Source: Herbaspirillum robiniae (GTDB lineage: Bacteria > Pseudomonadota > Gammaproteobacteria > Burkholderiales > Burkholderiaceae_D). Taken from it: a stretch of 64,000 nt of DNA. A program made the position numbers and the translations under genes. The notes beneath the pieces are model-generated. The model made no database searches. It was given only the letters and a program-made list of their open reading frames with translations, and was not told the origin of the DNA. This document shows, one piece after another, positions 1-64,000 of the stretch; positions within the stretch are counted from its first letter, which is position 1; every line of letters starts with the position of its first letter. The stretch covers positions 1 through 64,000 of the forward strand of contig NZ_NJGU01000001.1 in assembly GCF_002213415.1 (NCBI RefSeq), in the 5' to 3' direction.

Positions 1-8
1 CCCGCCGC

Positions 9-100
9 CGTCATCCCGGCGCAGGCCGGGATCCAGTGGCGTTTGTTGCGCCTCACGGGCCGTTGAACGACGCTGGATCCTGACTTTCGTCAGGATGACG
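9..100. repeat. dRS3-like palindromic intergenic repeat, full copy
   Basis: The left end (9-36) contains ATCCCGG and CCGGGAT arms around a 6-base loop (13-32). The right end (73-100) contains ATCCTGA and TCAGGAT arms (77-96). Both ends are flanked by CGTC and CCAG in inverted orientation, so the element has imperfect terminal inverted repeats of about 28 bases and looks like a non-autonomous MITE. The 6+8+6 palindrome geometry resembles the dRS3 repeats known from Neisseria. No coding capacity is seen. Confidence 0.6.
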
Positions 101-138
101 GAGAAAGGGGATGCGGCGGCTGCCTCCCCGCCCGTCGC

Positions 139-200
139 CCTCATCCCGGCGCAGGCCGGGATCCAGCGGCGTTTGTCGCGCCTCGCAGGCCGTTGAACGA
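139..200. repeat. dRS3-like repeat, truncated second copy
   Basis: Positions 141-200 repeat 11-70 with 56 of 60 identical bases, including the same palindrome (143-162). The right inverted end seen in the first copy is absent; the sequence runs directly into the icd terminator hairpin. Confidence 0.6.
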
Positions 201-207
201 GGCCATG

Positions 208-241
208 AAAAAAGCCGCGAACTCACGTCCGCGGCTTTTTC
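208..241 (-). terminator. Rho-independent terminator of icd
   Basis: An 11-bp stem pairs 209-219 with 230-240 (AAAAAGCCGCG with CGCGGCTTTTT) around a 10-base loop. Read on the minus strand it begins 24 bases after the icd stop codon and ends in a run of U. The A/T flanks would let it work in both directions. Confidence 0.85.
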
Positions 242-264
242 ACGACCAGAACTCCAGCGAAGGA

Positions 265-2493
<2,229 letters not shown>

Positions 2494-2710
2494 GATGATG
2501 TCCTTGCTGTTGGTGTGTTGATGTGCAGTGGTGCGTGATCCTTCCGGAGGCCGGACGCGGCGGCTCATGCACTTGTCGGCTGAGGCTTCCGCATCTCCTT
2601 GTCGGCTTTCCGGCTGGAAATTCGTCTCCCGGGGCGGCTTTTTCAGGATATCCCTGTCCAGGGCCGCGGCAAAAAACAGCGGTAGTTTACTCCTAAGCGG
2701 GAGGAAATGC

Positions 2711-2734
2711 TTCAACTCTTATATAAGACTTGAA
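2711..2734. promoter_or_regulatory. 24-bp near-perfect palindrome upstream of icd
   Basis: The arms TTCAACTCTTAT and ATAAGACTTGAA match as inverted repeats with one mismatch per arm, centred on CTTATATAAG. The site is 218 bases upstream of the icd GTG and overlaps a TATA-like stretch, so it could be an operator or part of the icd promoter. The remaining 2494-2710 leader holds no other clear signal. No regulator can be named from the sequence alone. Confidence 0.55.
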
Positions 2735-2796
2735 GAATTTTTTGCATGCGCCTTGATGCCGCCGTTGCTTTTGCTGCAATAAATCCGGGAGGAAAA

Positions 2797-2825
2797 CAAA
2801 AAAGGGCCGCTTGCGCGGCCCGTTT
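2797..2825 (-). terminator. Rho-independent terminator of the citrate symporter gene
   Basis: A 7-bp GC stem pairs 2804-2810 with 2815-2821 around a 4-base loop. On the minus strand it is followed by TTTTTTGTTTT. It lies 37 bases after the stop codon of the transporter and upstream of the icd promoter region. Confidence 0.85.
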
Positions 2826-2857
2826 CAATAGCTATCGCCGGGGAGTACCCTGGCGCT

Positions 2858-4144
2858 TCAGGCCGGTACCGTCTGGCTCGACGCCTTGTTGCGGTAGAGC
2901 ACGAAGGTGGCGATCAGGCCGCATACGGCCGCCGCGCTCATCCAGATGCCGGGCGCCGCCTTGTCGCCGGTGTACTGGATCAGGCCGGTGGCGATCGCCG
3001 GGGTGAAGCCGCCGAACAGCGCCGTGGCCAGGCTGTAGGCCAGCGAGAAGCCCGCGGTGCGCACGTCGGCCGGCATCACTTCGGTCAGCGCGACCACCAT
3101 GGCGCCGTTGTAGCTGGCGTACAGGAAGGACAGCCACAGCTCGACGATCAGCATCTTGGAGAAGGTGGCGTCATGCACCAGCCAGTTCACGGCCGGGTAG
3201 GCGGTCAGGATGGTCAGGACGGTGAAGGCCACCAGGATCGGACGGCGGCCGATGCGGTCCGACAGCGCGCCCATGATGGGCAGCCAGATGAAGTTGGACA
3301 GGCCCACGCACAGCGTGACGATCAGGGATGCCTCGGTCGACAGCTTGAGCACGCTCTTGCCGAAGGTCGGGGTGTAGACCGTGATCAGGTAGAACGACAC
3401 GGTGGTCATCGACACCAGCATCATGCCGGCGATCACCAGCTTCCAGTTCTCGATCATCGAACGGAAGATCTGGCCGGTGGTCGGACGGTGCTTGCGGCGC
3501 ATGAACTCTTCGGTCTCCTGCAGCGAGCGGCGGATCACGAACAGCACCGGCACGATCAGGCAGCCGATGAAGAAGGGAATGCGCCAGCCCCATTCGCCGA
3601 TCTCCAGCGGAGTCAGCGTGGTCGACAGCACGTAGCCGATGGCGGCCGCCACGATGATGGCCACCTGCTGGCTGCCCGACTGCCAGCTCACATAGAAGCC
3701 CTTGTTGCCGGGCGTGGCCATTTCGGCCAGGTAGACCGACACGCCGCCCAGCTCGACACCGGCCGAGAAGCCCTGCAGCAGGCGGCCCACCAGCACCAGC
3801 ACCGGCGCCAGCGCGCCGATGGAGGAGTAGGCCGGCACGAAGGCGATCAGCATGGTGCCCAGCGCCATCAGCGCCAGCGTCACGATCAGGCCCTGGCGAC
3901 GCCCCACGCGGTCGACGTAGGCGCCCAGGATGATGGCGCCCAGCGGACGCATCAGGAAGCCCGCGCCAAAGGTCATGAAGGTCAGCATCAGCGACGCGAA
4001 CTCGTTGTCGCCCGGGAAGAAGGCCTTCGAGATGTGCGTGGCGTAGAAGCCGAACAGGAAGAAGTCGAACATTTCCATGAAGTTGCCGCTGGTGACGCGC
4101 AGCACGGTGGAAAGCTTCGATTGCGAAGATGTGGATGTACTCAT
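2858..4144 (-). CDS. citA: Citrate/tricarballylate:proton symporter (MHS family, CitA/TcuC type)
   Basis: This is a 428-residue, 12-helix inner-membrane transporter of the metabolite:H+ symporter family in the major facilitator superfamily. The segments [19 protein letters not shown] near residue 18, [18 protein letters not shown] near 70, [20 protein letters not shown] near 125 and [18 protein letters not shown] near 350 closely match known citrate (CitA) and tricarballylate (TcuC) symporters. GAGG precedes the ATG by 9 bases. It is convergent to nothing and stands alone next to icd, which suits a role in tricarboxylate uptake feeding the TCA cycle. Exact substrate cannot be settled from sequence. 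Confidence 0.88.
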
Positions 4145-4503
4145 GATGTGTGCCTCATTGTATGTTTGGCGGACCGTGTTGCTTCCGGTCTTATGCCTGT
4201 CTCGGCCGGCAGTGGATGCCGGTTCTAATCAGGATCTTTTTGTGTGTGTCAGCTATTGCGCCGCCGATTCTATCCCCGAAAAGCGGCGTGCGGATCGTGT
4301 ATCGGGGCCGCGCATGCAGATTTCGGTTTTTTCGATAGCTGGATGAAAGCTTCGCGCCGCAAACGGGCGCAAAATCAGCCGTTTGCCAACGCTTCGACAG
4401 GAAGCTGAGTTGCGTCAATGCATGCAAGCCGCGCCTGTGGTGCAATGCCGCATGGAGAACAGCCGGATGCTCCGGTTCACCCGCCCAGCCAGAAAGGCCC
4501 GTC
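4145..4503. other. Divergent intergenic region citA-ldhA
   Basis: These 359 bases separate two divergent genes and must hold both promoters. I see no convincing -35/-10 pair, palindrome or riboswitch-like structure, and no small open frame with a ribosome binding site. Confidence 0.6.
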
Positions 4504-5499
4504 ATGAAAACCGCCGTCTTCAGCGCTCGCCGCTACGACCAGACCCTGCTTGCCCGCGCCAACGTCGCCGGCGCGCACCAGTTGCTGTTCCTGCAGGATA
4601 GGCTCAGCCTTGAAACCGCCGGGCTTGCGGCCGGCTGCGAGGCGGTCAGCGTATTCGTCAACGACGACGCCGGCGCCGCCGTGCTGGAGCAGTTGGCGGC
4701 GCAGGGCACGCGCTTCGTCACCACGCGCTCCACCGGGTTCAATCACATCGACGCGCTGGCCGCCGCACGGCTGGGCATGACCGTGGCGCGCGTGGCGGAC
4801 TATTCGCCGCATTCGGTGGCCGAGTTCGCGGTCGGCTTGCTGCTGGCGGTGAACCGCAAGATCGCCCGCGCCAGCATGCGCACGCGCGAGGGCAATTTCG
4901 AGCTGGACGGCCTGATGGGTTTCGATCTGCACGGCAAGACCGTGGGCGTGATCGGCACCGGCAAGATCGGCGCCATCTTCGCGCGCATCATGGCCGGCTT
5001 CGGCAGCAAGGTGCTGGGCAGCGACATGCATCGCAATGCGGAGTTCGAGGCGCTGGGCGGACGTTATGTGGAGGCGGCCGAGCTGTTCGCGGCCAGCGAT
5101 GTGGTGTCGCTGCATTGTCCGCTGACCGAGGCCACGCGCTACATCGTCAACGCGCAGTCGCTGGCGTCGGCCAAGCACGGCTGCATCCTGGTCAATACCA
5201 GTCGCGGCGGACTGGTCGATACCGAGGCGGCGATCGCGGCCCTGAAGAGCGGGCGCCTGCGCGGGCTGGCCATCGACGTCTACGAGCAGGAGGCCAGCCT
5301 GTTCTTCCAGGACCTGTCGTCCACCGTCATCACCGACGACGTGATCCAGCGCCTGGTGTCCTTTCCCAACGTGATCGTCACCGGCCACCAGGCCTTCTTC
5401 ACCGAAGAGGCGATCGGCCAGATCATGCAGACCACGATACGCAACCTCAGCGAGTTCGAGGCCGGCGCCGACCTGGGCGAGCGGCTGGTGCGCGCCTGA
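4504..5499 (+). CDS. ldhA: D-lactate dehydrogenase (fermentative, NADH-dependent)
   Basis: This enzyme reduces pyruvate to D-lactate with NADH in the cytoplasm. The 331-residue protein belongs to the D-isomer-specific 2-hydroxyacid dehydrogenases and is the length of E. coli LdhA. The Rossmann motif GVIGTGKIG is near residue 154. The catalytic set is visible as Arg234 (NTSRGGLVDT), Glu263 (DVYEQEAS) and His295 (TGHQAFFTEEA). The residues around Glu263 and the HQAFFTEEA block are typical of the LdhA branch rather than phosphoglycerate dehydrogenase. The stop is only 4 bases from the stop of the convergent gene at 5504, with no terminator between them. Confidence 0.93.
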   Translation: MKTAVFSARRYDQTLLARANVAGAHQLLFLQDRLSLETAGLAAGCEAVSVFVNDDAGAAVLEQLAAQGTRFVTTRSTGFNHIDALAAARLGMTVARVADYSPHSVAEFAVGLLLAVNRKIARASMRTREGNFELDGLMGFDLHGKTVGVIGTGKIGAIFARIMAGFGSKVLGSDMHRNAEFEALGGRYVEAAELFAASDVVSLHCPLTEATRYIVNAQSLASAKHGCILVNTSRGGLVDTEAAIAALKSGRLRGLAIDVYEQEASLFFQDLSSTVITDDVIQRLVSFPNVIVTGHQAFFTEEAIGQIMQTTIRNLSEFEAGADLGERLVRA

Positions 5500-5503
5500 A
5501 CCG

Positions 5504-5851
5504 CTAGTCGGCTCGGCGAAACAGGGTGTCGAGCTGCTCGCCGATGCGCGGCAGCAGGTGCTCGCGCACGCGCTGGATGATCTGCTCGGCGTTGCCGGCG
5601 CCGTAGGCGTCGGTCAATTCCTTTTGCATCTCGAAGTGCAGGTAGAGCAGGCCGCGAAGGGTCTCGAAGGCGGTGGGATGGTCGTCGCCGCAGACCAGCG
5701 CGTTGTTGTTGAGCACGTGGCCGATCACGCCGGGATCGAACAGGCGCACCTGGCAGATGACGGCATAGCGCACGATCTCCATGTCCAGCGCTTCCAGGTC
5801 TTCGCGCCATTCGCCGGGCGTATGGCGCTCGGCGCCGAGTTTTTCAGTCAT
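5504..5851 (-). CDS. Conserved hypothetical protein, 115 residues
   Basis: I do not recognise this family. The ATG at 5851 is preferred because GGGAGC lies just upstream; the frame is open to 5908 but without a better start. The protein is soluble, mostly helical and acidic, without signal peptide or membrane segment. It sits downstream of hmp and the hemerythrin-like gene on the same strand, after a 130-base gap, so it may belong to the nitric-oxide response unit, but this is only positional inference. Confidence 0.7.
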   Translation of the reverse strand: MTEKLGAERHTPGEWREDLEALDMEIVRYAVICQVRLFDPGVIGHVLNNNALVCGDDHPTAFETLRGLLYLHFEMQKELTDAYGAGNAEQIIQRVREHLLPRIGEQLDTLFRRAD

Positions 5852-5981
5852 GGCATAGCTCCCGCGGATAGTGAAGAGCCAGCTTAGCAGAACGGCGCCG
5901 GCCCTCACCTGAGCAGGATCAAGGTCTGCGCAGATCGCGCGCGGCCGGCCGGGCCGCTGCAGCGCGGCCTGGCGGCGCCGT

Positions 5982-6389
5982 CTAGGTCGCTTCGATCAGC
6001 GGATAGAAGTCGCGGTTCTCGCGGCCGATGCGATCGAACAGGATCTTCAGCACTCGGTTGGCGTCGGCGCGAAAGCCTTCCGGCTGCTCGGCGATGCGTT
6101 GCGCGTCGTTCCACTGGCGCGAGAAGCGGCCATACTGCGCGGCGATGTCGGCCATCTCTTCCTGGTACTGGCGCCCCTTGGCGGCCAGGGCGGCGCCGGC
6201 TTCCTGCAGCGCCGGGTAGAGGAAGCGGTCCTCCACCGAGAGGTGCAGCTTGATGACCGAGCTCATGGCGATCACTTCGCGGGCGATGGCGGCGGCGTGC
6301 CCGGCGATGCCCAGCGCGGTCAGTTTCTTGAGTTCCTGCACGTGGCGGATGATGTCCGCATGTTCGCGGCGGTATTTGTCGAGGTTCAT
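5982..6389 (-). CDS. Hemerythrin-like (HHE) domain protein
   Basis: This 135-residue single-domain protein has the four-helix hemerythrin/HHE pattern: His10 and His16 in helix 1, and His49-x3-Glu53 (HLSVEDRFLYPAL) in helix 2. In helix 4 the usual His-Glu pair reads RENRDFYPL, so Glu124 is kept but the histidine is missing, which suggests an altered or weakened di-iron site. The ATG at 6389 is chosen over 6413 because AAGGA lies 6 bases upstream. It begins 43 bases after the hmp stop codon, so the two are probably co-transcribed. Related proteins protect or repair iron centres under nitrosative stress; this role is inferred from context. Confidence 0.85.
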   Translation of the reverse strand: MNLDKYRREHADIIRHVQELKKLTALGIAGHAAAIAREVIAMSSVIKLHLSVEDRFLYPALQEAGAALAAKGRQYQEEMADIAAQYGRFSRQWNDAQRIAEQPEGFRADANRVLKILFDRIGRENRDFYPLIEAT

Positions 6390-6432
6390 GTTCGTTCCTT
6401 GTTCCTTGTTCAATGTTCGCTGTTGCGCTCGC

Positions 6433-7626
6433 TCAGTCCAGGGCCGCGGCCGGGCCGAAGAATTCGTAGCGGCTTTGCGCGTCAGGCACGCCGATTTCGC
6501 GCAGATAGCGCTTGACCGCCTTCATGAAGGGCTTGGGGCCGACGAAGTAGGCGTCGACGTCGGTGGTGGCCGGCATCCAGCGCTGCAGCAGCGCGCGGTC
6601 GATCATGCCGGTGGCGTCGGGACGGCGGTCGCCGGCGCGCTCGCGCTCATAACAGAAGAAGCGGCGCAGCTGCGGATGGCGCGCGGCCAGTTGCTCCACA
6701 TGGTCGCGGAAGGCATGCACGCCGCCGTCGCGCGCGGCGTGGATGAAGTGCACCGGCCGCCCGTTCGCCAGCGCCGCCTCCAGCATGGAGAGCATGGGCG
6801 TGATGCCCACGCCGCCGCTGATCAGCACCAGCGGCTTGTCGCCCGCGGCCAGCGAGAAGTCGCCCGAGGGCGGGAACAGTTCCACCACCGCGCCTTCATG
6901 GATCTCGTCGTGCAGGTGGCGCGAGACCTTGCCGCCCGCTTCGCGCTTGACGCTGATGCGGTATTGCGGCGGCTGGCCGGGCAGGTTCAGGGGCGCGGAG
7001 AGCGAGTACTGGCGGCGCTGCTCTTCGCCGTCGACCACCATGCGCAGGCCGATGTACTGTCCCGGTTCGAAGTCGAGCAGGGCGCCGCCATCCTGCGCGC
7101 GGAAGTAGAAGGAGGTGATCTCGTCGCTCTCGGCCACCTTGCGCGCCACGATGAAATTGCGCGCGCCGCGCCAGCCGCCGGGCGCTTGCGCCTTGGCGTC
7201 GTAGACCTGCTGCTCGGCGCCGATCAGGATGTCGGCCAGCTGGCCATAGGCCGCGCCCCAGGCGTCGATGACGGCGTCGGTGGCGATCTCCGCGCCCAGC
7301 ACTTCGCGGATGGCGCGCAGCAGGCAGTCGCCGACCATCGGATAGTGCTCGGGCATGATCTGCACGGCGACGTGCTTGTTGACGATCTGCGCGGCCAGCG
7401 GGCCGAGGGCTTCCAGGCGGTCGATGTGGCGGGCGTACATCAGCACGCCGTTGGCCAGGGCGCGCGGCTGGTCGCCGCTGGCTTGGTGGGTGCGGTTGAA
7501 CAGCGGACGCACCTGCGGGTAGTCGCGCATGAGCATCTTGTAGAAGTGGGTGGTCAGCGCTTCGCCGCCGGACTCCAGCAGCGGGACGGTGGATTTGACG
7601 ATGGCAAGTTGTGCGTCGGTAAGCAT
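6433..7626 (-). CDS. hmp: Flavohemoprotein, nitric oxide dioxygenase
   Basis: Hmp converts NO and O2 to nitrate using NAD(P)H and FAD in the cytoplasm. The 397 residues contain a globin domain (1-140), an FAD domain (150-260) and an NAD domain (265-390). Key residues fall at the same numbers as in E. coli Hmp: Tyr29 and Gln53 in the distal pocket, proximal His85 (VNKHVAVQIMPEHYP) and Tyr95. The FAD motif RQYSLS and the nucleotide-binding GGVGITPMLSM are present. It is divergent from norR, with a sigma-54-like promoter (7687-7703) and three NorR-type sites upstream. Confidence 0.97.
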   Translation of the reverse strand: MLTDAQLAIVKSTVPLLESGGEALTTHFYKMLMRDYPQVRPLFNRTHQASGDQPRALANGVLMYARHIDRLEALGPLAAQIVNKHVAVQIMPEHYPMVGDCLLRAIREVLGAEIATDAVIDAWGAAYGQLADILIGAEQQVYDAKAQAPGGWRGARNFIVARKVAESDEITSFYFRAQDGGALLDFEPGQYIGLRMVVDGEEQRRQYSLSAPLNLPGQPPQYRISVKREAGGKVSRHLHDEIHEGAVVELFPPSGDFSLAAGDKPLVLISGGVGITPMLSMLEAALANGRPVHFIHAARDGGVHAFRDHVEQLAARHPQLRRFFCYERERAGDRRPDATGMIDRALLQRWMPATTDVDAYFVGPKPFMKAVKRYLREIGVPDAQSRYEFFGPAAALD

Positions 7627-7686
7627 GGTGCGCCTTTCAAGCGGTGGAGAGTGAGGGGCCGGCGGCGCCGGTCTTGCCTTCTTCCA

Positions 7687-7703
7687 TTACAAGTCGCGTG
7701 CCA
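7687..7703 (-). promoter_or_regulatory. Sigma-54-like promoter of hmp
   Basis: On the minus strand the sequence reads TGGCACG-CGAC-TTGTAA. It matches the sigma-54 consensus TGGCACG-N4-TTGCA except for C to T in the -12 element, and the GG-N10-GT spacing is right. It lies about 60 bases upstream of the hmp start and downstream of the NorR-type sites, the normal enhancer arrangement. Confidence 0.75.
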
Positions 7704-7745
7704 GGCATCGATGCTTTTGAAATCAATGACTTGGCGGCGATCCGT

Positions 7746-7756
7746 GTCAAATAAAC
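7746..7756. promoter_or_regulatory. NorR-type enhancer site 1 (GT-N7-AC)
   Basis: The sequence GTCAAATAAAC fits the GT-N7-AC core known for NorR, and the right half extends to ACC as in the GGT-N7-ACC form. It is the site nearest the hmp sigma-54-like promoter. Confidence 0.6.
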
Positions 7757-7760
7757 CCGT

Positions 7761-7771
7761 GTCATAATGAC
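7761..7771. promoter_or_regulatory. NorR-type enhancer site 2 (GT-N7-AC)
   Basis: The sequence GTCATAATGAC is a perfect dyad and fits GT-N7-AC, again followed by CC. It starts 15 bases after site 1. Confidence 0.75.
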
Positions 7772-7790
7772 CCTTAATTATTTTAATGAG

Positions 7791-7796
7791 GTCAAA

Positions 7797-7801
<5 letters not shown>
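7791..7801. promoter_or_regulatory. NorR-type site 3 overlapping the norR start codon
   Basis: The sequence GTCAAAATGAC, preceded by G, fits GGT-N7-AC and contains the norR ATG (7797). It is 30 bases after site 2. Its position suggests norR also represses itself. Confidence 0.65.
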
Positions 7802-9368
<1,567 letters not shown>

Positions 9369-9481
9369 GCGCAGACTTGCCGGATGGGCGGAGGGGATAA
9401 AGGTGGGGAAGGGGGAGACGGGCGGGCAGGTGTGTGTACGCCGGCGCAAACCGCCGTGATGCACGCGCCGCCTTGAACCGA

Positions 9482-10132
9482 TCAGAGGTACTGGATTTCG
9501 ACCGTGGCCGACCCGTCCAGTGGGATGTCCTGCGTCAGCGGGAGATTTTCCGGGCGATTCAGGTAGGGCACGACATACACGCTCATCCTGACTTCCTTGA
9601 ACGGCGCCGGCGTGTTGCCGCCGGCGGTGGTCCAGGAGAAGGCGCGATCCGTGCCCATCTGGCCGCCGTTGCCGTTGACGATCCAGGACTGGTTGCCGTC
9701 GACGGAGAACAGATTGTGGGCGGGCGCGCCGTCGGTGCGGATCGACCCGGGAACGATCACCAGGTTGTAGCGGCCCACCTTCGCGCCGCCCACCATGCCA
9801 AGACCGTAGGAGAAATGGCTCCCGGCATGCGTGCTGCTTGCACTGCGGTTGTCGAGCACCCTCAGCGCCATCTTGACCGGCGCCTGGCAGGAGATGCTGA
9901 TGTCGATTGGCGTCCAATGCAAGGCCATCTCCTTGCCGGCCGGCAGCGAGGAGGCCGGGATGACGCCGAAGTCGACCGTGCCGTTGCCGCCCAGTGTCGG
10001 GGTGCAGGCCACCGTCTTGATCGCGCCGGTCACCTTCAGCTCGGCATTGCCGGCCGCCTGGGCCGCGAGCATCGGTGCGGACAAGGCGATCATCGCCAGC
10101 GGCAGCAAGAATTTTCTCGTGTTCTTTTTCAT
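9482..10132 (-). CDS. DUF1120 family exported protein
   Basis: The 216-residue protein begins with a clear Sec signal peptide (MKKNTRKFLLPLAMIAL, cleavage near AQA-AG at 26). The mature part starts AELKVTGAIKTVACTPTLGG and is beta-rich with a fimbrial-subunit-like feel, which fits the DUF1120 family of periplasmic or surface proteins whose function is unknown. Two cysteines, one near residue 43 and one in ISISCQAP, could form the disulphide typical of pilin-like folds. The ATG at 10132 is chosen as the first codon of the signal peptide. No chaperone or usher gene is adjacent. It is convergent with norR. Confidence 0.8.
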   Translation of the reverse strand: MKKNTRKFLLPLAMIALSAPMLAAQAAGNAELKVTGAIKTVACTPTLGGNGTVDFGVIPASSLPAGKEMALHWTPIDISISCQAPVKMALRVLDNRSASSTHAGSHFSYGLGMVGGAKVGRYNLVIVPGSIRTDGAPAHNLFSVDGNQSWIVNGNGGQMGTDRAFSWTTAGGNTPAPFKEVRMSVYVVPYLNRPENLPLTQDIPLDGSATVEIQYL

Positions 10133-10491
10133 GGTGTCTGCTTTCTTCCGGGCCGCTGTCTGGTCGCTGCGGCTCCGGTTTGCAAGGGAGCTTCGAATAG
10201 AAAAGATTCTATTTTTGATCACCAACCATGGGTATAGGAAAATTCTCAAAAGCGCACGGCCTTTGGGACGGGAATGAGGGGGATGGGGCGGTGAAGAAGG
10301 GGAAGTGCAGGAAGTGCGGGAAATGCATCAAGCGCAGCAAGCGCGCCAATAGCAACGATCAGGGCAAGCCCGAAGGCCTGCCCTGATGCGTTTGCGCCGG
10401 ATCGTCGTCCGGCGCTGTCTTTGTCGTGGCTGTCGGACTGAGTCGTCGGCCTGTCTCCACATCTCCTGCTTGAATCAGTGCTTGCGCCGTC
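10133..10491. other. Intergenic region with palindrome, G-rich run and hairpins
   Basis: The 359 bases hold four things: a dyad AATAGAA-N4-TTCTATT at 10196-10213 that may be an operator or leader hairpin for the DUF1120 gene; four G-runs at 10265-10288 that fit a G-quadruplex; a hairpin at 10359-10386; and another at 10394-10415. No coding frame is supported. Confidence 0.5.
10359..10415 (-). terminator. Paired hairpins downstream of the 60-residue gene
   Basis: Two strong stems are present: TCAGGGCA with TGCCCTGA (10359-10366 and 10379-10386) and GCGCCGGA with TCCGGCGC (10394-10401 and 10408-10415). They lie about 75-130 bases after the stop of the minus-strand gene at 10492. No U-run follows, so termination is only a possibility. 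Confidence 0.35.
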
Positions 10492-10674
10492 TCAGCCTTG
10501 CGCGGCTTCGCCTTCTGCATCGGCCAGCTGGCCGCGGATGCGGATGGCGGTGAGATGGCGGGCCGCCGCAGCGTCGTCGTTGACGTGCTGCAGGTCTTCG
10601 GCCGTATCGATCGCCGCCTGCGTCTGGGCTTGCTGCTGGGGCGTCGGCATGGTGCCATGGTTGAGTTGCGACAT
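10492..10674 (-). CDS. Small hypothetical protein, 60 residues
   Basis: The protein begins MSQLNHGTMPTPQQQAQTQA and is hydrophilic, glutamine- and alanine-rich and probably helical or disordered. GGAG lies 6 bases before the ATG, supporting a real gene. It has no signal peptide or known domain. A copy of the TCCTAC-N17-TCCGAT promoter-like motif (10810-10838, minus strand) points at it, with a CATAAT hexamer at 10784-10789. This links it to the same candidate regulon as dodecin and glgA. Confidence 0.65.
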   Translation of the reverse strand: MSQLNHGTMPTPQQQAQTQAAIDTAEDLQHVNDDAAAARHLTAIRIRGQLADAEGEAAQG

Positions 10675-10783
10675 GATGATCTCCAGGGATGAAAATCTCG
10701 TGCAGGGGCGCGACGGAAAGCTTCGGAAGATCTTCCCGTCGCCGGCCCCGGGGCGACCGCAATGGGTGGCCCGATGGCTGAAC

Positions 10784-10838
10784 ATTATGCGCTCAAGTTG
10801 CGCTGCAATATCGGTTCTCGTCCTATTTCTTTGTAGGA
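10784..10838 (-). promoter_or_regulatory. Candidate activator-dependent promoter (motif copy C)
   Basis: On the minus strand TCCTAC (10838-10833) is followed after exactly 17 bases by ACCGAT (10815-10810). CATAAT (10789-10784) follows 20 bases later as a possible -10. The predicted leader to the 60-residue gene is about 100 bases. Confidence 0.5.
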
Positions 10839-10951
10839 CATACGGTAATTTACATGCTGTTTTTGCTCGCTTTGCAACAAATTGCCGGGCCCGCGCCGGG
10901 CCTCATTTGCTGCAAGGCAAAAAACGATTCCTGCCGGAAAATCGCCTGCCG

Positions 10952-11008
10952 TCCTACAGCGATAGCGGTCTGTGGCTGATGGAACCGCCGCCCCTTTCTT
11001 TCTACGAT
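10952..11008 (+). promoter_or_regulatory. Candidate activator-dependent promoter of dodecin (motif copy F)
   Basis: TCCTAC (10952-10957), 17 bases, GCTGAT (10975-10980), 22 bases, then TACGAT (11003-11008) followed by CGTCA. The spacing is the same as in copies B and E. The predicted leader to dodecin is about 110 bases. GCTGAT deviates from TCCGAT at two positions. Confidence 0.5.
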
Positions 11009-11122
11009 CGTCACAACGCGACTCAATGCAGATGACGCCGCGGATGAGGAGCGCGCCGCGCGCCATCCCGCGCGGGAAATCTTTTATATCGATGGCATAT
11101 CGATAGGCGAAAGGACCAAGCC

Positions 11123-11350
11123 ATGAGCGAACGCAAGCAGGACAATTCCAGCACCTACAAGGTGATCGAGGTGGTCGGCAGTTCCCCCAGGAGCAGCGAC
11201 GACGCGATCCGCAATGCCATCGCCGATGTGGTCAGGACGGTCAAGCACGTCGACTGGTTCGAGGTGACCGAATGCCGCGGCCATGTCGAGGGCGGCAGCA
11301 TCGCCCATTTTCAGGTCGGGCTGAAGGTCGGATTTCGCGTGGAAAGCTGA
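11123..11350 (+). CDS. Dodecin family flavin-binding protein
   Basis: The 75-residue protein carries the dodecin signature: YKVIEVVGSSPRSSDDAIRNAI, then VDWFEVTECRGHVE and a final beta strand ending GLKVGFRVES. Dodecins form hollow dodecamers that store or quench flavins in the cytoplasm; the tryptophan in VDWFEVTE stacks on the isoalloxazine ring in characterised members. AAAGGA precedes the ATG. It is monocistronic and is preceded by motif copy F. Confidence 0.93.
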   Translation: MSERKQDNSSTYKVIEVVGSSPRSSDDAIRNAIADVVRTVKHVDWFEVTECRGHVEGGSIAHFQVGLKVGFRVES

Positions 11351-12052
11351 TCTGCAGGTCGCAGCAGGCGCGAGCTCATCGGCTCGGACGCCGTGCCCCG
11401 CAAGGCCGGCGCGGCAGCGTCACTGACGAGCGATACAGGCGCGCAATGAGCCTGTGCACCACATAGCCAAGCTCAATTTGCGCACCCTCCGTTATGTTGA
11501 TTAACTGCAGGGTAAGCGCAGACTGCGGTGACGCCGGCCGGAAGGACAGAGACGGGGAATACGGCGCAAACCGCGAAGTTCGACACAGCATGGTCGCGCC
11601 CGGTGCAATGCAGCCACCAGCATGGATCGCACGCGTCGCCTGCGGGGACGCGTCGCTACGGCAGCCGGTCCGGCGCGCCGTTTTCAGGAAATGAGCGGAG
11701 TGAACCAGGAACGAAGCGGGCATGCGCATGCCGTCTTCCGTTCGCGCAGGGCCTTGGCCCGGATCGCGCAATGCCGCTTCCAGCAAGGGATTCGCTGCGA
11801 TGCAACAGTAGGATTCATCCTACGCCATGTCGGGCTGCTGTCCGATAGTGAGTGCCGTCTGGCAACCGTATAACGTCAATCATCGGCGCTCAAGCAATTT
11901 CCGTCGCATTACAAAAACATGGGACTCGATCGTCTCCCGCATCTCCGCCACGAGGATGAAGCTCGCGCGCGGCCGTGGAAGCAAGCGAAGTCTGCCGGCG
12001 ACACATCAGCGTGCTTTCCATCCAGGTGCTTTCACACATTTAGGGGACCATC
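11351..12052 (+). other. 702-base region upstream of glgA
   Basis: No open frame here has a good ribosome binding site and protein-like composition. The region contains motif copy E (11818-11874) and therefore a predicted leader of about 170 bases before glgA. In the leader, ACGAGGATGA at 11950-11959 resembles a CsrA target, and a second GGGGA overlaps the glgA ribosome binding site. Confidence 0.55.
11818..11874 (+). promoter_or_regulatory. Candidate activator-dependent promoter of the glg/tre operon (motif copy E)
   Basis: TCCTAC (11818-11823), 17 bases, TCCGAT (11841-11846), 22 bases, then TATAAC (11869-11874) followed by GTCA. TCCTAC is also the right arm of a GTAGGAT-N2-ATCCTAC dyad at 11808-11823. 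Confidence 0.6.
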
Positions 12053-13657
12053 TTGCAAGCTCGAGTTCTTTTAGTCAGCTCGGAGGCTGTGCCGCTCGTG
12101 AAGACCGGCGGCCTGGCCGACGTGATCACCGCGCTCGCGGTGTCTCTGCGCAAAGCCGGCATCGATGCCAGCATCCTCATGCCCGCCTATCCCGAAGCGG
12201 TCCGCAACCTCGGCGAAACAGTCCAGATCGGCCTGAAGAACGGCCTGCCCGGCGGCGCCGGACGTCTCTTGCGCGGGACCATCCCGGGCACCGACGTGCC
12301 GGCCCTGTTGCTGGATACGGCGCGTTTCCGCCAGCGCGGCGCCAATCCCTATCTCGACAACGACGGCGTCGAGTTCAGCGACAACGCGCTGTGTTTCGCC
12401 GACCTGTCGCATGCGGCCGTGGCCATCTGCGCCGGCGAGACCAGCCTGCAGGTGCCGCACGTGGTGCACGCCAACGACTGGCATGCCGGATTGATTCCCT
12501 GCCTGCTGAAGCTGCGCGGGCTGGACCACATCGGCACCATGCTGACCATCCACAACCTGGCCTTCCAGGGCAACTTCGACCTGCGTTCGGCCGAGCAGGT
12601 GGGCATTCCGCAGCACCTGCTGACCGGCGACGGCGTGGAGTACTGGGGCAAGCTGTCGTTCCTGAAGGCCGGCATCCGCTTCTCGGACTGCGTCTCCACC
12701 GTCAGCCGCAACTACGCGCAGGAAATCATGACGCCGCGCTTCGGCTGCGGCATGGACGGCGTGCTTTCCTTCCGCAAGCTGGACCTGCGGGCCATTCCCA
12801 ACGGCATCGACGCCGAGCTGTGGAACCCCGCCGACGATCCTCTGATCGCGCGCAACTTCAGCGTCGGCAACATGAAGGGCAAGGCCGCCTGCAAGCGCGA
12901 CCTGCAGAAGCTCTTCGGCCTGCTGCCGGCGGATCCGTTCGCGCCCGTGCTGGGCATCGGCAGTCGTATCTCGCACCAGAAGATGGCCGACGTCGTCATC
13001 GAGGCGCTGCCGGCCATCATGCAGCGTCATCCGCGCCTGCAGGTGGTGGTGCTGGGCTGCGGCGAGCGCGAGTATGAAGACGGCTTCCTGGCCCTGGCCG
13101 AGCGTTATCCGGGCCGCATCGGCGTGCATATCGGCTACGACGAGCGTCGCGCCCACGCCTTGCATGCCGGCAGCGACATGTTGCTGCACCCGACCCGTTT
13201 CGAGCCCTTCGGCCTGACCCCGATCTACGCGATGCGCTACGGCGCCATCCCCATCGGTTCACGCGTGGGCGGCCTGGTCGACACCGTGCGCGACGCCGAC
13301 CTCGATGCGGCCAATGCCACCGGCGTGCTGTTCGACGGCGAGACCGCCGCCGACATGGAAGCTGCGGTGGCGCGCGCCTTCGTCCTGTATGCCGACAACG
13401 AGCGCTGGCAGGCCGTGCAGCGCAACGCCATGAGCGTGCAGTGGGACTGGTCGGGACCGACCCAGTCGTATATCGACGCCTACGTGCATGTCGCCCAGCC
13501 CGAGGTGCGGCCGCTGTTTGCGCCGCCGCGCATCGCCGCGGCGGTGGCGGCCGAGCGCCCGGTGATCAATGCCGACCGCATGACCAATCCCGCCGCCGCC
13601 ATCGTGGCGGCCATCGCCGGCGTGGTCGGCGGATCGGCCGCAGCGGCTGCAGCTTGA
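12053..13657 (+). CDS. glgA: Glycogen synthase (ADP-glucose)
   Basis: GlgA transfers glucose from ADP-glucose onto alpha-1,4-glucan in the cytoplasm. The 534-residue GT5 glycosyltransferase has the substrate motif KTGGLADV near residue 17 and the C-terminal motif HPTRFEPFGLTPIYAMRYG near 390. The start is a TTG at 12053 with AGGGG 7 bases upstream. The family normally ends near residue 480; here an alanine-rich tail of about 50 residues follows. It heads the glg/tre cluster; glgB follows after 163 bases. The ADP-glucose source, glgC, is not in the window. Confidence 0.96.
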   Translation: MQARVLLVSSEAVPLVKTGGLADVITALAVSLRKAGIDASILMPAYPEAVRNLGETVQIGLKNGLPGGAGRLLRGTIPGTDVPALLLDTARFRQRGANPYLDNDGVEFSDNALCFADLSHAAVAICAGETSLQVPHVVHANDWHAGLIPCLLKLRGLDHIGTMLTIHNLAFQGNFDLRSAEQVGIPQHLLTGDGVEYWGKLSFLKAGIRFSDCVSTVSRNYAQEIMTPRFGCGMDGVLSFRKLDLRAIPNGIDAELWNPADDPLIARNFSVGNMKGKAACKRDLQKLFGLLPADPFAPVLGIGSRISHQKMADVVIEALPAIMQRHPRLQVVVLGCGEREYEDGFLALAERYPGRIGVHIGYDERRAHALHAGSDMLLHPTRFEPFGLTPIYAMRYGAIPIGSRVGGLVDTVRDADLDAANATGVLFDGETAADMEAAVARAFVLYADNERWQAVQRNAMSVQWDWSGPTQSYIDAYVHVAQPEVRPLFAPPRIAAAVAAERPVINADRMTNPAAAIVAAIAGVVGGSAAAAAA

Positions 13658-13820
13658 GCCGCGCCGAAGCGCTCAGCCAGGCTGCGGCGCAGGCCGCTAC
13701 AACAACACGCCGCCGTCATGATCGCCTGCCGTCAGGGGCGCCAATGATGGCGGTTTTTGCTGGCGCGTCGCCACGACGCGCGGCAGTCGATCAACAGTGA
13801 TAAGAAGAACAGGAGTTTGC

Positions 13821-16223
13821 ATGTCCGGCATGTCCGTCATGGCTTATCGTGAGACGGTGGAACAGCCGTCCACCGCCGCAAGCACGTCGCCGTCCGCCAC
13901 CGGCGGCGCGGCCCATCCCATCCCCCTGAAAAAACACGGCCTGTCCGAACAGGAAGCGGCGATGTTCGCCGCCTTGCTGGAAGGGCGGCTGAACCAGGCC
14001 TTTGCCCTGCTTGGGCCGCGCTACCTGTCCGAAGGCGAGGGCGGGGTGACCGTGATCCGCGCCTTCCATCCGGGCGCCTTGGCGGTGCGCGTCACCTGCC
14101 GCGCCACCGGCCGCCTGCTGGGCACGCTGGAGCAACTGACCGGACGCGGCGGCGAAGCGAGCGGATTTTTCGCCGGCGCCGTGGTCGGGCTGGAGCGCCG
14201 CCACGCGGTACCTTATGTGCTGGAGGTCGACTGGCGCGAGCCCGACGGCAGCGTCAGCGTGCAATCCACCGAGGATCCCTACGCCTTCGGCCTGCTGCTG
14301 GGCGAGCTCGACCTGCACCTGCTGATGGAAGGCCGCCATCGCCAGCTGGCCGATTGCCTGGGCGCGATCCCCTTGGAGATCGACGGCGTGCCCGGCACCC
14401 GCTTTGCCGTGTGGGCGCCCAACGCCGAGCGGGTCTCGGTGGTGGGCGACTTCAACCAGTGGGACGGCCGCCGTCACGTGATGCGGCTGCGCCATGAGCC
14501 GGGTGTGTGGGAGATCTTCATCCCGCGCATCGGTCCGGGCGATGTCTACAAATACGAGATCCTCGGGCGCGACGGCGTGCTGCTGCCGCTCAAGGCCGAT
14601 CCCGTGGCGCGCGCCACCGAAGTGCCGCCGGCCACCGCCTCGGTGGTGGCCAATGCGCAGCCCTACGAATGGCAGGACCAGGCATGGATGGCGCAACGCG
14701 CGCAGCGGCAGTCGACTTCGGCGCCGATGTCGATCTATGAAGTCCATCCCGCGTCATGGCGCCGGGTGCCGGAAGAGGGCTGCCGCAACCTCAGCTGGGA
14801 CGAGCTGGCCGACCAGCTCATTCCTTACGTGCAGGAGCTGGGCTTCACCCACATCGAGTTGATGCCGGTGATGGAGCATCCCTTCGGCGGCTCCTGGGGT
14901 TACCAGCCGATCAGCATGTTCGCGCCCAGCGCGCGCTTCGGCAAGCCGGAGCGCTTCGCCGCCTTCGTCGACCGTTGCCACCAGGCCGGCATCGGTGTGC
15001 TGCTGGACTGGGTACCGGCGCATTTCCCCAGCGACGAGCACGGCCTGGCGCAGTTCGACGGCACCGCGCTCTACGAGCATGCCGATCCGCGCGAAGGCTT
15101 CCACCAGGACTGGAACACCCTGATCTTCAACCTCGGCCGCAACGAGGTGCGCGGCTTCCTGATCGCCAGCGCCCTGGAGTGGCTGGAACATTTCCACGTC
15201 GACGGCCTGCGCGTGGATGCGGTGGCCTCGATGCTGTACCGCGACTACAGCCGCAAGTCCGGCGAATGGGTGCCGAACATCCACGGCGGGCGCGAGAACC
15301 TGGAGGCGGTGGCCTTCATGCGCGAGCTCAACGGCGTGGTGGCCGAGCGCTGCCCCGGCGCGCTGATGATCGCAGAGGAGTCGACCTCCTGGCCCGGCGT
15401 GACCTCCGAGATCAAGCAGGAGGGCGACCACCACGGCCTGGGCTTTTCGTACAAGTGGAACATGGGCTGGATGAACGACACGCTGCGCTACATGCAGTAC
15501 GACCCGCTGTTCCGCCGCTACCATCACCACGACATGACCTTCGGGCTGCTGTACGCGTTTTCGGAAAACTTCATCCTGCCGATCTCGCACGACGAGGTGG
15601 TGCACGGCAAGCGCTCCCTGCTCAACAAGATGCCGGGCGACGAATGGCGGCGCTTCGCCAACGTGCGGGCCTATTTCGGTTTCATGTGGGCGCATCCGGG
15701 CAAGAAGCTGCTGTTCATGGGCAGCGAGCTCGGCCAGCATGACGAGTTCGACCACGACAAATCGCCGCCCTGGCACCTGCTCGACCAACACGGCGGGCAT
15801 CCCGCCGGGCATCGCCAGCTGCGCGGCCTGGTGGCTGACCTCAACCGCCTCTATCGCGCCGAGCCGGCGCTGCACCAGCGCGACTGCCGCGCCGACGGCT
15901 TCGCCTGGGCGGTGGGCGACGACAGCGTCAACAGCGTGCTGGCCTTCTTCCGCTATGCCGACGACGGCTCGCCGCTGCTGGTGGTGTCCAACATGACGCC
16001 GGTGCCGCGCCGCAACTACCGGATCGGCGTGCCGCCGGTGGCGCCCGGCCACAACGGCATCTGGCGCGAGATCCTCAATACCGACGCCGCCGTCTACGGC
16101 GGCAGCAACGCCGGCAACATGGGTACGGTGCGTGCCGAGCCGTTCGGCTGGCACGGTCATCCGGCCTCGGTCGAACTGACGCTGCCGCCCCTGTCCACCC
16201 TGATCCTGCGCCGGGAGGGCTGA
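13821..16223 (+). CDS. glgB: 1,4-alpha-glucan branching enzyme
   Basis: GlgB cuts alpha-1,4 chains and re-attaches them as alpha-1,6 branches. The 800-residue protein has an N-terminal N1 domain, a CBM48 domain ([20 protein letters not shown], near 193) and a GH13 barrel. The nucleophile is Asp466 ([16 protein letters not shown]), the acid/base is in AEEST at 518-522, and the third acid is in [19 protein letters not shown] lies 5 bases before the ATG at 13821; an upstream ATG at 13797 lacks one. It has about 70 residues more at the N-terminus than E. coli GlgB. It is separated from glgX by one base. Confidence 0.97.
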
Positions 16224-16224
16224 G

Positions 16225-18486
16225 ATGAGCGTCGCCTTTCCCGACCGCCTGATGCCGGGGCTGCCGTACCCGCTGGGCGCCAGTTCCGATGGCCTGGGCG
16301 TGAACTTCGCCGTCTTTTCGGCGCACGCCACGCGCATGGACCTGTGCCTGTTCGATCCCTCCGGCAAGCGCGAACTGAAGCGCATCCCGCTGCCCGAATG
16401 CACCGACGAGGTGTGGCACGGCTACCTGCCGGGCGCCGCGCCCGGCCTGGTGTACGGCTACCGTGCGCACGGCCCTTATGAACCCACCAAGGGGCATCGC
16501 TTCAATCCGCACAAGCTGCTGCTCGATCCCTACGCCAAGCGCCTGGTCGGGCAGGTGCGCTGGACCGATGCGCTGTACGGCTACCGCATGCATTCGCCGC
16601 GCGCCGATTTGTCCTTCGACCGCCGCGACAGCGCCGCCGCCATGCCCAAGGCGATGGTGACGGAAGAGGCCTTCGTGTGGGAACACGACCGCCTGCCGCA
16701 GGTGCCGTGGAGCAAGACGGTGATCTACGAGGCCCATGTGCGCGGGATCTCGAGGATGCGCGAAGACCTGCTGCCGCACGAGCGCGGCACCTTCGCCGCG
16801 CTGGCCGACCCGGCCTTCATCGACCACCTGCTGCGGCTGGGCGTGACCACGCTGGAGCTGATGCCGGTGCACGCCTTCCTGCAGGACAGCTTCCTGGTGG
16901 AGCGCGGCCTGTCCAATTACTGGGGCTACAGCACGCTGGGCTATTTCGCGCCCGAGCCGTCCTACATGTCGACGGGCGACCCCAACGAGCTGCGCATGGC
17001 GGTGCGCCGCCTGCACAGCGCCGGCATCGAGGTCATCCTGGACGTGGTCTACAACCACACCAGCTGCGGCAGCGAGCTGGGGCCGACGCTGTCGTTCCGC
17101 GGTCTCGACAACGCCAGCTACTTCCGCCTGATGCCCGGCCAGGAGCGCTACCACATCAACGACACCGGCTGCGGCAACACGCTCAACCTCTCCCATCCGC
17201 GCGTGCTGCAGATGGTGCTCGATTCGCTGCGCTACTGGGCGCAGTCCTTCCATATCGACGGTTTCCGCTTCGACCTCGGTTCCACGCTGGGGCGCGAGCC
17301 CAACGGCTTCGACCCGGGCTCAGGCTTCTTCGACGCGCTGCTGCAGGACCCGGTGCTGTCGCGCCTGAAACTGATCTCGGAACCCTGGGACATCGGCCCC
17401 GGCGGTTACCAGCTGGGCAACCATCCGGCGCGCTTTGCCGAGTGGAACGACAAGTTCCGCGACGACATGCGCAAGTTCTGGAAGGGCGACGAAGCCATGC
17501 GCGGCGGTTTCGCCCAGCGCATGCTGGGGTCGGCCGAACTGTTCGAACACAATCGCCGCAAGCCCTGGGCCACGGTGAACTTCATCGCCTCGCACGACGG
17601 CTTCACGCTGCGCGACCTGGTCAGCTACAACGGCAAGCACAACGAAGCCAACGGCGAGAACGGCAACGACGGCCACAACGACAACGCCAGCTACAACTGG
17701 GGCGCCGAAGGCGAGACCGACGACCCCGAGGTGCTCGCCGCGCGCGGCTGCGCCCAGCGCTCCATGCTGGCCTCCGTGCTGCTGGCGCAGGGCACGCCGA
17801 TGCTGCTGGCCGGCGACGAGTTTCACCGCAGCCAGGGCGGCAACAACAACGCCTATTGTCAGGACAACGACATCTCCTGGATCAACTGGGATCGCGCCCG
17901 TTCGCCCGAGGGCACGGCGCTGACCGACTTCGTCGGCCGGGTGACGGCGATCCGGCGCGACTTCGAGGTGCTGCGCTCCGGCTATTTTTTGCATGGCAAG
18001 GAGATGATCGCCGAGGGCCTGCAGGACGTGGCCTGGTTCGACGAGGCGGCCAAGCCGGTGTCCAGCGACGACTGGCGCAATCCGGTGGCGCGCGCCATCA
18101 CGCTGCAGCTGGCGGGCAAGCGCCAGGAGCCGCACAAGCAGTTGAGCGCGCGCATCACCGACGCCGCCAACACCGCCATGCCGGCCGAGGTGCCGGAAGC
18201 GGTGCCGGACGTGGTGCTGATGTTCGTCAATGCCGGTCATGAACCGATCGAGTTCTGTTTCCCGCGCCAGGCCGCCACCTATTGCCTGCTGCTCGATACC
18301 GCGCTGGAGAACGGCATGCCGACTGGCAACAACGGCGAGATCACGGTGGCCGGCGATCAGAAGGTGACGGTCGCCGCGCACAGCATGCAGGTCTACGCCA
18401 ACCGTCCCTTGCATTTGTCGTCCGCCATCTACCCGCTGGCGGCCAACGAATGGATAACCCGCAATGAATGGGGAGAACGCGCATGA
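16225..18486 (+). CDS. glgX: Glycogen debranching enzyme
   Basis: GlgX hydrolyses alpha-1,6 branches, mainly of phosphorylase-limited glycogen, releasing short maltodextrins. The 753-residue protein has a CBM48 domain (LGVNFAVFSAHATRMDLCLF, about 20-110) and a GH13 barrel. The nucleophile is Asp350 (DGFRFDLGS), the acid/base Glu386 (LISEPWDIGPGGYQ), and the third acid lies in FIASHDGFTLRDLVSYNGKH. The N-rich segment after it (HNEANGENGNDGHNDN) is typical of GlgX. It starts one base after the glgB stop and overlaps treZ by ATGA. Confidence 0.96.
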   Translation: MSVAFPDRLMPGLPYPLGASSDGLGVNFAVFSAHATRMDLCLFDPSGKRELKRIPLPECTDEVWHGYLPGAAPGLVYGYRAHGPYEPTKGHRFNPHKLLLDPYAKRLVGQVRWTDALYGYRMHSPRADLSFDRRDSAAAMPKAMVTEEAFVWEHDRLPQVPWSKTVIYEAHVRGISRMREDLLPHERGTFAALADPAFIDHLLRLGVTTLELMPVHAFLQDSFLVERGLSNYWGYSTLGYFAPEPSYMSTGDPNELRMAVRRLHSAGIEVILDVVYNHTSCGSELGPTLSFRGLDNASYFRLMPGQERYHINDTGCGNTLNLSHPRVLQMVLDSLRYWAQSFHIDGFRFDLGSTLGREPNGFDPGSGFFDALLQDPVLSRLKLISEPWDIGPGGYQLGNHPARFAEWNDKFRDDMRKFWKGDEAMRGGFAQRMLGSAELFEHNRRKPWATVNFIASHDGFTLRDLVSYNGKHNEANGENGNDGHNDNASYNWGAEGETDDPEVLAARGCAQRSMLASVLLAQGTPMLLAGDEFHRSQGGNNNAYCQDNDISWINWDRARSPEGTALTDFVGRVTAIRRDFEVLRSGYFLHGKEMIAEGLQDVAWFDEAAKPVSSDDWRNPVARAITLQLAGKRQEPHKQLSARITDAANTAMPAEVPEAVPDVVLMFVNAGHEPIEFCFPRQAATYCLLLDTALENGMPTGNNGEITVAGDQKVTVAAHSMQVYANRPLHLSSAIYPLAANEWITRNEWGERA

Positions 18487-20342
18487 GCGCCCATTTTTCC
18501 TGGCAGTTGCCTTTTGGCGCGCAGGTGAGCGCGCCGGGCCGCGTGCGCTTTCGCACCTGGGCCCCCGGCGCCAAGACCGCCGCGGTCGAGATCGACGGCC
18601 GCGGTCGCGTGCCGATGCAGGCCGAGCCCGACGGCGAGGGCTGGTTCGCCTTGGAGACCGAGTGCGATCCCGGCACGCGCTACCGCTATGCCTTCATGTC
18701 GCAGGTCGACGGCGAGGTGCTGGTGCCCGATCCGGCTTCGCGCGGCCAGGCCGGCGACGTCTTCGATCCCAGCGTGGTGGTCGATCCGCACGCCTACCAG
18801 TGGCAATACCCGAACTGGGCCGGCCGCCCCTGGCACGAGACGGTGCTCTACGAGTTGCATCCCGGCGCGCTGGGCGGCTTCGCCGGCATCCAGCAACGCC
18901 TGCCGGAGCTGGCCGCACTGGGCATCACGGCCGTCGAGCTGATGCCGGTGGGTGAATTTCCCGGCGCCCAGAACTGGGGCTACGACGGCGTGCTGCCGTT
19001 CGCGCCCGACGCCAGCTACGGCACGCCCGAGCAGTTGAAGGCCCTGATCGACACCGCCCACGGGCTGGGCATGATGGTGTTCCTGGACGTCGTCTACAAC
19101 CACTTCGGGCCGGACGGCAACTACCTCAACAGCTATGCGCCGGCCTTCTTCCGCCACGACATGAACACCCTGTGGGGCGCGACCATCGATTTTCGCCGCC
19201 CGGAGGTGGATGATTTCTTCACCCAGAACGCGCTGTACTGGCTGCAGGAATATCGCTTCGACGGCCTGCGCTTCGATGCCGTGCACGCCATCTGCGTACC
19301 CGAGTGGCTGGCGAAGCTGGGCCGCCGCATCCGCCAGGAAACCGGCGGCCAGCGCCATGTGCACCTGGTGCTGGAGCACGACGGCAACGCCGCGCACCTG
19401 CTGGGCTTCGCGGCCGACGGCAGCGACGCGGCCGGCAGCGCCACGCACGTCTACGACGCCCAGTGGAACGACGACGCCCATCACGTGCTGCACGTACTGC
19501 TGACCGGCGAAGACGGCGGCTACTACGCCGCCTACGCCGACCGGCCGGCGGAGAAGCTGGCGCGTTGCCTGAAGGAGGGCTTCGTCTACCAGGGCGAGGT
19601 GTCGCCGTATTCCGGCGAGCCGCGCGGCGAGCCCAGCGCCGACCTGCCGCCCACGGCCTTCGTCAACTTCCTGCAGAACCACGACCAGATCGGCAACCGC
19701 GCCTTCGGCGAACGGCTCACCGTGCTGGCCCATCCGCTGGCGCTGCACGCTGCGCAGGCCTTGCTGCTGCTGGCGCCGCAGATCCCGATGCTGTTCATGG
19801 GCGAGGAGTTCGGCGCGGTCCAGCCTTTCCTGTACTTCACCAGCCACCGCGACGAAGAACTGGCGCGCGCCGTGCGCGAAGGGCGCAAGCGCGAGTTCGG
19901 GCGCTTCCCGCAGTTTTCCGATCCGGCGCTGCTGGAGAAACTGCCGGACCCGAACAGCTTTTCCACCTTCATCGCCTCGATCCCCGAACCCGGGCCAGCG
20001 CCGGAGTCGGCCGCCTGGCTCGGCCGCGTGGCGCAGCTGCTGCGCATCCGCAGCCTGCATATCGCGCCTTTCCTGCGCGGCGCGCACGCCATCGACGCGC
20101 AAGCCATCGGGCCCAAGGCGGTCAACGCGCGCTGGCTGCTGGCCGACCGCTCGGTGCTCAACATTACCGTCAACCTGGCCGAACAGGGCCTGACCGAATC
20201 GCTGGACCGGCTGGCCCATCCGGCCGGCGCCGACCTGCTGTACGACAGCGGCGGCGCGCTGGAGGGTCTGGCCGCGGGATGCTTCCCCGGCTACGCCATC
20301 CTGGCCATCCGCGAGCCGGCCGCACCCATGGGAGCAATGTGA
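18483..20342 (+). CDS. treZ: Malto-oligosyltrehalose trehalohydrolase
   Basis: TreZ releases free trehalose from the malto-oligosyltrehalose made by TreY. The 619-residue GH13 enzyme has an N-terminal CBM48-like domain (APGRVRFRTWAPGAKTAAVE), then catalytic Asp in DGLRFDAVHAI, Glu in LVLEHDGN and Asp in FLQNHDQIGNRAFGERL; the last block is characteristic of TreZ. GGGGAG lies 7 bases before the ATG at 18483, which overlaps the glgX stop as ATGA. Translational coupling along the operon is likely. Trehalose acts as an osmoprotectant and desiccation protectant. Confidence 0.95.
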   Translation: MSAHFSWQLPFGAQVSAPGRVRFRTWAPGAKTAAVEIDGRGRVPMQAEPDGEGWFALETECDPGTRYRYAFMSQVDGEVLVPDPASRGQAGDVFDPSVVVDPHAYQWQYPNWAGRPWHETVLYELHPGALGGFAGIQQRLPELAALGITAVELMPVGEFPGAQNWGYDGVLPFAPDASYGTPEQLKALIDTAHGLGMMVFLDVVYNHFGPDGNYLNSYAPAFFRHDMNTLWGATIDFRRPEVDDFFTQNALYWLQEYRFDGLRFDAVHAICVPEWLAKLGRRIRQETGGQRHVHLVLEHDGNAAHLLGFAADGSDAAGSATHVYDAQWNDDAHHVLHVLLTGEDGGYYAAYADRPAEKLARCLKEGFVYQGEVSPYSGEPRGEPSADLPPTAFVNFLQNHDQIGNRAFGERLTVLAHPLALHAAQALLLLAPQIPMLFMGEEFGAVQPFLYFTSHRDEELARAVREGRKREFGRFPQFSDPALLEKLPDPNSFSTFIASIPEPGPAPESAAWLGRVAQLLRIRSLHIAPFLRGAHAIDAQAIGPKAVNARWLLADRSVLNITVNLAEQGLTESLDRLAHPAGADLLYDSGGALEGLAAGCFPGYAILAIREPAAPMGAM

Positions 20343-22669
20343 TGAATGCAATGACAAGCGCCGTCCTGGCGCACGGCAAGGGAGAGACGCGGGAGATGCG
20401 AGAGACATGGGGTACGCAGCAGGCCGGACCCAGGGCCGTGCCGCCGGCCGCGGCGACGGGCGAAAGCCCCTTGCACGCGCTGGCGCGCGAAGCCGGCATT
20501 GCCGTGCGCTGGACCGATGCCTACGACCAGCCGCAGGTGGTGGGCGGCGAAGCCCTGCGCGCCATCCTGGAAGCGCTGGGCCTGCCGTGCGCCGGTGACG
20601 GCGATTGCCGCGAGAGCCTGGCGCTGCTGGCGCGCGAACAGGCGGTGGGCCAGTTGCCACCGCTGGTGACGGGCGTGCAGCACCAGCCGGTGGAGCTGCC
20701 CCTGCATTCGGGATTGCATGGCCAGTCCTGCCGGGTCGAGCTGGAGAACGGCGCGCGCCTGACGCTGCTGATCTCGGGCGACGTCACGCGGGCGCCGGCG
20801 ATTCCGCCCATCGACGTGCCCGGCTACCATCGCCTGCTGGTGGCGGGCCATATCCTCACGCTGGCGATCGCGCCGCCGCGCTGCTACACCGTCGCCGATG
20901 CCTTGAAGGAGAGCGGCGTCGAACGCGGCTGGGCCTTGTCGGCGCAGCTCTACAGCCTGCGCAGCGACAGCCTGAAGCCCTCGCGCAATGTCTACGGCGA
21001 CGGCGGCATCGGCCATTTCAGCGCGCTGGGCGAGCTGGCGCAACTGGCTGGCGGCTACGGCGCGGCCGCGCTGGCGATGTCGCCGGTGCACGCCATGTTC
21101 GGCGCCGACCCGGGACGCGCGAGCCCCTATTCGCCGTCCAGCCGGCTGTTCGTCAATCCGCTGCTGATCGATCCGGCGGCCGTGCTGGGCGAGGCGGCGC
21201 AGGCGCAGGTGCTGGCCGAAGGCGGGTCGGAGATGATCGCCGGCCATGAGCGGCTGCAGCGCGAAGGCCTGGTCGACTGGGCGCGCGCCGGCGCGCATCG
21301 CATGGAGCTGTTGCGCCGGCTGTACGCGCTGTTTCGGATGGAGAGCACGCCGGACGGCGGGCGCCAGGCCGCCTTTGCCGCCTTCAAGCTCGACGGCGGC
21401 CGGGCGCTGCGCGCGCACGCGCTCTACGAGGCCTACAGCCACGCGCTGGCCGCGCGCGGCGAGCCGGGCAGCTGCGACTGGCGCAGCTGGGGCGAGGCCG
21501 GCAGCCATCCGGATACGCCGCAGATGCGCGCGTTCGCGCAGCAGCAGGGCGGCGAGATCGACTTCCATATGTTCCTGCAATGGCAGGCCGCGCGCGGGCT
21601 GGCGCAGGCGCAAAAGCAGGCCCGCGACAACGGCATGGCCATCGGCCTGATCGCCGACCTGGCGGTGGGCGCCGACAATGGCGGCAGCCAGGCCTGGAGC
21701 CATCAGCAGGAAATCGCCGCCGGCCTGACCGTGGGCGCGCCGCCGGATCTGCTGGCGCCACAAGGGCAGAACTGGGGGCTGGGCGCGTTCTCGCCGCTGG
21801 CCCTGCGCCGCAGCGGCTACCAGGGATACCTGGCCATGCTGCGCGCCTGCTTCGCGCAAGGCGGCGGCCTGCGCATCGACCACGTGCTGGGGCTGAACCG
21901 CCTGTGGCTGGTGCCGCAGCGGCTCGGCGCCGAAGGCGGCGCCTACGTGCGCTATCCGCTGCAGGACATGCTGCGCCTGATCGCGCTGGAGTCCTGGCGT
22001 CATCGCTCGGTGGTGATCGGCGAAGACCTCGGCACCGTCCCGCCCGGATTCGACCGCGTGCTGGACGAGTCCGGCGTGGCCGGCATCCGCGTGCTGTGGT
22101 TCCAGCGGGACAAGAAGACCTTCCTGCCGCCGCAGTCCTGGTCGGACAAGGCGATTGCCGTCACCACCACCCATGATCTGCCGACCGTGGCGGGCTGGTG
22201 GGCCGGCGCCGACATCGCCTGGCGCGCGCGCCTGGGCCAGACCGACGCCGCCGGCGAGTCCGAAGCCTATCGCGCGCGCGCCGCCGACCGCCAGGCATTG
22301 TGGCAACGCTTCATCGAGCAGGGCGTGGCCAGCGGCCCGGTACCCGCCGTATCGGCCGAGGAGGCGCAGGCGATGACGGAAACGGCGGAGTCGCTGGCGC
22401 AGCCGCCGCAGTCGCTGCTCTCATGCGCCCCGGCGGTCGACGCCGCGCTGGAATTCATCGCCGCCGCCCCGGCGCCGCTGGCGGTGGTGCCGGTGGAGGA
22501 CGTGCTGGGCTTGCCGCAACAGCCCAACCTGCCGGGCCTGACCGACCCGCATCCCAACTGGCGTCGCCGCCTGCCGGCCGACATGCCGCAGCTGTTTTCC
22601 TCGTATGAGGCAAGGGCGCGCCTGGAGCGCCTGCGACGCACGCGCGGTGCGCCGCCCAAGGAGGCCTGA
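20342..22669 (+). CDS. malQ: 4-alpha-glucanotransferase (amylomaltase)
   Basis: MalQ disproportionates maltodextrins, recycling short chains left by GlgX and TreYZ. The 775-residue protein is of the long GH77 type with an N-terminal extension before the barrel. Catalytic residues lie in GLRIDHVLGLNRLW (Asp), VIGEDLGTVPPGF (Glu) and VTTTHDLPTVAGWW (Asp). The ATG at 20342 shares a base with the treZ stop (TGATG) and has GGGAG close upstream. The first 40 residues are weakly constrained, so a slightly later start is possible. It overlaps treY in the same TGATG manner. Confidence 0.95.
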   Translation: MNAMTSAVLAHGKGETREMRETWGTQQAGPRAVPPAAATGESPLHALAREAGIAVRWTDAYDQPQVVGGEALRAILEALGLPCAGDGDCRESLALLAREQAVGQLPPLVTGVQHQPVELPLHSGLHGQSCRVELENGARLTLLISGDVTRAPAIPPIDVPGYHRLLVAGHILTLAIAPPRCYTVADALKESGVERGWALSAQLYSLRSDSLKPSRNVYGDGGIGHFSALGELAQLAGGYGAAALAMSPVHAMFGADPGRASPYSPSSRLFVNPLLIDPAAVLGEAAQAQVLAEGGSEMIAGHERLQREGLVDWARAGAHRMELLRRLYALFRMESTPDGGRQAAFAAFKLDGGRALRAHALYEAYSHALAARGEPGSCDWRSWGEAGSHPDTPQMRAFAQQQGGEIDFHMFLQWQAARGLAQAQKQARDNGMAIGLIADLAVGADNGGSQAWSHQQEIAAGLTVGAPPDLLAPQGQNWGLGAFSPLALRRSGYQGYLAMLRACFAQGGGLRIDHVLGLNRLWLVPQRLGAEGGAYVRYPLQDMLRLIALESWRHRSVVIGEDLGTVPPGFDRVLDESGVAGIRVLWFQRDKKTFLPPQSWSDKAIAVTTTHDLPTVAGWWAGADIAWRARLGQTDAAGESEAYRARAADRQALWQRFIEQGVASGPVPAVSAEEAQAMTETAESLAQPPQSLLSCAPAVDAALEFIAAAPAPLAVVPVEDVLGLPQQPNLPGLTDPHPNWRRRLPADMPQLFSSYEARARLERLRRTRGAPPKEA

Positions 22670-25600
22670 TGGACCTGGACACCCGAGACAACGCCCGCGC
22701 CGGTCGCCTGGCCGCGCAGGCCGCCGAGCGCCGCGAGCAGCGCCGCAGCCGGCGCGACGTGCCGCGCGCGACGGCGCGCCTGCAGTTCAACCGCGACTTC
22801 CGCTTCGAGCAGGCCACCGAGCTGGTGGCCTACTACGACACGCTGGGCGTGAGCCACATCTACGCCTCGCCCATCCTCACCGCGCGCCCCGGCTCGACGC
22901 ACGGCTACGACGTGGTCGATCCGACCCGCATCAATCCCGAACTGGGCGGCGAACCGGCCCTGCGCACGCTGTGCGGCGAGCTTGCCGGACGCGGCATGGG
23001 CATGATCGTCGACATCGTGCCCAACCACATGGCGGTGGGCAAGGACAACCCCTGGTGGCAAGACGTGCTGCGCTGGGGACGCCGCAGCCGCTACGCGAAC
23101 TGGTTCGACATCGACTGGGAGAGCCCCGATCCGGCGCTGGCCGGCAAGTTGCTGCTGCCTTTTCTGGGCCAGAGTTACGGCGAGGCGCTGGAGGCGGGCG
23201 AGCTGCCGCTGCGTTTCGACGAGCAGCAGGGCGAGTTCTACGTGGCGCATTACGACAATCGCTTCCCGCTGTCGCCCCATGACTACGCGACGGTGCTGGA
23301 GACCGCCGGCAGCCCGCGGCTGGAGACGGTCATCGCGCTGTTTCGCGCGCTGGAGAACGGCGATCGCCCGCCCGGACAGGCAGCAGACGCCGGCCGGCAA
23401 TCGCTGCGCGAGCTGGCGCAGGATGCCGACGGCATGGCCGACATCGACGCCGCGCTGGCGGCGTTCTCGGTGGCGCAGCCGCACGGGCGCGACGCCATGC
23501 ACCAGCTGCTGGAGCGCCAGCATTACCGGCTGGCGTTCTGGCGCAACGCCGCCGACGAGATCAACTGGCGTCGCTTCTTCGAGGTCAGCGAACTGGTCGG
23601 CATGCGGGTGGAGGACGAAGAGGTGTTCGAGGCCATGCACGCGGAGATCTTCCGCCTGTATGCCGAGGGCCTGATCGACGGCGTGCGGCTGGACCATATC
23701 GACGGCCTGGCCGATCCCGGCGCTTATTGCCGGCTGCTGCGCCGGCGCCTGCGCGCGCTGCGCGCCGGGCACGAGCCCTACATCATCGCCGAGAAGATCC
23801 TGGCGCGCGACGAGCGGCTGCCGCATGACTGGGCGCTGGACGGCACCACCGGCTACGAATTCATGGACCAGTGCGCCGCGGTACTGCACGACCCGGAAGG
23901 CGAACCGGTGCTGGACGACATCTGGCGCGGCATCGTCGCCGGCCTGGCCGGCGAGGCGCCGCCGCATCCGGCGGAGGGCGCCGGGCGCCGCGACCAGCAG
24001 GAGCGCCTGGAGCAGCCGGAGCCGGGGTCGGATCCGGCGCGGCAGAGCGCGGCCAATGCCGATGACAACGCCATGCCGTCGCCGGCGCGCTCCGGGGCGC
24101 TCCCGTTACCGGCGTGGGCGCCGATCGACCGCATGCTGGGGCGCGGGCGGTGTGAACTGTGCGATTTCGAATCCATCGTGCGCGATGCGCGCCGCAGTTT
24201 CCTGGTGCGCAACTTCGCCGCCGAATTCAACGCGCTCACGCTCTGCCTGCACAAGCTGGCGCGCAGCGCGGTGCAGACCCGCGACCTGTCGCTGATGGCC
24301 ATACGCCGCAGCGTGGCCGAGCTGCTGGTGCACTTCCCGGTGTACCGCACCTACGCCACCGCCGAGGGCATGCCGGCGGCCGAGCGTGAGACCCTGGCCT
24401 GCGCGGCCATCGCCGCTGCCGCCACCTTGCACGCCTCCGACCATGCGGCGCTGCATGTGGTGGAAGGCTGGCTGGGCGGCGACCTGCTGCACGCGCCGGC
24501 CGATGCGCCGCGCCGCGCCTTGCAGCTGCGCGCGATCTCGCGCTTCCAGCAGCTGACGCCGCCGCTGACGGCCAAGTCGGTCGAGGACACGGCTTTCTAT
24601 CGTTATGGCCGCCTGTTGTCGCGCAATGAAGTGGGATCCGACCCGTCGCAGCTGACGCTGTCGGTGCGCGACTTCCATCGCCTGGCGGGACTGCGCGCCG
24701 CGCACGCGCCTTACAGCCTGCTGGCCACCGCCACCCACGACCACAAGCGCGGCGAGGACGCGCGCATGCGGCTGGCCGCGCTATCCGAGATTCCCGAGGA
24801 GTGGGGCACCATCCTGCGCCATTGGCGCACGCTCAATGCGCCCATCGTGCAGGCCACCGCCGGACCGCAGGGCGCGATCGACGCCGCCGACGAGTGCATG
24901 CTCTACCAGACCCTGGTGGGCGCCTGGCCGGAGGGCATGCGCGCGGTCGACGACGATCTGCAGCCGCTGGAGCGCCTGGCGCGGCGCGTCGTCGAGTGGC
25001 AGCGCAAGGCGCTGCGCGAGGGCAAGCGGCGCAGCGACTGGCTGGCGCCGCAGCTGGACTACGAGCAGGCCTGCGAGCGCTTCGTGCGCGCGCTGCTGTG
25101 CGACCCGGGGCTGGATCCGCGCCATCATCCCTTCCTGGTGGAGCTGGAAGAGTTCGTGCGCCGGCTCTCGCCGCTGGGTACCGTCAACAGCCTGACGCAG
25201 ACCATGCTCAAGCTGTGCGCGCCGGGCGTGCCGGACTTCTACCAGGGCACCGAGCTGTGGGACCTGAGCCTGGTGGATCCCGACAATCGCAGCGCGGTCG
25301 ACTTCCCGCTGCGCGCGCGCCGGCTGGCCGAGGCGGTGGCGCGTCCGGTATCGCTGCGCGACTGGCAAAGCGGCGGCGCCAAGCTGCAGCTCATCCGCGC
25401 GGTGCTGCACTATCGGCGCGGGCATGCCGAGCTGTTCGGCGCCGGCGGCTATATCCCGTTGTCGGTGCATGGCAAGCTGGCGCGCCATGTGCTGGCCTTC
25501 GCGCGCATCCTGCCGGAACCGGAGGGTGAGGACGGGGCGGGCGAGAGCCTGCGCGCCACCATCGTGGTCTGCACCCGGCTGGCGGGCAAGCTGCTGAGCT

Positions 25601-25863
25601 TCGAAGGGCCGCGCGACGATGCCTTGCCGCTGGTGTCCTCGCAATCCTGGGGCGATACCTGCATCGCCATCCCGGCCGTGCTGTCGCACACGGGCGCGGG
25701 AGCCTTGCGCCAGTGGAACAGCGTGCTCACCAGCGGCCACGGCGCGCTGGCCGAGGGCGCACTGGCGGACGGCGCACTGGCTGACGGGGAGCCCGGCGGG
25801 CTCATCGCCGTGGGCGAGATCCTGGGCAGCCTGCCGGTGGAACTGCTGGAGTTGCACGGCTGA
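22669..25863 (+). CDS. treY: Malto-oligosyltrehalose synthase
   Basis: TreY isomerises the reducing-end alpha-1,4 bond of maltodextrins to the alpha,alpha-1,1 bond of a trehalosyl end. The 1064-residue GH13 protein has STHGYDVVDPTRINPELGG near 80, nucleophile Asp in DGVRLDHIDGLADP, Glu in IIAEKILARDERLP and Asp in LLATATHDHKRGEDARMR. Compared with usual TreY lengths it is long: about 55 residues of proline-, glutamine- and serine-rich sequence at roughly 430-485 look like a flexible insert. The C-terminus carries a 5-residue tandem repeat (GALAD type). It is the last gene of the operon, overlapping malQ by one base. Confidence 0.95.
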   Translation: MDLDTRDNARAGRLAAQAAERREQRRSRRDVPRATARLQFNRDFRFEQATELVAYYDTLGVSHIYASPILTARPGSTHGYDVVDPTRINPELGGEPALRTLCGELAGRGMGMIVDIVPNHMAVGKDNPWWQDVLRWGRRSRYANWFDIDWESPDPALAGKLLLPFLGQSYGEALEAGELPLRFDEQQGEFYVAHYDNRFPLSPHDYATVLETAGSPRLETVIALFRALENGDRPPGQAADAGRQSLRELAQDADGMADIDAALAAFSVAQPHGRDAMHQLLERQHYRLAFWRNAADEINWRRFFEVSELVGMRVEDEEVFEAMHAEIFRLYAEGLIDGVRLDHIDGLADPGAYCRLLRRRLRALRAGHEPYIIAEKILARDERLPHDWALDGTTGYEFMDQCAAVLHDPEGEPVLDDIWRGIVAGLAGEAPPHPAEGAGRRDQQERLEQPEPGSDPARQSAANADDNAMPSPARSGALPLPAWAPIDRMLGRGRCELCDFESIVRDARRSFLVRNFAAEFNALTLCLHKLARSAVQTRDLSLMAIRRSVAELLVHFPVYRTYATAEGMPAAERETLACAAIAAAATLHASDHAALHVVEGWLGGDLLHAPADAPRRALQLRAISRFQQLTPPLTAKSVEDTAFYRYGRLLSRNEVGSDPSQLTLSVRDFHRLAGLRAAHAPYSLLATATHDHKRGEDARMRLAALSEIPEEWGTILRHWRTLNAPIVQATAGPQGAIDAADECMLYQTLVGAWPEGMRAVDDDLQPLERLARRVVEWQRKALREGKRRSDWLAPQLDYEQACERFVRALLCDPGLDPRHHPFLVELEEFVRRLSPLGTVNSLTQTMLKLCAPGVPDFYQGTELWDLSLVDPDNRSAVDFPLRARRLAEAVARPVSLRDWQSGGAKLQLIRAVLHYRRGHAELFGAGGYIPLSVHGKLARHVLAFARILPEPEGEDGAGESLRATIVVCTRLAGKLLSFEGPRDDALPLVSSQSWGDTCIAIPAVLSHTGAGALRQWNSVLTSGHGALAEGALADGALADGEPGGLIAVGEILGSLPVELLELHG
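25741..25788 (+). repeat. 15-bp tandem repeat within treY
   Basis: Three imperfect 15-base units encode ALAEG-ALADG-ALADG near the TreY C-terminus. The units differ at few positions, as expected of slippage-generated repeats that could vary in copy number between strains without frameshift. Confidence 0.6.
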
Positions 25864-25931
25864 AAGCGGGGCCCTGGGGCCTTGATTGTCGTGGTTTGTT
25901 GCGGATTGTTGCGTTGCGGAAATTCCTTTTT

Positions 25932-25989
25932 TCCTACAAGGAAATGGGCGGCAGTCCTATCGCATTGCGCAAGTGGGCGCCGCTACCAT
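25932..25989 (+). promoter_or_regulatory. Candidate activator-dependent promoter of pgi (motif copy A)
   Basis: TCCTAC (25932-25937), 17 bases, TCCTAT (25955-25960), 23 bases, then TACCAT (25984-25989) as possible -10. An upstream TTCCTT and the AAGGAAAT after the first box match copy B. The predicted leader to pgi is about 185 bases. The rest of the 316-base gap (25864-26179) shows nothing else clear. Confidence 0.55.
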
Positions 25990-26179
25990 GTCGGCAGCCT
26001 TGTGTGCCTCCCGAAAAACCCTGGGAGCCGCTCGGGTCAAGCCTTCTGCCACGAGACGGCGAAGCGGGAAGATGGCGAATGCGGTAGACAAAACCCTCGC
26101 CGGACGCTATCTTTGATGCATTGCATCATGAAGCATCGCACCTCCTCTCCGTCTACACCAAGAACAAGGAGCAGCACTC

Positions 26180-27880
26180 ATGACGACTTTGCCCGCCAGC
26201 GACATCCAGTTGCCCCTCTTTATCTATGCGCAGCGCGAGCCGCTGACCGAGAAAAGCGCCTGGGTCGCGCTCGAAGAGCACCACCGGGACCGCGCCCGCC
26301 ATTTCCAGCTTGAGCGACTGTTCGCCGCCAACGACAAGCGCGGCGAGACGATGACGGCCGAAGGCGCCGGCGTCTACCTCGATTACTCCAAGAACCTCGT
26401 CACCTCCGAAACCATGGCCCTGCTGATGCAGCTGGCCCGCCAATGCGGCTTGCAAGACCGCATCGACGCCATGTTCCGCGGCGACAAGATCAACAATACC
26501 GAAGGCCGCTCGGTGCTGCATACGGCGCTGCGCCGTCCTGCCGGCGACAGCCTGATGGTCGACGGCGAAGACATCGTGGCCCAGGTGCAGGACGTGCTCG
26601 GCCGCATGGAGCAGTTCGCGCATCGCGTGCGCTCCGGCGAGTGGCTGGGTCACACCGGTCGCCCGATCCGCCACGTCGTCAACATCGGCATCGGCGGCTC
26701 CGACCTCGGCCCGATGATGGCGCACGAGGCGCTGCGCTTCTACAGCAAGCGCGACATCACCATGCACTTCCTGTCCGACGTCGACGGCGCCGCGCTGCAG
26801 GAAACGGTGCGCGCGCTGCCGGCCGAGCAGACCCTGTTCATCGTCTGCTCCAAGACCTTCACCACGCTGGAAACCATCACCAACGCCCACGCCGCCCGCC
26901 AGTGGCTGGTCTCGCAGCTGGGCGACGAGCGCGCGGTGTCGCGCCACTTCGCCGGCGTGACCACCAACATCGAGGAAGCGACCCGATTCGGCATCGACCC
27001 GGACAACATGTTCGGATTCTGGGACTGGGTCGGCGGCCGCTACTCGATGACCAGCGCGATCGGCCTGTCGACCATGATCGCCATCGGCCCGGACAATTTC
27101 CGCGAGCTGCTCGCCGGCTTCCACGCGATGGATGAGCATTTTCGCACCGCGCCGCTGGAGCGCAACCTGCCGGCCATCCTCGGCATGCTCACGGTGTGGT
27201 ACACCAACTTCTTCGGCGCCGCCAGCCAGGCGGTGCTGCCGTACAGCCAGTACCTCAAGCGCTTGCCGGCCTACCTGCAGCAACTGACCATGGAGAGCAA
27301 CGGCAAGCACATCACCGTCAACGGCGAGACCGCCGCCTACCAGACCTCGCCGGTCTACTGGGGCGACAACGGCATCAACGGCCAGCATTCGTTCTACCAG
27401 ATGCTGCACCAGGGCACGCAGCTGGTGCCGTGCGACTTCATCGGTTTCTGCCAGCCGCTGGAACAGGTGGGCGACCAGCATGAACTGCTGATGGCCAACA
27501 TGTTCGCCCAGTCGGAAGCGCTGGCCTTCGGCAAGAAGGCCGCGCAGGTGCGCGAGGAAGGCACGCCCGAAGAACTGGTGCCGCACCGCGTGTTCGACGG
27601 CAACCGTCCCAGCAACAGCATGCTGGTCGAAAAGCTCACGCCGCACAGCCTGGGCGCGCTGGTGGCGCTGTACGAGCACAGCGTGTTCACCCAGGGCGTG
27701 ATCTGGAACATCGATTCCTTCGACCAATGGGGCGTCGAACTGGGCAAGCAGCTGGCCAAGCGCACCGCGCGCCAGCTGATCGACCATAGCCAGCCGCTGC
27801 ATCACGACAGTTCCACCAACGCGCTGATCCGTCGCTTCCGCGGCGGCGGCGAGCAAACGCTGCAGGCGCGCGCCGCCTGA
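26180..27880 (+). CDS. pgi: Glucose-6-phosphate isomerase
   Basis: Pgi interconverts glucose 6-phosphate and fructose 6-phosphate in the cytoplasm. The 566-residue protein has the family length, with [16 protein letters not shown] near 170, the catalytic-region block [18 protein letters not shown] near 280 and the second signature [18 protein letters not shown] near 510. The start at 26180 has AAGGAG upstream. It follows the glg/tre operon on the same strand after 316 bases but has its own copy of the candidate promoter motif, so it can be co-regulated rather than co-transcribed. Confidence 0.97.
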
Positions 27881-27890
27881 CATCGGCCAT

Positions 27891-27935
27891 CCCGGGATAG
27901 CGCTTGCCAGCGTGACGGCAAGGCGCTTTCCCGGG
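27891..27935 (+). terminator. Long hairpin downstream of pgi
   Basis: An outer stem CCCGGGA with TCCCGGG (27891-27897 and 27929-27935) encloses an inner stem AGCGC-TTGCC with GGCAA-GGCGCT carrying one bulge. It begins 10 bases after the pgi stop. No U-run follows, so it may be a stabilising 3-prime structure rather than an intrinsic terminator. Confidence 0.5.
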
Positions 27936-28285
27936 GCCGGCCGCAAGATGATTTCCCTCCGCCGGCGCATCCAGCGCACGGCTTGACTGACTGCGTGCGC
28001 CGCATGCTGACGCAGCTCATGTTTCCTGCATCGCATTCAAAATCAGCTCATCAATAGCGCTTAATTCCCGTTGGGTGAGTTTATAATCGTCCGTAATAAT
28101 TGATTACCGGAAAGCGGCCCGCGCCGACATGCGCATGCGGGCGATAACAATAAAACAATAGCCCCGGCACGCAACACAACAGAAAAGAATGCAGCGCACG
28201 AGGGACGCCGGCGCGGCGCAATGCCGCGGCGGAACCGGTGGTCCGTGCGATCCGGACATGGTGCTTCAGAGGTGGGCGAACGCGC
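27936..28285 (+). other. Region upstream of the sensor kinase gene
   Basis: The stretch is AT-rich around 28020-28110 and contains TATAAT at 28082-28087, a likely -10 for the kinase gene, but no good -35 hexamer stands 16-18 bases before it. No coding frame is supported. Confidence 0.4.
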
Positions 28286-29890
28286 ATGAAATTACTGACC
28301 AAAGGCTTGCTGATCGTCGCAATCCCGAGCTTGTTCGAGCTGGTGCTGCTGGCCTCGCTGTTCAAGACGCAGTCCGATGCGGAAGAGGCCGAACGCTGGG
28401 CCGCGCATTCGGCGCTGGTCATGAACAAGGCGGCCGAAGTGCGCGAGCCGATGCTGCTGGAGTCGTCCCGGATCCGCAATTCGGTGATCGTCAACGATCC
28501 GGCCCCGATCAGCCGTCCGGAAATGTGGGCCGACCTGGAGATCAAGGTCGGCGAGCTTGAGCGGCTGGTCGAAGACAATGCCGAGCAGACCCGTTCCATC
28601 CTGTCGATCCGGGAAGCCATCGCGAGCTACCGCGCGTGGGCCGACAGCGCGCGCGAGCGCATGCAGAACGGCCGGCGCGACGAGCTGGTCAGGCAGCTGC
28701 ACGACGAGCAGGGGCCGCACCGGCTGGCCGATTTCCGCAGCCGCCTCAACAAGTTCATCGACACCGAGCGCAAGCTGGGCGACGAGCGCAACGAAGACCT
28801 GCAGGATGTGCGCGAGTCGCAGACCTGGCTGCTGATCGCGGCGGTGCTGGGTTCCATCGCGGCGGCCGTGATGGCGTCCTATGCGTTCACGCGCAATATC
28901 GGCACGCGCGTGGCGATCGTCACCGACAACGCGCGCCGGCTGGCCGACGGCCAGGCGCTGGCCGAGCGGGTGCGCGGCAGCGACGAGATCTCGATGCTGG
29001 ACAGCGTCCTGCACGCCACCAGCGAGCGACTCAACGACGCCAACCGGCGCGCCCAGGCGTACCGCGAGGAGATCGAGGGCCACGCGCGCGAGCTGGCCGA
29101 CGTCAACGCCCACCTGCGCCAGCAGACCCAGGACAACGAGATGTTCATCTACAGCGTCTCGCACGACCTGCGCTCGCCGCTGGTCAACCTGCAGGGCTTC
29201 AGCAAGGAGATCACGCATGCGACCAGGGACCTCGCCGCGGAAATCGACAAGCTGAACCTGGCGGAGGCCGACAAGGCGAGGATCCGCGGGATGATCGAGG
29301 ACGACATTCATACCTCGCTGCGTTTCATCCAGAATGCCGTCACGCGCTCGGCCAGCATCATCGACGCCATGCTGAGGCTGTCGCGCGCCGGCCGCGTGGA
29401 GTACCAGCCGGTGATGCTGGACATCAACGTGATGGCGCAGCGCATCGTCGACGCCATGAGCGGCAGCATCCGCGGCAAGGAGGCCGCAGTCGAGATACAG
29501 CGCGTCTTGCCGCAGGCCTGGGGCGATCCCACCGCCATCGAGCAGGTGTTCGGCAACCTGGTGGGCAACGCCGTCAATTACCTGGACCCGAAGCGCCCGG
29601 GCCGCATCGAGCTGGGCTGCCTGAGCGGCAACGGCGCGGGCACCGGCGAGGGGCTCAATACCTATTTCGTGCGCGACAACGGCCTGGGCATCCCGGCCAC
29701 GCACATGAGCAAGATGTTTACCGCGTTCCAGCGCCTGCACGGCAACGTCGCGCAGGGCGAAGGCATCGGCCTGGCGCTGGTCAAGCGGGTGGTGGAGCGC
29801 CACGGCGGCAAGATCTGGGCGGAGTCGGAAGAGGGCGTGGGCACCACCTTCTTCGTCGCGCTGCCGGCGCAGCCGCCGGGCGCGGTCTGA
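28286..29890 (+). CDS. Membrane sensor histidine kinase with CHASE3-like periplasmic domain
   Basis: The 534-residue protein has a transmembrane helix at the N-terminus (LLIVAIPSLFELVLLASLF), a helical periplasmic region of about 150 residues in the style of CHASE3, a second helix (WLLIAAVLGSIAAAVMASYAF, near 180), a HAMP-like linker, then HisKA and HATPase. The phospho-acceptor is His293 (SVSHDLRSPLVNLQGF), and the G boxes include DNGLGIP and GEGIGLALVKRVV. The start at 28286 is the first ATG before the membrane helix. It is followed after 38 bases by a single-domain response regulator, its likely partner. Signal unknown. Confidence 0.88.
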   Translation: MKLLTKGLLIVAIPSLFELVLLASLFKTQSDAEEAERWAAHSALVMNKAAEVREPMLLESSRIRNSVIVNDPAPISRPEMWADLEIKVGELERLVEDNAEQTRSILSIREAIASYRAWADSARERMQNGRRDELVRQLHDEQGPHRLADFRSRLNKFIDTERKLGDERNEDLQDVRESQTWLLIAAVLGSIAAAVMASYAFTRNIGTRVAIVTDNARRLADGQALAERVRGSDEISMLDSVLHATSERLNDANRRAQAYREEIEGHARELADVNAHLRQQTQDNEMFIYSVSHDLRSPLVNLQGFSKEITHATRDLAAEIDKLNLAEADKARIRGMIEDDIHTSLRFIQNAVTRSASIIDAMLRLSRAGRVEYQPVMLDINVMAQRIVDAMSGSIRGKEAAVEIQRVLPQAWGDPTAIEQVFGNLVGNAVNYLDPKRPGRIELGCLSGNGAGTGEGLNTYFVRDNGLGIPATHMSKMFTAFQRLHGNVAQGEGIGLALVKRVVERHGGKIWAESEEGVGTTFFVALPAQPPGAV

Positions 29891-29928
29891 ATCCGAATCC
29901 GAATCACAACACGACAAGCGGGGCAAGC

Positions 29929-30387
29929 ATGGCGACGGAACACAGTGTGAATATCATCCTGGTCGAGGACGACGATGGTCACGCTCTCCTGGTGGAGAAG
30001 AACCTGCGGCGGGCCGGGCTGGTGAACGGCTTCCTGCGGCTCAAGGACGGCCAGGAAGCGCTCGATTATTTCTTCAAGGGCGAGGGCAGCCGCTCCGACA
30101 TGCAGCAGGTGGTGGTGCTGCTGGACGTGAACATGCCCAAGGTGACCGGCATCGAGGTGCTGCGGCAGATCAAGCAGGATGCGACCACGACGTCGATCCC
30201 GGTGATCATGCTGACCACCACCGACGACCCGCGCGAGATCGAGCGCTGCTACGAATACGGCTGCAACGTCTACATCACCAAGCCGGTGGAGTACGACGAT
30301 TTCATCGAGGCGGTGCGCCGGCTGGGCTTCTTCCTGCAGGTGGTCAAGCTGCCGATGAATTCGCAGAACCAGAAGGGCGCCGCCTGA
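29929..30387 (+). CDS. Single-domain response regulator (Rcp1-like)
   Basis: The 152-residue protein is a lone receiver domain with Asp-Asp pocket (LVEDDDG), phospho-acceptor Asp66 (VVLLDVNMPKVTG), Thr in LTTTDD and Lys in ITKPVEYDDF. The insertion KGEGSRSDMQQ and the YITKPVEYDDFIEAV end are typical of Rcp1-type regulators paired with phytochromes or CHASE3 kinases. It has no output domain, so it probably passes phosphate on or acts by protein contact. It lies between two kinases on the same strand and within 5 kb of a bacteriophytochrome. It ends one base before the next start codon. Confidence 0.9.
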   Translation: MATEHSVNIILVEDDDGHALLVEKNLRRAGLVNGFLRLKDGQEALDYFFKGEGSRSDMQQVVVLLDVNMPKVTGIEVLRQIKQDATTTSIPVIMLTTTDDPREIERCYEYGCNVYITKPVEYDDFIEAVRRLGFFLQVVKLPMNSQNQKGAA

Positions 30388-30388
30388 G

Positions 30389-32398
30389 ATGAGTGAAGAA
30401 GTACGCGCGCATGTATTGATCCTGGAAGACGACGAGGGATTGCTCGCGCTCGCCAGCCGGGTGCTGAAGAAACACGGACACCGCGTGACCACGGCCGCGG
30501 AGGCCGAGGCGGCGCGCGCGGCGGTGGCGCAGGATCCGCCGGACCTGCTGATCGTCGACTACAACCTGCAGGCGCTGGACACCGGCCTGGACTTCTTCCG
30601 CAGCCTGCGCGCAAGCGGCGTGGAGATTCCCGCCATCATGGTCTCGGGCGTATCGGACGAGCCGCGCATCATCGAGGCGCTGCGCGCCGGCGTGGCCGAC
30701 GTGCTGCCCAAGACCAGCGACTATCTCGACTATCTGCCGGAGGCGGTGGACCGGCTGCTCAACCAGTTGAAGCTGCAGCGCCAGGCCGAAGAGTCGGCGC
30801 GCATGGTGCAGCAGGAGCAGTACTACCGGATGGTGTCGGAGGCGATTCCGCACCTGGTCTGGTCGTGCCTGCCGGACGGCGAATTCGATTACCTCAGCAA
30901 GCAATGGCTGGAATACACCGGCGTCGAGCTGGCGCCCCAGCTCGGCCTGCGCTGGATCGACCTGGTGGTGCATCCGGATGATCGCGCCGCCACGCGCGAG
31001 AGCCTGCTGGAGGCGGTGCGCGAGGAGCGCACGCATATCCTGGCGAAGTTCCGCCTGCGCCGCCACGACGGCCAATACCGCTGGTTCACCTGCAACGGGT
31101 CGCCGCTGCTGTGCTCGGAAGGGCACGTGCAGAAATGGCTGGGCACCTGCACCGACATCGACGACCTCAAGCGTTCCGAACATGACCGCGAGCTGCTGCT
31201 GACGGCCGAGCGGGTCGCCCGCGCCGAGGCCGAACGCATGACGCGGGTGAAGGACGAGTTCGTCGCCACCCTCTCGCATGAACTGCGCACGCCGCTCAAC
31301 GCCATCATCGGCTGGACCCAGTACCTGCTGCGCGATCCGTCGGACGGCGCCAAGCTGGAAAAGGGCCTGCAGGTGATCGAGCGCAACGCCAAGCTGCAGG
31401 CGCAGATGGTGGAAGACCTGCTGGACATGAGCCGCATCCTGTCGGGAAAACTGCGCCTGGACGTGCAGCGGGTCGACATGGCCACGGTGATCGACGACGC
31501 CATCGCCTCGGTGCAGGCGGCGGCCGACGCCAAGGAGATCCGCCTGGTCGCGGTGCTGGGCTCGGCCGGCATCATCCACGGCGATCCTTCGCGGCTGCAG
31601 CAGGTGGTCTGGAACCTGCTGATGAACGCCATCAAGTTCACCCCCAAGCAGGGGCGCGTGTCGGTTTCGCTGCGCAAGACCGGCAGCGAGGTGGAGCTGG
31701 AAATCTCCGACAACGGCCAGGGGATCAAGCCGGAATTCCTGGGCAGCGTGTTCGATCGCTTCAGCCAGGAAGACGCCAGCCTGAGCCGCGCGGCCAACGG
31801 CCTCGGCCTGGGGCTGTCGATCACGCGCCAGCTGGTCGAGCTGCACGGCGGCAGCGTGCGCGCGGCCAGCGAAGGGCAGGGGCAGGGCGCCAGTTTCTAT
31901 GTCAGCCTGCCGCTGGCGGCGGTGCAGGACGAGAGCGCCGGCGCGGTGTTCCTGCGGGAGACGGAGCCCGAGATCGAGCCCGAACTGTCGGGGCTGCATG
32001 TGCTGCTGGTGGAGGACGAGGTCGATGCGCGCGAGCTGGTGCAGCGCATCCTGGAAGAGCGCGGCGCCACCGTGGATGCGGTGGGCAGCGCCGACGAGGC
32101 GCTGGATGCCTTCCGCCATATGCGGCCCAACGTCATCGTCAGCGACATCGGCCTGCCGGGCCAGGATGGTTACGAGTTCATGCGCAGCGTGCGCGCGCTG
32201 GAAAGCAGCCAGGCCAGCGGTGCGCCGATGACGCCGGCGGCGGCGCTGACCGCGCTGGCCCGCACCGAGGATCGCAGGCGGGCCCTGATGGCAGGCTTCC
32301 AGGCCCACATCGCCAAGCCGGTCGATCCGCTGGAGCTGCTGTTCCTGATCGCCTCGTTGTCGGGACGCACCGGCAGCCGCTCGCGGCTGATCAACTGA
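30389..32398 (+). CDS. Hybrid histidine kinase, REC-PAS-HisKA-HATPase-REC
   Basis: This soluble 669-residue protein has an N-terminal receiver (5-120, Asp57 in LLIVDYNL), a PAS/PAC domain (about 145-265, HPDDRAATRE and WLGTCTDIDDLKRSE), HisKA with His297 (LSHELRTPLNAIIGW), HATPase (DNGQGIKPEF, GLGLGLSITRQLVELHGG) and a C-terminal receiver (Asp586 in VIVSDIGLPG). It starts one base after the response regulator stop, so kinase, regulator and hybrid kinase form one transcription unit and perhaps a phosphorelay. A strong bidirectional terminator follows. Confidence 0.9.
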   Translation: MSEEVRAHVLILEDDEGLLALASRVLKKHGHRVTTAAEAEAARAAVAQDPPDLLIVDYNLQALDTGLDFFRSLRASGVEIPAIMVSGVSDEPRIIEALRAGVADVLPKTSDYLDYLPEAVDRLLNQLKLQRQAEESARMVQQEQYYRMVSEAIPHLVWSCLPDGEFDYLSKQWLEYTGVELAPQLGLRWIDLVVHPDDRAATRESLLEAVREERTHILAKFRLRRHDGQYRWFTCNGSPLLCSEGHVQKWLGTCTDIDDLKRSEHDRELLLTAERVARAEAERMTRVKDEFVATLSHELRTPLNAIIGWTQYLLRDPSDGAKLEKGLQVIERNAKLQAQMVEDLLDMSRILSGKLRLDVQRVDMATVIDDAIASVQAAADAKEIRLVAVLGSAGIIHGDPSRLQQVVWNLLMNAIKFTPKQGRVSVSLRKTGSEVELEISDNGQGIKPEFLGSVFDRFSQEDASLSRAANGLGLGLSITRQLVELHGGSVRAASEGQGQGASFYVSLPLAAVQDESAGAVFLRETEPEIEPELSGLHVLLVEDEVDARELVQRILEERGATVDAVGSADEALDAFRHMRPNVIVSDIGLPGQDGYEFMRSVRALESSQASGAPMTPAAALTALARTEDRRRALMAGFQAHIAKPVDPLELLFLIASLSGRTGSRSRLIN

Positions 32399-32430
32399 GC
32401 AATGACATGTCGGTGAGGTGATCGCGCACC

Positions 32431-32466
32431 CAAGAAAAAGCCCGCTTCACGGCGGGCTTTTTCTTG
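32431..32466. terminator. Bidirectional rho-independent terminator
   Basis: A perfect 15-bp stem pairs 32431-32445 with 32452-32466 around a 6-base loop. AAAAAG and CTTTTT at the stem ends give U-runs on both strands, serving the hybrid kinase gene (plus) and the bacteriophytochrome gene (minus), which converge here. Confidence 0.92.
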
Positions 32467-32483
32467 CGCGGTCGATGCCGGGC

Positions 32484-34697
32484 TCAGCGTTCGTTGGGCT
32501 CGGCCAGCGGCAGGCTTACGGTGAAGGTGATGATGCCGTTCTCGCAGTCGACGGCGATCTTCCCGCCGTGGCCGTTGACGATCTCGCTGACGATGTACAG
32601 CCCCAGGCCCAGGCCTCGGCTGTTGCGCTGGTTGCCCAGGGATTCCTTCTTGTAGGGCTTGAACAGGTTGTTGCGCACATGCAGCGGGATCGGCGTGCCG
32701 TGGTTCGATACCGAGATGGTCAGCATGTCCTCGCGGCGGAACGCGATGATGGTGGCCGGCTTGCCGATCTCGCCGTGATGGCGGGTGTTGGAAAGCAGGT
32801 TGGAAATCACCTGGCTGATGCGGTCGCTGTCCAGGTCGAGCTCGCCGCAGTCTTCCGCCTCGAGGATGATCTCGCTGTCGGGATAGGCGGTCCGGGCTTC
32901 GCTGACGATTTCCGAGATCATCTTGTGCAGGTCGGTCTTGCGGCGCTGGATGTCCAGCCCCAGCCCGCTTTGCAGCCGGCTGATGTCCAGCACCTGCGAG
33001 ATCAGCCGGTGCATGCGGCTGCTCGAGGACGAAATGCGTTTGCTGAGGTTGGAGCTGGATGGCGATTGCTCGCGCACCTCGATCATGCGCGCGGCCATCA
33101 TGATGGCCTGCAGCGGATCGCGCAGGTCGTGGCCCAGCGTGGCCAGCAGGGTCTCGCGCGCACGCTTGACCATGTTCTCGTTGGACAGCGCGACTTCCTG
33201 CAGGTCCAGCCGCAGTTGCGCGGCCACTTCAAGTTGCGTCTTTTCCCACGGCAGGCTCTTGCCGCGCACGGTTTCCTTCCACACCGAGAAGGAGCCGCGC
33301 GGCGTCAGGCGCGGACCGAGCGGGCCGATGGTGTATTTCTTCTCCGGGTTGCCGCCCCAGCGGACGTCTTCCACCTGCTCGCTGCGGAACCAGAAGGCAT
33401 AGCCGTTCTGCTCGCGGTAGAAGCGGATCGCCAGCACGCCGCACACGTCGCCCAGCGCCGACTTCAGGTCGGGCACGTCGGCGCCCAGCGAGCTGGTGTA
33501 GAAGATGTCGCCGCTCTCGTTTTCGTTGAGCCAGTTCACCAGCGCATTGACGCCCTCGCGCGGGGGCGCCTTGCCGAAGGTCTGGGTCTTGCGGTCCAGC
33601 GAGATGGCGCCGCCGTGGCTGTTCATCAGGCGCAGGAAGCCGTGATGGTCGGCCGACAGCGACAGCACGATGTCTTCGCGGTCGGTCACCTGGGCCACGA
33701 TCTCGCGGCGCAGGGAGGCCGAGTGCTCCAGCGCGCGCGTGCGCTCACCGTTGAGGTTGCGCTCGACCAGCGTGCTCACCACCTGCGACAGCAATTGGCA
33801 GGACATGCGCACCGCATGCGGCACCAGGTGCGGCGTCATGTGGTGGCAGGCGATCAGTCCCCAGAGGCGGTCGCCGATGACGATGGACAGGCTCATCGAG
33901 GCGCCCACGCCCATGTTGCTCAGGTATTCGATGTGCACCGGCGAGACGCTGCGCAGCATGCTGTGCGAGAGGTCCAGCGGGCGGCCGGTGAGGGGATTGT
34001 GGTCGGGTTCGATCGGCACCGGCCGGTAGCCGACGTCGGCGATCAGGCGGATCGGGTTGATCACGTACAGGCGGCGCGCCTGCGCCGGGATGTCGCTGGC
34101 CGGATAGCGCTGGCCGAGGAAGGGTTCGAGGTCCGGCCGCCGGTGTTCGGCCACCACCTCGCCGCTGTCGTCGTGCAGGAAGCGATAGGCCATCACGCGG
34201 TCGAAGCCGGTGATGCGGGCGATCTCGTCCACCGCCAGCGTCAGCAGGTCTTCCACGCCTTGCTGGCGCTGGATGCGCTGGATCGCCTGGTGCGCGGCGA
34301 GCGCGAAGGAGTCGAGGCCGATGGCGTCGGGCGGGCGCTTTTCGAACTCGGCCACCAGCACGCCCTCGGACTTGTGCGTGACGACGTCGAACGGCCCCGA
34401 GGCCAGCGTCACCAGCTTCGAATCGATATAGCCGTGGCGGTCTTCCAGCGCGGCATGGATGGCGCTGCGCGCATCGGCGTTGAGGTGGCGCTCGTCCAGC
34501 GCCTGTCCGACCGCGGGCAGCGGGCCGAGAAGGTCGGTGGCGTTGCGGCTGGCGCCGGCCAGCGCGCCATCGGGGGAGAAGGTCAGCAGCGCGCCGTGCG
34601 ACTGGATGGAGCCGGGAATGTGGATCGGTTCGTGATCACAGTTGCTGAGGTCGACGTGGCGCTTGCGGCGTTCGCTCTGGTAATACGGATTGCTCAT
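32484..34697 (-). CDS. bphP: Bacteriophytochrome histidine kinase
   Basis: This 737-residue red/far-red photoreceptor kinase shows the order PAS-GAF-PHY-HisKA-HATPase. The biliverdin-attachment cysteine is Cys20 in NCDHEPIHIPGSIQSHG. The GAF domain (about 145-310) contains YPASDIPAQARRLY and the chromophore-pocket CHHMTPHLVPHAVR; the PHY tongue includes WGGNPEKKY. The phospho-acceptor is His523 (LGHDLRDPLQAIM). The start at 34697 precedes the usual short N-terminus; the frame is open to 34898 but that part is not phytochrome-like. No heme oxygenase (bphO) is adjacent, so biliverdin must come from elsewhere. It converges on the kinase-regulator-hybrid unit. Confidence 0.95.
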   Translation of the reverse strand: MSNPYYQSERRKRHVDLSNCDHEPIHIPGSIQSHGALLTFSPDGALAGASRNATDLLGPLPAVGQALDERHLNADARSAIHAALEDRHGYIDSKLVTLASGPFDVVTHKSEGVLVAEFEKRPPDAIGLDSFALAAHQAIQRIQRQQGVEDLLTLAVDEIARITGFDRVMAYRFLHDDSGEVVAEHRRPDLEPFLGQRYPASDIPAQARRLYVINPIRLIADVGYRPVPIEPDHNPLTGRPLDLSHSMLRSVSPVHIEYLSNMGVGASMSLSIVIGDRLWGLIACHHMTPHLVPHAVRMSCQLLSQVVSTLVERNLNGERTRALEHSASLRREIVAQVTDREDIVLSLSADHHGFLRLMNSHGGAISLDRKTQTFGKAPPREGVNALVNWLNENESGDIFYTSSLGADVPDLKSALGDVCGVLAIRFYREQNGYAFWFRSEQVEDVRWGGNPEKKYTIGPLGPRLTPRGSFSVWKETVRGKSLPWEKTQLEVAAQLRLDLQEVALSNENMVKRARETLLATLGHDLRDPLQAIMMAARMIEVREQSPSSSNLSKRISSSSSRMHRLISQVLDISRLQSGLGLDIQRRKTDLHKMISEIVSEARTAYPDSEIILEAEDCGELDLDSDRISQVISNLLSNTRHHGEIGKPATIIAFRREDMLTISVSNHGTPIPLHVRNNLFKPYKKESLGNQRNSRGLGLGLYIVSEIVNGHGGKIAVDCENGIITFTVSLPLAEPNER

Positions 34698-34984
34698 GCT
34701 GCGCTTCCTTCCCGAACCCCGGCGGAGGAGGTCGTCGTCGCCATGCCGCCGGCAAGGTGTGCCGCGGCCACGCCGGTGTGTGCGTGTGCAAGGAGGTCCT
34801 TGCCTTGGACTGGAGGACGCGCCTTGTGTGCTCCGGCGGATTCGCTGGTCATGGAGTGCTTGTCTTTTGGAAAAAAAGATTATAGGTGCGAGAGGCAAAT
34901 CGATGTGAGGTAATTGCCAATTAATTTCAAGAAACTGAGAAGCGATCCGGGCAGTATCGCTAGCGCGCGGGAACTTCCTTTTTG
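34698..34984. other. Upstream region of bphP
   Basis: The stretch contains a GCAAGGA-N2-TCCTTGC palindrome at 34788-34803 about 90 bases before bphP, which could be an operator, and an A-rich run near 34870. No coding frame is supported. Confidence 0.4.
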
Positions 34985-35041
34985 TCCTACAAGGAAATAC
35001 GGCAGCGTCCGATATGACTCATCAATGCCACATCCTATGAT
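34985..35041 (+). promoter_or_regulatory. Candidate activator-dependent promoter of two small genes (motif copy B)
   Basis: TCCTAC (34985-34990), 17 bases, TCCGAT (35008-35013), 22 bases, then TATGAT (35036-35041) followed by CGTCA. This is the best copy of the motif. The predicted leader to the gene at 35258 is about 210 bases. Confidence 0.65.
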
Positions 35042-35257
35042 CGTCAGGCTTGCAAAAAGATCGCCGTGAGACAACGGCGAGCCGTCAATTTGACGTGCGT
35101 AGAACGAACTTGCAGACGTGATTGGCTCAAGATGTTTTGGGGCAATATCGCGTCGAAATTCCGTTCAAACAAAGTCCGCCTAAACGATGGAGTTTGGCTA
35201 AAATAAAAATCGTCGGCGACCGCGGGCGCATCGAAAACGCATTCGGGAGTGAGGACT

Positions 35258-35431
35258 ATGCTGTCGATGAAACACAAGGAAAAAATCGATCGCAGCTTCG
35301 ACGGATCCACCAACCTGGTGGACCGCTGGAAGCAGGAGCGGGAATTGCGGCGCGCCGCAGACGAATCCGGCAAACGCATTGCCAAGGATGGCCGCCGCGA
35401 GGAGCGCAGCCGGCCAGTTTTGGAACTTTGA
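35258..35431 (+). CDS. Small charged hypothetical protein, 57 residues
   Basis: The protein is rich in lysine, arginine, glutamate and aspartate (MLSMKHKEKIDRSFDGST start) with no signal peptide or membrane helix. GGGAG lies 8 bases before the ATG; a GTG at 35249 and ATG at 35267 are alternatives. I recognise no family. It lies 12 bases before the next gene and both follow motif copy B, so they are probably one transcription unit. Confidence 0.6.
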   Translation: MLSMKHKEKIDRSFDGSTNLVDRWKQERELRRAADESGKRIAKDGRREERSRPVLEL

Positions 35432-35443
35432 CGAGGTAGCATC

Positions 35444-35833
35444 ATGGATAAGTCCGATACCGCACATTCGTCCGAGGGCAGCAGCATTTCCATCCAGCAG
35501 GGCGACTGGGATGCCTATCGCAGCCACATCGACAACCACGCGGCGCCGCTGCCCGGCTCGCACAGGCCGGTCGACGAGGGCGAGGAAGACAACCGCGTCG
35601 ACCTCGGCGAACCGCCCAGCGATTCCTCCGGCCAGCCGCTCAACGGCGAGGACGACATCCTCGCCTATCGCCGCCAGTGCGCGCGCGCCTACATCGGCAT
35701 GAACGGCCGCCTGGGCGGACGCGCATATCACGCCAACGAGCCGGTGATCCTCACGCAGGAGGCCGTCAATGAGCTGGCCGAGCTCAATCGCATCCTGCGG
35801 GAAGAACGCCTGCAAAAAAAGAAGACCCGCTGA
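35444..35833 (+). CDS. Hypothetical acidic hydrophilic protein, 129 residues
   Basis: The N-terminal 70 residues are acidic and probably disordered (EDNRVDLGEPPSDSSGQPL). The C-terminal 55 residues form a more ordered part containing RRQCARAYIGMNGRLGGRAY and a charged helix ending RILREERLQKKKTR. There is no signal peptide or known domain. It is translated just downstream of the 57-residue gene. A minus-strand copy of the TCCTAC motif (35855-35883) points into its 3-prime end, raising the possibility of antisense transcription. Confidence 0.7.
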   Translation: MDKSDTAHSSEGSSISIQQGDWDAYRSHIDNHAAPLPGSHRPVDEGEEDNRVDLGEPPSDSSGQPLNGEDDILAYRRQCARAYIGMNGRLGGRAYHANEPVILTQEAVNELAELNRILREERLQKKKTR

Positions 35834-35854
35834 TTTCCTGCGTGCCGCGCGCAT

Positions 35855-35883
35855 GTCGGATGAGTGCTCAAAGCCTTGTAGGA
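35855..35883 (-). promoter_or_regulatory. TCCTAC-N17-TCCGAC motif without a -10 (motif copy D)
   Basis: On the minus strand TCCTAC (35883-35878) and TCCGAC (35860-35855) are again exactly 17 bases apart, with the same upstream AACTTCCT. No -10-like hexamer stands at the expected place and no minus-strand gene follows. It may be a decayed promoter, a pure binding site, or an antisense start. Confidence 0.4.
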
Positions 35884-36158
35884 CAACAGGAAGTTGCCCG
35901 CAAAGCCTTTTCGCACAAGGCTTTGCGCGGTGCTAGGCGCTGCCGGCGGCGATGCGGCCGGGCGTTCGGAGACAGCGCCCTTCCCGTATAATCGAGCGAA
36001 TATTTTGAGATGCCGCGCCGCCGCGTATGCGGGCCGGGCCGGCGGGGGAAAGCGGCGTCGCGCGACTGCCGGGCGCATCGAAACAATCACACCGCAATGC
36101 GCCGGGTGGCGAGACGTCGTCGACAAGACCTTGGTGCTTACAGGTACGTTTTCACGAC
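35884..36158 (+). other. Leader region of the large hybrid kinase gene
   Basis: TATAAT at 35987-35992 is the best -10 candidate, about 165 bases before the start codon; the -35 region (TTCGGA at 35965) is poor. Nothing else is clear. Confidence 0.4.
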
Positions 36159-39100
36159 ATGGCAGAAATCACATGGTTGCGCGGCGGCGGTCTGGCCGGC
36201 CGGATCGTTTCCGCATCCGACTGGACTTCCAGCGCGCTCGGCGCGCCCGCGGACTGGTCGCCGACCCTGCGCACCGCGCTCAACATCGCGCTGCATTCGC
36301 CGTCGCCGGTCCTGCTGGTGTGGGGCGAGGCGCGCAGCATGCTTTACAACGACGCGTTCGCCACCTGTATCGGCGATCGCCATCCGGCCGCCTTCGGCGC
36401 GCCGCTTGCCGAAGTGTCGTTCTGGCCCGCCATCCGCGCGGCGCATGACGCCGCCATCGAAGCCTGCTTCGGCGGCCGCCAGCAATTGCTGGAAGACCAG
36501 AACGTGGCGCTGCCGGCCGGCACCGCGCAGTCGGATGCCTGGTTCGATTTTTCCTATGTGCCGGTATTCTCCGCCAACGGTTCGGACATCGAGGGCGTGA
36601 TGTGCTCCATCATCGACTCCTCGCGCCTGCCGCGCGTCGGACGTCGCCTGCCGCCGGATGCGCAGCGCATGCACATGATCAACCGCGAACTGACGGTCGA
36701 ACTCGACAATGCCCAGCAGGCCCACCGCGAGCTGACCGCGGAGACGCGCTTCCTGCGCGAGCTGCTGGAGCAGTCGCCCAGTTTCATGGCCGTGGTGCGC
36801 GGGCCGGATCATGTGTTTGAAATGGTCAACGGCGCCTACTTCAAGCTGTTCGGCGATCGCCCGGTGATCGGCCTGCCGGCGCGCGAGGCCTTGCCGCAGC
36901 TGCTGGACGAGGACCTGTTCCAGCAGCTGGACCGGGTCCGCCGCACCGGCCAGACCTACAACGCGCACGGCGCCAGGCTGTTCCTCAAGCGCAGCGCCGG
37001 CGGCCAGTTCGCCGAGGTGGTGCTGGACTTCGTGTTCCAGCCGATGTTCTGCGCCGAGGGCAAGGTCGACGGCATCTTCATCGAAGGTTTCGACATCACC
37101 GAGCGCTTCGCCGCCGAGGAGCGCCTGCGCATCGCCGACAGCGCCGGCGGGATCGGCATCTTCGAGTGGTTCCCGGAGTCCGGCAAGCTGCTGGTGTCGG
37201 ACCGCTTCCGTCAGTTGTGGGGCCTGCCGCCGCGCGGCGAGGTGACGGCCGACGAGCTGGTGGCCATGATCGACGAGGAGCATCGCCCGCAGCTGGGCGT
37301 GGCGACCATCAAGGAGCAGGACCGCAAGAACCCGCTCGAATACACCGAATATCACATCACCCGCCCCGACGGGCAGAAGCGCTGGCTGGCCCGCAAGGGC
37401 GAGGTGGTGCGCGACGATCCGCGTACCGCCCGGCGCTATGTCGGGGTGGTGTTCGACGTCACCGCGCGCAAGCTGATGGAGCAGGCGCTGGCGGCGTCCG
37501 AGACCAGCGTGCGCGCCAACAACGCCTTCGTGCGACAGCTGCTGGACTCGACCGACCAGGGCTTCTATTCGATCGACCGCGAGGGTCGGGTCACGCTGTG
37601 CAACGCGGCCTTCATCCGCATGCTGGGCTTCCAGAACGAGAAGGACGTGCTCGGTCGCTCCATGCACGAAGTGATCCAGCATTCGCATCCCGACGGCAGC
37701 CCCTATGCGCTGGCCGACAGCCCGGTCTACCGCGCGGCGCGCGACGGCGTCAGCGCGCATGTGGACGGCGAGGTCTTCTTCCGTGCCGACGGCAGCAGCT
37801 TCCCGGTGCAATACCAGGCGCATCCGGTCTGGCAGGACGGCGTGCTGCAAGGCGCGCTGTGCACCTTCGTCGACCTCACCGAACGGCGCCGCGGCATGCA
37901 GGCGCTGTTGTGGAGCGAGAACCGCCTGACCGCGATCTTCAACCAGGCCTCGGTGTGCTTCTCCGAACTCGACCTGCAGGGCCGCTACCTGCGCGTGAAC
38001 GACGCGCTGTGCCGGATGCTGTGCCGTACCGAAGACGAGTTGCTGCTGATGACGCTGGCGGATGTCACCCACCCGGACGACGTGCCGATCAACATGTCGA
38101 TGTTCAACCGCTGCATCGAGGACGGCAAGTCGTTCACGCTGGAGAAGCGCTATGTGCGCCCGGACAATTCCACGTTCTGGGTCTCCAGCAACATCAGCCG
38201 CATCGTCGATGCCGAAGGCCGTCCGCAGGCGATGATCGCGGTGTCCACCGACATCACTGAACGCCGCCGCGCCGAAGAAGCCCTGCGTGAGCTCAACGAC
38301 ACCCTGGAGCAGCGCGTGGTCGAGGAAATCCTCGAGCGCAGCCGCGCCGAGGCCGCGCTGGGCCAGATGCAGAAGATGGAAGCGGTGGGCCAGCTCACCG
38401 GCGGCGTGGCGCACGACTTCAACAACGTGCTGCAGATCATCGGTGGCAACCTGCAGCTGCTGCAGTCCGATCCGACGCTGGAGGACAAGAGCCGTCAGCG
38501 CGTGAAGATCGCCATCGCCGCGGTGGACCGCGGCGCCAAGCTGTCCTCGCAACTGCTGGCCTTCGCCCGTCGCCAGCCGCTGCAGCCGCGCAGCATCAAC
38601 CTGGAGCGCGTGGTGCAGAACATGGACGACCTGCTGCGCCGCGCGGTGGGCGAGACCATCGAGATCTCCACCGTCATCGGCCGCGGGCTCTGGAACACCA
38701 TGCTCGACCCCAACCAGGTCGAGAACCTGATCATCAACACCGCCATCAATGCGCGCGACGCCATGCCCAACGGCGGCCGGCTGACGCTGCAGGTCGAGAA
38801 CGTGCAGCTGACGGATCCCTATTTCCTGTCGCAGGCCGACCTGGCGCCGGGCGAGTACGTGCAGCTGTCGATCTCCGACAACGGCTACGGCATGTCGCCG
38901 GAGGTGCGCGAGCGCGCCTTCGAACCCTTCTTCACGACCAAGAAGGAAGGCGAGGGCACCGGGCTGGGGCTGTCGATGGCCTACGGTTTCGTCAAGCAGA
39001 GCAAGGGCCACATCAGTATCCACAGCGAGACCGGGCGCGGCACCACGATCCGCATCTACTTCCCCCGTTCGCGCGAGGAAGAGGTGGCGATCGAAGACAA

Positions 39101-40052
39101 CCGCGAGATGGAAGTGCGCGGCGGCAGCGAGACCATCCTGGTGGTCGAGGACGATCCCAACCTGCAGCTGACGGTGATCGACACCCTGTCGTCGCTGGGC
39201 TACAAGGTGCTCAAGGCCGACAACGGCGAGCGGGCCCTGGCGATTGTCCAGAGCGGCATCCATATCGACATGATCTTCACCGACGTGGTCATGCCGGGCG
39301 CGGTGCCGGCCACCGAGCTGGCGCGCCAGGCGCGGCAGTTGTTGCCGGGCGTGGAAGTGCTGTTCACCTCCGGTTATCCGCGCGACGCCATCGTGCATGA
39401 AGGGCGGCTGGATGTGGGCGTCGAGCTGCTGTCCAAGCCGTACCGGCTGAACCAGCTGGCGCGCCGCATCCGCCACATGCTGTCCAACCGCGCGCACCGC
39501 ACGCAGCTGGTGCAGTCGCGCGCCGAGCACGAGGCCGGGAGCGAGACGGCGTCGGCGACCATCCATGTGCTGCCGGTCGGCGAGCGCCAGCGCAAGTCCG
39601 AGCCCGAACCGGCGCAGCTGGAGCAGGGTCAGGCGCAGGGCGGTTTTGCGGCTTCCTCCAACGGCGTGGCCATGCCGCCGCCATCGGCGCCGCCGTCCGG
39701 CTTGCGGCTGCTGGTGGTGGAGGACAACATCGATTCCCAGCAACTGGTGTGCGAGCTGCTGGAAACCCTGGGGCATGCCGCGCGCGGCGTCACCAGCGGC
39801 GAGGAGGCGCAGAAGGTGCTGGGCGAGCAGGAGTTCGACGTGCTCTTCACCGACGTCAACCTGCCGGGCATCTCCGGCGTGGATCTGGCCAAGAGCGCGC
39901 TGACGCGCTTCCCGGACATGTCGGTGATCTTCGCGTCCGGCTACGGCGCGATGGTGGCGCGCAACGTGGGCTTCGCTTCGCATTCGCTGCCCAAGCCGTA
40001 TGACATCGACCAGCTGCAGGACATCCTGAAGAAGATTTCGACCGCCGCCTGA
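36159..40052 (+). CDS. Large multi-PAS hybrid histidine kinase with two receiver domains
   Basis: This 1297-residue soluble protein has five PAS-like domains (about 1-165, 195-320, 325-445, 460-585 and 590-715), a short coiled coil, HisKA with His752 (GGVAHDFNNVLQIIGGNLQ), HATPase (about 850-970, NTAINARDAMPNGG and GTGLGLSMAYGFV) and two receivers with Asp1042 (MIFTDVVMPG) and Asp1232 (VLFTDVNLPG). No membrane helix is visible, so it senses a cytoplasmic signal, perhaps redox or a ligand through PAS pockets. The linker between receivers is glutamate- and glutamine-rich. The start at 36159 is the first ATG of the recognisable PAS domain; its ribosome binding site is weak. It is monocistronic. 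Confidence 0.88.
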   Translation: MAEITWLRGGGLAGRIVSASDWTSSALGAPADWSPTLRTALNIALHSPSPVLLVWGEARSMLYNDAFATCIGDRHPAAFGAPLAEVSFWPAIRAAHDAAIEACFGGRQQLLEDQNVALPAGTAQSDAWFDFSYVPVFSANGSDIEGVMCSIIDSSRLPRVGRRLPPDAQRMHMINRELTVELDNAQQAHRELTAETRFLRELLEQSPSFMAVVRGPDHVFEMVNGAYFKLFGDRPVIGLPAREALPQLLDEDLFQQLDRVRRTGQTYNAHGARLFLKRSAGGQFAEVVLDFVFQPMFCAEGKVDGIFIEGFDITERFAAEERLRIADSAGGIGIFEWFPESGKLLVSDRFRQLWGLPPRGEVTADELVAMIDEEHRPQLGVATIKEQDRKNPLEYTEYHITRPDGQKRWLARKGEVVRDDPRTARRYVGVVFDVTARKLMEQALAASETSVRANNAFVRQLLDSTDQGFYSIDREGRVTLCNAAFIRMLGFQNEKDVLGRSMHEVIQHSHPDGSPYALADSPVYRAARDGVSAHVDGEVFFRADGSSFPVQYQAHPVWQDGVLQGALCTFVDLTERRRGMQALLWSENRLTAIFNQASVCFSELDLQGRYLRVNDALCRMLCRTEDELLLMTLADVTHPDDVPINMSMFNRCIEDGKSFTLEKRYVRPDNSTFWVSSNISRIVDAEGRPQAMIAVSTDITERRRAEEALRELNDTLEQRVVEEILERSRAEAALGQMQKMEAVGQLTGGVAHDFNNVLQIIGGNLQLLQSDPTLEDKSRQRVKIAIAAVDRGAKLSSQLLAFARRQPLQPRSINLERVVQNMDDLLRRAVGETIEISTVIGRGLWNTMLDPNQVENLIINTAINARDAMPNGGRLTLQVENVQLTDPYFLSQADLAPGEYVQLSISDNGYGMSPEVRERAFEPFFTTKKEGEGTGLGLSMAYGFVKQSKGHISIHSETGRGTTIRIYFPRSREEEVAIEDNREMEVRGGSETILVVEDDPNLQLTVIDTLSSLGYKVLKADNGERALAIVQSGIHIDMIFTDVVMPGAVPATELARQARQLLPGVEVLFTSGYPRDAIVHEGRLDVGVELLSKPYRLNQLARRIRHMLSNRAHRTQLVQSRAEHEAGSETASATIHVLPVGERQRKSEPEPAQLEQGQAQGGFAASSNGVAMPPPSAPPSGLRLLVVEDNIDSQQLVCELLETLGHAARGVTSGEEAQKVLGEQEFDVLFTDVNLPGISGVDLAKSALTRFPDMSVIFASGYGAMVARNVGFASHSLPKPYDIDQLQDILKKISTAA

Positions 40053-40274
40053 GTCGCCATCGCTATCCCGGCCGGCCGCCCGTGAACATGCGGGCGGCCG
40101 GCGGCGTTTCCATTGCTTCCATTCCCCCGTTCTTTTTCCTTCCCCGGCGGGCACGCCAGCTTGTCGCACCGGCATCCGCGCGCGCGGAAGTTGTCTGCGC
40201 GTCATCGTTCCTGGCGCGGCCGAGCACAATCTTTGTAAGTTTTGTTTTCTTTTTCCGGGCTTCTTTTTAAAATA

Positions 40275-40293
40275 AATAGTAATAATTCGTATT
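40275..40293. promoter_or_regulatory. Candidate Fur box upstream of the siderophore receptor
   Basis: The 19 bases AATAGTAATAATTCGTATT match the Fur consensus at 12 of 19 positions. They lie in a strikingly AT-rich stretch (40240-40320) about 35-55 bases before the receptor start, where a Fur-controlled promoter is expected. Confidence 0.45.
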
Positions 40294-40328
40294 TACATTT
40301 ATTTTTAATTGAAAAGAAGGAAGCAAGC

Positions 40329-42515
40329 TTGAACCTGGAAAAACCGCTGGTGGCGCGCCCGAGCGCCATGTCCCGCGCGCTGCGCAAGGCGCTTGTCTAC
40401 ATGACCCTGGCCGGCACGCCGGCGCTCACCGCCACGCTGGCAATGGCGCAGGAGGCCACCGACAAGGTGCAGGCCGCCAATGCCAACGCGGCCGACGCGA
40501 CCGACGCGCAACTGCCCACCGTCACGGTGTCCGGCGCGGTGGAAGGCAAGCAGCACCTGCAGACGCAATCGGCCAGCGGCGCGCTGGGTTCGCGTTCGGT
40601 GCTCGATACGCCGTTCTCGGTCACCAGCGTCACCGCCGATGAACTGGCGGACAAACAGATCCTCAAGCTGGGCGACGTCTTCTACGGCGACGCCTCGGTC
40701 AGCGACAACAGCGGCGGCTACAGCGCCTGGGCGTCCTACGTCACCATCCGCGGCCTGCCGGCGGACTGGCAGAACTCCTTTCGCATCGACGGCAAGCCTT
40801 TCCTCAGCTACGGCCTCACGCTGCCGTACGACCACTTCGAACGCATCGACCTGCTCAAGGGCTCGTCGGGCTTCATGTACGGCTTCGGCACGCCGGGCGG
40901 CCTGATCAACTACGTCACCAAGAAACCGACCGACACGCCGGTGCGCAGCGTCAGCGTGGGCTACACCAGCAACAACATCTGGAGCGAGCACATCGACCTG
41001 GGCGGGCGCTTCGGCAACGACCAGCGGTTCGGCTACCGCCTCAACGTCACGCACGACCAGGGCGAGACCTTCAACGAAGGCCAGATCCGCCGCAATGCCG
41101 TGTCGCTGGCGCTGGATGCGCGCTTGACGCGCGACCTGACCTGGGACTTCAATGCCATCTGGCAGAACAGCAACTCGGAAGACCAGACGCCGTCCATCGT
41201 CACCAGCGGCCTGACCGGCAGCCAGCTGCCGGCGGTGATCAGCGGCGGCAACAAGACCCTGGTGGGCGGCGGCCAGCACCTGGACACCAATTTCCAGCTC
41301 TACCAGACCGGCCTGACCTACCGCATCAATCCGGACTGGAAGGCCAACCTCAGCTACAGCCACAGCACCTCAAAGCGTTTCCGCAACGAGGGCATCGCGA
41401 CCCTGACCGACGCTGCCGGCAACTACACCGACTGGCGCTCGGATTCGCGCGAGGGCCACGTGTTCGACCAGTGGCAGGCGATGCTGGAGGGGAACGCCAG
41501 GACCGGCTTCCTGGAGCACCAGCTGGTGCTGGGCGCATCCTGGCAAAAGCAGGTCAACGACTATTCGGTCTCGCAGTACTACCAGCAGATCGGCACCGGC
41601 AACCTGTACACGCAGAACACCAATTCGCATGACAGCTCGACCGACCTGCAGACCTATCACTCCGGCATCATCACCCAGCAGGCGGTGTTCGCCAGCGATA
41701 CGCTGAAGTTCTCTGACCAGTGGTCGCTGCTGGCCGGCGCGCGCTACAACGAGTTCCGCCAGGACAGCTTCAGCACCGCCGGCGCCCTGACGTCGCGCTA
41801 CGACAAGTCGGCGCTGACGCCGACCGTGGCCCTGATGTACAAGCCCTGGCAAAACACCACGATCTACGGCAGCTACGTGGAGTCGCTGGAGCAGGGCGGC
41901 ACGCCCGCGCTGGGCACCACCAACTACGGCCAGCAGCTGAACCCGCTCAAGAGCAAGCAGTACGAGTTCGGCGCCAAGACCGACCACGAGCGCTGGAGCG
42001 CCACCGCGGCGCTGTTCCGCATCGAGCGCGCGGCCGAGTACACCGTCAACAACACCCTGGTGCAGGACGGCCAGTCCAACTACCAGGGCCTGGAACTGGG
42101 CGGCGCCTTCAGACCGACCCCGCAATGGCAGCTGGGCGCCAGCATGATGCTGCTGGACGCCAAGTACGACAAGGGCAGCACCTATAACGGCAACCGCGTG
42201 GCCGGCGCGCCCAAGAACATGGCGACCGCGCAGGTGTCCTACCTGATGCCGCAGTTGTCGGGCCTGAAACTGATGGCCGACGCCAAGTACACCGGCAACA
42301 CCATGCTGGGCGCGGCCAACAATATCGAACTGCCGAGCTATACCCTGTTCAACCTGGGCGCCAGCTACACCACGCGCATCGGCAAGTACGACACCACCTT
42401 CCGGGCGGCGGTCAACAACCTGCTGGACAAGCGCTACTGGCAATACCAGTATGAGAATTACATCAAGCCGGGCGATCCACGCACCTTCAGCGTGAGCGCC
42501 AAGGTGGACTTCTGA
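40329..42515 (+). CDS. TonB-dependent siderophore receptor
   Basis: This 728-residue outer-membrane receptor imports a ferric siderophore. The signal peptide ends near AMA-QEA. A TonB box (LPTVTVSG) follows, then the plug (SRSVLDTPFSVTSVTADELA, VTIRGLPADWQNSFRIDG, LLKGSSGFMYGFGTPGG) and a 22-strand barrel ending in VSAKVDF with C-terminal Phe. There is no STN signalling domain. The TTG at 40329 is chosen because AAGGAA lies 6 bases upstream; the next ATG (40368) lacks a ribosome binding site and would shorten the signal peptide n-region. A Fur-like box precedes it. The PepSY gene downstream probably belongs to the same iron system. The ligand cannot be told from sequence. Confidence 0.93.
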   Translation: MNLEKPLVARPSAMSRALRKALVYMTLAGTPALTATLAMAQEATDKVQAANANAADATDAQLPTVTVSGAVEGKQHLQTQSASGALGSRSVLDTPFSVTSVTADELADKQILKLGDVFYGDASVSDNSGGYSAWASYVTIRGLPADWQNSFRIDGKPFLSYGLTLPYDHFERIDLLKGSSGFMYGFGTPGGLINYVTKKPTDTPVRSVSVGYTSNNIWSEHIDLGGRFGNDQRFGYRLNVTHDQGETFNEGQIRRNAVSLALDARLTRDLTWDFNAIWQNSNSEDQTPSIVTSGLTGSQLPAVISGGNKTLVGGGQHLDTNFQLYQTGLTYRINPDWKANLSYSHSTSKRFRNEGIATLTDAAGNYTDWRSDSREGHVFDQWQAMLEGNARTGFLEHQLVLGASWQKQVNDYSVSQYYQQIGTGNLYTQNTNSHDSSTDLQTYHSGIITQQAVFASDTLKFSDQWSLLAGARYNEFRQDSFSTAGALTSRYDKSALTPTVALMYKPWQNTTIYGSYVESLEQGGTPALGTTNYGQQLNPLKSKQYEFGAKTDHERWSATAALFRIERAAEYTVNNTLVQDGQSNYQGLELGGAFRPTPQWQLGASMMLLDAKYDKGSTYNGNRVAGAPKNMATAQVSYLMPQLSGLKLMADAKYTGNTMLGAANNIELPSYTLFNLGASYTTRIGKYDTTFRAAVNNLLDKRYWQYQYENYIKPGDPRTFSVSAKVDF

Positions 42516-42700
42516 GCGGGATCGTCCGCGGCTGGTAGTACAATGCGGGCCTGTGGGCTCCTGTGAGGCATCCAGGCCCGATTCCAGGCCCGACTCTGGC
42601 GGCGTCCCACCGGGCGCCGCCGTTTGCATTCGCAACGGCTCAGCCACTTTCAGACAAACCAACCCAGACCAAGCCAGCACCCGCAGCCAGGTACAAAGCA

Positions 42701-43948
42701 ATGCGCGCACTCTTCGTCATCATCCATCGCTGGTTCGGACTGGCCGCCGCGGTCTTCCTCTTCATCGCCGGCGCCACCGGCGCCGTCATCTCGTGGGACC
42801 ACGAGCTGGACGCCTGGCTCAACCCGCAGCTGTTCCACGCCAAGAGCGCCGACCTGCCGGGCGCGGGCGAGCCCAAGGGCGGGCTGGAACTGGCCAACCT
42901 GGTGGAAAAGGCCGAGCCCAGGCTGCGCGTGACCTATACGCTCACCAATGAAGAGCCCGGCCACACGATGAACATGATGGTCGAGCCGCGCCTCGACCCG
43001 GCCACCGGCAAGCCCTATGCGCTGGACTACAACCAGATCGCGGTCGACCCGGTCACGGCCGAGATCCAGGGACGCCGCATGTGGGGCGCGGTCTCGCTGT
43101 CGCGCGAGAACCTGCTGCCGTTCCTCTACAAGCTGCACTACACCATGCACCTGCCCGACATGGGCGGGATTGAAACCGGCATGTGGCTGATGGGCATCAT
43201 CGGCATCGTATGGGCGCTGGACTGCTTCATCGCGCTCTACCTGTCCTTCCCCAACTGGCGCAGCTGGCGCAAGTCTTTCGCCTTCCGCTGGCGCGACGGC
43301 GGCCACAAGCTCAACTTCGACCTGCACCGCTCCGGCGGCGTCTGGGTGTGGGGGCTGCTGCTGATCCTGGCGGTGACCTCGATTTCGATGAACCTGGAGC
43401 GCCAGGTCATGCGGCCCATCCTGCAGACCGTCTCCACACTGACGGCCAGCCCCTTCGATACGCGCACGCCGCTGGCGCCGGAGAAGACCGGCGAGCCGCG
43501 CATCTCGCGCGAACAGGTGATCGAGCTCGGACGCCGGGAAGGCAGCCGGCTGGGCCTGGCCGACCCGGTCGGCGGCGTGTTCTATTCGGGCATGTTCGGC
43601 GTCTACGGCGTGGGCTTCTTCCAGCCCGGCAACGATCACGGCGACGTCGGCCTGGGCAACGCCTGGTTGTACTTCGACGCCAACAGCGGCGCTTACGAAG
43701 GCGGCCGCATCCCCGGCAGCGGCAGCGCCGGCGACATCTTCCTGCAATCGCAATTCCCGCTGCATTCCGGCCGCATCCTGGGCCTGCCGGGCCGCATCAT
43801 GATCTCCATCATGGGCGCGCTGGTGGCCATGCTGTCGGTGACCGGCGTGATCATCTGGGTGCGCAAGCGCCGCGCGCGCCTGCAGCAGCGCGCCAAGCTG
43901 GCCGGCAACCCGGCCGTGGGGCAACGTCCGGCCGCCGAGCCGCGCTGA
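42701..43948 (+). CDS. PepSY-associated membrane protein, probable ferric-siderophore reductase
   Basis: The 415-residue inner-membrane protein has the PepSY-TM layout: a first helix (FVIIHRWFGLAAAVFLFIAG), a large periplasmic part, helices near 165-190 and 225-245, and a last helix near 375-395 followed by a basic tail. Conserved histidines in HRWFG, LHYTMHLPD and LHRSGGVW could bind heme or metal. Relatives next to siderophore receptors act in reductive iron release in the periplasm. The ATG at 42701 starts the first helix. It follows the receptor by 185 bases. Confidence 0.85.
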   Translation: MRALFVIIHRWFGLAAAVFLFIAGATGAVISWDHELDAWLNPQLFHAKSADLPGAGEPKGGLELANLVEKAEPRLRVTYTLTNEEPGHTMNMMVEPRLDPATGKPYALDYNQIAVDPVTAEIQGRRMWGAVSLSRENLLPFLYKLHYTMHLPDMGGIETGMWLMGIIGIVWALDCFIALYLSFPNWRSWRKSFAFRWRDGGHKLNFDLHRSGGVWVWGLLLILAVTSISMNLERQVMRPILQTVSTLTASPFDTRTPLAPEKTGEPRISREQVIELGRREGSRLGLADPVGGVFYSGMFGVYGVGFFQPGNDHGDVGLGNAWLYFDANSGAYEGGRIPGSGSAGDIFLQSQFPLHSGRILGLPGRIMISIMGALVAMLSVTGVIIWVRKRRARLQQRAKLAGNPAVGQRPAAEPR

Positions 43949-43958
43949 AGGGCCCACT

Positions 43959-44717
43959 TCAGGTGGCGTCGTGGAAGATGACGCCCAGCGTGTGCCGGTG
44001 TCCCGCGCGCAGGCGCGACACGCCGTGCCGCATGCTGACCCGGTAGACATGGCCGGCGCCGCGCGCGCCTTGCACCGGCCGCTGGTTCACCGCGAACACC
44101 ACCGCGTCCCCCTGGCGCAGCGGCACCACCTCCGGGCGCGATTGCATGCGCGGGCGCTGCTCGGTGAGCACGAATTCGCCGCCCTCGAAATCCCGCCCCG
44201 GCTCCGACAGCAGGATCGCCACCTGCAGCGGAAACACATGTTCCCCATACAGATCCTGATGCAGGCAGTTGTAGTCGCCGGCCCCGTAGCGCAGCAGCAG
44301 GGGCGTCGGCCGCACCTGTCCGGCCGCGTTGCAGCGCTGCTGGAAGTCCGCGTGGGTGTCGGGATAGCGCACCGGCAGGCCCATCAGCCGGTTCCAGCGG
44401 TTGGCCAGCGGCGCCAGGCGCGCGTACAGCGCGGTGCGCAGCATCTGCACCGGCGAGGGCAGCGGATAGCGGAAGTACTTGTATTCGCCCAGGCCGAAGT
44501 TGTGGCGCGCCATGACGACGCGTGAACGGAACAGCCTGTCGTCGTCGTAGCAGCCGGCCAGCGAGGCGGCCTCGCGGGCGTCGAGCAGGCCCGGGATCAT
44601 GGCCCAGCCTGCGGCGTCGAGGTCGAGGGCCAGCGACGGCCACGGCAGGGCGTCGATACGGGATGGCAGATCGGCGAACGGGGCGGTGCCCGGCGGCAAC
44701 GTAGCGATGGATGGCAT
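43959..44717 (-). CDS. 2-oxoglutarate/Fe(II)-dependent oxygenase
   Basis: The 252-residue protein has a prolyl-4-hydroxylase-like double-stranded beta-helix. The iron ligands are His153 and Asp155 (LHQDLYGEH) and distal His231 (RHGVSRLR), with Arg241 in HRHTLGVIFHDA likely binding 2-oxoglutarate. AAGAGAG lies 5 bases before the ATG at 44717; the frame is open to 44849 without a better start. It is convergent with the PepSY gene, 10 bases between stops. Substrate unknown; its place beside iron-uptake genes is suggestive but may be chance. Confidence 0.88.
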   Translation of the reverse strand: MPSIATLPPGTAPFADLPSRIDALPWPSLALDLDAAGWAMIPGLLDAREAASLAGCYDDDRLFRSRVVMARHNFGLGEYKYFRYPLPSPVQMLRTALYARLAPLANRWNRLMGLPVRYPDTHADFQQRCNAAGQVRPTPLLLRYGAGDYNCLHQDLYGEHVFPLQVAILLSEPGRDFEGGEFVLTEQRPRMQSRPEVVPLRQGDAVVFAVNQRPVQGARGAGHVYRVSMRHGVSRLRAGHRHTLGVIFHDAT

Positions 44718-44908
44718 GGCGCTCTCTTTTGTCGGAATGGCGCCAGTGTGCGCCGGCGCGGGCGCCGCGGCACTCCGCCGCTTGCTTTTGAATTGCATGG
44801 CGGACATATCGCCGGCGATATAAGCCCGATGCGCCCGGGAAGCGTCCACGGCATGCGCTTTTAGGTATGATCGGAGGCTGTTTCGCTACACATGACAAAG
44901 GAGAAACC

Positions 44909-45337
44909 ATGCTCACCAGCGCACGCAACGAATTTTCCGGCAAGGTAAGCCAGATCCGCCCGGGAGCGGTCAACGATGAAATCGAGCTCACCCTGGCCGG
45001 CGGCGACCGCATCGTCGCCGTGATCACGCAGGAGAGCACCAAGTCGCTGGGCCTGGCGATCGGCAGCGACGCCATCGCGCTGGTCAAGGCGCCGTGGGTG
45101 ATCCTGTCTTCGCCCAACGCCGGCGTGAAGCTGTCCACCCGCAACCGCCTGGAAGGCAGCGTCAAGGCCATCAAGCCGGGCGCGGTCAACACCGAGGTGG
45201 AAGTGTCGCTGAAGGGCGGCGAGACGCTGGCCGCGATCATCACCCAGGAAAGCGCCAACAGCATGGGCCTGGCCGAAGGCAAGCCGGTGGTGGCCTTCTT
45301 CAAGGCATCGCATGTGATCGTCGGCGTCAAGGCCTGA
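44909..45337 (+). CDS. Molybdenum-pterin/molybdate-binding protein (tandem Mop/TOBE domains)
   Basis: This 142-residue cytoplasmic protein consists of two Mop domains (about 1-69 and 72-140) of similar sequence: NEFSGKVSQIRPGAVNDEIE and NRLEGSVKAIKPGAVNTEVE, each followed by ITQES and a GL(A/E)G segment. Di-Mop proteins such as ModG store molybdate as hexameric rings. AAGGAG lies 6 bases before the ATG at 44909. It is monocistronic, divergent from the oxygenase gene, and ends at a shared terminator. Confidence 0.92.
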   Translation: MLTSARNEFSGKVSQIRPGAVNDEIELTLAGGDRIVAVITQESTKSLGLAIGSDAIALVKAPWVILSSPNAGVKLSTRNRLEGSVKAIKPGAVNTEVEVSLKGGETLAAIITQESANSMGLAEGKPVVAFFKASHVIVGVKA

Positions 45338-45409
45338 TGGCGTAACCGCATGATCGCCTGAGGGCGCGGGGCCGGGCGCAGGCAGGCCCGGCCGCTCGAT
45401 CGCAAAAGA

Positions 45410-45435
45410 AAAGGGCATGCTCGCGCATGCCCTTT
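45410..45435. terminator. Bidirectional rho-independent terminator
   Basis: An 11-bp stem pairs 45410-45420 with 45425-45435 around TCGC, with AAAAG and CTTTTT at the ends. It separates the convergent Mop and universal stress protein genes. Confidence 0.9.
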
Positions 45436-45460
45436 TTCACGTCCGTTCCGTCTGTCGCCC

Positions 45461-46285
45461 TCAGTGCGCCATCAGCACCGGCAGCGTCATGGTCTTGAGC
45501 ACCGTCAGCGTCACGCCGCCCAGCAGTACCTCGCGAAAACGCGTGTGGCCGTAGCCGCCCATCACCAGCAGGTCGGAGCCACGATCGGCGGCCAGCGACA
45601 GCAGCGCGTTGCCGATGTCGATGTGGGTGCGCTCCTGCGCCACTTCCACCTTCACGCCGTGACGCGCCAGATAGAGCGCGATGTCGGCGCCGGGCTGCTC
45701 GCCGTGCGTGCCCTGGCGCCGGTCGGCGTTGAAGATGGCCACCGTCACGTTGTCGGCGGCGCGCAGCAGCGGCAGCGCGGCGGTGACTGCGCGCGTGGCT
45801 TCCATGCTGCCGTCCCAGGCGATCAGCGCGTTCTTGCCGACTTCACTGAAGTCGCCCGCCGAGGGCACCACCAGCACCGGACGCGGGGCGTTGAGCATCA
45901 CATATTCGGGCAGGTCGACGATGAAGCTGCTGTCGGGTTCGTCGAGGTCGCTCTGGCTCAGCACCACCAGGTCGGCGTAGCGCGCCTGCAGCGCCAGGCC
46001 GCCCTCGACGTCGTCGTCGATGAAGCGTTTTTCATAGGACAGCACGCCGACGCTCCTCGAGATGCCGTCGAACACCTCCAGCGCCGCCAGCGCGCGGTCG
46101 CGGAAGCCGTCGATATGCGTGGCCACGAAGGCCGCGCCTTCCATCTGGATGAAGCTGGAGATGCCGGTCATGGCGCTGCCGATCAGGTGGGCATGCTGGG
46201 CGCGGGCGATCTCGGCGGCGATGCGGATGCGTTGCGCGGCGTGGCGCGACTGGTCGACGTGGACCAGGATGGATTTGTAGCTCAT
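45461..46285 (-). CDS. Universal stress protein, tandem UspA domains
   Basis: The 274-residue protein starts with a Usp domain (MSYKSILVHVDQSRHAAQRI) and ends with a second (ALIAWDGSMEATRAV, DLLVMGGYGHTRFREVLLGG). The C-terminal GGYGHTRF-x-EVLLGGVT motif fits the nucleotide-binding G-2x-G-9x-G(S/T) pattern; the first domain is degenerate. GAGGAG lies upstream of the ATG. It is monocistronic and probably induced by stress or stationary phase, though no promoter motif of the TCCTAC type is seen in its upstream gap. Confidence 0.92.
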   Translation of the reverse strand: MSYKSILVHVDQSRHAAQRIRIAAEIARAQHAHLIGSAMTGISSFIQMEGAAFVATHIDGFRDRALAALEVFDGISRSVGVLSYEKRFIDDDVEGGLALQARYADLVVLSQSDLDEPDSSFIVDLPEYVMLNAPRPVLVVPSAGDFSEVGKNALIAWDGSMEATRAVTAALPLLRAADNVTVAIFNADRRQGTHGEQPGADIALYLARHGVKVEVAQERTHIDIGNALLSLAADRGSDLLVMGGYGHTRFREVLLGGVTLTVLKTMTLPVLMAH

Positions 46286-46429
46286 GGCGGCTCCTCGTAG
46301 CGTTCGGTGGCGGGCCCGTGCGCGTGTGCGCCGCTGCCCATGCCTTGAGCCTAGGCCCGGCCGCGGACCGCGTCCAGCGTCGTCAAGCGCAGGATTTGAG
46401 GCACATCAAGCGCGCCGCAATCAGGCCGC

Positions 46430-47299
46430 TCAGCCGGCCGGGATCGCCTCGGCCAGCAGGCGCAGCATGTTGGGGCGCGCGCCCTGGGCGGGCGTGAGCA
46501 GGATGATGTCGCGCCGGTAGAGGCCGCCGCCGGCGCCTTCCACCGGCTCCATGCGGCAGCCGGCGGCGAGTTTCTCGATGCCGTTCCAGTGCGGCACCAG
46601 GCTCACGCCCACGCCGTCGGCCACCAGCATGGCGATGGTCTCCAGCGCGTCGAGATCGCACAGCAGCGTGGGGCGCAGCCCCTGGTCGTCCAGGTAGCGC
46701 TGCGCCGGTCGGCCGCCCCAGGCGGACGGGTCGTAGCGGATGTAGGGCTGGGCTTGCAACAGCGCGGCGGCATCCCCGCGCAACCGGCGGCGCGCCAGCA
46801 GGATCAGTTCTTCCTGGCGCAGCAGCCGGGCGTGCAGCGTGCGCGGCAGCTCGAAAGGCGGGCGCACCAGGATGGCGGCGTCGATCTCGCCGGCCAGCAG
46901 CGCCTGGTGCAGCGAGCGCGAGGTGCCCGGCACGATGACCGGGCGCACGCCCGGCGCCTGGCGCGTCAGCGTCTGCAGCACGCCGGGCAGCATGCCGGTC
47001 AGGGCGGTGGAAATGGCGCCGATGCGCAGCGTGCCGGTGAGGCCCTCGTCGTCGGCGTCGCCGGCCAGCAGCGCCACTTCGCTGACGATGCGCCGCGCGC
47101 GCGGCAGCAGCGCGATGCAGGCCTCGGTGGCCTTGGCGGCATGGCCGGCGCGCGACAGCAGCTCGAAGCCGAGCTCGCGCTCCAACGCCTGGATGCGCTG
47201 GCTGACGGCCGCCGCGGTCAGGCCTTCGGCGCGCGCGGCGTCGGCGATGGAGCCGCTGTCGGCGACGGCGATCAGGCTTCTGAGATAGCGGCTATCCAT
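46430..47299 (-). CDS. LysR-family transcriptional regulator
   Basis: The 289-residue protein has an N-terminal winged helix-turn-helix (YLRSLIAVADSGSIADAARA, GLTAAAVSQRIQALERELG) and a periplasmic-binding-protein-like effector domain. It is divergent from the VOC-ghrA pair with a 104-base gap that carries repeated GCTATC half-sites (one inside its own start region), so it probably controls that pair and itself. The effector is unknown. Confidence 0.9.
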   Translation of the reverse strand: MDSRYLRSLIAVADSGSIADAARAEGLTAAAVSQRIQALERELGFELLSRAGHAAKATEACIALLPRARRIVSEVALLAGDADDEGLTGTLRIGAISTALTGMLPGVLQTLTRQAPGVRPVIVPGTSRSLHQALLAGEIDAAILVRPPFELPRTLHARLLRQEELILLARRRLRGDAAALLQAQPYIRYDPSAWGGRPAQRYLDDQGLRPTLLCDLDALETIAMLVADGVGVSLVPHWNGIEKLAAGCRMEPVEGAGGGLYRRDIILLTPAQGARPNMLRLLAEAIPAG

Positions 47300-47362
47300 A
47301 AATATTTCTTTCGAAGTACTTAAAAATTACATGCTATCTCTTTTGGTGAGGAGCGGCTATCC
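47284..47362. promoter_or_regulatory. Repeated GCTATC half-sites between lysR and the VOC-ghrA pair
   Basis: A 13-base palindrome GATAGC-G-GCTATC lies at 47284-47296. Further GCTATC copies lie at 47333-47338 and 47357-47362 (one base either way), and AGCGGCTATCC is repeated exactly at 47287-47297 and 47352-47362. Such repeated half-sites in a lysR divergent promoter are candidate operator sites. Confidence 0.4.
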
Positions 47363-47403
47363 TTCCCGCTTCACCTGTACGTTTCTGCCATCGAGGGAAT
47401 CCC

Positions 47404-47820
47404 ATGAAATCCATCTTCCACCTTGCCTACCACGTGCGCGACCTCGACCAGGCCCGCCGCTTCTACTGCGACCTGCTGGGCTGCGAAGAAGGCCGCAGCA
47501 CCGACACCTGGGTCGACATCGACTTCTTCGGCCACCAGCTGTCGCTGCACCTGGGCGAGCCGTTCGCCGTCACCAACACCGGCAGGGTCGGCAACCACAT
47601 GGTGCCGATGCCGCACCTGGGCATCATCCTGGCCATGACCGACTGGAAACAATTGGCCGAGACCCTCACCGCCAGCGGCGTAGTCGACTTCGTGCTGGAG
47701 CCGCAGATCCGCTTCGCCGGCGAGCCGGGCGAGCAGGCCACCATGTTCTTCCTCGACCCGTTCGGCAATCCGATCGAAGTGAAGGGCTTCAACAGCCTGG
47801 AACAGGTCTACGCCAAATGA
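47404..47820 (+). CDS. VOC family (glyoxalase/dioxygenase-like) protein
   Basis: The 138-residue protein is a single vicinal-oxygen-chelate module: HLAYHVRDLDQARRFYCDLLG at the start, a central DIDFFGHQLSLHLG and a C-terminal FFLDPFGNPIEVKGF. Likely metal ligands are the histidines near residues 6-10 and in the central block and Glu in IEVKGF. It overlaps ghrA by ATGA, so the two are translationally coupled. Its substrate is unknown; pairing with a hydroxyacid reductase suggests a shared small-carbonyl or keto-acid pathway. Confidence 0.88.
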   Translation: MKSIFHLAYHVRDLDQARRFYCDLLGCEEGRSTDTWVDIDFFGHQLSLHLGEPFAVTNTGRVGNHMVPMPHLGIILAMTDWKQLAETLTASGVVDFVLEPQIRFAGEPGEQATMFFLDPFGNPIEVKGFNSLEQVYAK

Positions 47821-48767
47821 GCGCAGGCTTGCCCATTCCCTTCGTCAGCCAGTCCGACGCGGTGTCGGTGCAGGGCTGGGTGAAGGCGCTCAACGCCGCC
47901 ATGCCGGGCGAGCGGGTGGTGGCGTTTTCCGAGCTGGGCGAGGCCGAGCGTGCGCAATGCCGCCTGGCCATCGTCGCCAACCCCGATCCGGCGCAGTTGA
48001 AGCTCATGCCGCAGCTGGAGTGGGTGCACAGCGTCTGGGCCGGCGTCGAGCGGCTGGTGGCCGATCTCGGCGAGAGCGGCCTGCAGCTCACGCGCCTGGT
48101 CGATCCGCGCCTGGCCGCCACGATGGCCGAGGCGGTGCTGGCCTGGACCCTCTACCTGCACCGCGACATGCCGATGTATGCGCAGCGCCAGCGTTTTCGC
48201 GTGTGGCAGGCCGACGAATACGTGCTGCCCGAGAACCGGGTGGTCGGCATCCTCGGTCTGGGCACGCTGGGCGAAGCCGCGGCCGCGGCCTTGCTGCCGG
48301 CGCGCTTCAAGGTCTGCGGCTGGAGCCGCAGCAGGCGCGAGGTCGCCGGCGTGCAGAGTTTCAGCGGCGAGGATGGCTTGAAGCAGATGCTGGGCATGAG
48401 CGACATCCTGGTCTGCCTGCTGCCGCTGACCGCGCAGACGCAGGGCCTGCTCAACGCCGAGCGGCTGGCCATGCTGCCGCCGCAGGCGCAGCTGATCAAC
48501 TTCGCGCGCGGCGCCATCGTCGACGACCAGGCCCTGTGCGCGGCGCTGGACGAGCGCCACCTGCGCCACGCGGTGCTGGATGTCTTCACCAACGAACCGC
48601 TGCCGGCCGACAGCTGGCACTGGACCCATCCCGACGTCACGGTGCTGCCGCATATCTCGGCGCCGACCAACCGTGAGACGGCCTCGGCCATCGTCGCGGG
48701 CAATGTGCGGCGCTATCGCGAGAGCGGGGAGATTCCGGCGAACGTGGATATGCGGCGTGGTTATTGA
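47817..48767 (+). CDS. ghrA: Glyoxylate/hydroxypyruvate reductase A
   Basis: This 316-residue NAD(P)H-dependent 2-hydroxyacid dehydrogenase reduces glyoxylate to glycolate and hydroxypyruvate to glycerate. The Rossmann motif is GILGLGTLGEAAA, followed by CGWSRSRRE, whose arginines favour NADPH. Catalytic residues lie in INFARGAIVDD (Arg), DVFTNEPLP (Glu) and VLPHISAPTN (His). The short N-terminal substrate domain and WVHSVWAGVERL are typical of GhrA. The ATG at 47817 overlaps the VOC stop. An intrinsic terminator follows. Confidence 0.9.
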   Translation: MSAGLPIPFVSQSDAVSVQGWVKALNAAMPGERVVAFSELGEAERAQCRLAIVANPDPAQLKLMPQLEWVHSVWAGVERLVADLGESGLQLTRLVDPRLAATMAEAVLAWTLYLHRDMPMYAQRQRFRVWQADEYVLPENRVVGILGLGTLGEAAAAALLPARFKVCGWSRSRREVAGVQSFSGEDGLKQMLGMSDILVCLLPLTAQTQGLLNAERLAMLPPQAQLINFARGAIVDDQALCAALDERHLRHAVLDVFTNEPLPADSWHWTHPDVTVLPHISAPTNRETASAIVAGNVRRYRESGEIPANVDMRRGY

Positions 48768-48784
48768 GCGAAGCGTCGTACAGC

Positions 48785-48812
48785 AAAAAGGACAGCCTCG
48801 GCTGTCCTTTTT
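48785..48812. terminator. Bidirectional rho-independent terminator
   Basis: A 12-bp stem pairs 48785-48796 with 48801-48812 around CTCG, ending in TTTTTT on the plus strand and A-rich on the other side. It serves ghrA (plus) and the convergent bestrophin-like gene (minus). Confidence 0.9.
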
Positions 48813-48827
48813 TGATTTCGGCGCCGT

Positions 48828-49754
48828 TCAACTGAGCCGATAATCCTTGTCGCACTTCGCCGCCTCCGGTATTTCCTCCCCCACGATCTCCAGCACCGAA
48901 CGTTCGATCTCCAGGCACATCGCGTCCAGCGGCAGGCTGTTGGCCGCCTCGCCGAAGGGTTCGGCGATTTCCCCGGCGATCGCCTCCAGCGCCAGGAAGG
49001 TATAGGACACGAACACCGAGATCAGCGGCGTGGCGTAGCCGATCGCGTCCACCAGGCCGAAGGGCAGCAGCAGGCAGTAGATGTAGACGGTACGGTGCAG
49101 CAGCACGCCGTAGGGGAAAGGAATCGGCGTGGAAGCGATCCGCTCGCAGGCGCCGATGCAGTGGTTCAGTTCGTTGAGCTGGCCGTCGCAGGTCCACAGG
49201 TGCGCGTCGGACAGCTCGCCGTCGCGATGGGCCAGCGCCAGCATGGCGCGCAGCTCGTGCATCAGCTGCACCGGCAGGTAGTGCGCGCAGCGCAGCCGCA
49301 GACCGACGTCGGGCGGCAGCAGGCGCGCCAGGTCGCTGTCGGGGCCGGTCTTGCGCAGCTGGTGCTTGAGCGCATAGGCCAGCATCACCACGCGGCGGGC
49401 CAACAGCTTGTGGTCCAGGCCATCGGCGCCGTGGCGGCGACCGGCGTATTGCTCGGCCTGCGACACCAGCGCGCGCGCCGCGATCAGCAGCGCACCCCAG
49501 ATCTTGCGGCCTTCCCAGAACCGGTCGTAGCTGGCGTTGTTGCGAAACGCCAGGAAGATGGCCAGCGCCACGCCCAGCAGCGTGAAGGTGGACGTGTTCA
49601 ACGGCAGCTTGTCGCCGAATATCTTGCCGCCGGTAAAGACCGCCAGCGTGGAGAAGGCGGTCATCATCAGCATCTGCGGGATGATGGAGGGCAGCACCGA
49701 GCCGCGCCAGACGAACAGCATGCGGAACCAGTTCGGCTGCGGACGGACGATCAT
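48828..49754 (-). CDS. Bestrophin-like anion channel family protein (UPF0187/YneE type)
   Basis: The 308-residue inner-membrane protein has the bestrophin-like pattern: N-terminal WFRMLFVWRGSVLPSI, paired helices to about residue 70, the signature FRNNASYDRFWEGRK near 70-85, a helical cytoplasmic part and the IPFPYGVLLHRTVYIYCLLL block near 210. Bacterial homologues form pentameric ion channels. AAGGAA precedes the ATG. It is monocistronic. It follows the two-component genes on the same strand after 149 bases, with no sign of co-transcription. Confidence 0.88.
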   Translation of the reverse strand: MIVRPQPNWFRMLFVWRGSVLPSIIPQMLMMTAFSTLAVFTGGKIFGDKLPLNTSTFTLLGVALAIFLAFRNNASYDRFWEGRKIWGALLIAARALVSQAEQYAGRRHGADGLDHKLLARRVVMLAYALKHQLRKTGPDSDLARLLPPDVGLRLRCAHYLPVQLMHELRAMLALAHRDGELSDAHLWTCDGQLNELNHCIGACERIASTPIPFPYGVLLHRTVYIYCLLLPFGLVDAIGYATPLISVFVSYTFLALEAIAGEIAEPFGEAANSLPLDAMCLEIERSVLEIVGEEIPEAAKCDKDYRLS

Positions 49755-49903
49755 GATGGCGTTTCCTTTTCTTTTTTCTCGTGCGCGCGGCCGCGATGAA
49801 GGGCGCGCGTTGATACAAGCGTCAGGATAGGCCAGCGCCGCGGCGCCGGCGTGTACAGATTCGGACGGGAGGCGAGGGTACAGCGGCCGGCCTGCGCCGC
49901 CGC

Positions 49904-51349
49904 TCAGATCAGGGAGATGGTGAAGCCGATGCTGTTGCGGCCGTCCTCGCTGGAGGCGAAGGCGCGGCCGCCGTGCATGCGCGCCACCGCCTTGACGATG
50001 GCCAGCCCCAGCCCGTGGCCGTGGCTGCCGTTGATGTCCTGGCGCGCGGTGTCGACGCGGTAGAAGCGGTCGAACAGGCGCGGCAGGTGGCGCGGATCGA
50101 TGCCCATGCCGGGGTTGGTGACGGCGATGCGCACCGCGTCGTCCTGGCGCGCGATGTCGACCCGGATCAGCGCGCCCACCGGCGAATGCTGGATGGCGTT
50201 CTGGATCAGGTTGGTCAGGGCGCGCTTGAAGAGCGCGGTTTCCATCATCGCCGTGGCCTCGGTGTCGCCGCTGACGGTGACGCTCATGCCGGCGTCGTCC
50301 AGCACGAACTCGAAGAAGTCCACGGTCTTGCGCACCTCGTCGGCCACGCGCGCCTGCACCAGCGCCGTGGCGGCTTCGCCCTGGTCGGAACGCGCCAGGA
50401 ACAGCATGTCGTTGACGATGGAGCGGATGCGGTCCAGCTCCTCCAGGTTGGATTGCAGCACGTCCTTGAATTCGCCGGCGCTGCGTTCGCGGGCCAGCGC
50501 CACCTGGGTTTCGCCGATCAGGTTGGCCAGCGGCGTGCGCAGTTCGTGGGCGACGTCAGCGTTGAAGGATTCCAGCTGCGTATAGGCTTCTTCGATACGT
50601 TCCAGCGCGCCGTTGAAGGCCTGCGCCAGGGCCGACAGCTCCTCCGGCAGCGACTCGGCCGACATGCGCGCCGACAGCTTGCGCGGCGAGAAGCTCTGGG
50701 CGCGCGCCGACATGCGGCGCAGCGGCGCCAGCCCGGCGCGGGCGATCCAGTAACTGGAGATCACCGCCAGCACGATGCCCAGCAGCGAAAACACCGAGGT
50801 CGCCACCAGGAAGGTGCGGCGCATCTCGAAGTAGGGCTCGGTATCGATACCCACCGTCACGTGCACTTCGGGGCGCTCCTCGAAAGCCGGCAGGGTGCGC
50901 GTCATGATGTGCAGCGGGTATTCCTTGCCGCCCACCTTCAGCATGCCGACGTTGCTGCCGTCCTCGACGATGGCTTCCGGCTTGAGCAGCGTCAGATCGC
51001 CGTAGCGGAAGCGCTCGTCGGCGCCCGAGATCCAGAACGAGACGCGCTGGTCGGCCTGCGACAGCGCCGCCAGCTTGATCTGCACCCGGCCCCAGCGCTC
51101 GGTATTGCCGGCGCGGCCGATCTGGTAGCTGATGTCGTTCAGGGTGGTGACCAGGCCGTCGCGCTCATGGCGCATCAGCTCGCCCTTCAACACGGTGTAG
51201 AGCACGATGCCGGTGAGTGCGAAGATGAACAGGGCCGAGGCCGCCGACATCAGCACCAGGCGCGCGGTGATGGACTGGCGGCGCGGCAGGCGGCGCCGCG
51301 GCTCCCGGGGCGGGGCGGCGACGTCGGGCTGGAAGCCGTGGCGGTCCAT
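49904..51349 (-). CDS. Two-component sensor histidine kinase (CusS/IrlS-like)
   Basis: The 481-residue protein has two membrane helices (near 32-52 and 180-200) bounding a periplasmic domain of about 125 residues, HAMP, HisKA with His268 (DVAHELRTPLANLIGE) and HATPase (GHGLGLAIVKAVARMHGG). This is the heavy-metal sensor kinase layout. It starts 8 bases after the stop of the response regulator gene and is the last gene in the efflux block. The periplasmic domain lacks an obvious cysteine or histidine metal cluster, so a metal signal is not assured. Confidence 0.88.
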   Translation of the reverse strand: MDRHGFQPDVAAPPREPRRRLPRRQSITARLVLMSAASALFIFALTGIVLYTVLKGELMRHERDGLVTTLNDISYQIGRAGNTERWGRVQIKLAALSQADQRVSFWISGADERFRYGDLTLLKPEAIVEDGSNVGMLKVGGKEYPLHIMTRTLPAFEERPEVHVTVGIDTEPYFEMRRTFLVATSVFSLLGIVLAVISSYWIARAGLAPLRRMSARAQSFSPRKLSARMSAESLPEELSALAQAFNGALERIEEAYTQLESFNADVAHELRTPLANLIGETQVALARERSAGEFKDVLQSNLEELDRIRSIVNDMLFLARSDQGEAATALVQARVADEVRKTVDFFEFVLDDAGMSVTVSGDTEATAMMETALFKRALTNLIQNAIQHSPVGALIRVDIARQDDAVRIAVTNPGMGIDPRHLPRLFDRFYRVDTARQDINGSHGHGLGLAIVKAVARMHGGRAFASSEDGRNSIGFTISLI

Positions 51350-51356
51350 GGCGGGC

Positions 51357-52049
51357 TCAGTCGTCGCCGGCGTCGCCGGCGGCGCGCGGCTCCAGCACGT
51401 AGCCCATGCCGCGCACGGTGTGCAGCAGCTTCTGGTCGAACGGAATGTCGATCTTGGCGCGCAGGCGCTTGATGGCGACCTCCACCACATTGGTGTTGCT
51501 GTCGAAGTTCATGTCCCACACCAGTTCGGCGATGGCGGTCTTGGACAGGATCTCGCCCTGGCGGCGCGCCATCACCGCCAGCAGCGCGAACTCCTTGGCG
51601 GTCAGGTCGATGCGGGTGCCGCCGCGGAAGGCCTTGCGCGAGATCAGGTCGATCTGCAGGTCGCCGATGCGCAGCTGCGCCGGCTCCTGCGAGCGGCCGC
51701 GCCGGGTCAGCGCCTGCAGGCGGGCCAGCAGTTCGAGGAAGGAGAAGGGCTTGATCAGGTAATCGTCGGCGCCGTCGTGCAGGCCCTTGATGCGGTCCTC
51801 CACGCTGTCGCGCGCGGTCAGCATGATCACCGGGGTCTGCTTGACGGTGCGCAGCGAGCGCAGCACCGAAAAGCCGTCCAGGCCCGGCAGCATCACGTCC
51901 AGCACGATCACGTCGTAGTCGTGCTGGATCGCCAGGTGCTGGCCGTCCACCCCGTTGAAGGCGAGGTCGACCGCGCACCCCTGCTCGGTCAGTCCCTTGC
52001 AGAGGTATTCGGACATCTTTTGCTCGTCTTCGACTATCAGGATCTTCAT
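51357..52049 (-). CDS. OmpR-family response regulator (CusR/CopR/IrlR-like)
   Basis: The 230-residue DNA-binding regulator has a receiver domain with Asp51 ([13 protein letters not shown]) and a C-terminal winged helix ([38 protein letters not shown]). The recognition helix [14 protein letters not shown] is the form seen in CusR/CopR/IrlR. The ATG at 52049 has GGAG 6 bases upstream. The gap to the RND gene is 125 bases. The operon promoter carries a CusR-box-like dyad (58264-58293), so this protein probably controls the efflux genes and itself. Confidence 0.9.
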
Positions 52050-52174
52050 GCGGTCTCCACCCGCCGCGCCGTAACGATGCGTCACGGCCGCGGCATAGCC
52101 AGAATTTTAACTCTTCGGCTTTTTATTATTGTTCTCCGCTCGGATATTTCATCGCTTGCCAATGCTTTCACGCC

Positions 52175-55100
52175 TCAATGCCCCTGCTGCGCCAGCTTGG
52201 CGGCCTTGCGCTGCAGGCGCGCTTCCTTCTTGCGCATGTACCAGTAGTGGGCGCGGTCCAGGTACAGGTAGACCACCGGTGTGGTGAACAGCGTGAGCGC
52301 CTGCGACAGCACCAGGCCGCCCACCATCGCGTAGCCCAGCGGGCGGCGCAGCTCGGAGCCGGCGCCGTGGCCCAGCATCAGCGGCAGGCCCGAGAGCAGG
52401 GCGCACATGGTGGTCATCATGATCGGGCGGAAACGCAGCAGGCAGGCCTGGTAGATCGCCTTCTCCGGCTCCATGCCGTGTTCGCGCTCGGCGGTCAGGG
52501 CGAAGTCGATCATCATGATGCCGTTCTTCTTGACGATGCCGATCAGCAGGATGATGCCGATCAGCGCGATCACGGAGAGGTCGTAGCCGCCCGCCATCAG
52601 GATCAGCAGCGCGCCCACGCCGGCCGAGGGCAGCGTCGAGAGGATGGTCAGCGGGTGGATGTAGCTCTCATAGAGCAGGCCCAGCACGATGTACACCGCA
52701 ATGAGCGCGGCCGCGATCAGGTAGGGCTGCGACGACAGCGAGTCGCCGAAGGCCTTGGCCGTGCCCTGGAAGTTGCCCACCAGGGTCTGCGGCGCGCCCA
52801 TCTCGTCCTTGGTCTTGTTGATGATGTCCACCGCCTCGCCCAGCGATACGCCACGGGCCAGGTTGAAGGAGATCGTCACCGCCGGGAACTGGCTCTGGTG
52901 GCTGATCGACAGGTAGGCGGTCTTGGTGGTGTCGACCTTCACGAAGGTCGACAGCGGCACCTGCTGGCCGGTCAGCGGCGAGGTCAGATAGAGCTTGTTG
53001 AACAGCGCCGGATCCTTCTGCAGCTCGGGCGTGACTTCCATGATCACGCGATAGCTGTTGATCTGGGTGAAGTACTGCGCGACCTGGCGCTGGCCGATGG
53101 CGTCGTAGATGGTGGCGTCGATCAGCGAAGGCGAGATGCCGAAGCTGGAGGCGCGCGCGCGGTCGATGGTGATGACCGCGGCGGCGGCCTGGTTCTGCTG
53201 GTCGGAGGCGACGTCGGTCAGCTGCGGCAACTGGCGGAAGCGCTCCAGCATCTTCGGCGCCCAGACGTTGAGTTCGTCCAGGTCGGTGTCGGTCACCGTG
53301 TACTGGTACTGGGTACGCGAGAGGCGACCGCCGACGTTGATGTCCTGGCTGGCCTGCATGAACAGGTTCACGCCCTGCACGCGCGAGACCTTGGGACGCA
53401 GGCGCGCGATGATCTCGTCGGCATTGGTGGTGCGGCCCTGGTCCTTGGGCTTCAAGGCGATGAAGAACTGGCCGGTGTTGAAGGTGGTCGAGCCCGCGCT
53501 CATGGCAAAGCCGATCACGTCCGGATCCTGGCGCACGATGTCGGCCACCTTCAGCAGGCGCTCATGCATGGCGGCCGAGGAGGTGTCCTGCGCCGATTCG
53601 GCAAAGCCCACGATGACGCCGTTGTCCTGCTGCGGGAAGAAGCCCTTGGGGATGAAGATGAACAGCACCACCGTCAGCGCCACCGTGCCGATGAAGGTCA
53701 TCAGGGTGATGAACTGGTGCTTCATGACCACGTCCAGGCCACGCTTGTAGCCGGCCAGCATGGCGTCGAAGCCGCGCTCGAAAAGCTGGTACAGCTTGCC
53801 GTGCTGGTTGCCATGTTCGTTTTTCAGGAAGCGCGAGCACAGCATCGGCGTCAGGGTCAGCGAGATGATCACCGACACGCCGATGGTCAGCGTCACGGTG
53901 ACGGCGAACTCGCGGAACAGGCGGCCGACGATGCCGCCCATCAGCAGCAGCGGGATGAACACCGCCACCAGCGACACCGAGATCGAGATGATGGTGAAGC
54001 CGATCTCGCCCGCGCCCTTGAGCGCCGCTTCCATCGGCGCCATGCCTTCTTCGACGTAGCGGTAGATGTTTTCCAGCATCACGATGGCGTCGTCGACCAC
54101 GAAGCCGACCGCGATCGTCAGCGCCATCAGCGACAGGTTGTCCAGGCTGTAGCCGACCACGTACATCACGCCGGCCGTGCCCATGATGGCCAGCGGCACG
54201 GTGATGCTGGGAATCAGCGTGGCGGCGACGTTGCGCAGGAACACGAAGATCACCATCACCACCAGGGCGATAGTCAGGATCAGCGTGAACTCGACGTCTT
54301 CCACCGAGGCGCGGATGGTCTGGGTGCGGTCGATCAGGGTGTTGATGTGGATCGCGGCGGGGATGGCGGCGCGCAGGCGCGGCATGGCGGCGTTGATGCG
54401 GCCGACCGTCTCGATCACGTTGGCGCCGGGCTGCTTGGTGATGGCCAGCACGATGGAGCGGCCGTTGGTGATGGTGTGGTCGCTGCCGGCGGCGGCGCCG
54501 GCGAAGGCCCAGGCGGCGATCTTGTTGTTTTCCGGGCCGTCGATGGCCACGCCGATGTCCCTGACGCGGATCGGCGCGCCGTTGCGCCATGCCAGCACCA
54601 TGTCGTTCCACTGCTCGGCCTTGAGCAGCTGGTCGTTGGTGTAGACGGTGAAGCTCTGGCGCGCGCCGTCGACCGTGCCCTTGGGCTGGTTGACGGTGGT
54701 GGTGGCGATCACGCCGCGGATGTCTTCCAGGCTGATGCCCAGCGTGGCGATCTTGGCCGGGTCGACCTGGATGCGCACGGCGGGCTTCTGCTGGCCGTTG
54801 ACGTTGACCAGGCCCACGCCCGAGATCTGCGAGATCTGCTGCGCCAGGATGTTGTCGGCGTAGTCGTTGACCACCGTCAGCGGCAAGGCCTCCGACTGCA
54901 CCGACATGATCATGATCGGCGAGTCGGCCGGGTTGATCTTGCGGAAGGTCGGCGGGTTGGGCATGTTGGCCGGCAACTGCCCGGTGGAGGCGTTGATGGC
55001 CGCCTGCACGTCCAGCGCGGCGGCGTCGATGTTGCGGTTCAGGTCGAACTGCAGCGTGATCTGCGTGGTGCCCAGCGAGCTCTGCGAGGTCATCTGGGTG

Positions 55101-55330
55101 AGGCCGGCGATCAGCGAGAACTGGCGCTCCAGCGGCTGGGCCACGTTGGAGGCCATGGTCTCAGGGTTGCCCCCGGGCAGCTGGGCGGTGACCTGGATGG
55201 TCGGAAAGTCGACCTGCGGCAGCGGCGCCACCGGCAAGAGCGGCCACACGGCCACGCCCACCAGCAGGATGGCGATGGCCAGCAGGGTGGTGCCGATCGG
55301 GCGCTTGATGAATGCAGCGGAGACGCTCAC
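52175..55330 (-). CDS. RND efflux pump inner-membrane subunit (HAE-1, MdtB/MdtC-like)
   Basis: This 1051-residue proton-driven exporter has 12 membrane helices and two periplasmic loops. The N-terminus FIKRPIGTTLLAIAILLVGV, the proton-relay pair in GFVVDDAIVMLENIYRY and FPKG-type loop IPKGFFPQQDNGVIVG are standard for HAE-1 pumps; the sequence is nearest the MdtB/MdtC/MuxB group, yet only one RND gene is present. The start is GTG at 55330, overlapping the adaptor stop as GTGA, with AAGGAA upstream. Substrates are probably organic compounds rather than metals. Confidence 0.94.
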   Translation of the reverse strand: MSVSAAFIKRPIGTTLLAIAILLVGVAVWPLLPVAPLPQVDFPTIQVTAQLPGGNPETMASNVAQPLERQFSLIAGLTQMTSQSSLGTTQITLQFDLNRNIDAAALDVQAAINASTGQLPANMPNPPTFRKINPADSPIMIMSVQSEALPLTVVNDYADNILAQQISQISGVGLVNVNGQQKPAVRIQVDPAKIATLGISLEDIRGVIATTTVNQPKGTVDGARQSFTVYTNDQLLKAEQWNDMVLAWRNGAPIRVRDIGVAIDGPENNKIAAWAFAGAAAGSDHTITNGRSIVLAITKQPGANVIETVGRINAAMPRLRAAIPAAIHINTLIDRTQTIRASVEDVEFTLILTIALVVMVIFVFLRNVAATLIPSITVPLAIMGTAGVMYVVGYSLDNLSLMALTIAVGFVVDDAIVMLENIYRYVEEGMAPMEAALKGAGEIGFTIISISVSLVAVFIPLLLMGGIVGRLFREFAVTVTLTIGVSVIISLTLTPMLCSRFLKNEHGNQHGKLYQLFERGFDAMLAGYKRGLDVVMKHQFITLMTFIGTVALTVVLFIFIPKGFFPQQDNGVIVGFAESAQDTSSAAMHERLLKVADIVRQDPDVIGFAMSAGSTTFNTGQFFIALKPKDQGRTTNADEIIARLRPKVSRVQGVNLFMQASQDINVGGRLSRTQYQYTVTDTDLDELNVWAPKMLERFRQLPQLTDVASDQQNQAAAAVITIDRARASSFGISPSLIDATIYDAIGQRQVAQYFTQINSYRVIMEVTPELQKDPALFNKLYLTSPLTGQQVPLSTFVKVDTTKTAYLSISHQSQFPAVTISFNLARGVSLGEAVDIINKTKDEMGAPQTLVGNFQGTAKAFGDSLSSQPYLIAAALIAVYIVLGLLYESYIHPLTILSTLPSAGVGALLILMAGGYDLSVIALIGIILLIGIVKKNGIMMIDFALTAEREHGMEPEKAIYQACLLRFRPIMMTTMCALLSGLPLMLGHGAGSELRRPLGYAMVGGLVLSQALTLFTTPVVYLYLDRAHYWYMRKKEARLQRKAAKLAQQGH

Positions 55331-56541
55331 TTGGCATTTCCTTTCGCATCATCCTTCTTGGCGTCGCCGGCGGCCTTCTGCGGCGGCTTGCTCTCGACGA
55401 TCTTCGCGCCCGGCTTGAGCTTGTACTGGCCGTCCAGCACCACGCGCTGGCCGGCGGCCACGCCGGCGTCGGCTGCGAGCACGGCGATGCCGTCCTGGAT
55501 GCGCTCGACCTTGACCGGCTTCATCGCGGCCTTGTCCTGCTCGTCCACGGCATACACGTAGGTGCCTTGCTGGTTGCGCTGGATGGCGGCGGCCGGCAGC
55601 GTCAGGGCGTTGCCGTGGTCGTGCATCTGCAGGCGCACGTTGACGTACTGGCCCGGCCACAGCTTGTGCTCGGCGTTCTCGAAGCGCGCCTTCAGCTGCA
55701 CGGTGCCGTTGGTAGTGTTGATCTGGTTGTCCAGCAGGATCAGCTTGCCGGTGGCCAGCGCCTCCTGGGATTCGCGCGCATAGGCCGTCACCTTCAGCGA
55801 CTGCTTGCTGCCCAGCTGGGCGCGGTTGATGGCCGGCACCGCCTCTTCGGGCAGCGTGAAGAGCAGGGTGATCGGGTCGATCTGGTTGATCACCACCAGC
55901 CCGCTGGCGTCGGTGGCGTGCACGATGTTGCCCGGATCCACCAGGCGCGCGCCGACCCGGCCCGAGATCGGGGCGGTGATGGTGGTGTAGCTGACCTGCA
56001 CCTTGGCGTAGCTGATCTGGGCTTCGTCGGTCTTGACCGCGGCTTCAAGCTGCGAGACCAGCGCCTTCTGCGTGTCGAGCTGCTGCTGGGTGGCGGCGTC
56101 CTGGCCGCGCAGGGTCGTGTAGCGCTGCAGGTCGAGGCGAGCGTTGGCCAGCTGGGCGGCGTCCTTGGCGCGCTGCGCCTCGGCCTGGGCCAGCTGCGCC
56201 TGCAGCGCGCGCGGGTCGATCTGGGCCAGCAGCTGGCCCTTCTTCACGTCTTCGCCTTCCTTGAAGCCCACCTTGTCGAGCTGGCCGTCGATGCGCACCT
56301 TCACCGTCACGCTGGCGTTGGCGGTCACCGTGCCCACGCCGGCCAGGTACAGCGGCACGTCGCGTTCCTGCACGTTGGTCAGGCTCACGGCCACCGGCGG
56401 CGCTTCCTTGGCCTGCGGCTGGTCGGCGGCGTTGGCGCGCTGCATCTGCAGCCAGCCGCCGGCGCCTGCTGCGGCCAGGATGGCGGCGGTCACGGCGATG
56501 GCCAGGGAAGTGCGCTTGGGAGTATGGGTTGGGGTAGTCAT
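55327..56541 (-). CDS. RND efflux periplasmic adaptor (membrane fusion protein)
   Basis: The 404-residue protein has an N-terminal signal-anchor (LAIAVTAAILAAAGAGGWLQ), a lipoyl half, a coiled-coil hairpin (about 115-195, alternating Gln/Ala/Leu heptads), and beta-barrel domains (TTITAPISGRVGARLVDPGN). It connects the RND pump with the outer-membrane channel. The ATG at 56541 precedes the anchor; its ribosome binding site is weak. A lysine-rich tail (AAGDAKKDDAKGNAK) ends the protein. It lies 52 bases after the outer-membrane gene. Confidence 0.93.
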   Translation of the reverse strand: MTTPTHTPKRTSLAIAVTAAILAAAGAGGWLQMQRANAADQPQAKEAPPVAVSLTNVQERDVPLYLAGVGTVTANASVTVKVRIDGQLDKVGFKEGEDVKKGQLLAQIDPRALQAQLAQAEAQRAKDAAQLANARLDLQRYTTLRGQDAATQQQLDTQKALVSQLEAAVKTDEAQISYAKVQVSYTTITAPISGRVGARLVDPGNIVHATDASGLVVINQIDPITLLFTLPEEAVPAINRAQLGSKQSLKVTAYARESQEALATGKLILLDNQINTTNGTVQLKARFENAEHKLWPGQYVNVRLQMHDHGNALTLPAAAIQRNQQGTYVYAVDEQDKAAMKPVKVERIQDGIAVLAADAGVAAGQRVVLDGQYKLKPGAKIVESKPPQKAAGDAKKDDAKGNAK

Positions 56542-56593
56542 GCCTGAAACTCGTTCGGTAGAGATCGCGGTGAATGTCTGAAATGGAGTCGGA

Positions 56594-58159
56594 TCAGCGT
56601 GCGGCCAGCGGTGGCTGTGGTTCCGCCTGGCCGGCATGCCAGCCGCCGCCGGTGGCCTTGACCAGCGCCACGCTGGCCACCAGCTGGCGGCCCAGCAACG
56701 TGACGGCGGTGCGCTGGTTGGTCAGCGAGGTGGCCTGGGTGGTCACCACCGACAGATAGGTCACGGTGCCGGCCTGGTACTGGCTCATCGCCAGGCGTTC
56801 GGCCAGTTGCGCCGCCTTCACGGCCTGCGCCTGGACCTCGCTCTCGCGGTCCAGCACGCGCAGGGTGGAGAGGTTGTCTTCCACCTCCTGCAAGCCGCCC
56901 AGCACGGTCTGCTTGTATTGCGCCACGGCGGCGTCATAGGCGGCTACCGCCTGGTCGTTGCGGGCGCTGCGGGCGCCGCCGTCGAAGATGGTTTCGGCCA
57001 GCGCCGCGCCCAGCGACCAGACCCGGCTCGGGGTATCGAACAACTGCCCGAAGGCCAGGCTGTTGTAGCCGCCCGAGGCCGACAGCGTCAGTGTCGGGAA
57101 GTAGGCCGCACGGGCCACGCCGATGTTGGCGTTGGCGGCGGCGGCCAGGCGCTCGGCATTGGCGATGTCGGGGCGGCGCTCCAGCAGTTCGGAGGGCAGG
57201 CCGGTCGGGATCTGCGGCAGGCTGGCCTGCAGGCGTTGGGCATTGGCGTCCATCGCGCTGTCGCTGGCAGCGGCTGCCTGCAACGGCGCCAGCGAGAAGG
57301 CCGCGGGTGCACGGCCAATCAGCATGGCGATGGCGTGCTCCAGCTGGTTGCGCGTGGCGTCGAGGTCGATCAGTTGGGCCTGGGCCGAGCGCAATTGGGT
57401 CTCGGCCTGGGCCACATCGGAGCGCAGGGCGGTGCCGGCCTCGTATTGGTGGGTGGTCAGCTGCAGCGAACGGGTGTAGGCCTCGACGGTGCGACGGTAC
57501 AGGTCCTTTTGCAGGTCGGTCACGCGCAGCTGCAGGTAATCCTGGGCCAGCGTGGCCTGGATCGACAACCGGGCCGCCGCCAGGCTGGCGGCGCTGGCCT
57601 GGGCATTGGCGTCGCCGGCCTCGGCGCCGCGGCGGATGCGGCCCCAGATGTCGGCCTCCCAGGAGGCGTTGAGGCCGACGGTATAGCTGTCGGCCAGGCG
57701 CTGGGTCCCGTTGGTGTTGGTCTGGGCGCGGGCGGCGCCGGCCTGGGCGCCGACGGTGGGCCACAGGCTGGCGCGCGCGATCTGCGACGCGGCCTGGGCC
57801 TGGCGATATTGCGCGGCGGCCTGCTGGATGTTCTGGTTGGCAGCGTTGGCCTGGACGATCAGGTCATTGAGGATGGGGTCGCCATAGGCTTCCCACCAGC
57901 GCTGGTTGCCGTCGACCTGGCCGGGGGCGGCAACTTTCCACGGACCGTCCTCCTTGTAGGCCTGGGGCAGCTCCATCGTCGGCCGGACATAGTCCGGACC
58001 GACGGCGCAGCCCGCCAGCAGTGCAGCCAGCGCCAGCGCAGTCATTCCCCTTGCGGCGCGGAAGGGGGATTGATGTTTGGGATGAGTGAAATGACTGGTG
58101 CTGACGCTGGTTGCGGCACGGCGAAACGGAACGACCATAGGGTGTACACGGGTGGGCAT
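56594..58159 (-). CDS. Outer-membrane efflux lipoprotein (OprM/NodT family)
   Basis: This 521-residue outer-membrane channel subunit has a lipobox LLAGC (Cys51) after a hydrophobic stretch, then GPDYVRP and two TolC-type repeats (for example IQQAAAQYRQAQAASQIARA and the second-half SARNDQAVAAYDAAVAQYKQ). The n-region before the lipobox is long (about 37 residues) so the true start may be a later codon, such as 58138. It is the first gene of the efflux operon; the operon promoter dyad lies 105-134 bases upstream. Confidence 0.92.
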   Translation of the reverse strand: MPTRVHPMVVPFRRAATSVSTSHFTHPKHQSPFRAARGMTALALAALLAGCAVGPDYVRPTMELPQAYKEDGPWKVAAPGQVDGNQRWWEAYGDPILNDLIVQANAANQNIQQAAAQYRQAQAASQIARASLWPTVGAQAGAARAQTNTNGTQRLADSYTVGLNASWEADIWGRIRRGAEAGDANAQASAASLAAARLSIQATLAQDYLQLRVTDLQKDLYRRTVEAYTRSLQLTTHQYEAGTALRSDVAQAETQLRSAQAQLIDLDATRNQLEHAIAMLIGRAPAAFSLAPLQAAAASDSAMDANAQRLQASLPQIPTGLPSELLERRPDIANAERLAAAANANIGVARAAYFPTLTLSASGGYNSLAFGQLFDTPSRVWSLGAALAETIFDGGARSARNDQAVAAYDAAVAQYKQTVLGGLQEVEDNLSTLRVLDRESEVQAQAVKAAQLAERLAMSQYQAGTVTYLSVVTTQATSLTNQRTAVTLLGRQLVASVALVKATGGGWHAGQAEPQPPLAAR

Positions 58160-58263
58160 ACTGATGACGGACAGGCCGCCATTCCACGCCCCTCAGCGCG
58201 AACACGTCGGCCACTGCTTTTACTTGCCGACAATGTACCTTTTGCCGATCAACGGCAGCCTGA

Positions 58264-58293
58264 CGTCAATATGACAATTCTGTCAGTTTGACG
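58264..58293. promoter_or_regulatory. Nested dyad resembling a CusR/CopR box, efflux operon promoter
   Basis: The sequence has perfect symmetry as CGTCAA-N2-TGACA-N4-TGTCA-N2-TTGACG, 22 of 30 bases paired. The core (TGACAA-N2-CTGTCA at 58272-58285) differs by one base from the CusR box TGACAA-N2-TTGTCA. It overlaps the stop codon of the upstream Bcr-type gene (58283-58285). Confidence 0.65.
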
Positions 58294-59527
58294 CCGCATT
58301 CCTGTGCGGCACCGAAAGTGCGCAGAACGCTGTGCCGACGCCGCAGATCGCGATGATCAGGCCCATCGGCCACGGCGTGCCGTCGGCCAGCAGACCGACC
58401 AGCGCGGAGCCCAGGATGCCAGTGCCGTAATGAGAGGCGCCGACCAGCGCCGATACCGCCCCTGCGCGTTCGGCATAACCGGTCAGGGCGCCGGCGATGG
58501 CGTTTGCCACGATCAGGCCGTTGGAACCAACGTACACGAAAAGCGGCAGCGCCAGGCCGGGCACGCCCCCGACATCGAAACCGGCGGTGAGCGCCAGCAG
58601 CAGGCCGGAGCCTGCGGCGCACAGCGCACCGATGCGCATGAGGCGTTCACTGCCCATTTTCAGCACCAGGCGAGAGCTGATCTGATTGGTGGCCATGATG
58701 CCGACAATACCTAGTGAGAACAGCACTCCATAAGCCTGCGGCGACATGTGGTGGTAGCTGATGTAGGCCGCCGGAGTGCCAGCCACATAGGCGTAGATGC
58801 CGCCATAGAAGAAACCGCCGGTGCCCATGTAGGCAAGGATACGGCGTTGGCGCAGCAGGCCGGCGTAGATAGCCAGCGCGCCATTCAATGCATGCGGGTT
58901 GCGACGTTCGGCCGGCAGAGTCTCGGGCAGGCGGCGCAGCGCCAGCAGCGTGGCCACGCCCACGCCCAGCAGCGTCCAGAAGATCGCGCGCCAGGAGGCA
59001 GCCTGCAGGATCAGGCTGCCCACGGCAGGGCCGATCAATGGCGCGATGGCGGTGACCGTCATCAGCGTCGACATCATGCGCGCGGCTTGCGGTCCGGCGT
59101 AGAGGTCGCGCACCATGGCGCGCGCCAGCACCACGCTGGCGCACGCTCCCACCGCCTGCAGGACGCGCCAAGCGATCATCGCGGCGACGCTGTCGGCCAG
59201 CGCACAGCCGGCCGATCCGATCGCAAACAGCACTAGCCCGACGGCCACCGGCAGGCGCCGGCCGTAGCGGTCGCTGATCGGTCCCCACACCAGCTGGCCC
59301 AGGCTGAAGCCGATCAGGTAGCTGGAGATGGTCAGTTCCATCGCGCCGTGGCCGGCGTTCAGGGCCACGCTCATGGCCGGCAGCGCCGGCAGGTAGACGT
59401 CGGTGGAGATCGAGGCGAAGGCCATCAGCGCGCTGAGGAGACCCAGCGTGAGCAGGCTCTGGCGGGCGGCGGATTCGGTGGCGGCGTGGTCGGGGCTGGA
59501 ACTTGAACTTGAGGGCGAGGGGGACAT
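58283..59527 (-). CDS. Bcr/CflA-type multidrug efflux MFS transporter
   Basis: The 414-residue, 12-helix drug:proton antiporter has the Bcr/CflA patterns: STDVYLPALPAMSVAL in the first helix region, LGQLVWGPISDRYGRRLPV (motif A) near 75-95, and ARAMVRDLYAGPQAARMMS near 135. The start at 59527 gives a serine-rich cytoplasmic N-terminus (SPSPSSSSSSPD). Its stop codon lies inside the candidate operator of the next operon, so readthrough into the efflux genes is possible. Confidence 0.9.
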   Translation of the reverse strand: MSPSPSSSSSSPDHAATESAARQSLLTLGLLSALMAFASISTDVYLPALPAMSVALNAGHGAMELTISSYLIGFSLGQLVWGPISDRYGRRLPVAVGLVLFAIGSAGCALADSVAAMIAWRVLQAVGACASVVLARAMVRDLYAGPQAARMMSTLMTVTAIAPLIGPAVGSLILQAASWRAIFWTLLGVGVATLLALRRLPETLPAERRNPHALNGALAIYAGLLRQRRILAYMGTGGFFYGGIYAYVAGTPAAYISYHHMSPQAYGVLFSLGIVGIMATNQISSRLVLKMGSERLMRIGALCAAGSGLLLALTAGFDVGGVPGLALPLFVYVGSNGLIVANAIAGALTGYAERAGAVSALVGASHYGTGILGSALVGLLADGTPWPMGLIIAICGVGTAFCALSVPHRNAASN

Positions 59528-59667
59528 TGGGGGTAAGCGGGCGCGGGTCGGGAAGAACTTCTCAAAGCGGGAACTGTAGCGCAAAAGCGCCGATGCCGTC
59601 GGCGGCGCTGCGCGCGACGGCGTTTGGTGTGCGCATGCCGGGCGGATGCGCACTGCCCGGCATTGCT

Positions 59668-61665
<1,998 letters not shown>

Positions 61666-61685
<20 letters not shown>

Positions 61686-61842
61686 GCCCGACGCTCCAGC
61701 TGTGGCCGCTGCCGGGTAGCACGTCACTGCGCACGGTGGCCGCGGGCATGCCCTGGCCGACCTCGATATCGGCATGGACAAGGGCATGGGCCGACAGCAG
61801 GGCCGCCGCCAGCGCGACTGCCGCGATCTTGCGCGCGCTCAT
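61666..61842 (-). CDS. Small exported protein, 58 residues
   Basis: The protein starts with a good Sec signal peptide (MSARKIAAVALAAALLSAHA, cleavage near VHA-DI at 24), leaving a mature peptide of about 34 residues with GSGHSWSVGLNRPGR at its end. The ATG is two bases after the receptor stop (TGA-GC-ATG), with GGAG at the end of the receptor gene, so translation is probably coupled. I know no family. Its 3-prime end overlaps the convergent lysR by 20 bases. Confidence 0.6.
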
Positions 61843-61844
61843 GC

Positions 61845-64000
61845 TCAGAACTCCAGCGAGGTCAGCAGCGAGAACTGGCGCGCGTCGCCCATGGAGACGA
61901 AGTACTGGTTGGCGCTGGAGGTGTAGTAGGTCTTGTTGAACAGGTTCTTGATGTTGAACTGGAACTTGACGGCCTTGCCGCCTATCGTCGTGTCGTAGGT
62001 GGCGAAGGCGTCGGCCACCGTGTAGGACGGCAGCATGAAGCTGTTGGCCGAATCGCCCGGGCGCTCGCCCACGTAGCGGCCGCCGCCGCCCACGCGCAGC
62101 CGGTCGCCGCCGGTCACCGGGCCGACGTCGTAGGCCATGCTCAGCGCGGCGGTCTGGCGGGCCACGTTCCACAGGCGCAGGCCGGTGAAGACCGGGTCTT
62201 CGGTGGTCTTGGCGTCGAGCCAGGCGTAGCTGCCGATCATGGCCAGGCGCCTGGTGAGCTGACCGGTCACATCCAGTTCGACCCCGCGCGAGCGCGCCGC
62301 GCCCGAGGTGCGCCAGTCGGTCAGGCCCGTGGAGGCGTTGAACTGCGACACCAGCACATTCTTCTTCCTGATGTCGAACACCGCCAGCGTGCCGGACAGG
62401 CCGCCCGGGTTGTCGTATTTCACGCCGCCTTCCCAGGACTTGGCTTCTTCCGGCGGGACGTTGGAGTCGATCACCATGCCGCCGGTCAGCGGCGCGATCG
62501 ACGAGGTCGGCTTGAGCGACTGGGTGTAGCTGGCGTACAGCGAGAGCTGCTCGTCCAGCTTGTAGATCAGGCCGGCGCGCGGCAGCCATTTGTCGCCGGA
62601 GAGGTCGGTGTTGGCCTTGAACGGGCGGCCGCGCCCGGCCAGCTGGCTGTAGTCCTGGTAGCGCAGGCCGGCCACGGCGATCCAGCGCTCGCCCAGGTGC
62701 AGCGCATCCTGCACGAACAGCGACTTGTTGTGCAGCAGGTCGGTCTGGTCGCTGTCGCCGGCGGACACCACGCTGGCCGGCTGCGCCAGGCCGTACACCG
62801 GATTGAGGAAGTTGAAGCTGGTGCTGGTGGAGGCGCCGCGCAGCAGGTCGGCGCGATAGATCTTGCGGTACTCGATGTCGGCGCCGAACTGGACCTCGTG
62901 GCGCAAGCCGCCCAGGTCCAGGCGGCCGTCGGCGTAGGCGATGGCGTAGCTGTCGGTCGACAGCGCGCCACGGGTGCCGTCGTTGCTGCGCGAGACTACG
63001 CCGGTGACCGGGTTGACGCCCGCCACGCGCAGCTGGCGCGCGTCGTAGACCTCGCGGTTGTAGCTCAGGCCGACATGGGTCTTCCAGTCGGCGTTGAGCC
63101 GGTGGTCGATGCTCAGCTGGGTGGTTTCGCTGCTGCCTTTCATGTCGTTGCCGGGTTCGTCCAGGCGGCGCTCGGCGGGGATGGCGAGCGGGCGGCCGGT
63201 GCGCGAGTCGATCGCGGTGCCGCGGTCGAAGGGGTAGAGGAATTCGCGCTGTTCCATCGAGAACACGACCTGCGTGTCGCGCCCGTACCAGGCCAGCGAC
63301 GGGGCGACCACGGTTTCCTGGATCTGGCCGTAGTTGCGCCAGTAGTTCTGGTCGGTGCGGTCGACGATCAGGCGATAGGCCAGGCCGGAGTCGCCGATCG
63401 GGCCGGTGGTGTCGAGCGTGAGCTGGCCGCCGTTCTTGCCGTCGCCATAGGTGGAGCCGGCGAAGGAAATCTCGTTGCGCTGGGCCAGCTGCGGTTTTTT
63501 GGTGACGATGTTGATCACGCCGCCCGGATCCATCAGGCCGTACAGCAGCGAGGACGGCCCCTTGAGCACTTCCACGCTTTCGGCGGTGACGTTGAACGCG
63601 CGCCCCTGCACCAGCGGCATGCCGTTGCGCATGACCGAACCGTCGCGGTTGCCGCCGAAGCCGCGTTTCATGATGGTGTCCTGGGTGCTGGCCAGGGTAT
63701 TGCCCTGGGTCAGGCCGCTGATGGCGCCCACGGCATCGTCCAGGTTGCGCGGGCGCTGGTCCTTGATCACCTGAGCCGGCACGATGTTGACGATCTGCGG
63801 CACATCCAGCATGGAGGCCGCTCCGCGCAGGGTCGAGGCGTTGGGGACGGCGCGGTAGGTGCCGTCGGCCTCGCCGGTGGGCGCGGCGGTCACCGCCACC
63901 TGCGGCAGCTGGCCGTCGGCGCTGGCGCTGGTGGCGCCGGCGTTGATCACGATGAAGCTGCCGTCAGGCTGGCGCACCGCCGACAAGCCGCTGCCGGCCA
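61845..64000 (-). CDS. TonB-dependent siderophore receptor with N-terminal STN domain, 5-prime end outside the window
   Basis: The gene runs off the right edge: the frame stays open to 64000, and the codons before the internal TTG at 63986 read AGSG-LSAVRQPDGSFIVI, the end of an STN (secretin/TonB short N-terminal) domain. After it come a TonB box (LPQVAVTA), a plug (PQIVNIVPAQVIKDQRPRNL, VLKGPSSLLYGLMDPGGVIN) and a barrel ending LLTSLEF with C-terminal Phe. STN receptors of the FpvA/FecA type signal to an ECF sigma factor and anti-sigma pair, so such genes may lie beyond 64000. Confidence 0.93.
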   Translation of the reverse strand, partial: AGSGLSAVRQPDGSFIVINAGATSASADGQLPQVAVTAAPTGEADGTYRAVPNASTLRGAASMLDVPQIVNIVPAQVIKDQRPRNLDDAVGAISGLTQGNTLASTQDTIMKRGFGGNRDGSVMRNGMPLVQGRAFNVTAESVEVLKGPSSLLYGLMDPGGVINIVTKKPQLAQRNEISFAGSTYGDGKNGGQLTLDTTGPIGDSGLAYRLIVDRTDQNYWRNYGQIQETVVAPSLAWYGRDTQVVFSMEQREFLYPFDRGTAIDSRTGRPLAIPAERRLDEPGNDMKGSSETTQLSIDHRLNADWKTHVGLSYNREVYDARQLRVAGVNPVTGVVSRSNDGTRGALSTDSYAIAYADGRLDLGGLRHEVQFGADIEYRKIYRADLLRGASTSTSFNFLNPVYGLAQPASVVSAGDSDQTDLLHNKSLFVQDALHLGERWIAVAGLRYQDYSQLAGRGRPFKANTDLSGDKWLPRAGLIYKLDEQLSLYASYTQSLKPTSSIAPLTGGMVIDSNVPPEEAKSWEGGVKYDNPGGLSGTLAVFDIRKKNVLVSQFNASTGLTDWRTSGAARSRGVELDVTGQLTRRLAMIGSYAWLDAKTTEDPVFTGLRLWNVARQTAALSMAYDVGPVTGGDRLRVGGGGRYVGERPGDSANSFMLPSYTVADAFATYDTTIGGKAVKFQFNIKNLFNKTYYTSSANQYFVSMGDARQFSLLTSLEF

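Follow-up and report, generated by a model that had tools for sequence, protein, structure and literature searches.

A tandem-site promoter element before stress and glycogen genes of Herbaspirillum and related bacteria, and a GacA-like response regulator as its probable reader

Results

Motif copies and genes in the window

The window analysed here is a stretch of 64,000 nucleotides of Herbaspirillum robiniae. It carries the genes for dodecin, glycogen synthase (glgA) and phosphoglucose isomerase (pgi), several small open reading frames, and six copies of a bipartite motif in which TCCTAC is followed after 17 bases by a second box (Table 1). The copies had been described in an earlier note on this DNA. 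On re-reading of the window sequence their coordinates, strands, N17 spacing and second boxes were all reproduced, and their position between genes agrees with the layout of the window. The -10-like hexamers which the note had placed 22 bases after the second box in three copies, and after 23 and 20 bases in copies 25932 and 10838, are likewise present. Copy 35883 was searched for a -10 box as well and has none; it points at the final part of the small gene before it, not toward the kinase gene that follows. The second box of copy 10952 is weak. Genes were called with our own codon-bias script and targets were assigned by position after a motif copy. Pfam confirmed glgA, pgi and dodecin as downstream genes.

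Table 1. Motif copies in the window and the genes assigned to them
Feature	Span	Strand	First box	Second box	-10 element	Remarks
Copy 10838	10784..10838	-	10838-10833 TCCTAC	10815-10810 ACCGAT	10789-10784 CATAAT (20 bases)	E 0.005, 32.5 bits
Dodecin copy (10952)	10952..11008	+	10952-10957 TCCTAC	10975-10980 GCTGAT	11003-11008 TACGAT (22 bases)	18.3 bits
glgA copy (11818)	11807..11874	+	11818-11823 TCCTAC	11841-11846 TCCGAT	11869-11874 TATAAC (22 bases)	Complete dyad GTAGG-N6-CCTAC at 11808-11823 (+); exact two-box match before glgA in 4/4 congeners examined
pgi copy (25932)	25932..25989	+	25932-25937 TCCTAC	25955-25960 TCCTAT	25984-25989 TACCAT (23 bases)	
Copy 34985	34985..35041	+	34985-34990 TCCTAC	35008-35013 TCCGAT	35036-35041 TATGAT (22 bases)	Strongest copy; E 5e-9, 49.5 bits
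Copy 35883	35855..35883	-	35883-35878 TCCTAC	35860-35855 TCCGAC	none	
Small open frame after copy 10838	10492..10785	-				Pfam: no family; true start probably internal; possible target
Dodecin	11123..11350	+				PF07311; likely target
glgA, glycogen synthase	12053..13657	+				Starch synthase catalytic domain PF08323, 209 bits; likely target
pgi, phosphoglucose isomerase	26180..27880	+				PF00342; likely target
Two small genes after copy 34985	35261..35833	+				35261-35431 (56 aa), 35444-35833 (129 aa); Pfam: no family; likely targets

Around copies 34985 and 35883 lies a signalling cluster (28238-40052) which encodes a CHASE3 kinase, a PAS kinase with two receivers, a bacteriophytochrome kinase (32484-34898, minus strand) and a multi-PAS hybrid kinase of 1341 residues. 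This kinase cluster could feed RR1, the response regulator described below.

Scans of the window, the genome and the order

A matrix of 50 columns was made from 82 copies of the family, among them the three exact copies of the window but not the other three. Applied to the window, it returned exactly the six known copies at 18.3-49.5 bits and no further match at 6 bits or more, and five samples drawn from a first-order Markov model of the window yielded a single match, at 7.0. Since this matrix contains three of the copies that it recovers, a model of 45 copies from other genera, none of them from the window's genus, is the fairer test. The 45 were drawn from 49 copies preselected for A and T in the -10 columns and for at most 80% likeness to one another. 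This independent model recovered five of the six window copies (34985, 25932, 11818 and 35883 at E 5e-9 to 5e-5, and 10838 at 0.005) and missed copy 10952. In the whole genome it found 16 places at E <0.05 and 22 at E <1, and four of the 16 fall in the window, which is 1.2% of the genome.

The earlier note had proposed to scan the whole genome and related genomes. Allowing one mismatch at most, the pattern matched 25 times in 5.53 Mb as against 4 times for the reversed pattern; the exact form TCCTAC-N17-TCCKAT matched 12 times as against none. Several of the 25 matches (L009, L014, L015, L019 and L020) lie inside coding genes with the mismatch mostly in box 1 and look like chance. In the window's family 72 of 116 genomes have matches, with up to 17 copies in one genome. 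Order-wide, 58 of 399 genomes have a match, and three or more copies are found in the window's own family only.

Candidate targets

Outside the window, motif copies of the genome precede genes for a YeaQ-like Transgly_assoc protein followed by phosphoglucomutase, a DUF2383 protein, a PQ-loop protein, an AI-2E family transporter, a beta-barrel porin-like protein and a second CsbD-like protein (the last below the Pfam cut-off); a TPP enzyme comes from the one-mismatch list alone. In relatives the targets include Ku, KGG, RecQ-like helicase, LiaF-like and Transgly_assoc proteins and kinases, and a YflT-like protein below the cut-off. They belong to stress, repair and storage types, and the general-stress and glycogen-type targets support the stress or carbon-storage regulon that had been suggested from the window alone. 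The motif is a real promoter element before stress and glycogen genes of Herbaspirillum and related bacteria.

In one relative (L095, G412) the motif stands before a Ku gene, with a ligase-like open frame coming after Ku, and the regulon may thus include end-joining repair. Four genomes of genera without RR1 (L034, L036, L038, L071) have a divergent pair of motifs about 50 bases apart, one copy of which aims at the RecQ-like helicase gene. In the window's own genome a weak model match (L316, G000:C28:208533-208595, minus strand, E 0.34) lies before the gene of an RsbRD_N-STAS protein, a stressosome-type part.

RR1 and its gene neighbourhood

The genome has 16 places with a GerE domain, and RR1 is encoded at one of them. 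RR1 matches NarL-type NCBIfam models and solved NarL-family structures over its full length, and in its orthologue from genus g2 both Response_reg and GerE are among the Pfam matches listed, the receiver and GerE composition of the NarL/FixJ family. The RR1 sequence is 100% identical to proteins of Herbaspirillum huttiense and H. aquaticum. For RR1, as for the paralogue RR3 treated below, the best NCBIfam model is UvrY/SirA/GacA (PRK09483), with 169.2 bits for RR1 and 152.7 bits for RR3. The cut-off of this model is 280 bits, so RR1 is not a GacA/UvrY equivalog. BvgA and EvgA had been our first idea for the regulator and were given up, the GacA/UvrY model outscoring EvgA. BvgA is absent from the 25 NCBIfam models listed for RR1.

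RR1 lies in a row of genes encoding a ferritin-like protein, a CsbD-like protein, a small protein, a BON protein, RR1, a receiver and a HisKA_3 kinase. The kinases that adjoin RR1 and RR3 both carry HisKA_3 and HATPase_c domains and are their putative partners. Motif copies occur upstream of the RR1 row in Herbaspirillum and in genus g2, in the latter directly before CsbD in a similar row. Thirty of the 36 RR1 loci were read, and 21 have a matrix match of at least 14, including four that held training copies (L118, L119, L121, L195); the other nine have none. Eight of the 21 matches are on the same strand and at most 3.5 kb upstream, six are weaker and upstream near -1.2 kb, four are divergent at -300 to -400, and three are downstream only. 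The weak sites near -1.2 kb belong to loci L183, L184, L187, L188, L192 and L193, and in L183 the intervening gene encodes a sigma-54 activator-type protein. None of 13 paralogue loci has a match of at least 14; as four of these are RR3 loci, RR3 is not autoregulated via the motif.

Motif copies accompany RR1 or RR3

Orthologues of RR1, at about 75% or more, are found in 36 of the 116 family genomes, the next matches being at 50% or less. RR3, which was picked after the fact by its DNA-binding helix, is found in 24 genomes, all without RR1; it is 93-100% identical within its class and 44% identical to RR1. With kinship among the genomes ignored, the motif is present in 35 of the 36 RR1 genomes (mean 4.83 copies) and 23 of the 24 RR3 genomes (mean 4.71), so that genomes with either regulator have a mean of 4.8 copies and the others 0.3, the level of the control; for the 53 genomes without RR1, RR3 or an RR3-like protein the figures are 12 with the motif, a mean of 0.28, and 0.34 for the reversed control. 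Genomes with RR3-like proteins of 57-75% have the motif in two of three cases (mean 1.0). Genera with a mean of at least one copy make up 20 of the 21 with RR1 or RR3 and 4 of the 23 with neither, and motif genera without RR1 mostly carry RR3.

Within genera the picture is mixed. In genus g169 the one genome without RR1 has no copy and the four with RR1 have 3-4; in genus g2 the genome without RR1, of only 1.7 Mb, has none; in genera g182, g190 and g195 the motif is no different between genomes with and without RR1. One genome has RR1 without the motif (G455) and one RR3 without it (G431), and a genome with an RR3-like protein (G327, 75%) lacks it too. Outside the family a single RR1-like protein was found among the 399 genomes of the order (G030, 59%), in a genome without the motif.

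The presence of the motif thus follows that of a GacA-like two-component response regulator, and RR1, a NarL-family regulator nearest to the UvrY/GacA models, is the best candidate for the reader and most likely the reader in Herbaspirillum. It is nevertheless conceivable, if unlikely, that the same promoter class is read by another regulator with a GacA-type helix and that RR1 is just a frequent member of the regulon or of the same clades. The co-occurrence counts ignore phylogeny, and there are other regulators to choose from. RR2 is commoner in motif genomes (mean copies 3.59 in genomes with it and 0.88 in those without, kinship ignored); the helix STYR, common to RR1 and RR3, recurs in the protein L107 of the same genome and in the RR3-like protein of G327; and in G424 a different NarL-type regulator adjoins the motif. 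Against RR2 speak the 27 genomes that have it but neither RR1 nor RR3, with a mean of only 0.56 copies, the 9 of 10 genomes with RR1 and no RR2 that bear the motif, and its helix, in which the T of RR1 and RR3 is replaced by M or E. Orthologues of the L107 protein are confined to 13 of the 116 genomes (p 0.14). On co-occurrence in these genomes, both RR2 and the L107 protein fit worse than RR1 and RR3.

Anatomy of the site

In an ungapped alignment of 52 family copies, several columns outside the search pattern are conserved, namely A7 (40 copies), G17 (43), G23 (39), A53 (42) and T57 (38). A box TAnnAT follows box 2 mostly at exactly 22 bases, and since A53 and T57 were not part of the search this spacing can be taken as the rule. 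The repeat period is 23 bp and box 2, judged from the -10 box, lies at about -40 to -35, so that the two sites are two helical turns apart and reach the -35 region as in promoters of the BvgA type. The fixed N17 and the fixed distance to TAnnAT thus support the earlier reading of the motif as two sites of a class II activator.

Each box is one half-site, the stronger (CCTACA), of an imperfect palindrome of the GacA kind, TGTAGG-N6-CCTACA. When the arm TGTAGG was scored along 92 copies, its best upstream offset was -10, which is N6 before the CCTACA of site 1; at offset 13, 23 bases further on and before site 2, it ranks first or second. In family loci, many of which were fetched for the motif, a spacer of 6 gives 11 dyads with at least 11 of 12 matches and other spacers 0-2. 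The arms are otherwise weak, and of the six window copies that of glgA is the only one with both arms complete. In 71 loci, mostly of distant relatives, 9 dyads had at least 11 of 12 matches, where 59 permuted half-sites averaged 0.86 (maximum 8), and 44 had at least 10 of 12, the permuted average being 15.4 (maximum 76). This last search carries no weight, because a spacer of 7 was there as frequent as one of 6 at 11 or more matches and the permuted maxima are high. A hairpin in copies 25932 and 34985 (TTCCT...AAGGAA) was also considered and was rejected by eye, its arms being absent from most copies.

Two hexamers 17 bases apart in front of stress-type genes might themselves be the -35 and -10 boxes of an alternative sigma factor. 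Such an arrangement would leave no place for a further conserved -10 box, and this reading is rejected as very improbable because the unsearched TAnnAT box is conserved at a fixed 22 bases. Moreover, the two boxes are direct repeats, the first with a palindromic arm, and the motif tracks response regulators across genomes.

Conservation at orthologous genes

Exact matches are found before glgA, pgi and the small gene after copy 34985 in all four other Herbaspirillum genomes sampled, and the flanks of these orthologous promoters have diverged. The boxes are invariant in 35 of 36 columns, which is true by construction as the loci were fetched with the exact pattern; independent evidence of conservation comes from the recurrence at the same genes and from the -10 columns, 14 of 18 of which are invariant as compared to 79 of 276 flanking columns. 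The degenerate copies and the one copy without a -10 box might suggest a mobile or repetitive intergenic element, or a chance pattern, without regulatory role. This reading can be dismissed on account of this recurrence despite diverged flanks, the variation of the sequence around the boxes from copy to copy, the near-zero reversed-pattern controls and an Rfam scan of the 64-kb window that returned no family.

The weaker window copies are conserved in part. Counterparts of the dodecin copy, with GCCGAT as second box, stand before dodecin in G470 and G487, and the stretches read from G178 and G449 contain neither dodecin nor its copy. The counterparts of copy 35883 are weak, at 20.3 bits in G449 and 10.9 bits in G487, and in G178 and G470 none reaches 10 bits. 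The row of two small genes after copy 34985 occurs also in G178 and G487.

Discussion

We propose, with a probability of roughly 0.7, that the motif is the activator site of a class of stress and carbon-storage promoters which is read by RR1 in Herbaspirillum and by RR3 in genera without RR1. The site would consist of two palindromes, spaced by 23 bp and lying on one side of the helix, with a -10 box of the sigma-70/sigma-S type downstream. Given a transcription start some seven bases beyond this -10 box, the centres of the palindromes would be near -42 and -65. As to signal, phosphorylation, binding and activation, we infer the following. Stress would be sensed by the adjoining HisKA_3 kinase, RR1 would be phosphorylated, and two RR1 dimers would bind side by side, 23 bp apart. 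The nearer dimer would contact or recruit RNA polymerase where the -35 region is poor, as is described for BvgA. In motif genera without RR1, RR3 would read the same sites.

Among known systems, GacA/UvrY is close in several respects. According to PMC3171408, the GacA/UvrY box is TGTAAG-N6-CTTACA and GacA acts mainly through small RNA genes. RR1 belongs to the same NarL family, and its presumed half-site CCTACA is one base off CTTACA at the same N6; the geometry therefore agrees, whereas the half-site differs. In contrast to GacA, tandem sites are found here at many protein genes. BarA and GacS are hybrid kinases, unlike the HisKA_3-type kinase that adjoins RR1.

The arrangement of the sites resembles that of BvgA from Bordetella. 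In PMC7250471, BvgA is described as binding in NarL-family dimers to tandem sites 22 bp apart from centre to centre, as compared to 23 bp here, the nearest site abutting a poor -35 region. BvgA differs, however, in that it governs a virulence regulon and in its primary fha half-site, which is contained in TAAGAAATTTCCTA (PMC7250471). EvgA and RcsB are likewise NarL-family regulators of stress genes and can be recognised by sequence as relatives of RR1, but RR1 scores lower with their models, at 96.6 and 83.3 bits, far below the cut-offs. The general-stress regulons of RpoS, SigB and PhyR-EcfG are run by sigma factors. They share the types of target (CsbD-like, dodecin, YeaQ-like, KGG and glycogen genes), whereas what the promoters have in common here is an activator site with an ordinary -10 box. 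The literature covered, mainly titles and abstracts of openly available papers, holds no description of the motif or the regulon.

RR1 and RR3, which are 44% identical, never occur together in the 116 genomes. A more tentative idea, to which we give somewhat less than even odds, is that the family runs its general-stress response on a direct GacA-like switch in which the strongly diverged regulators RR1 and RR3 have been swapped under a constant promoter code. If the proposal is true, it supplies a promoter code, a likely regulator, a likely kinase and a list of targets, and thereby a testable regulon of stress survival and glycogen storage for the family including Herbaspirillum and Noviherbaspirillum. 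It would also present a GacA-like regulator that acts directly on many stress genes, and perhaps a regulator swap under one cis code.

In Caballeronia and Paraburkholderia, which have an RR1-like regulator (52-55%), dyads like GTCGG-N6-CCTAC recur at some 1.3-1.5 kb and 3 kb upstream of the gene for it (L219-L238), as if site and regulator were older than the family.
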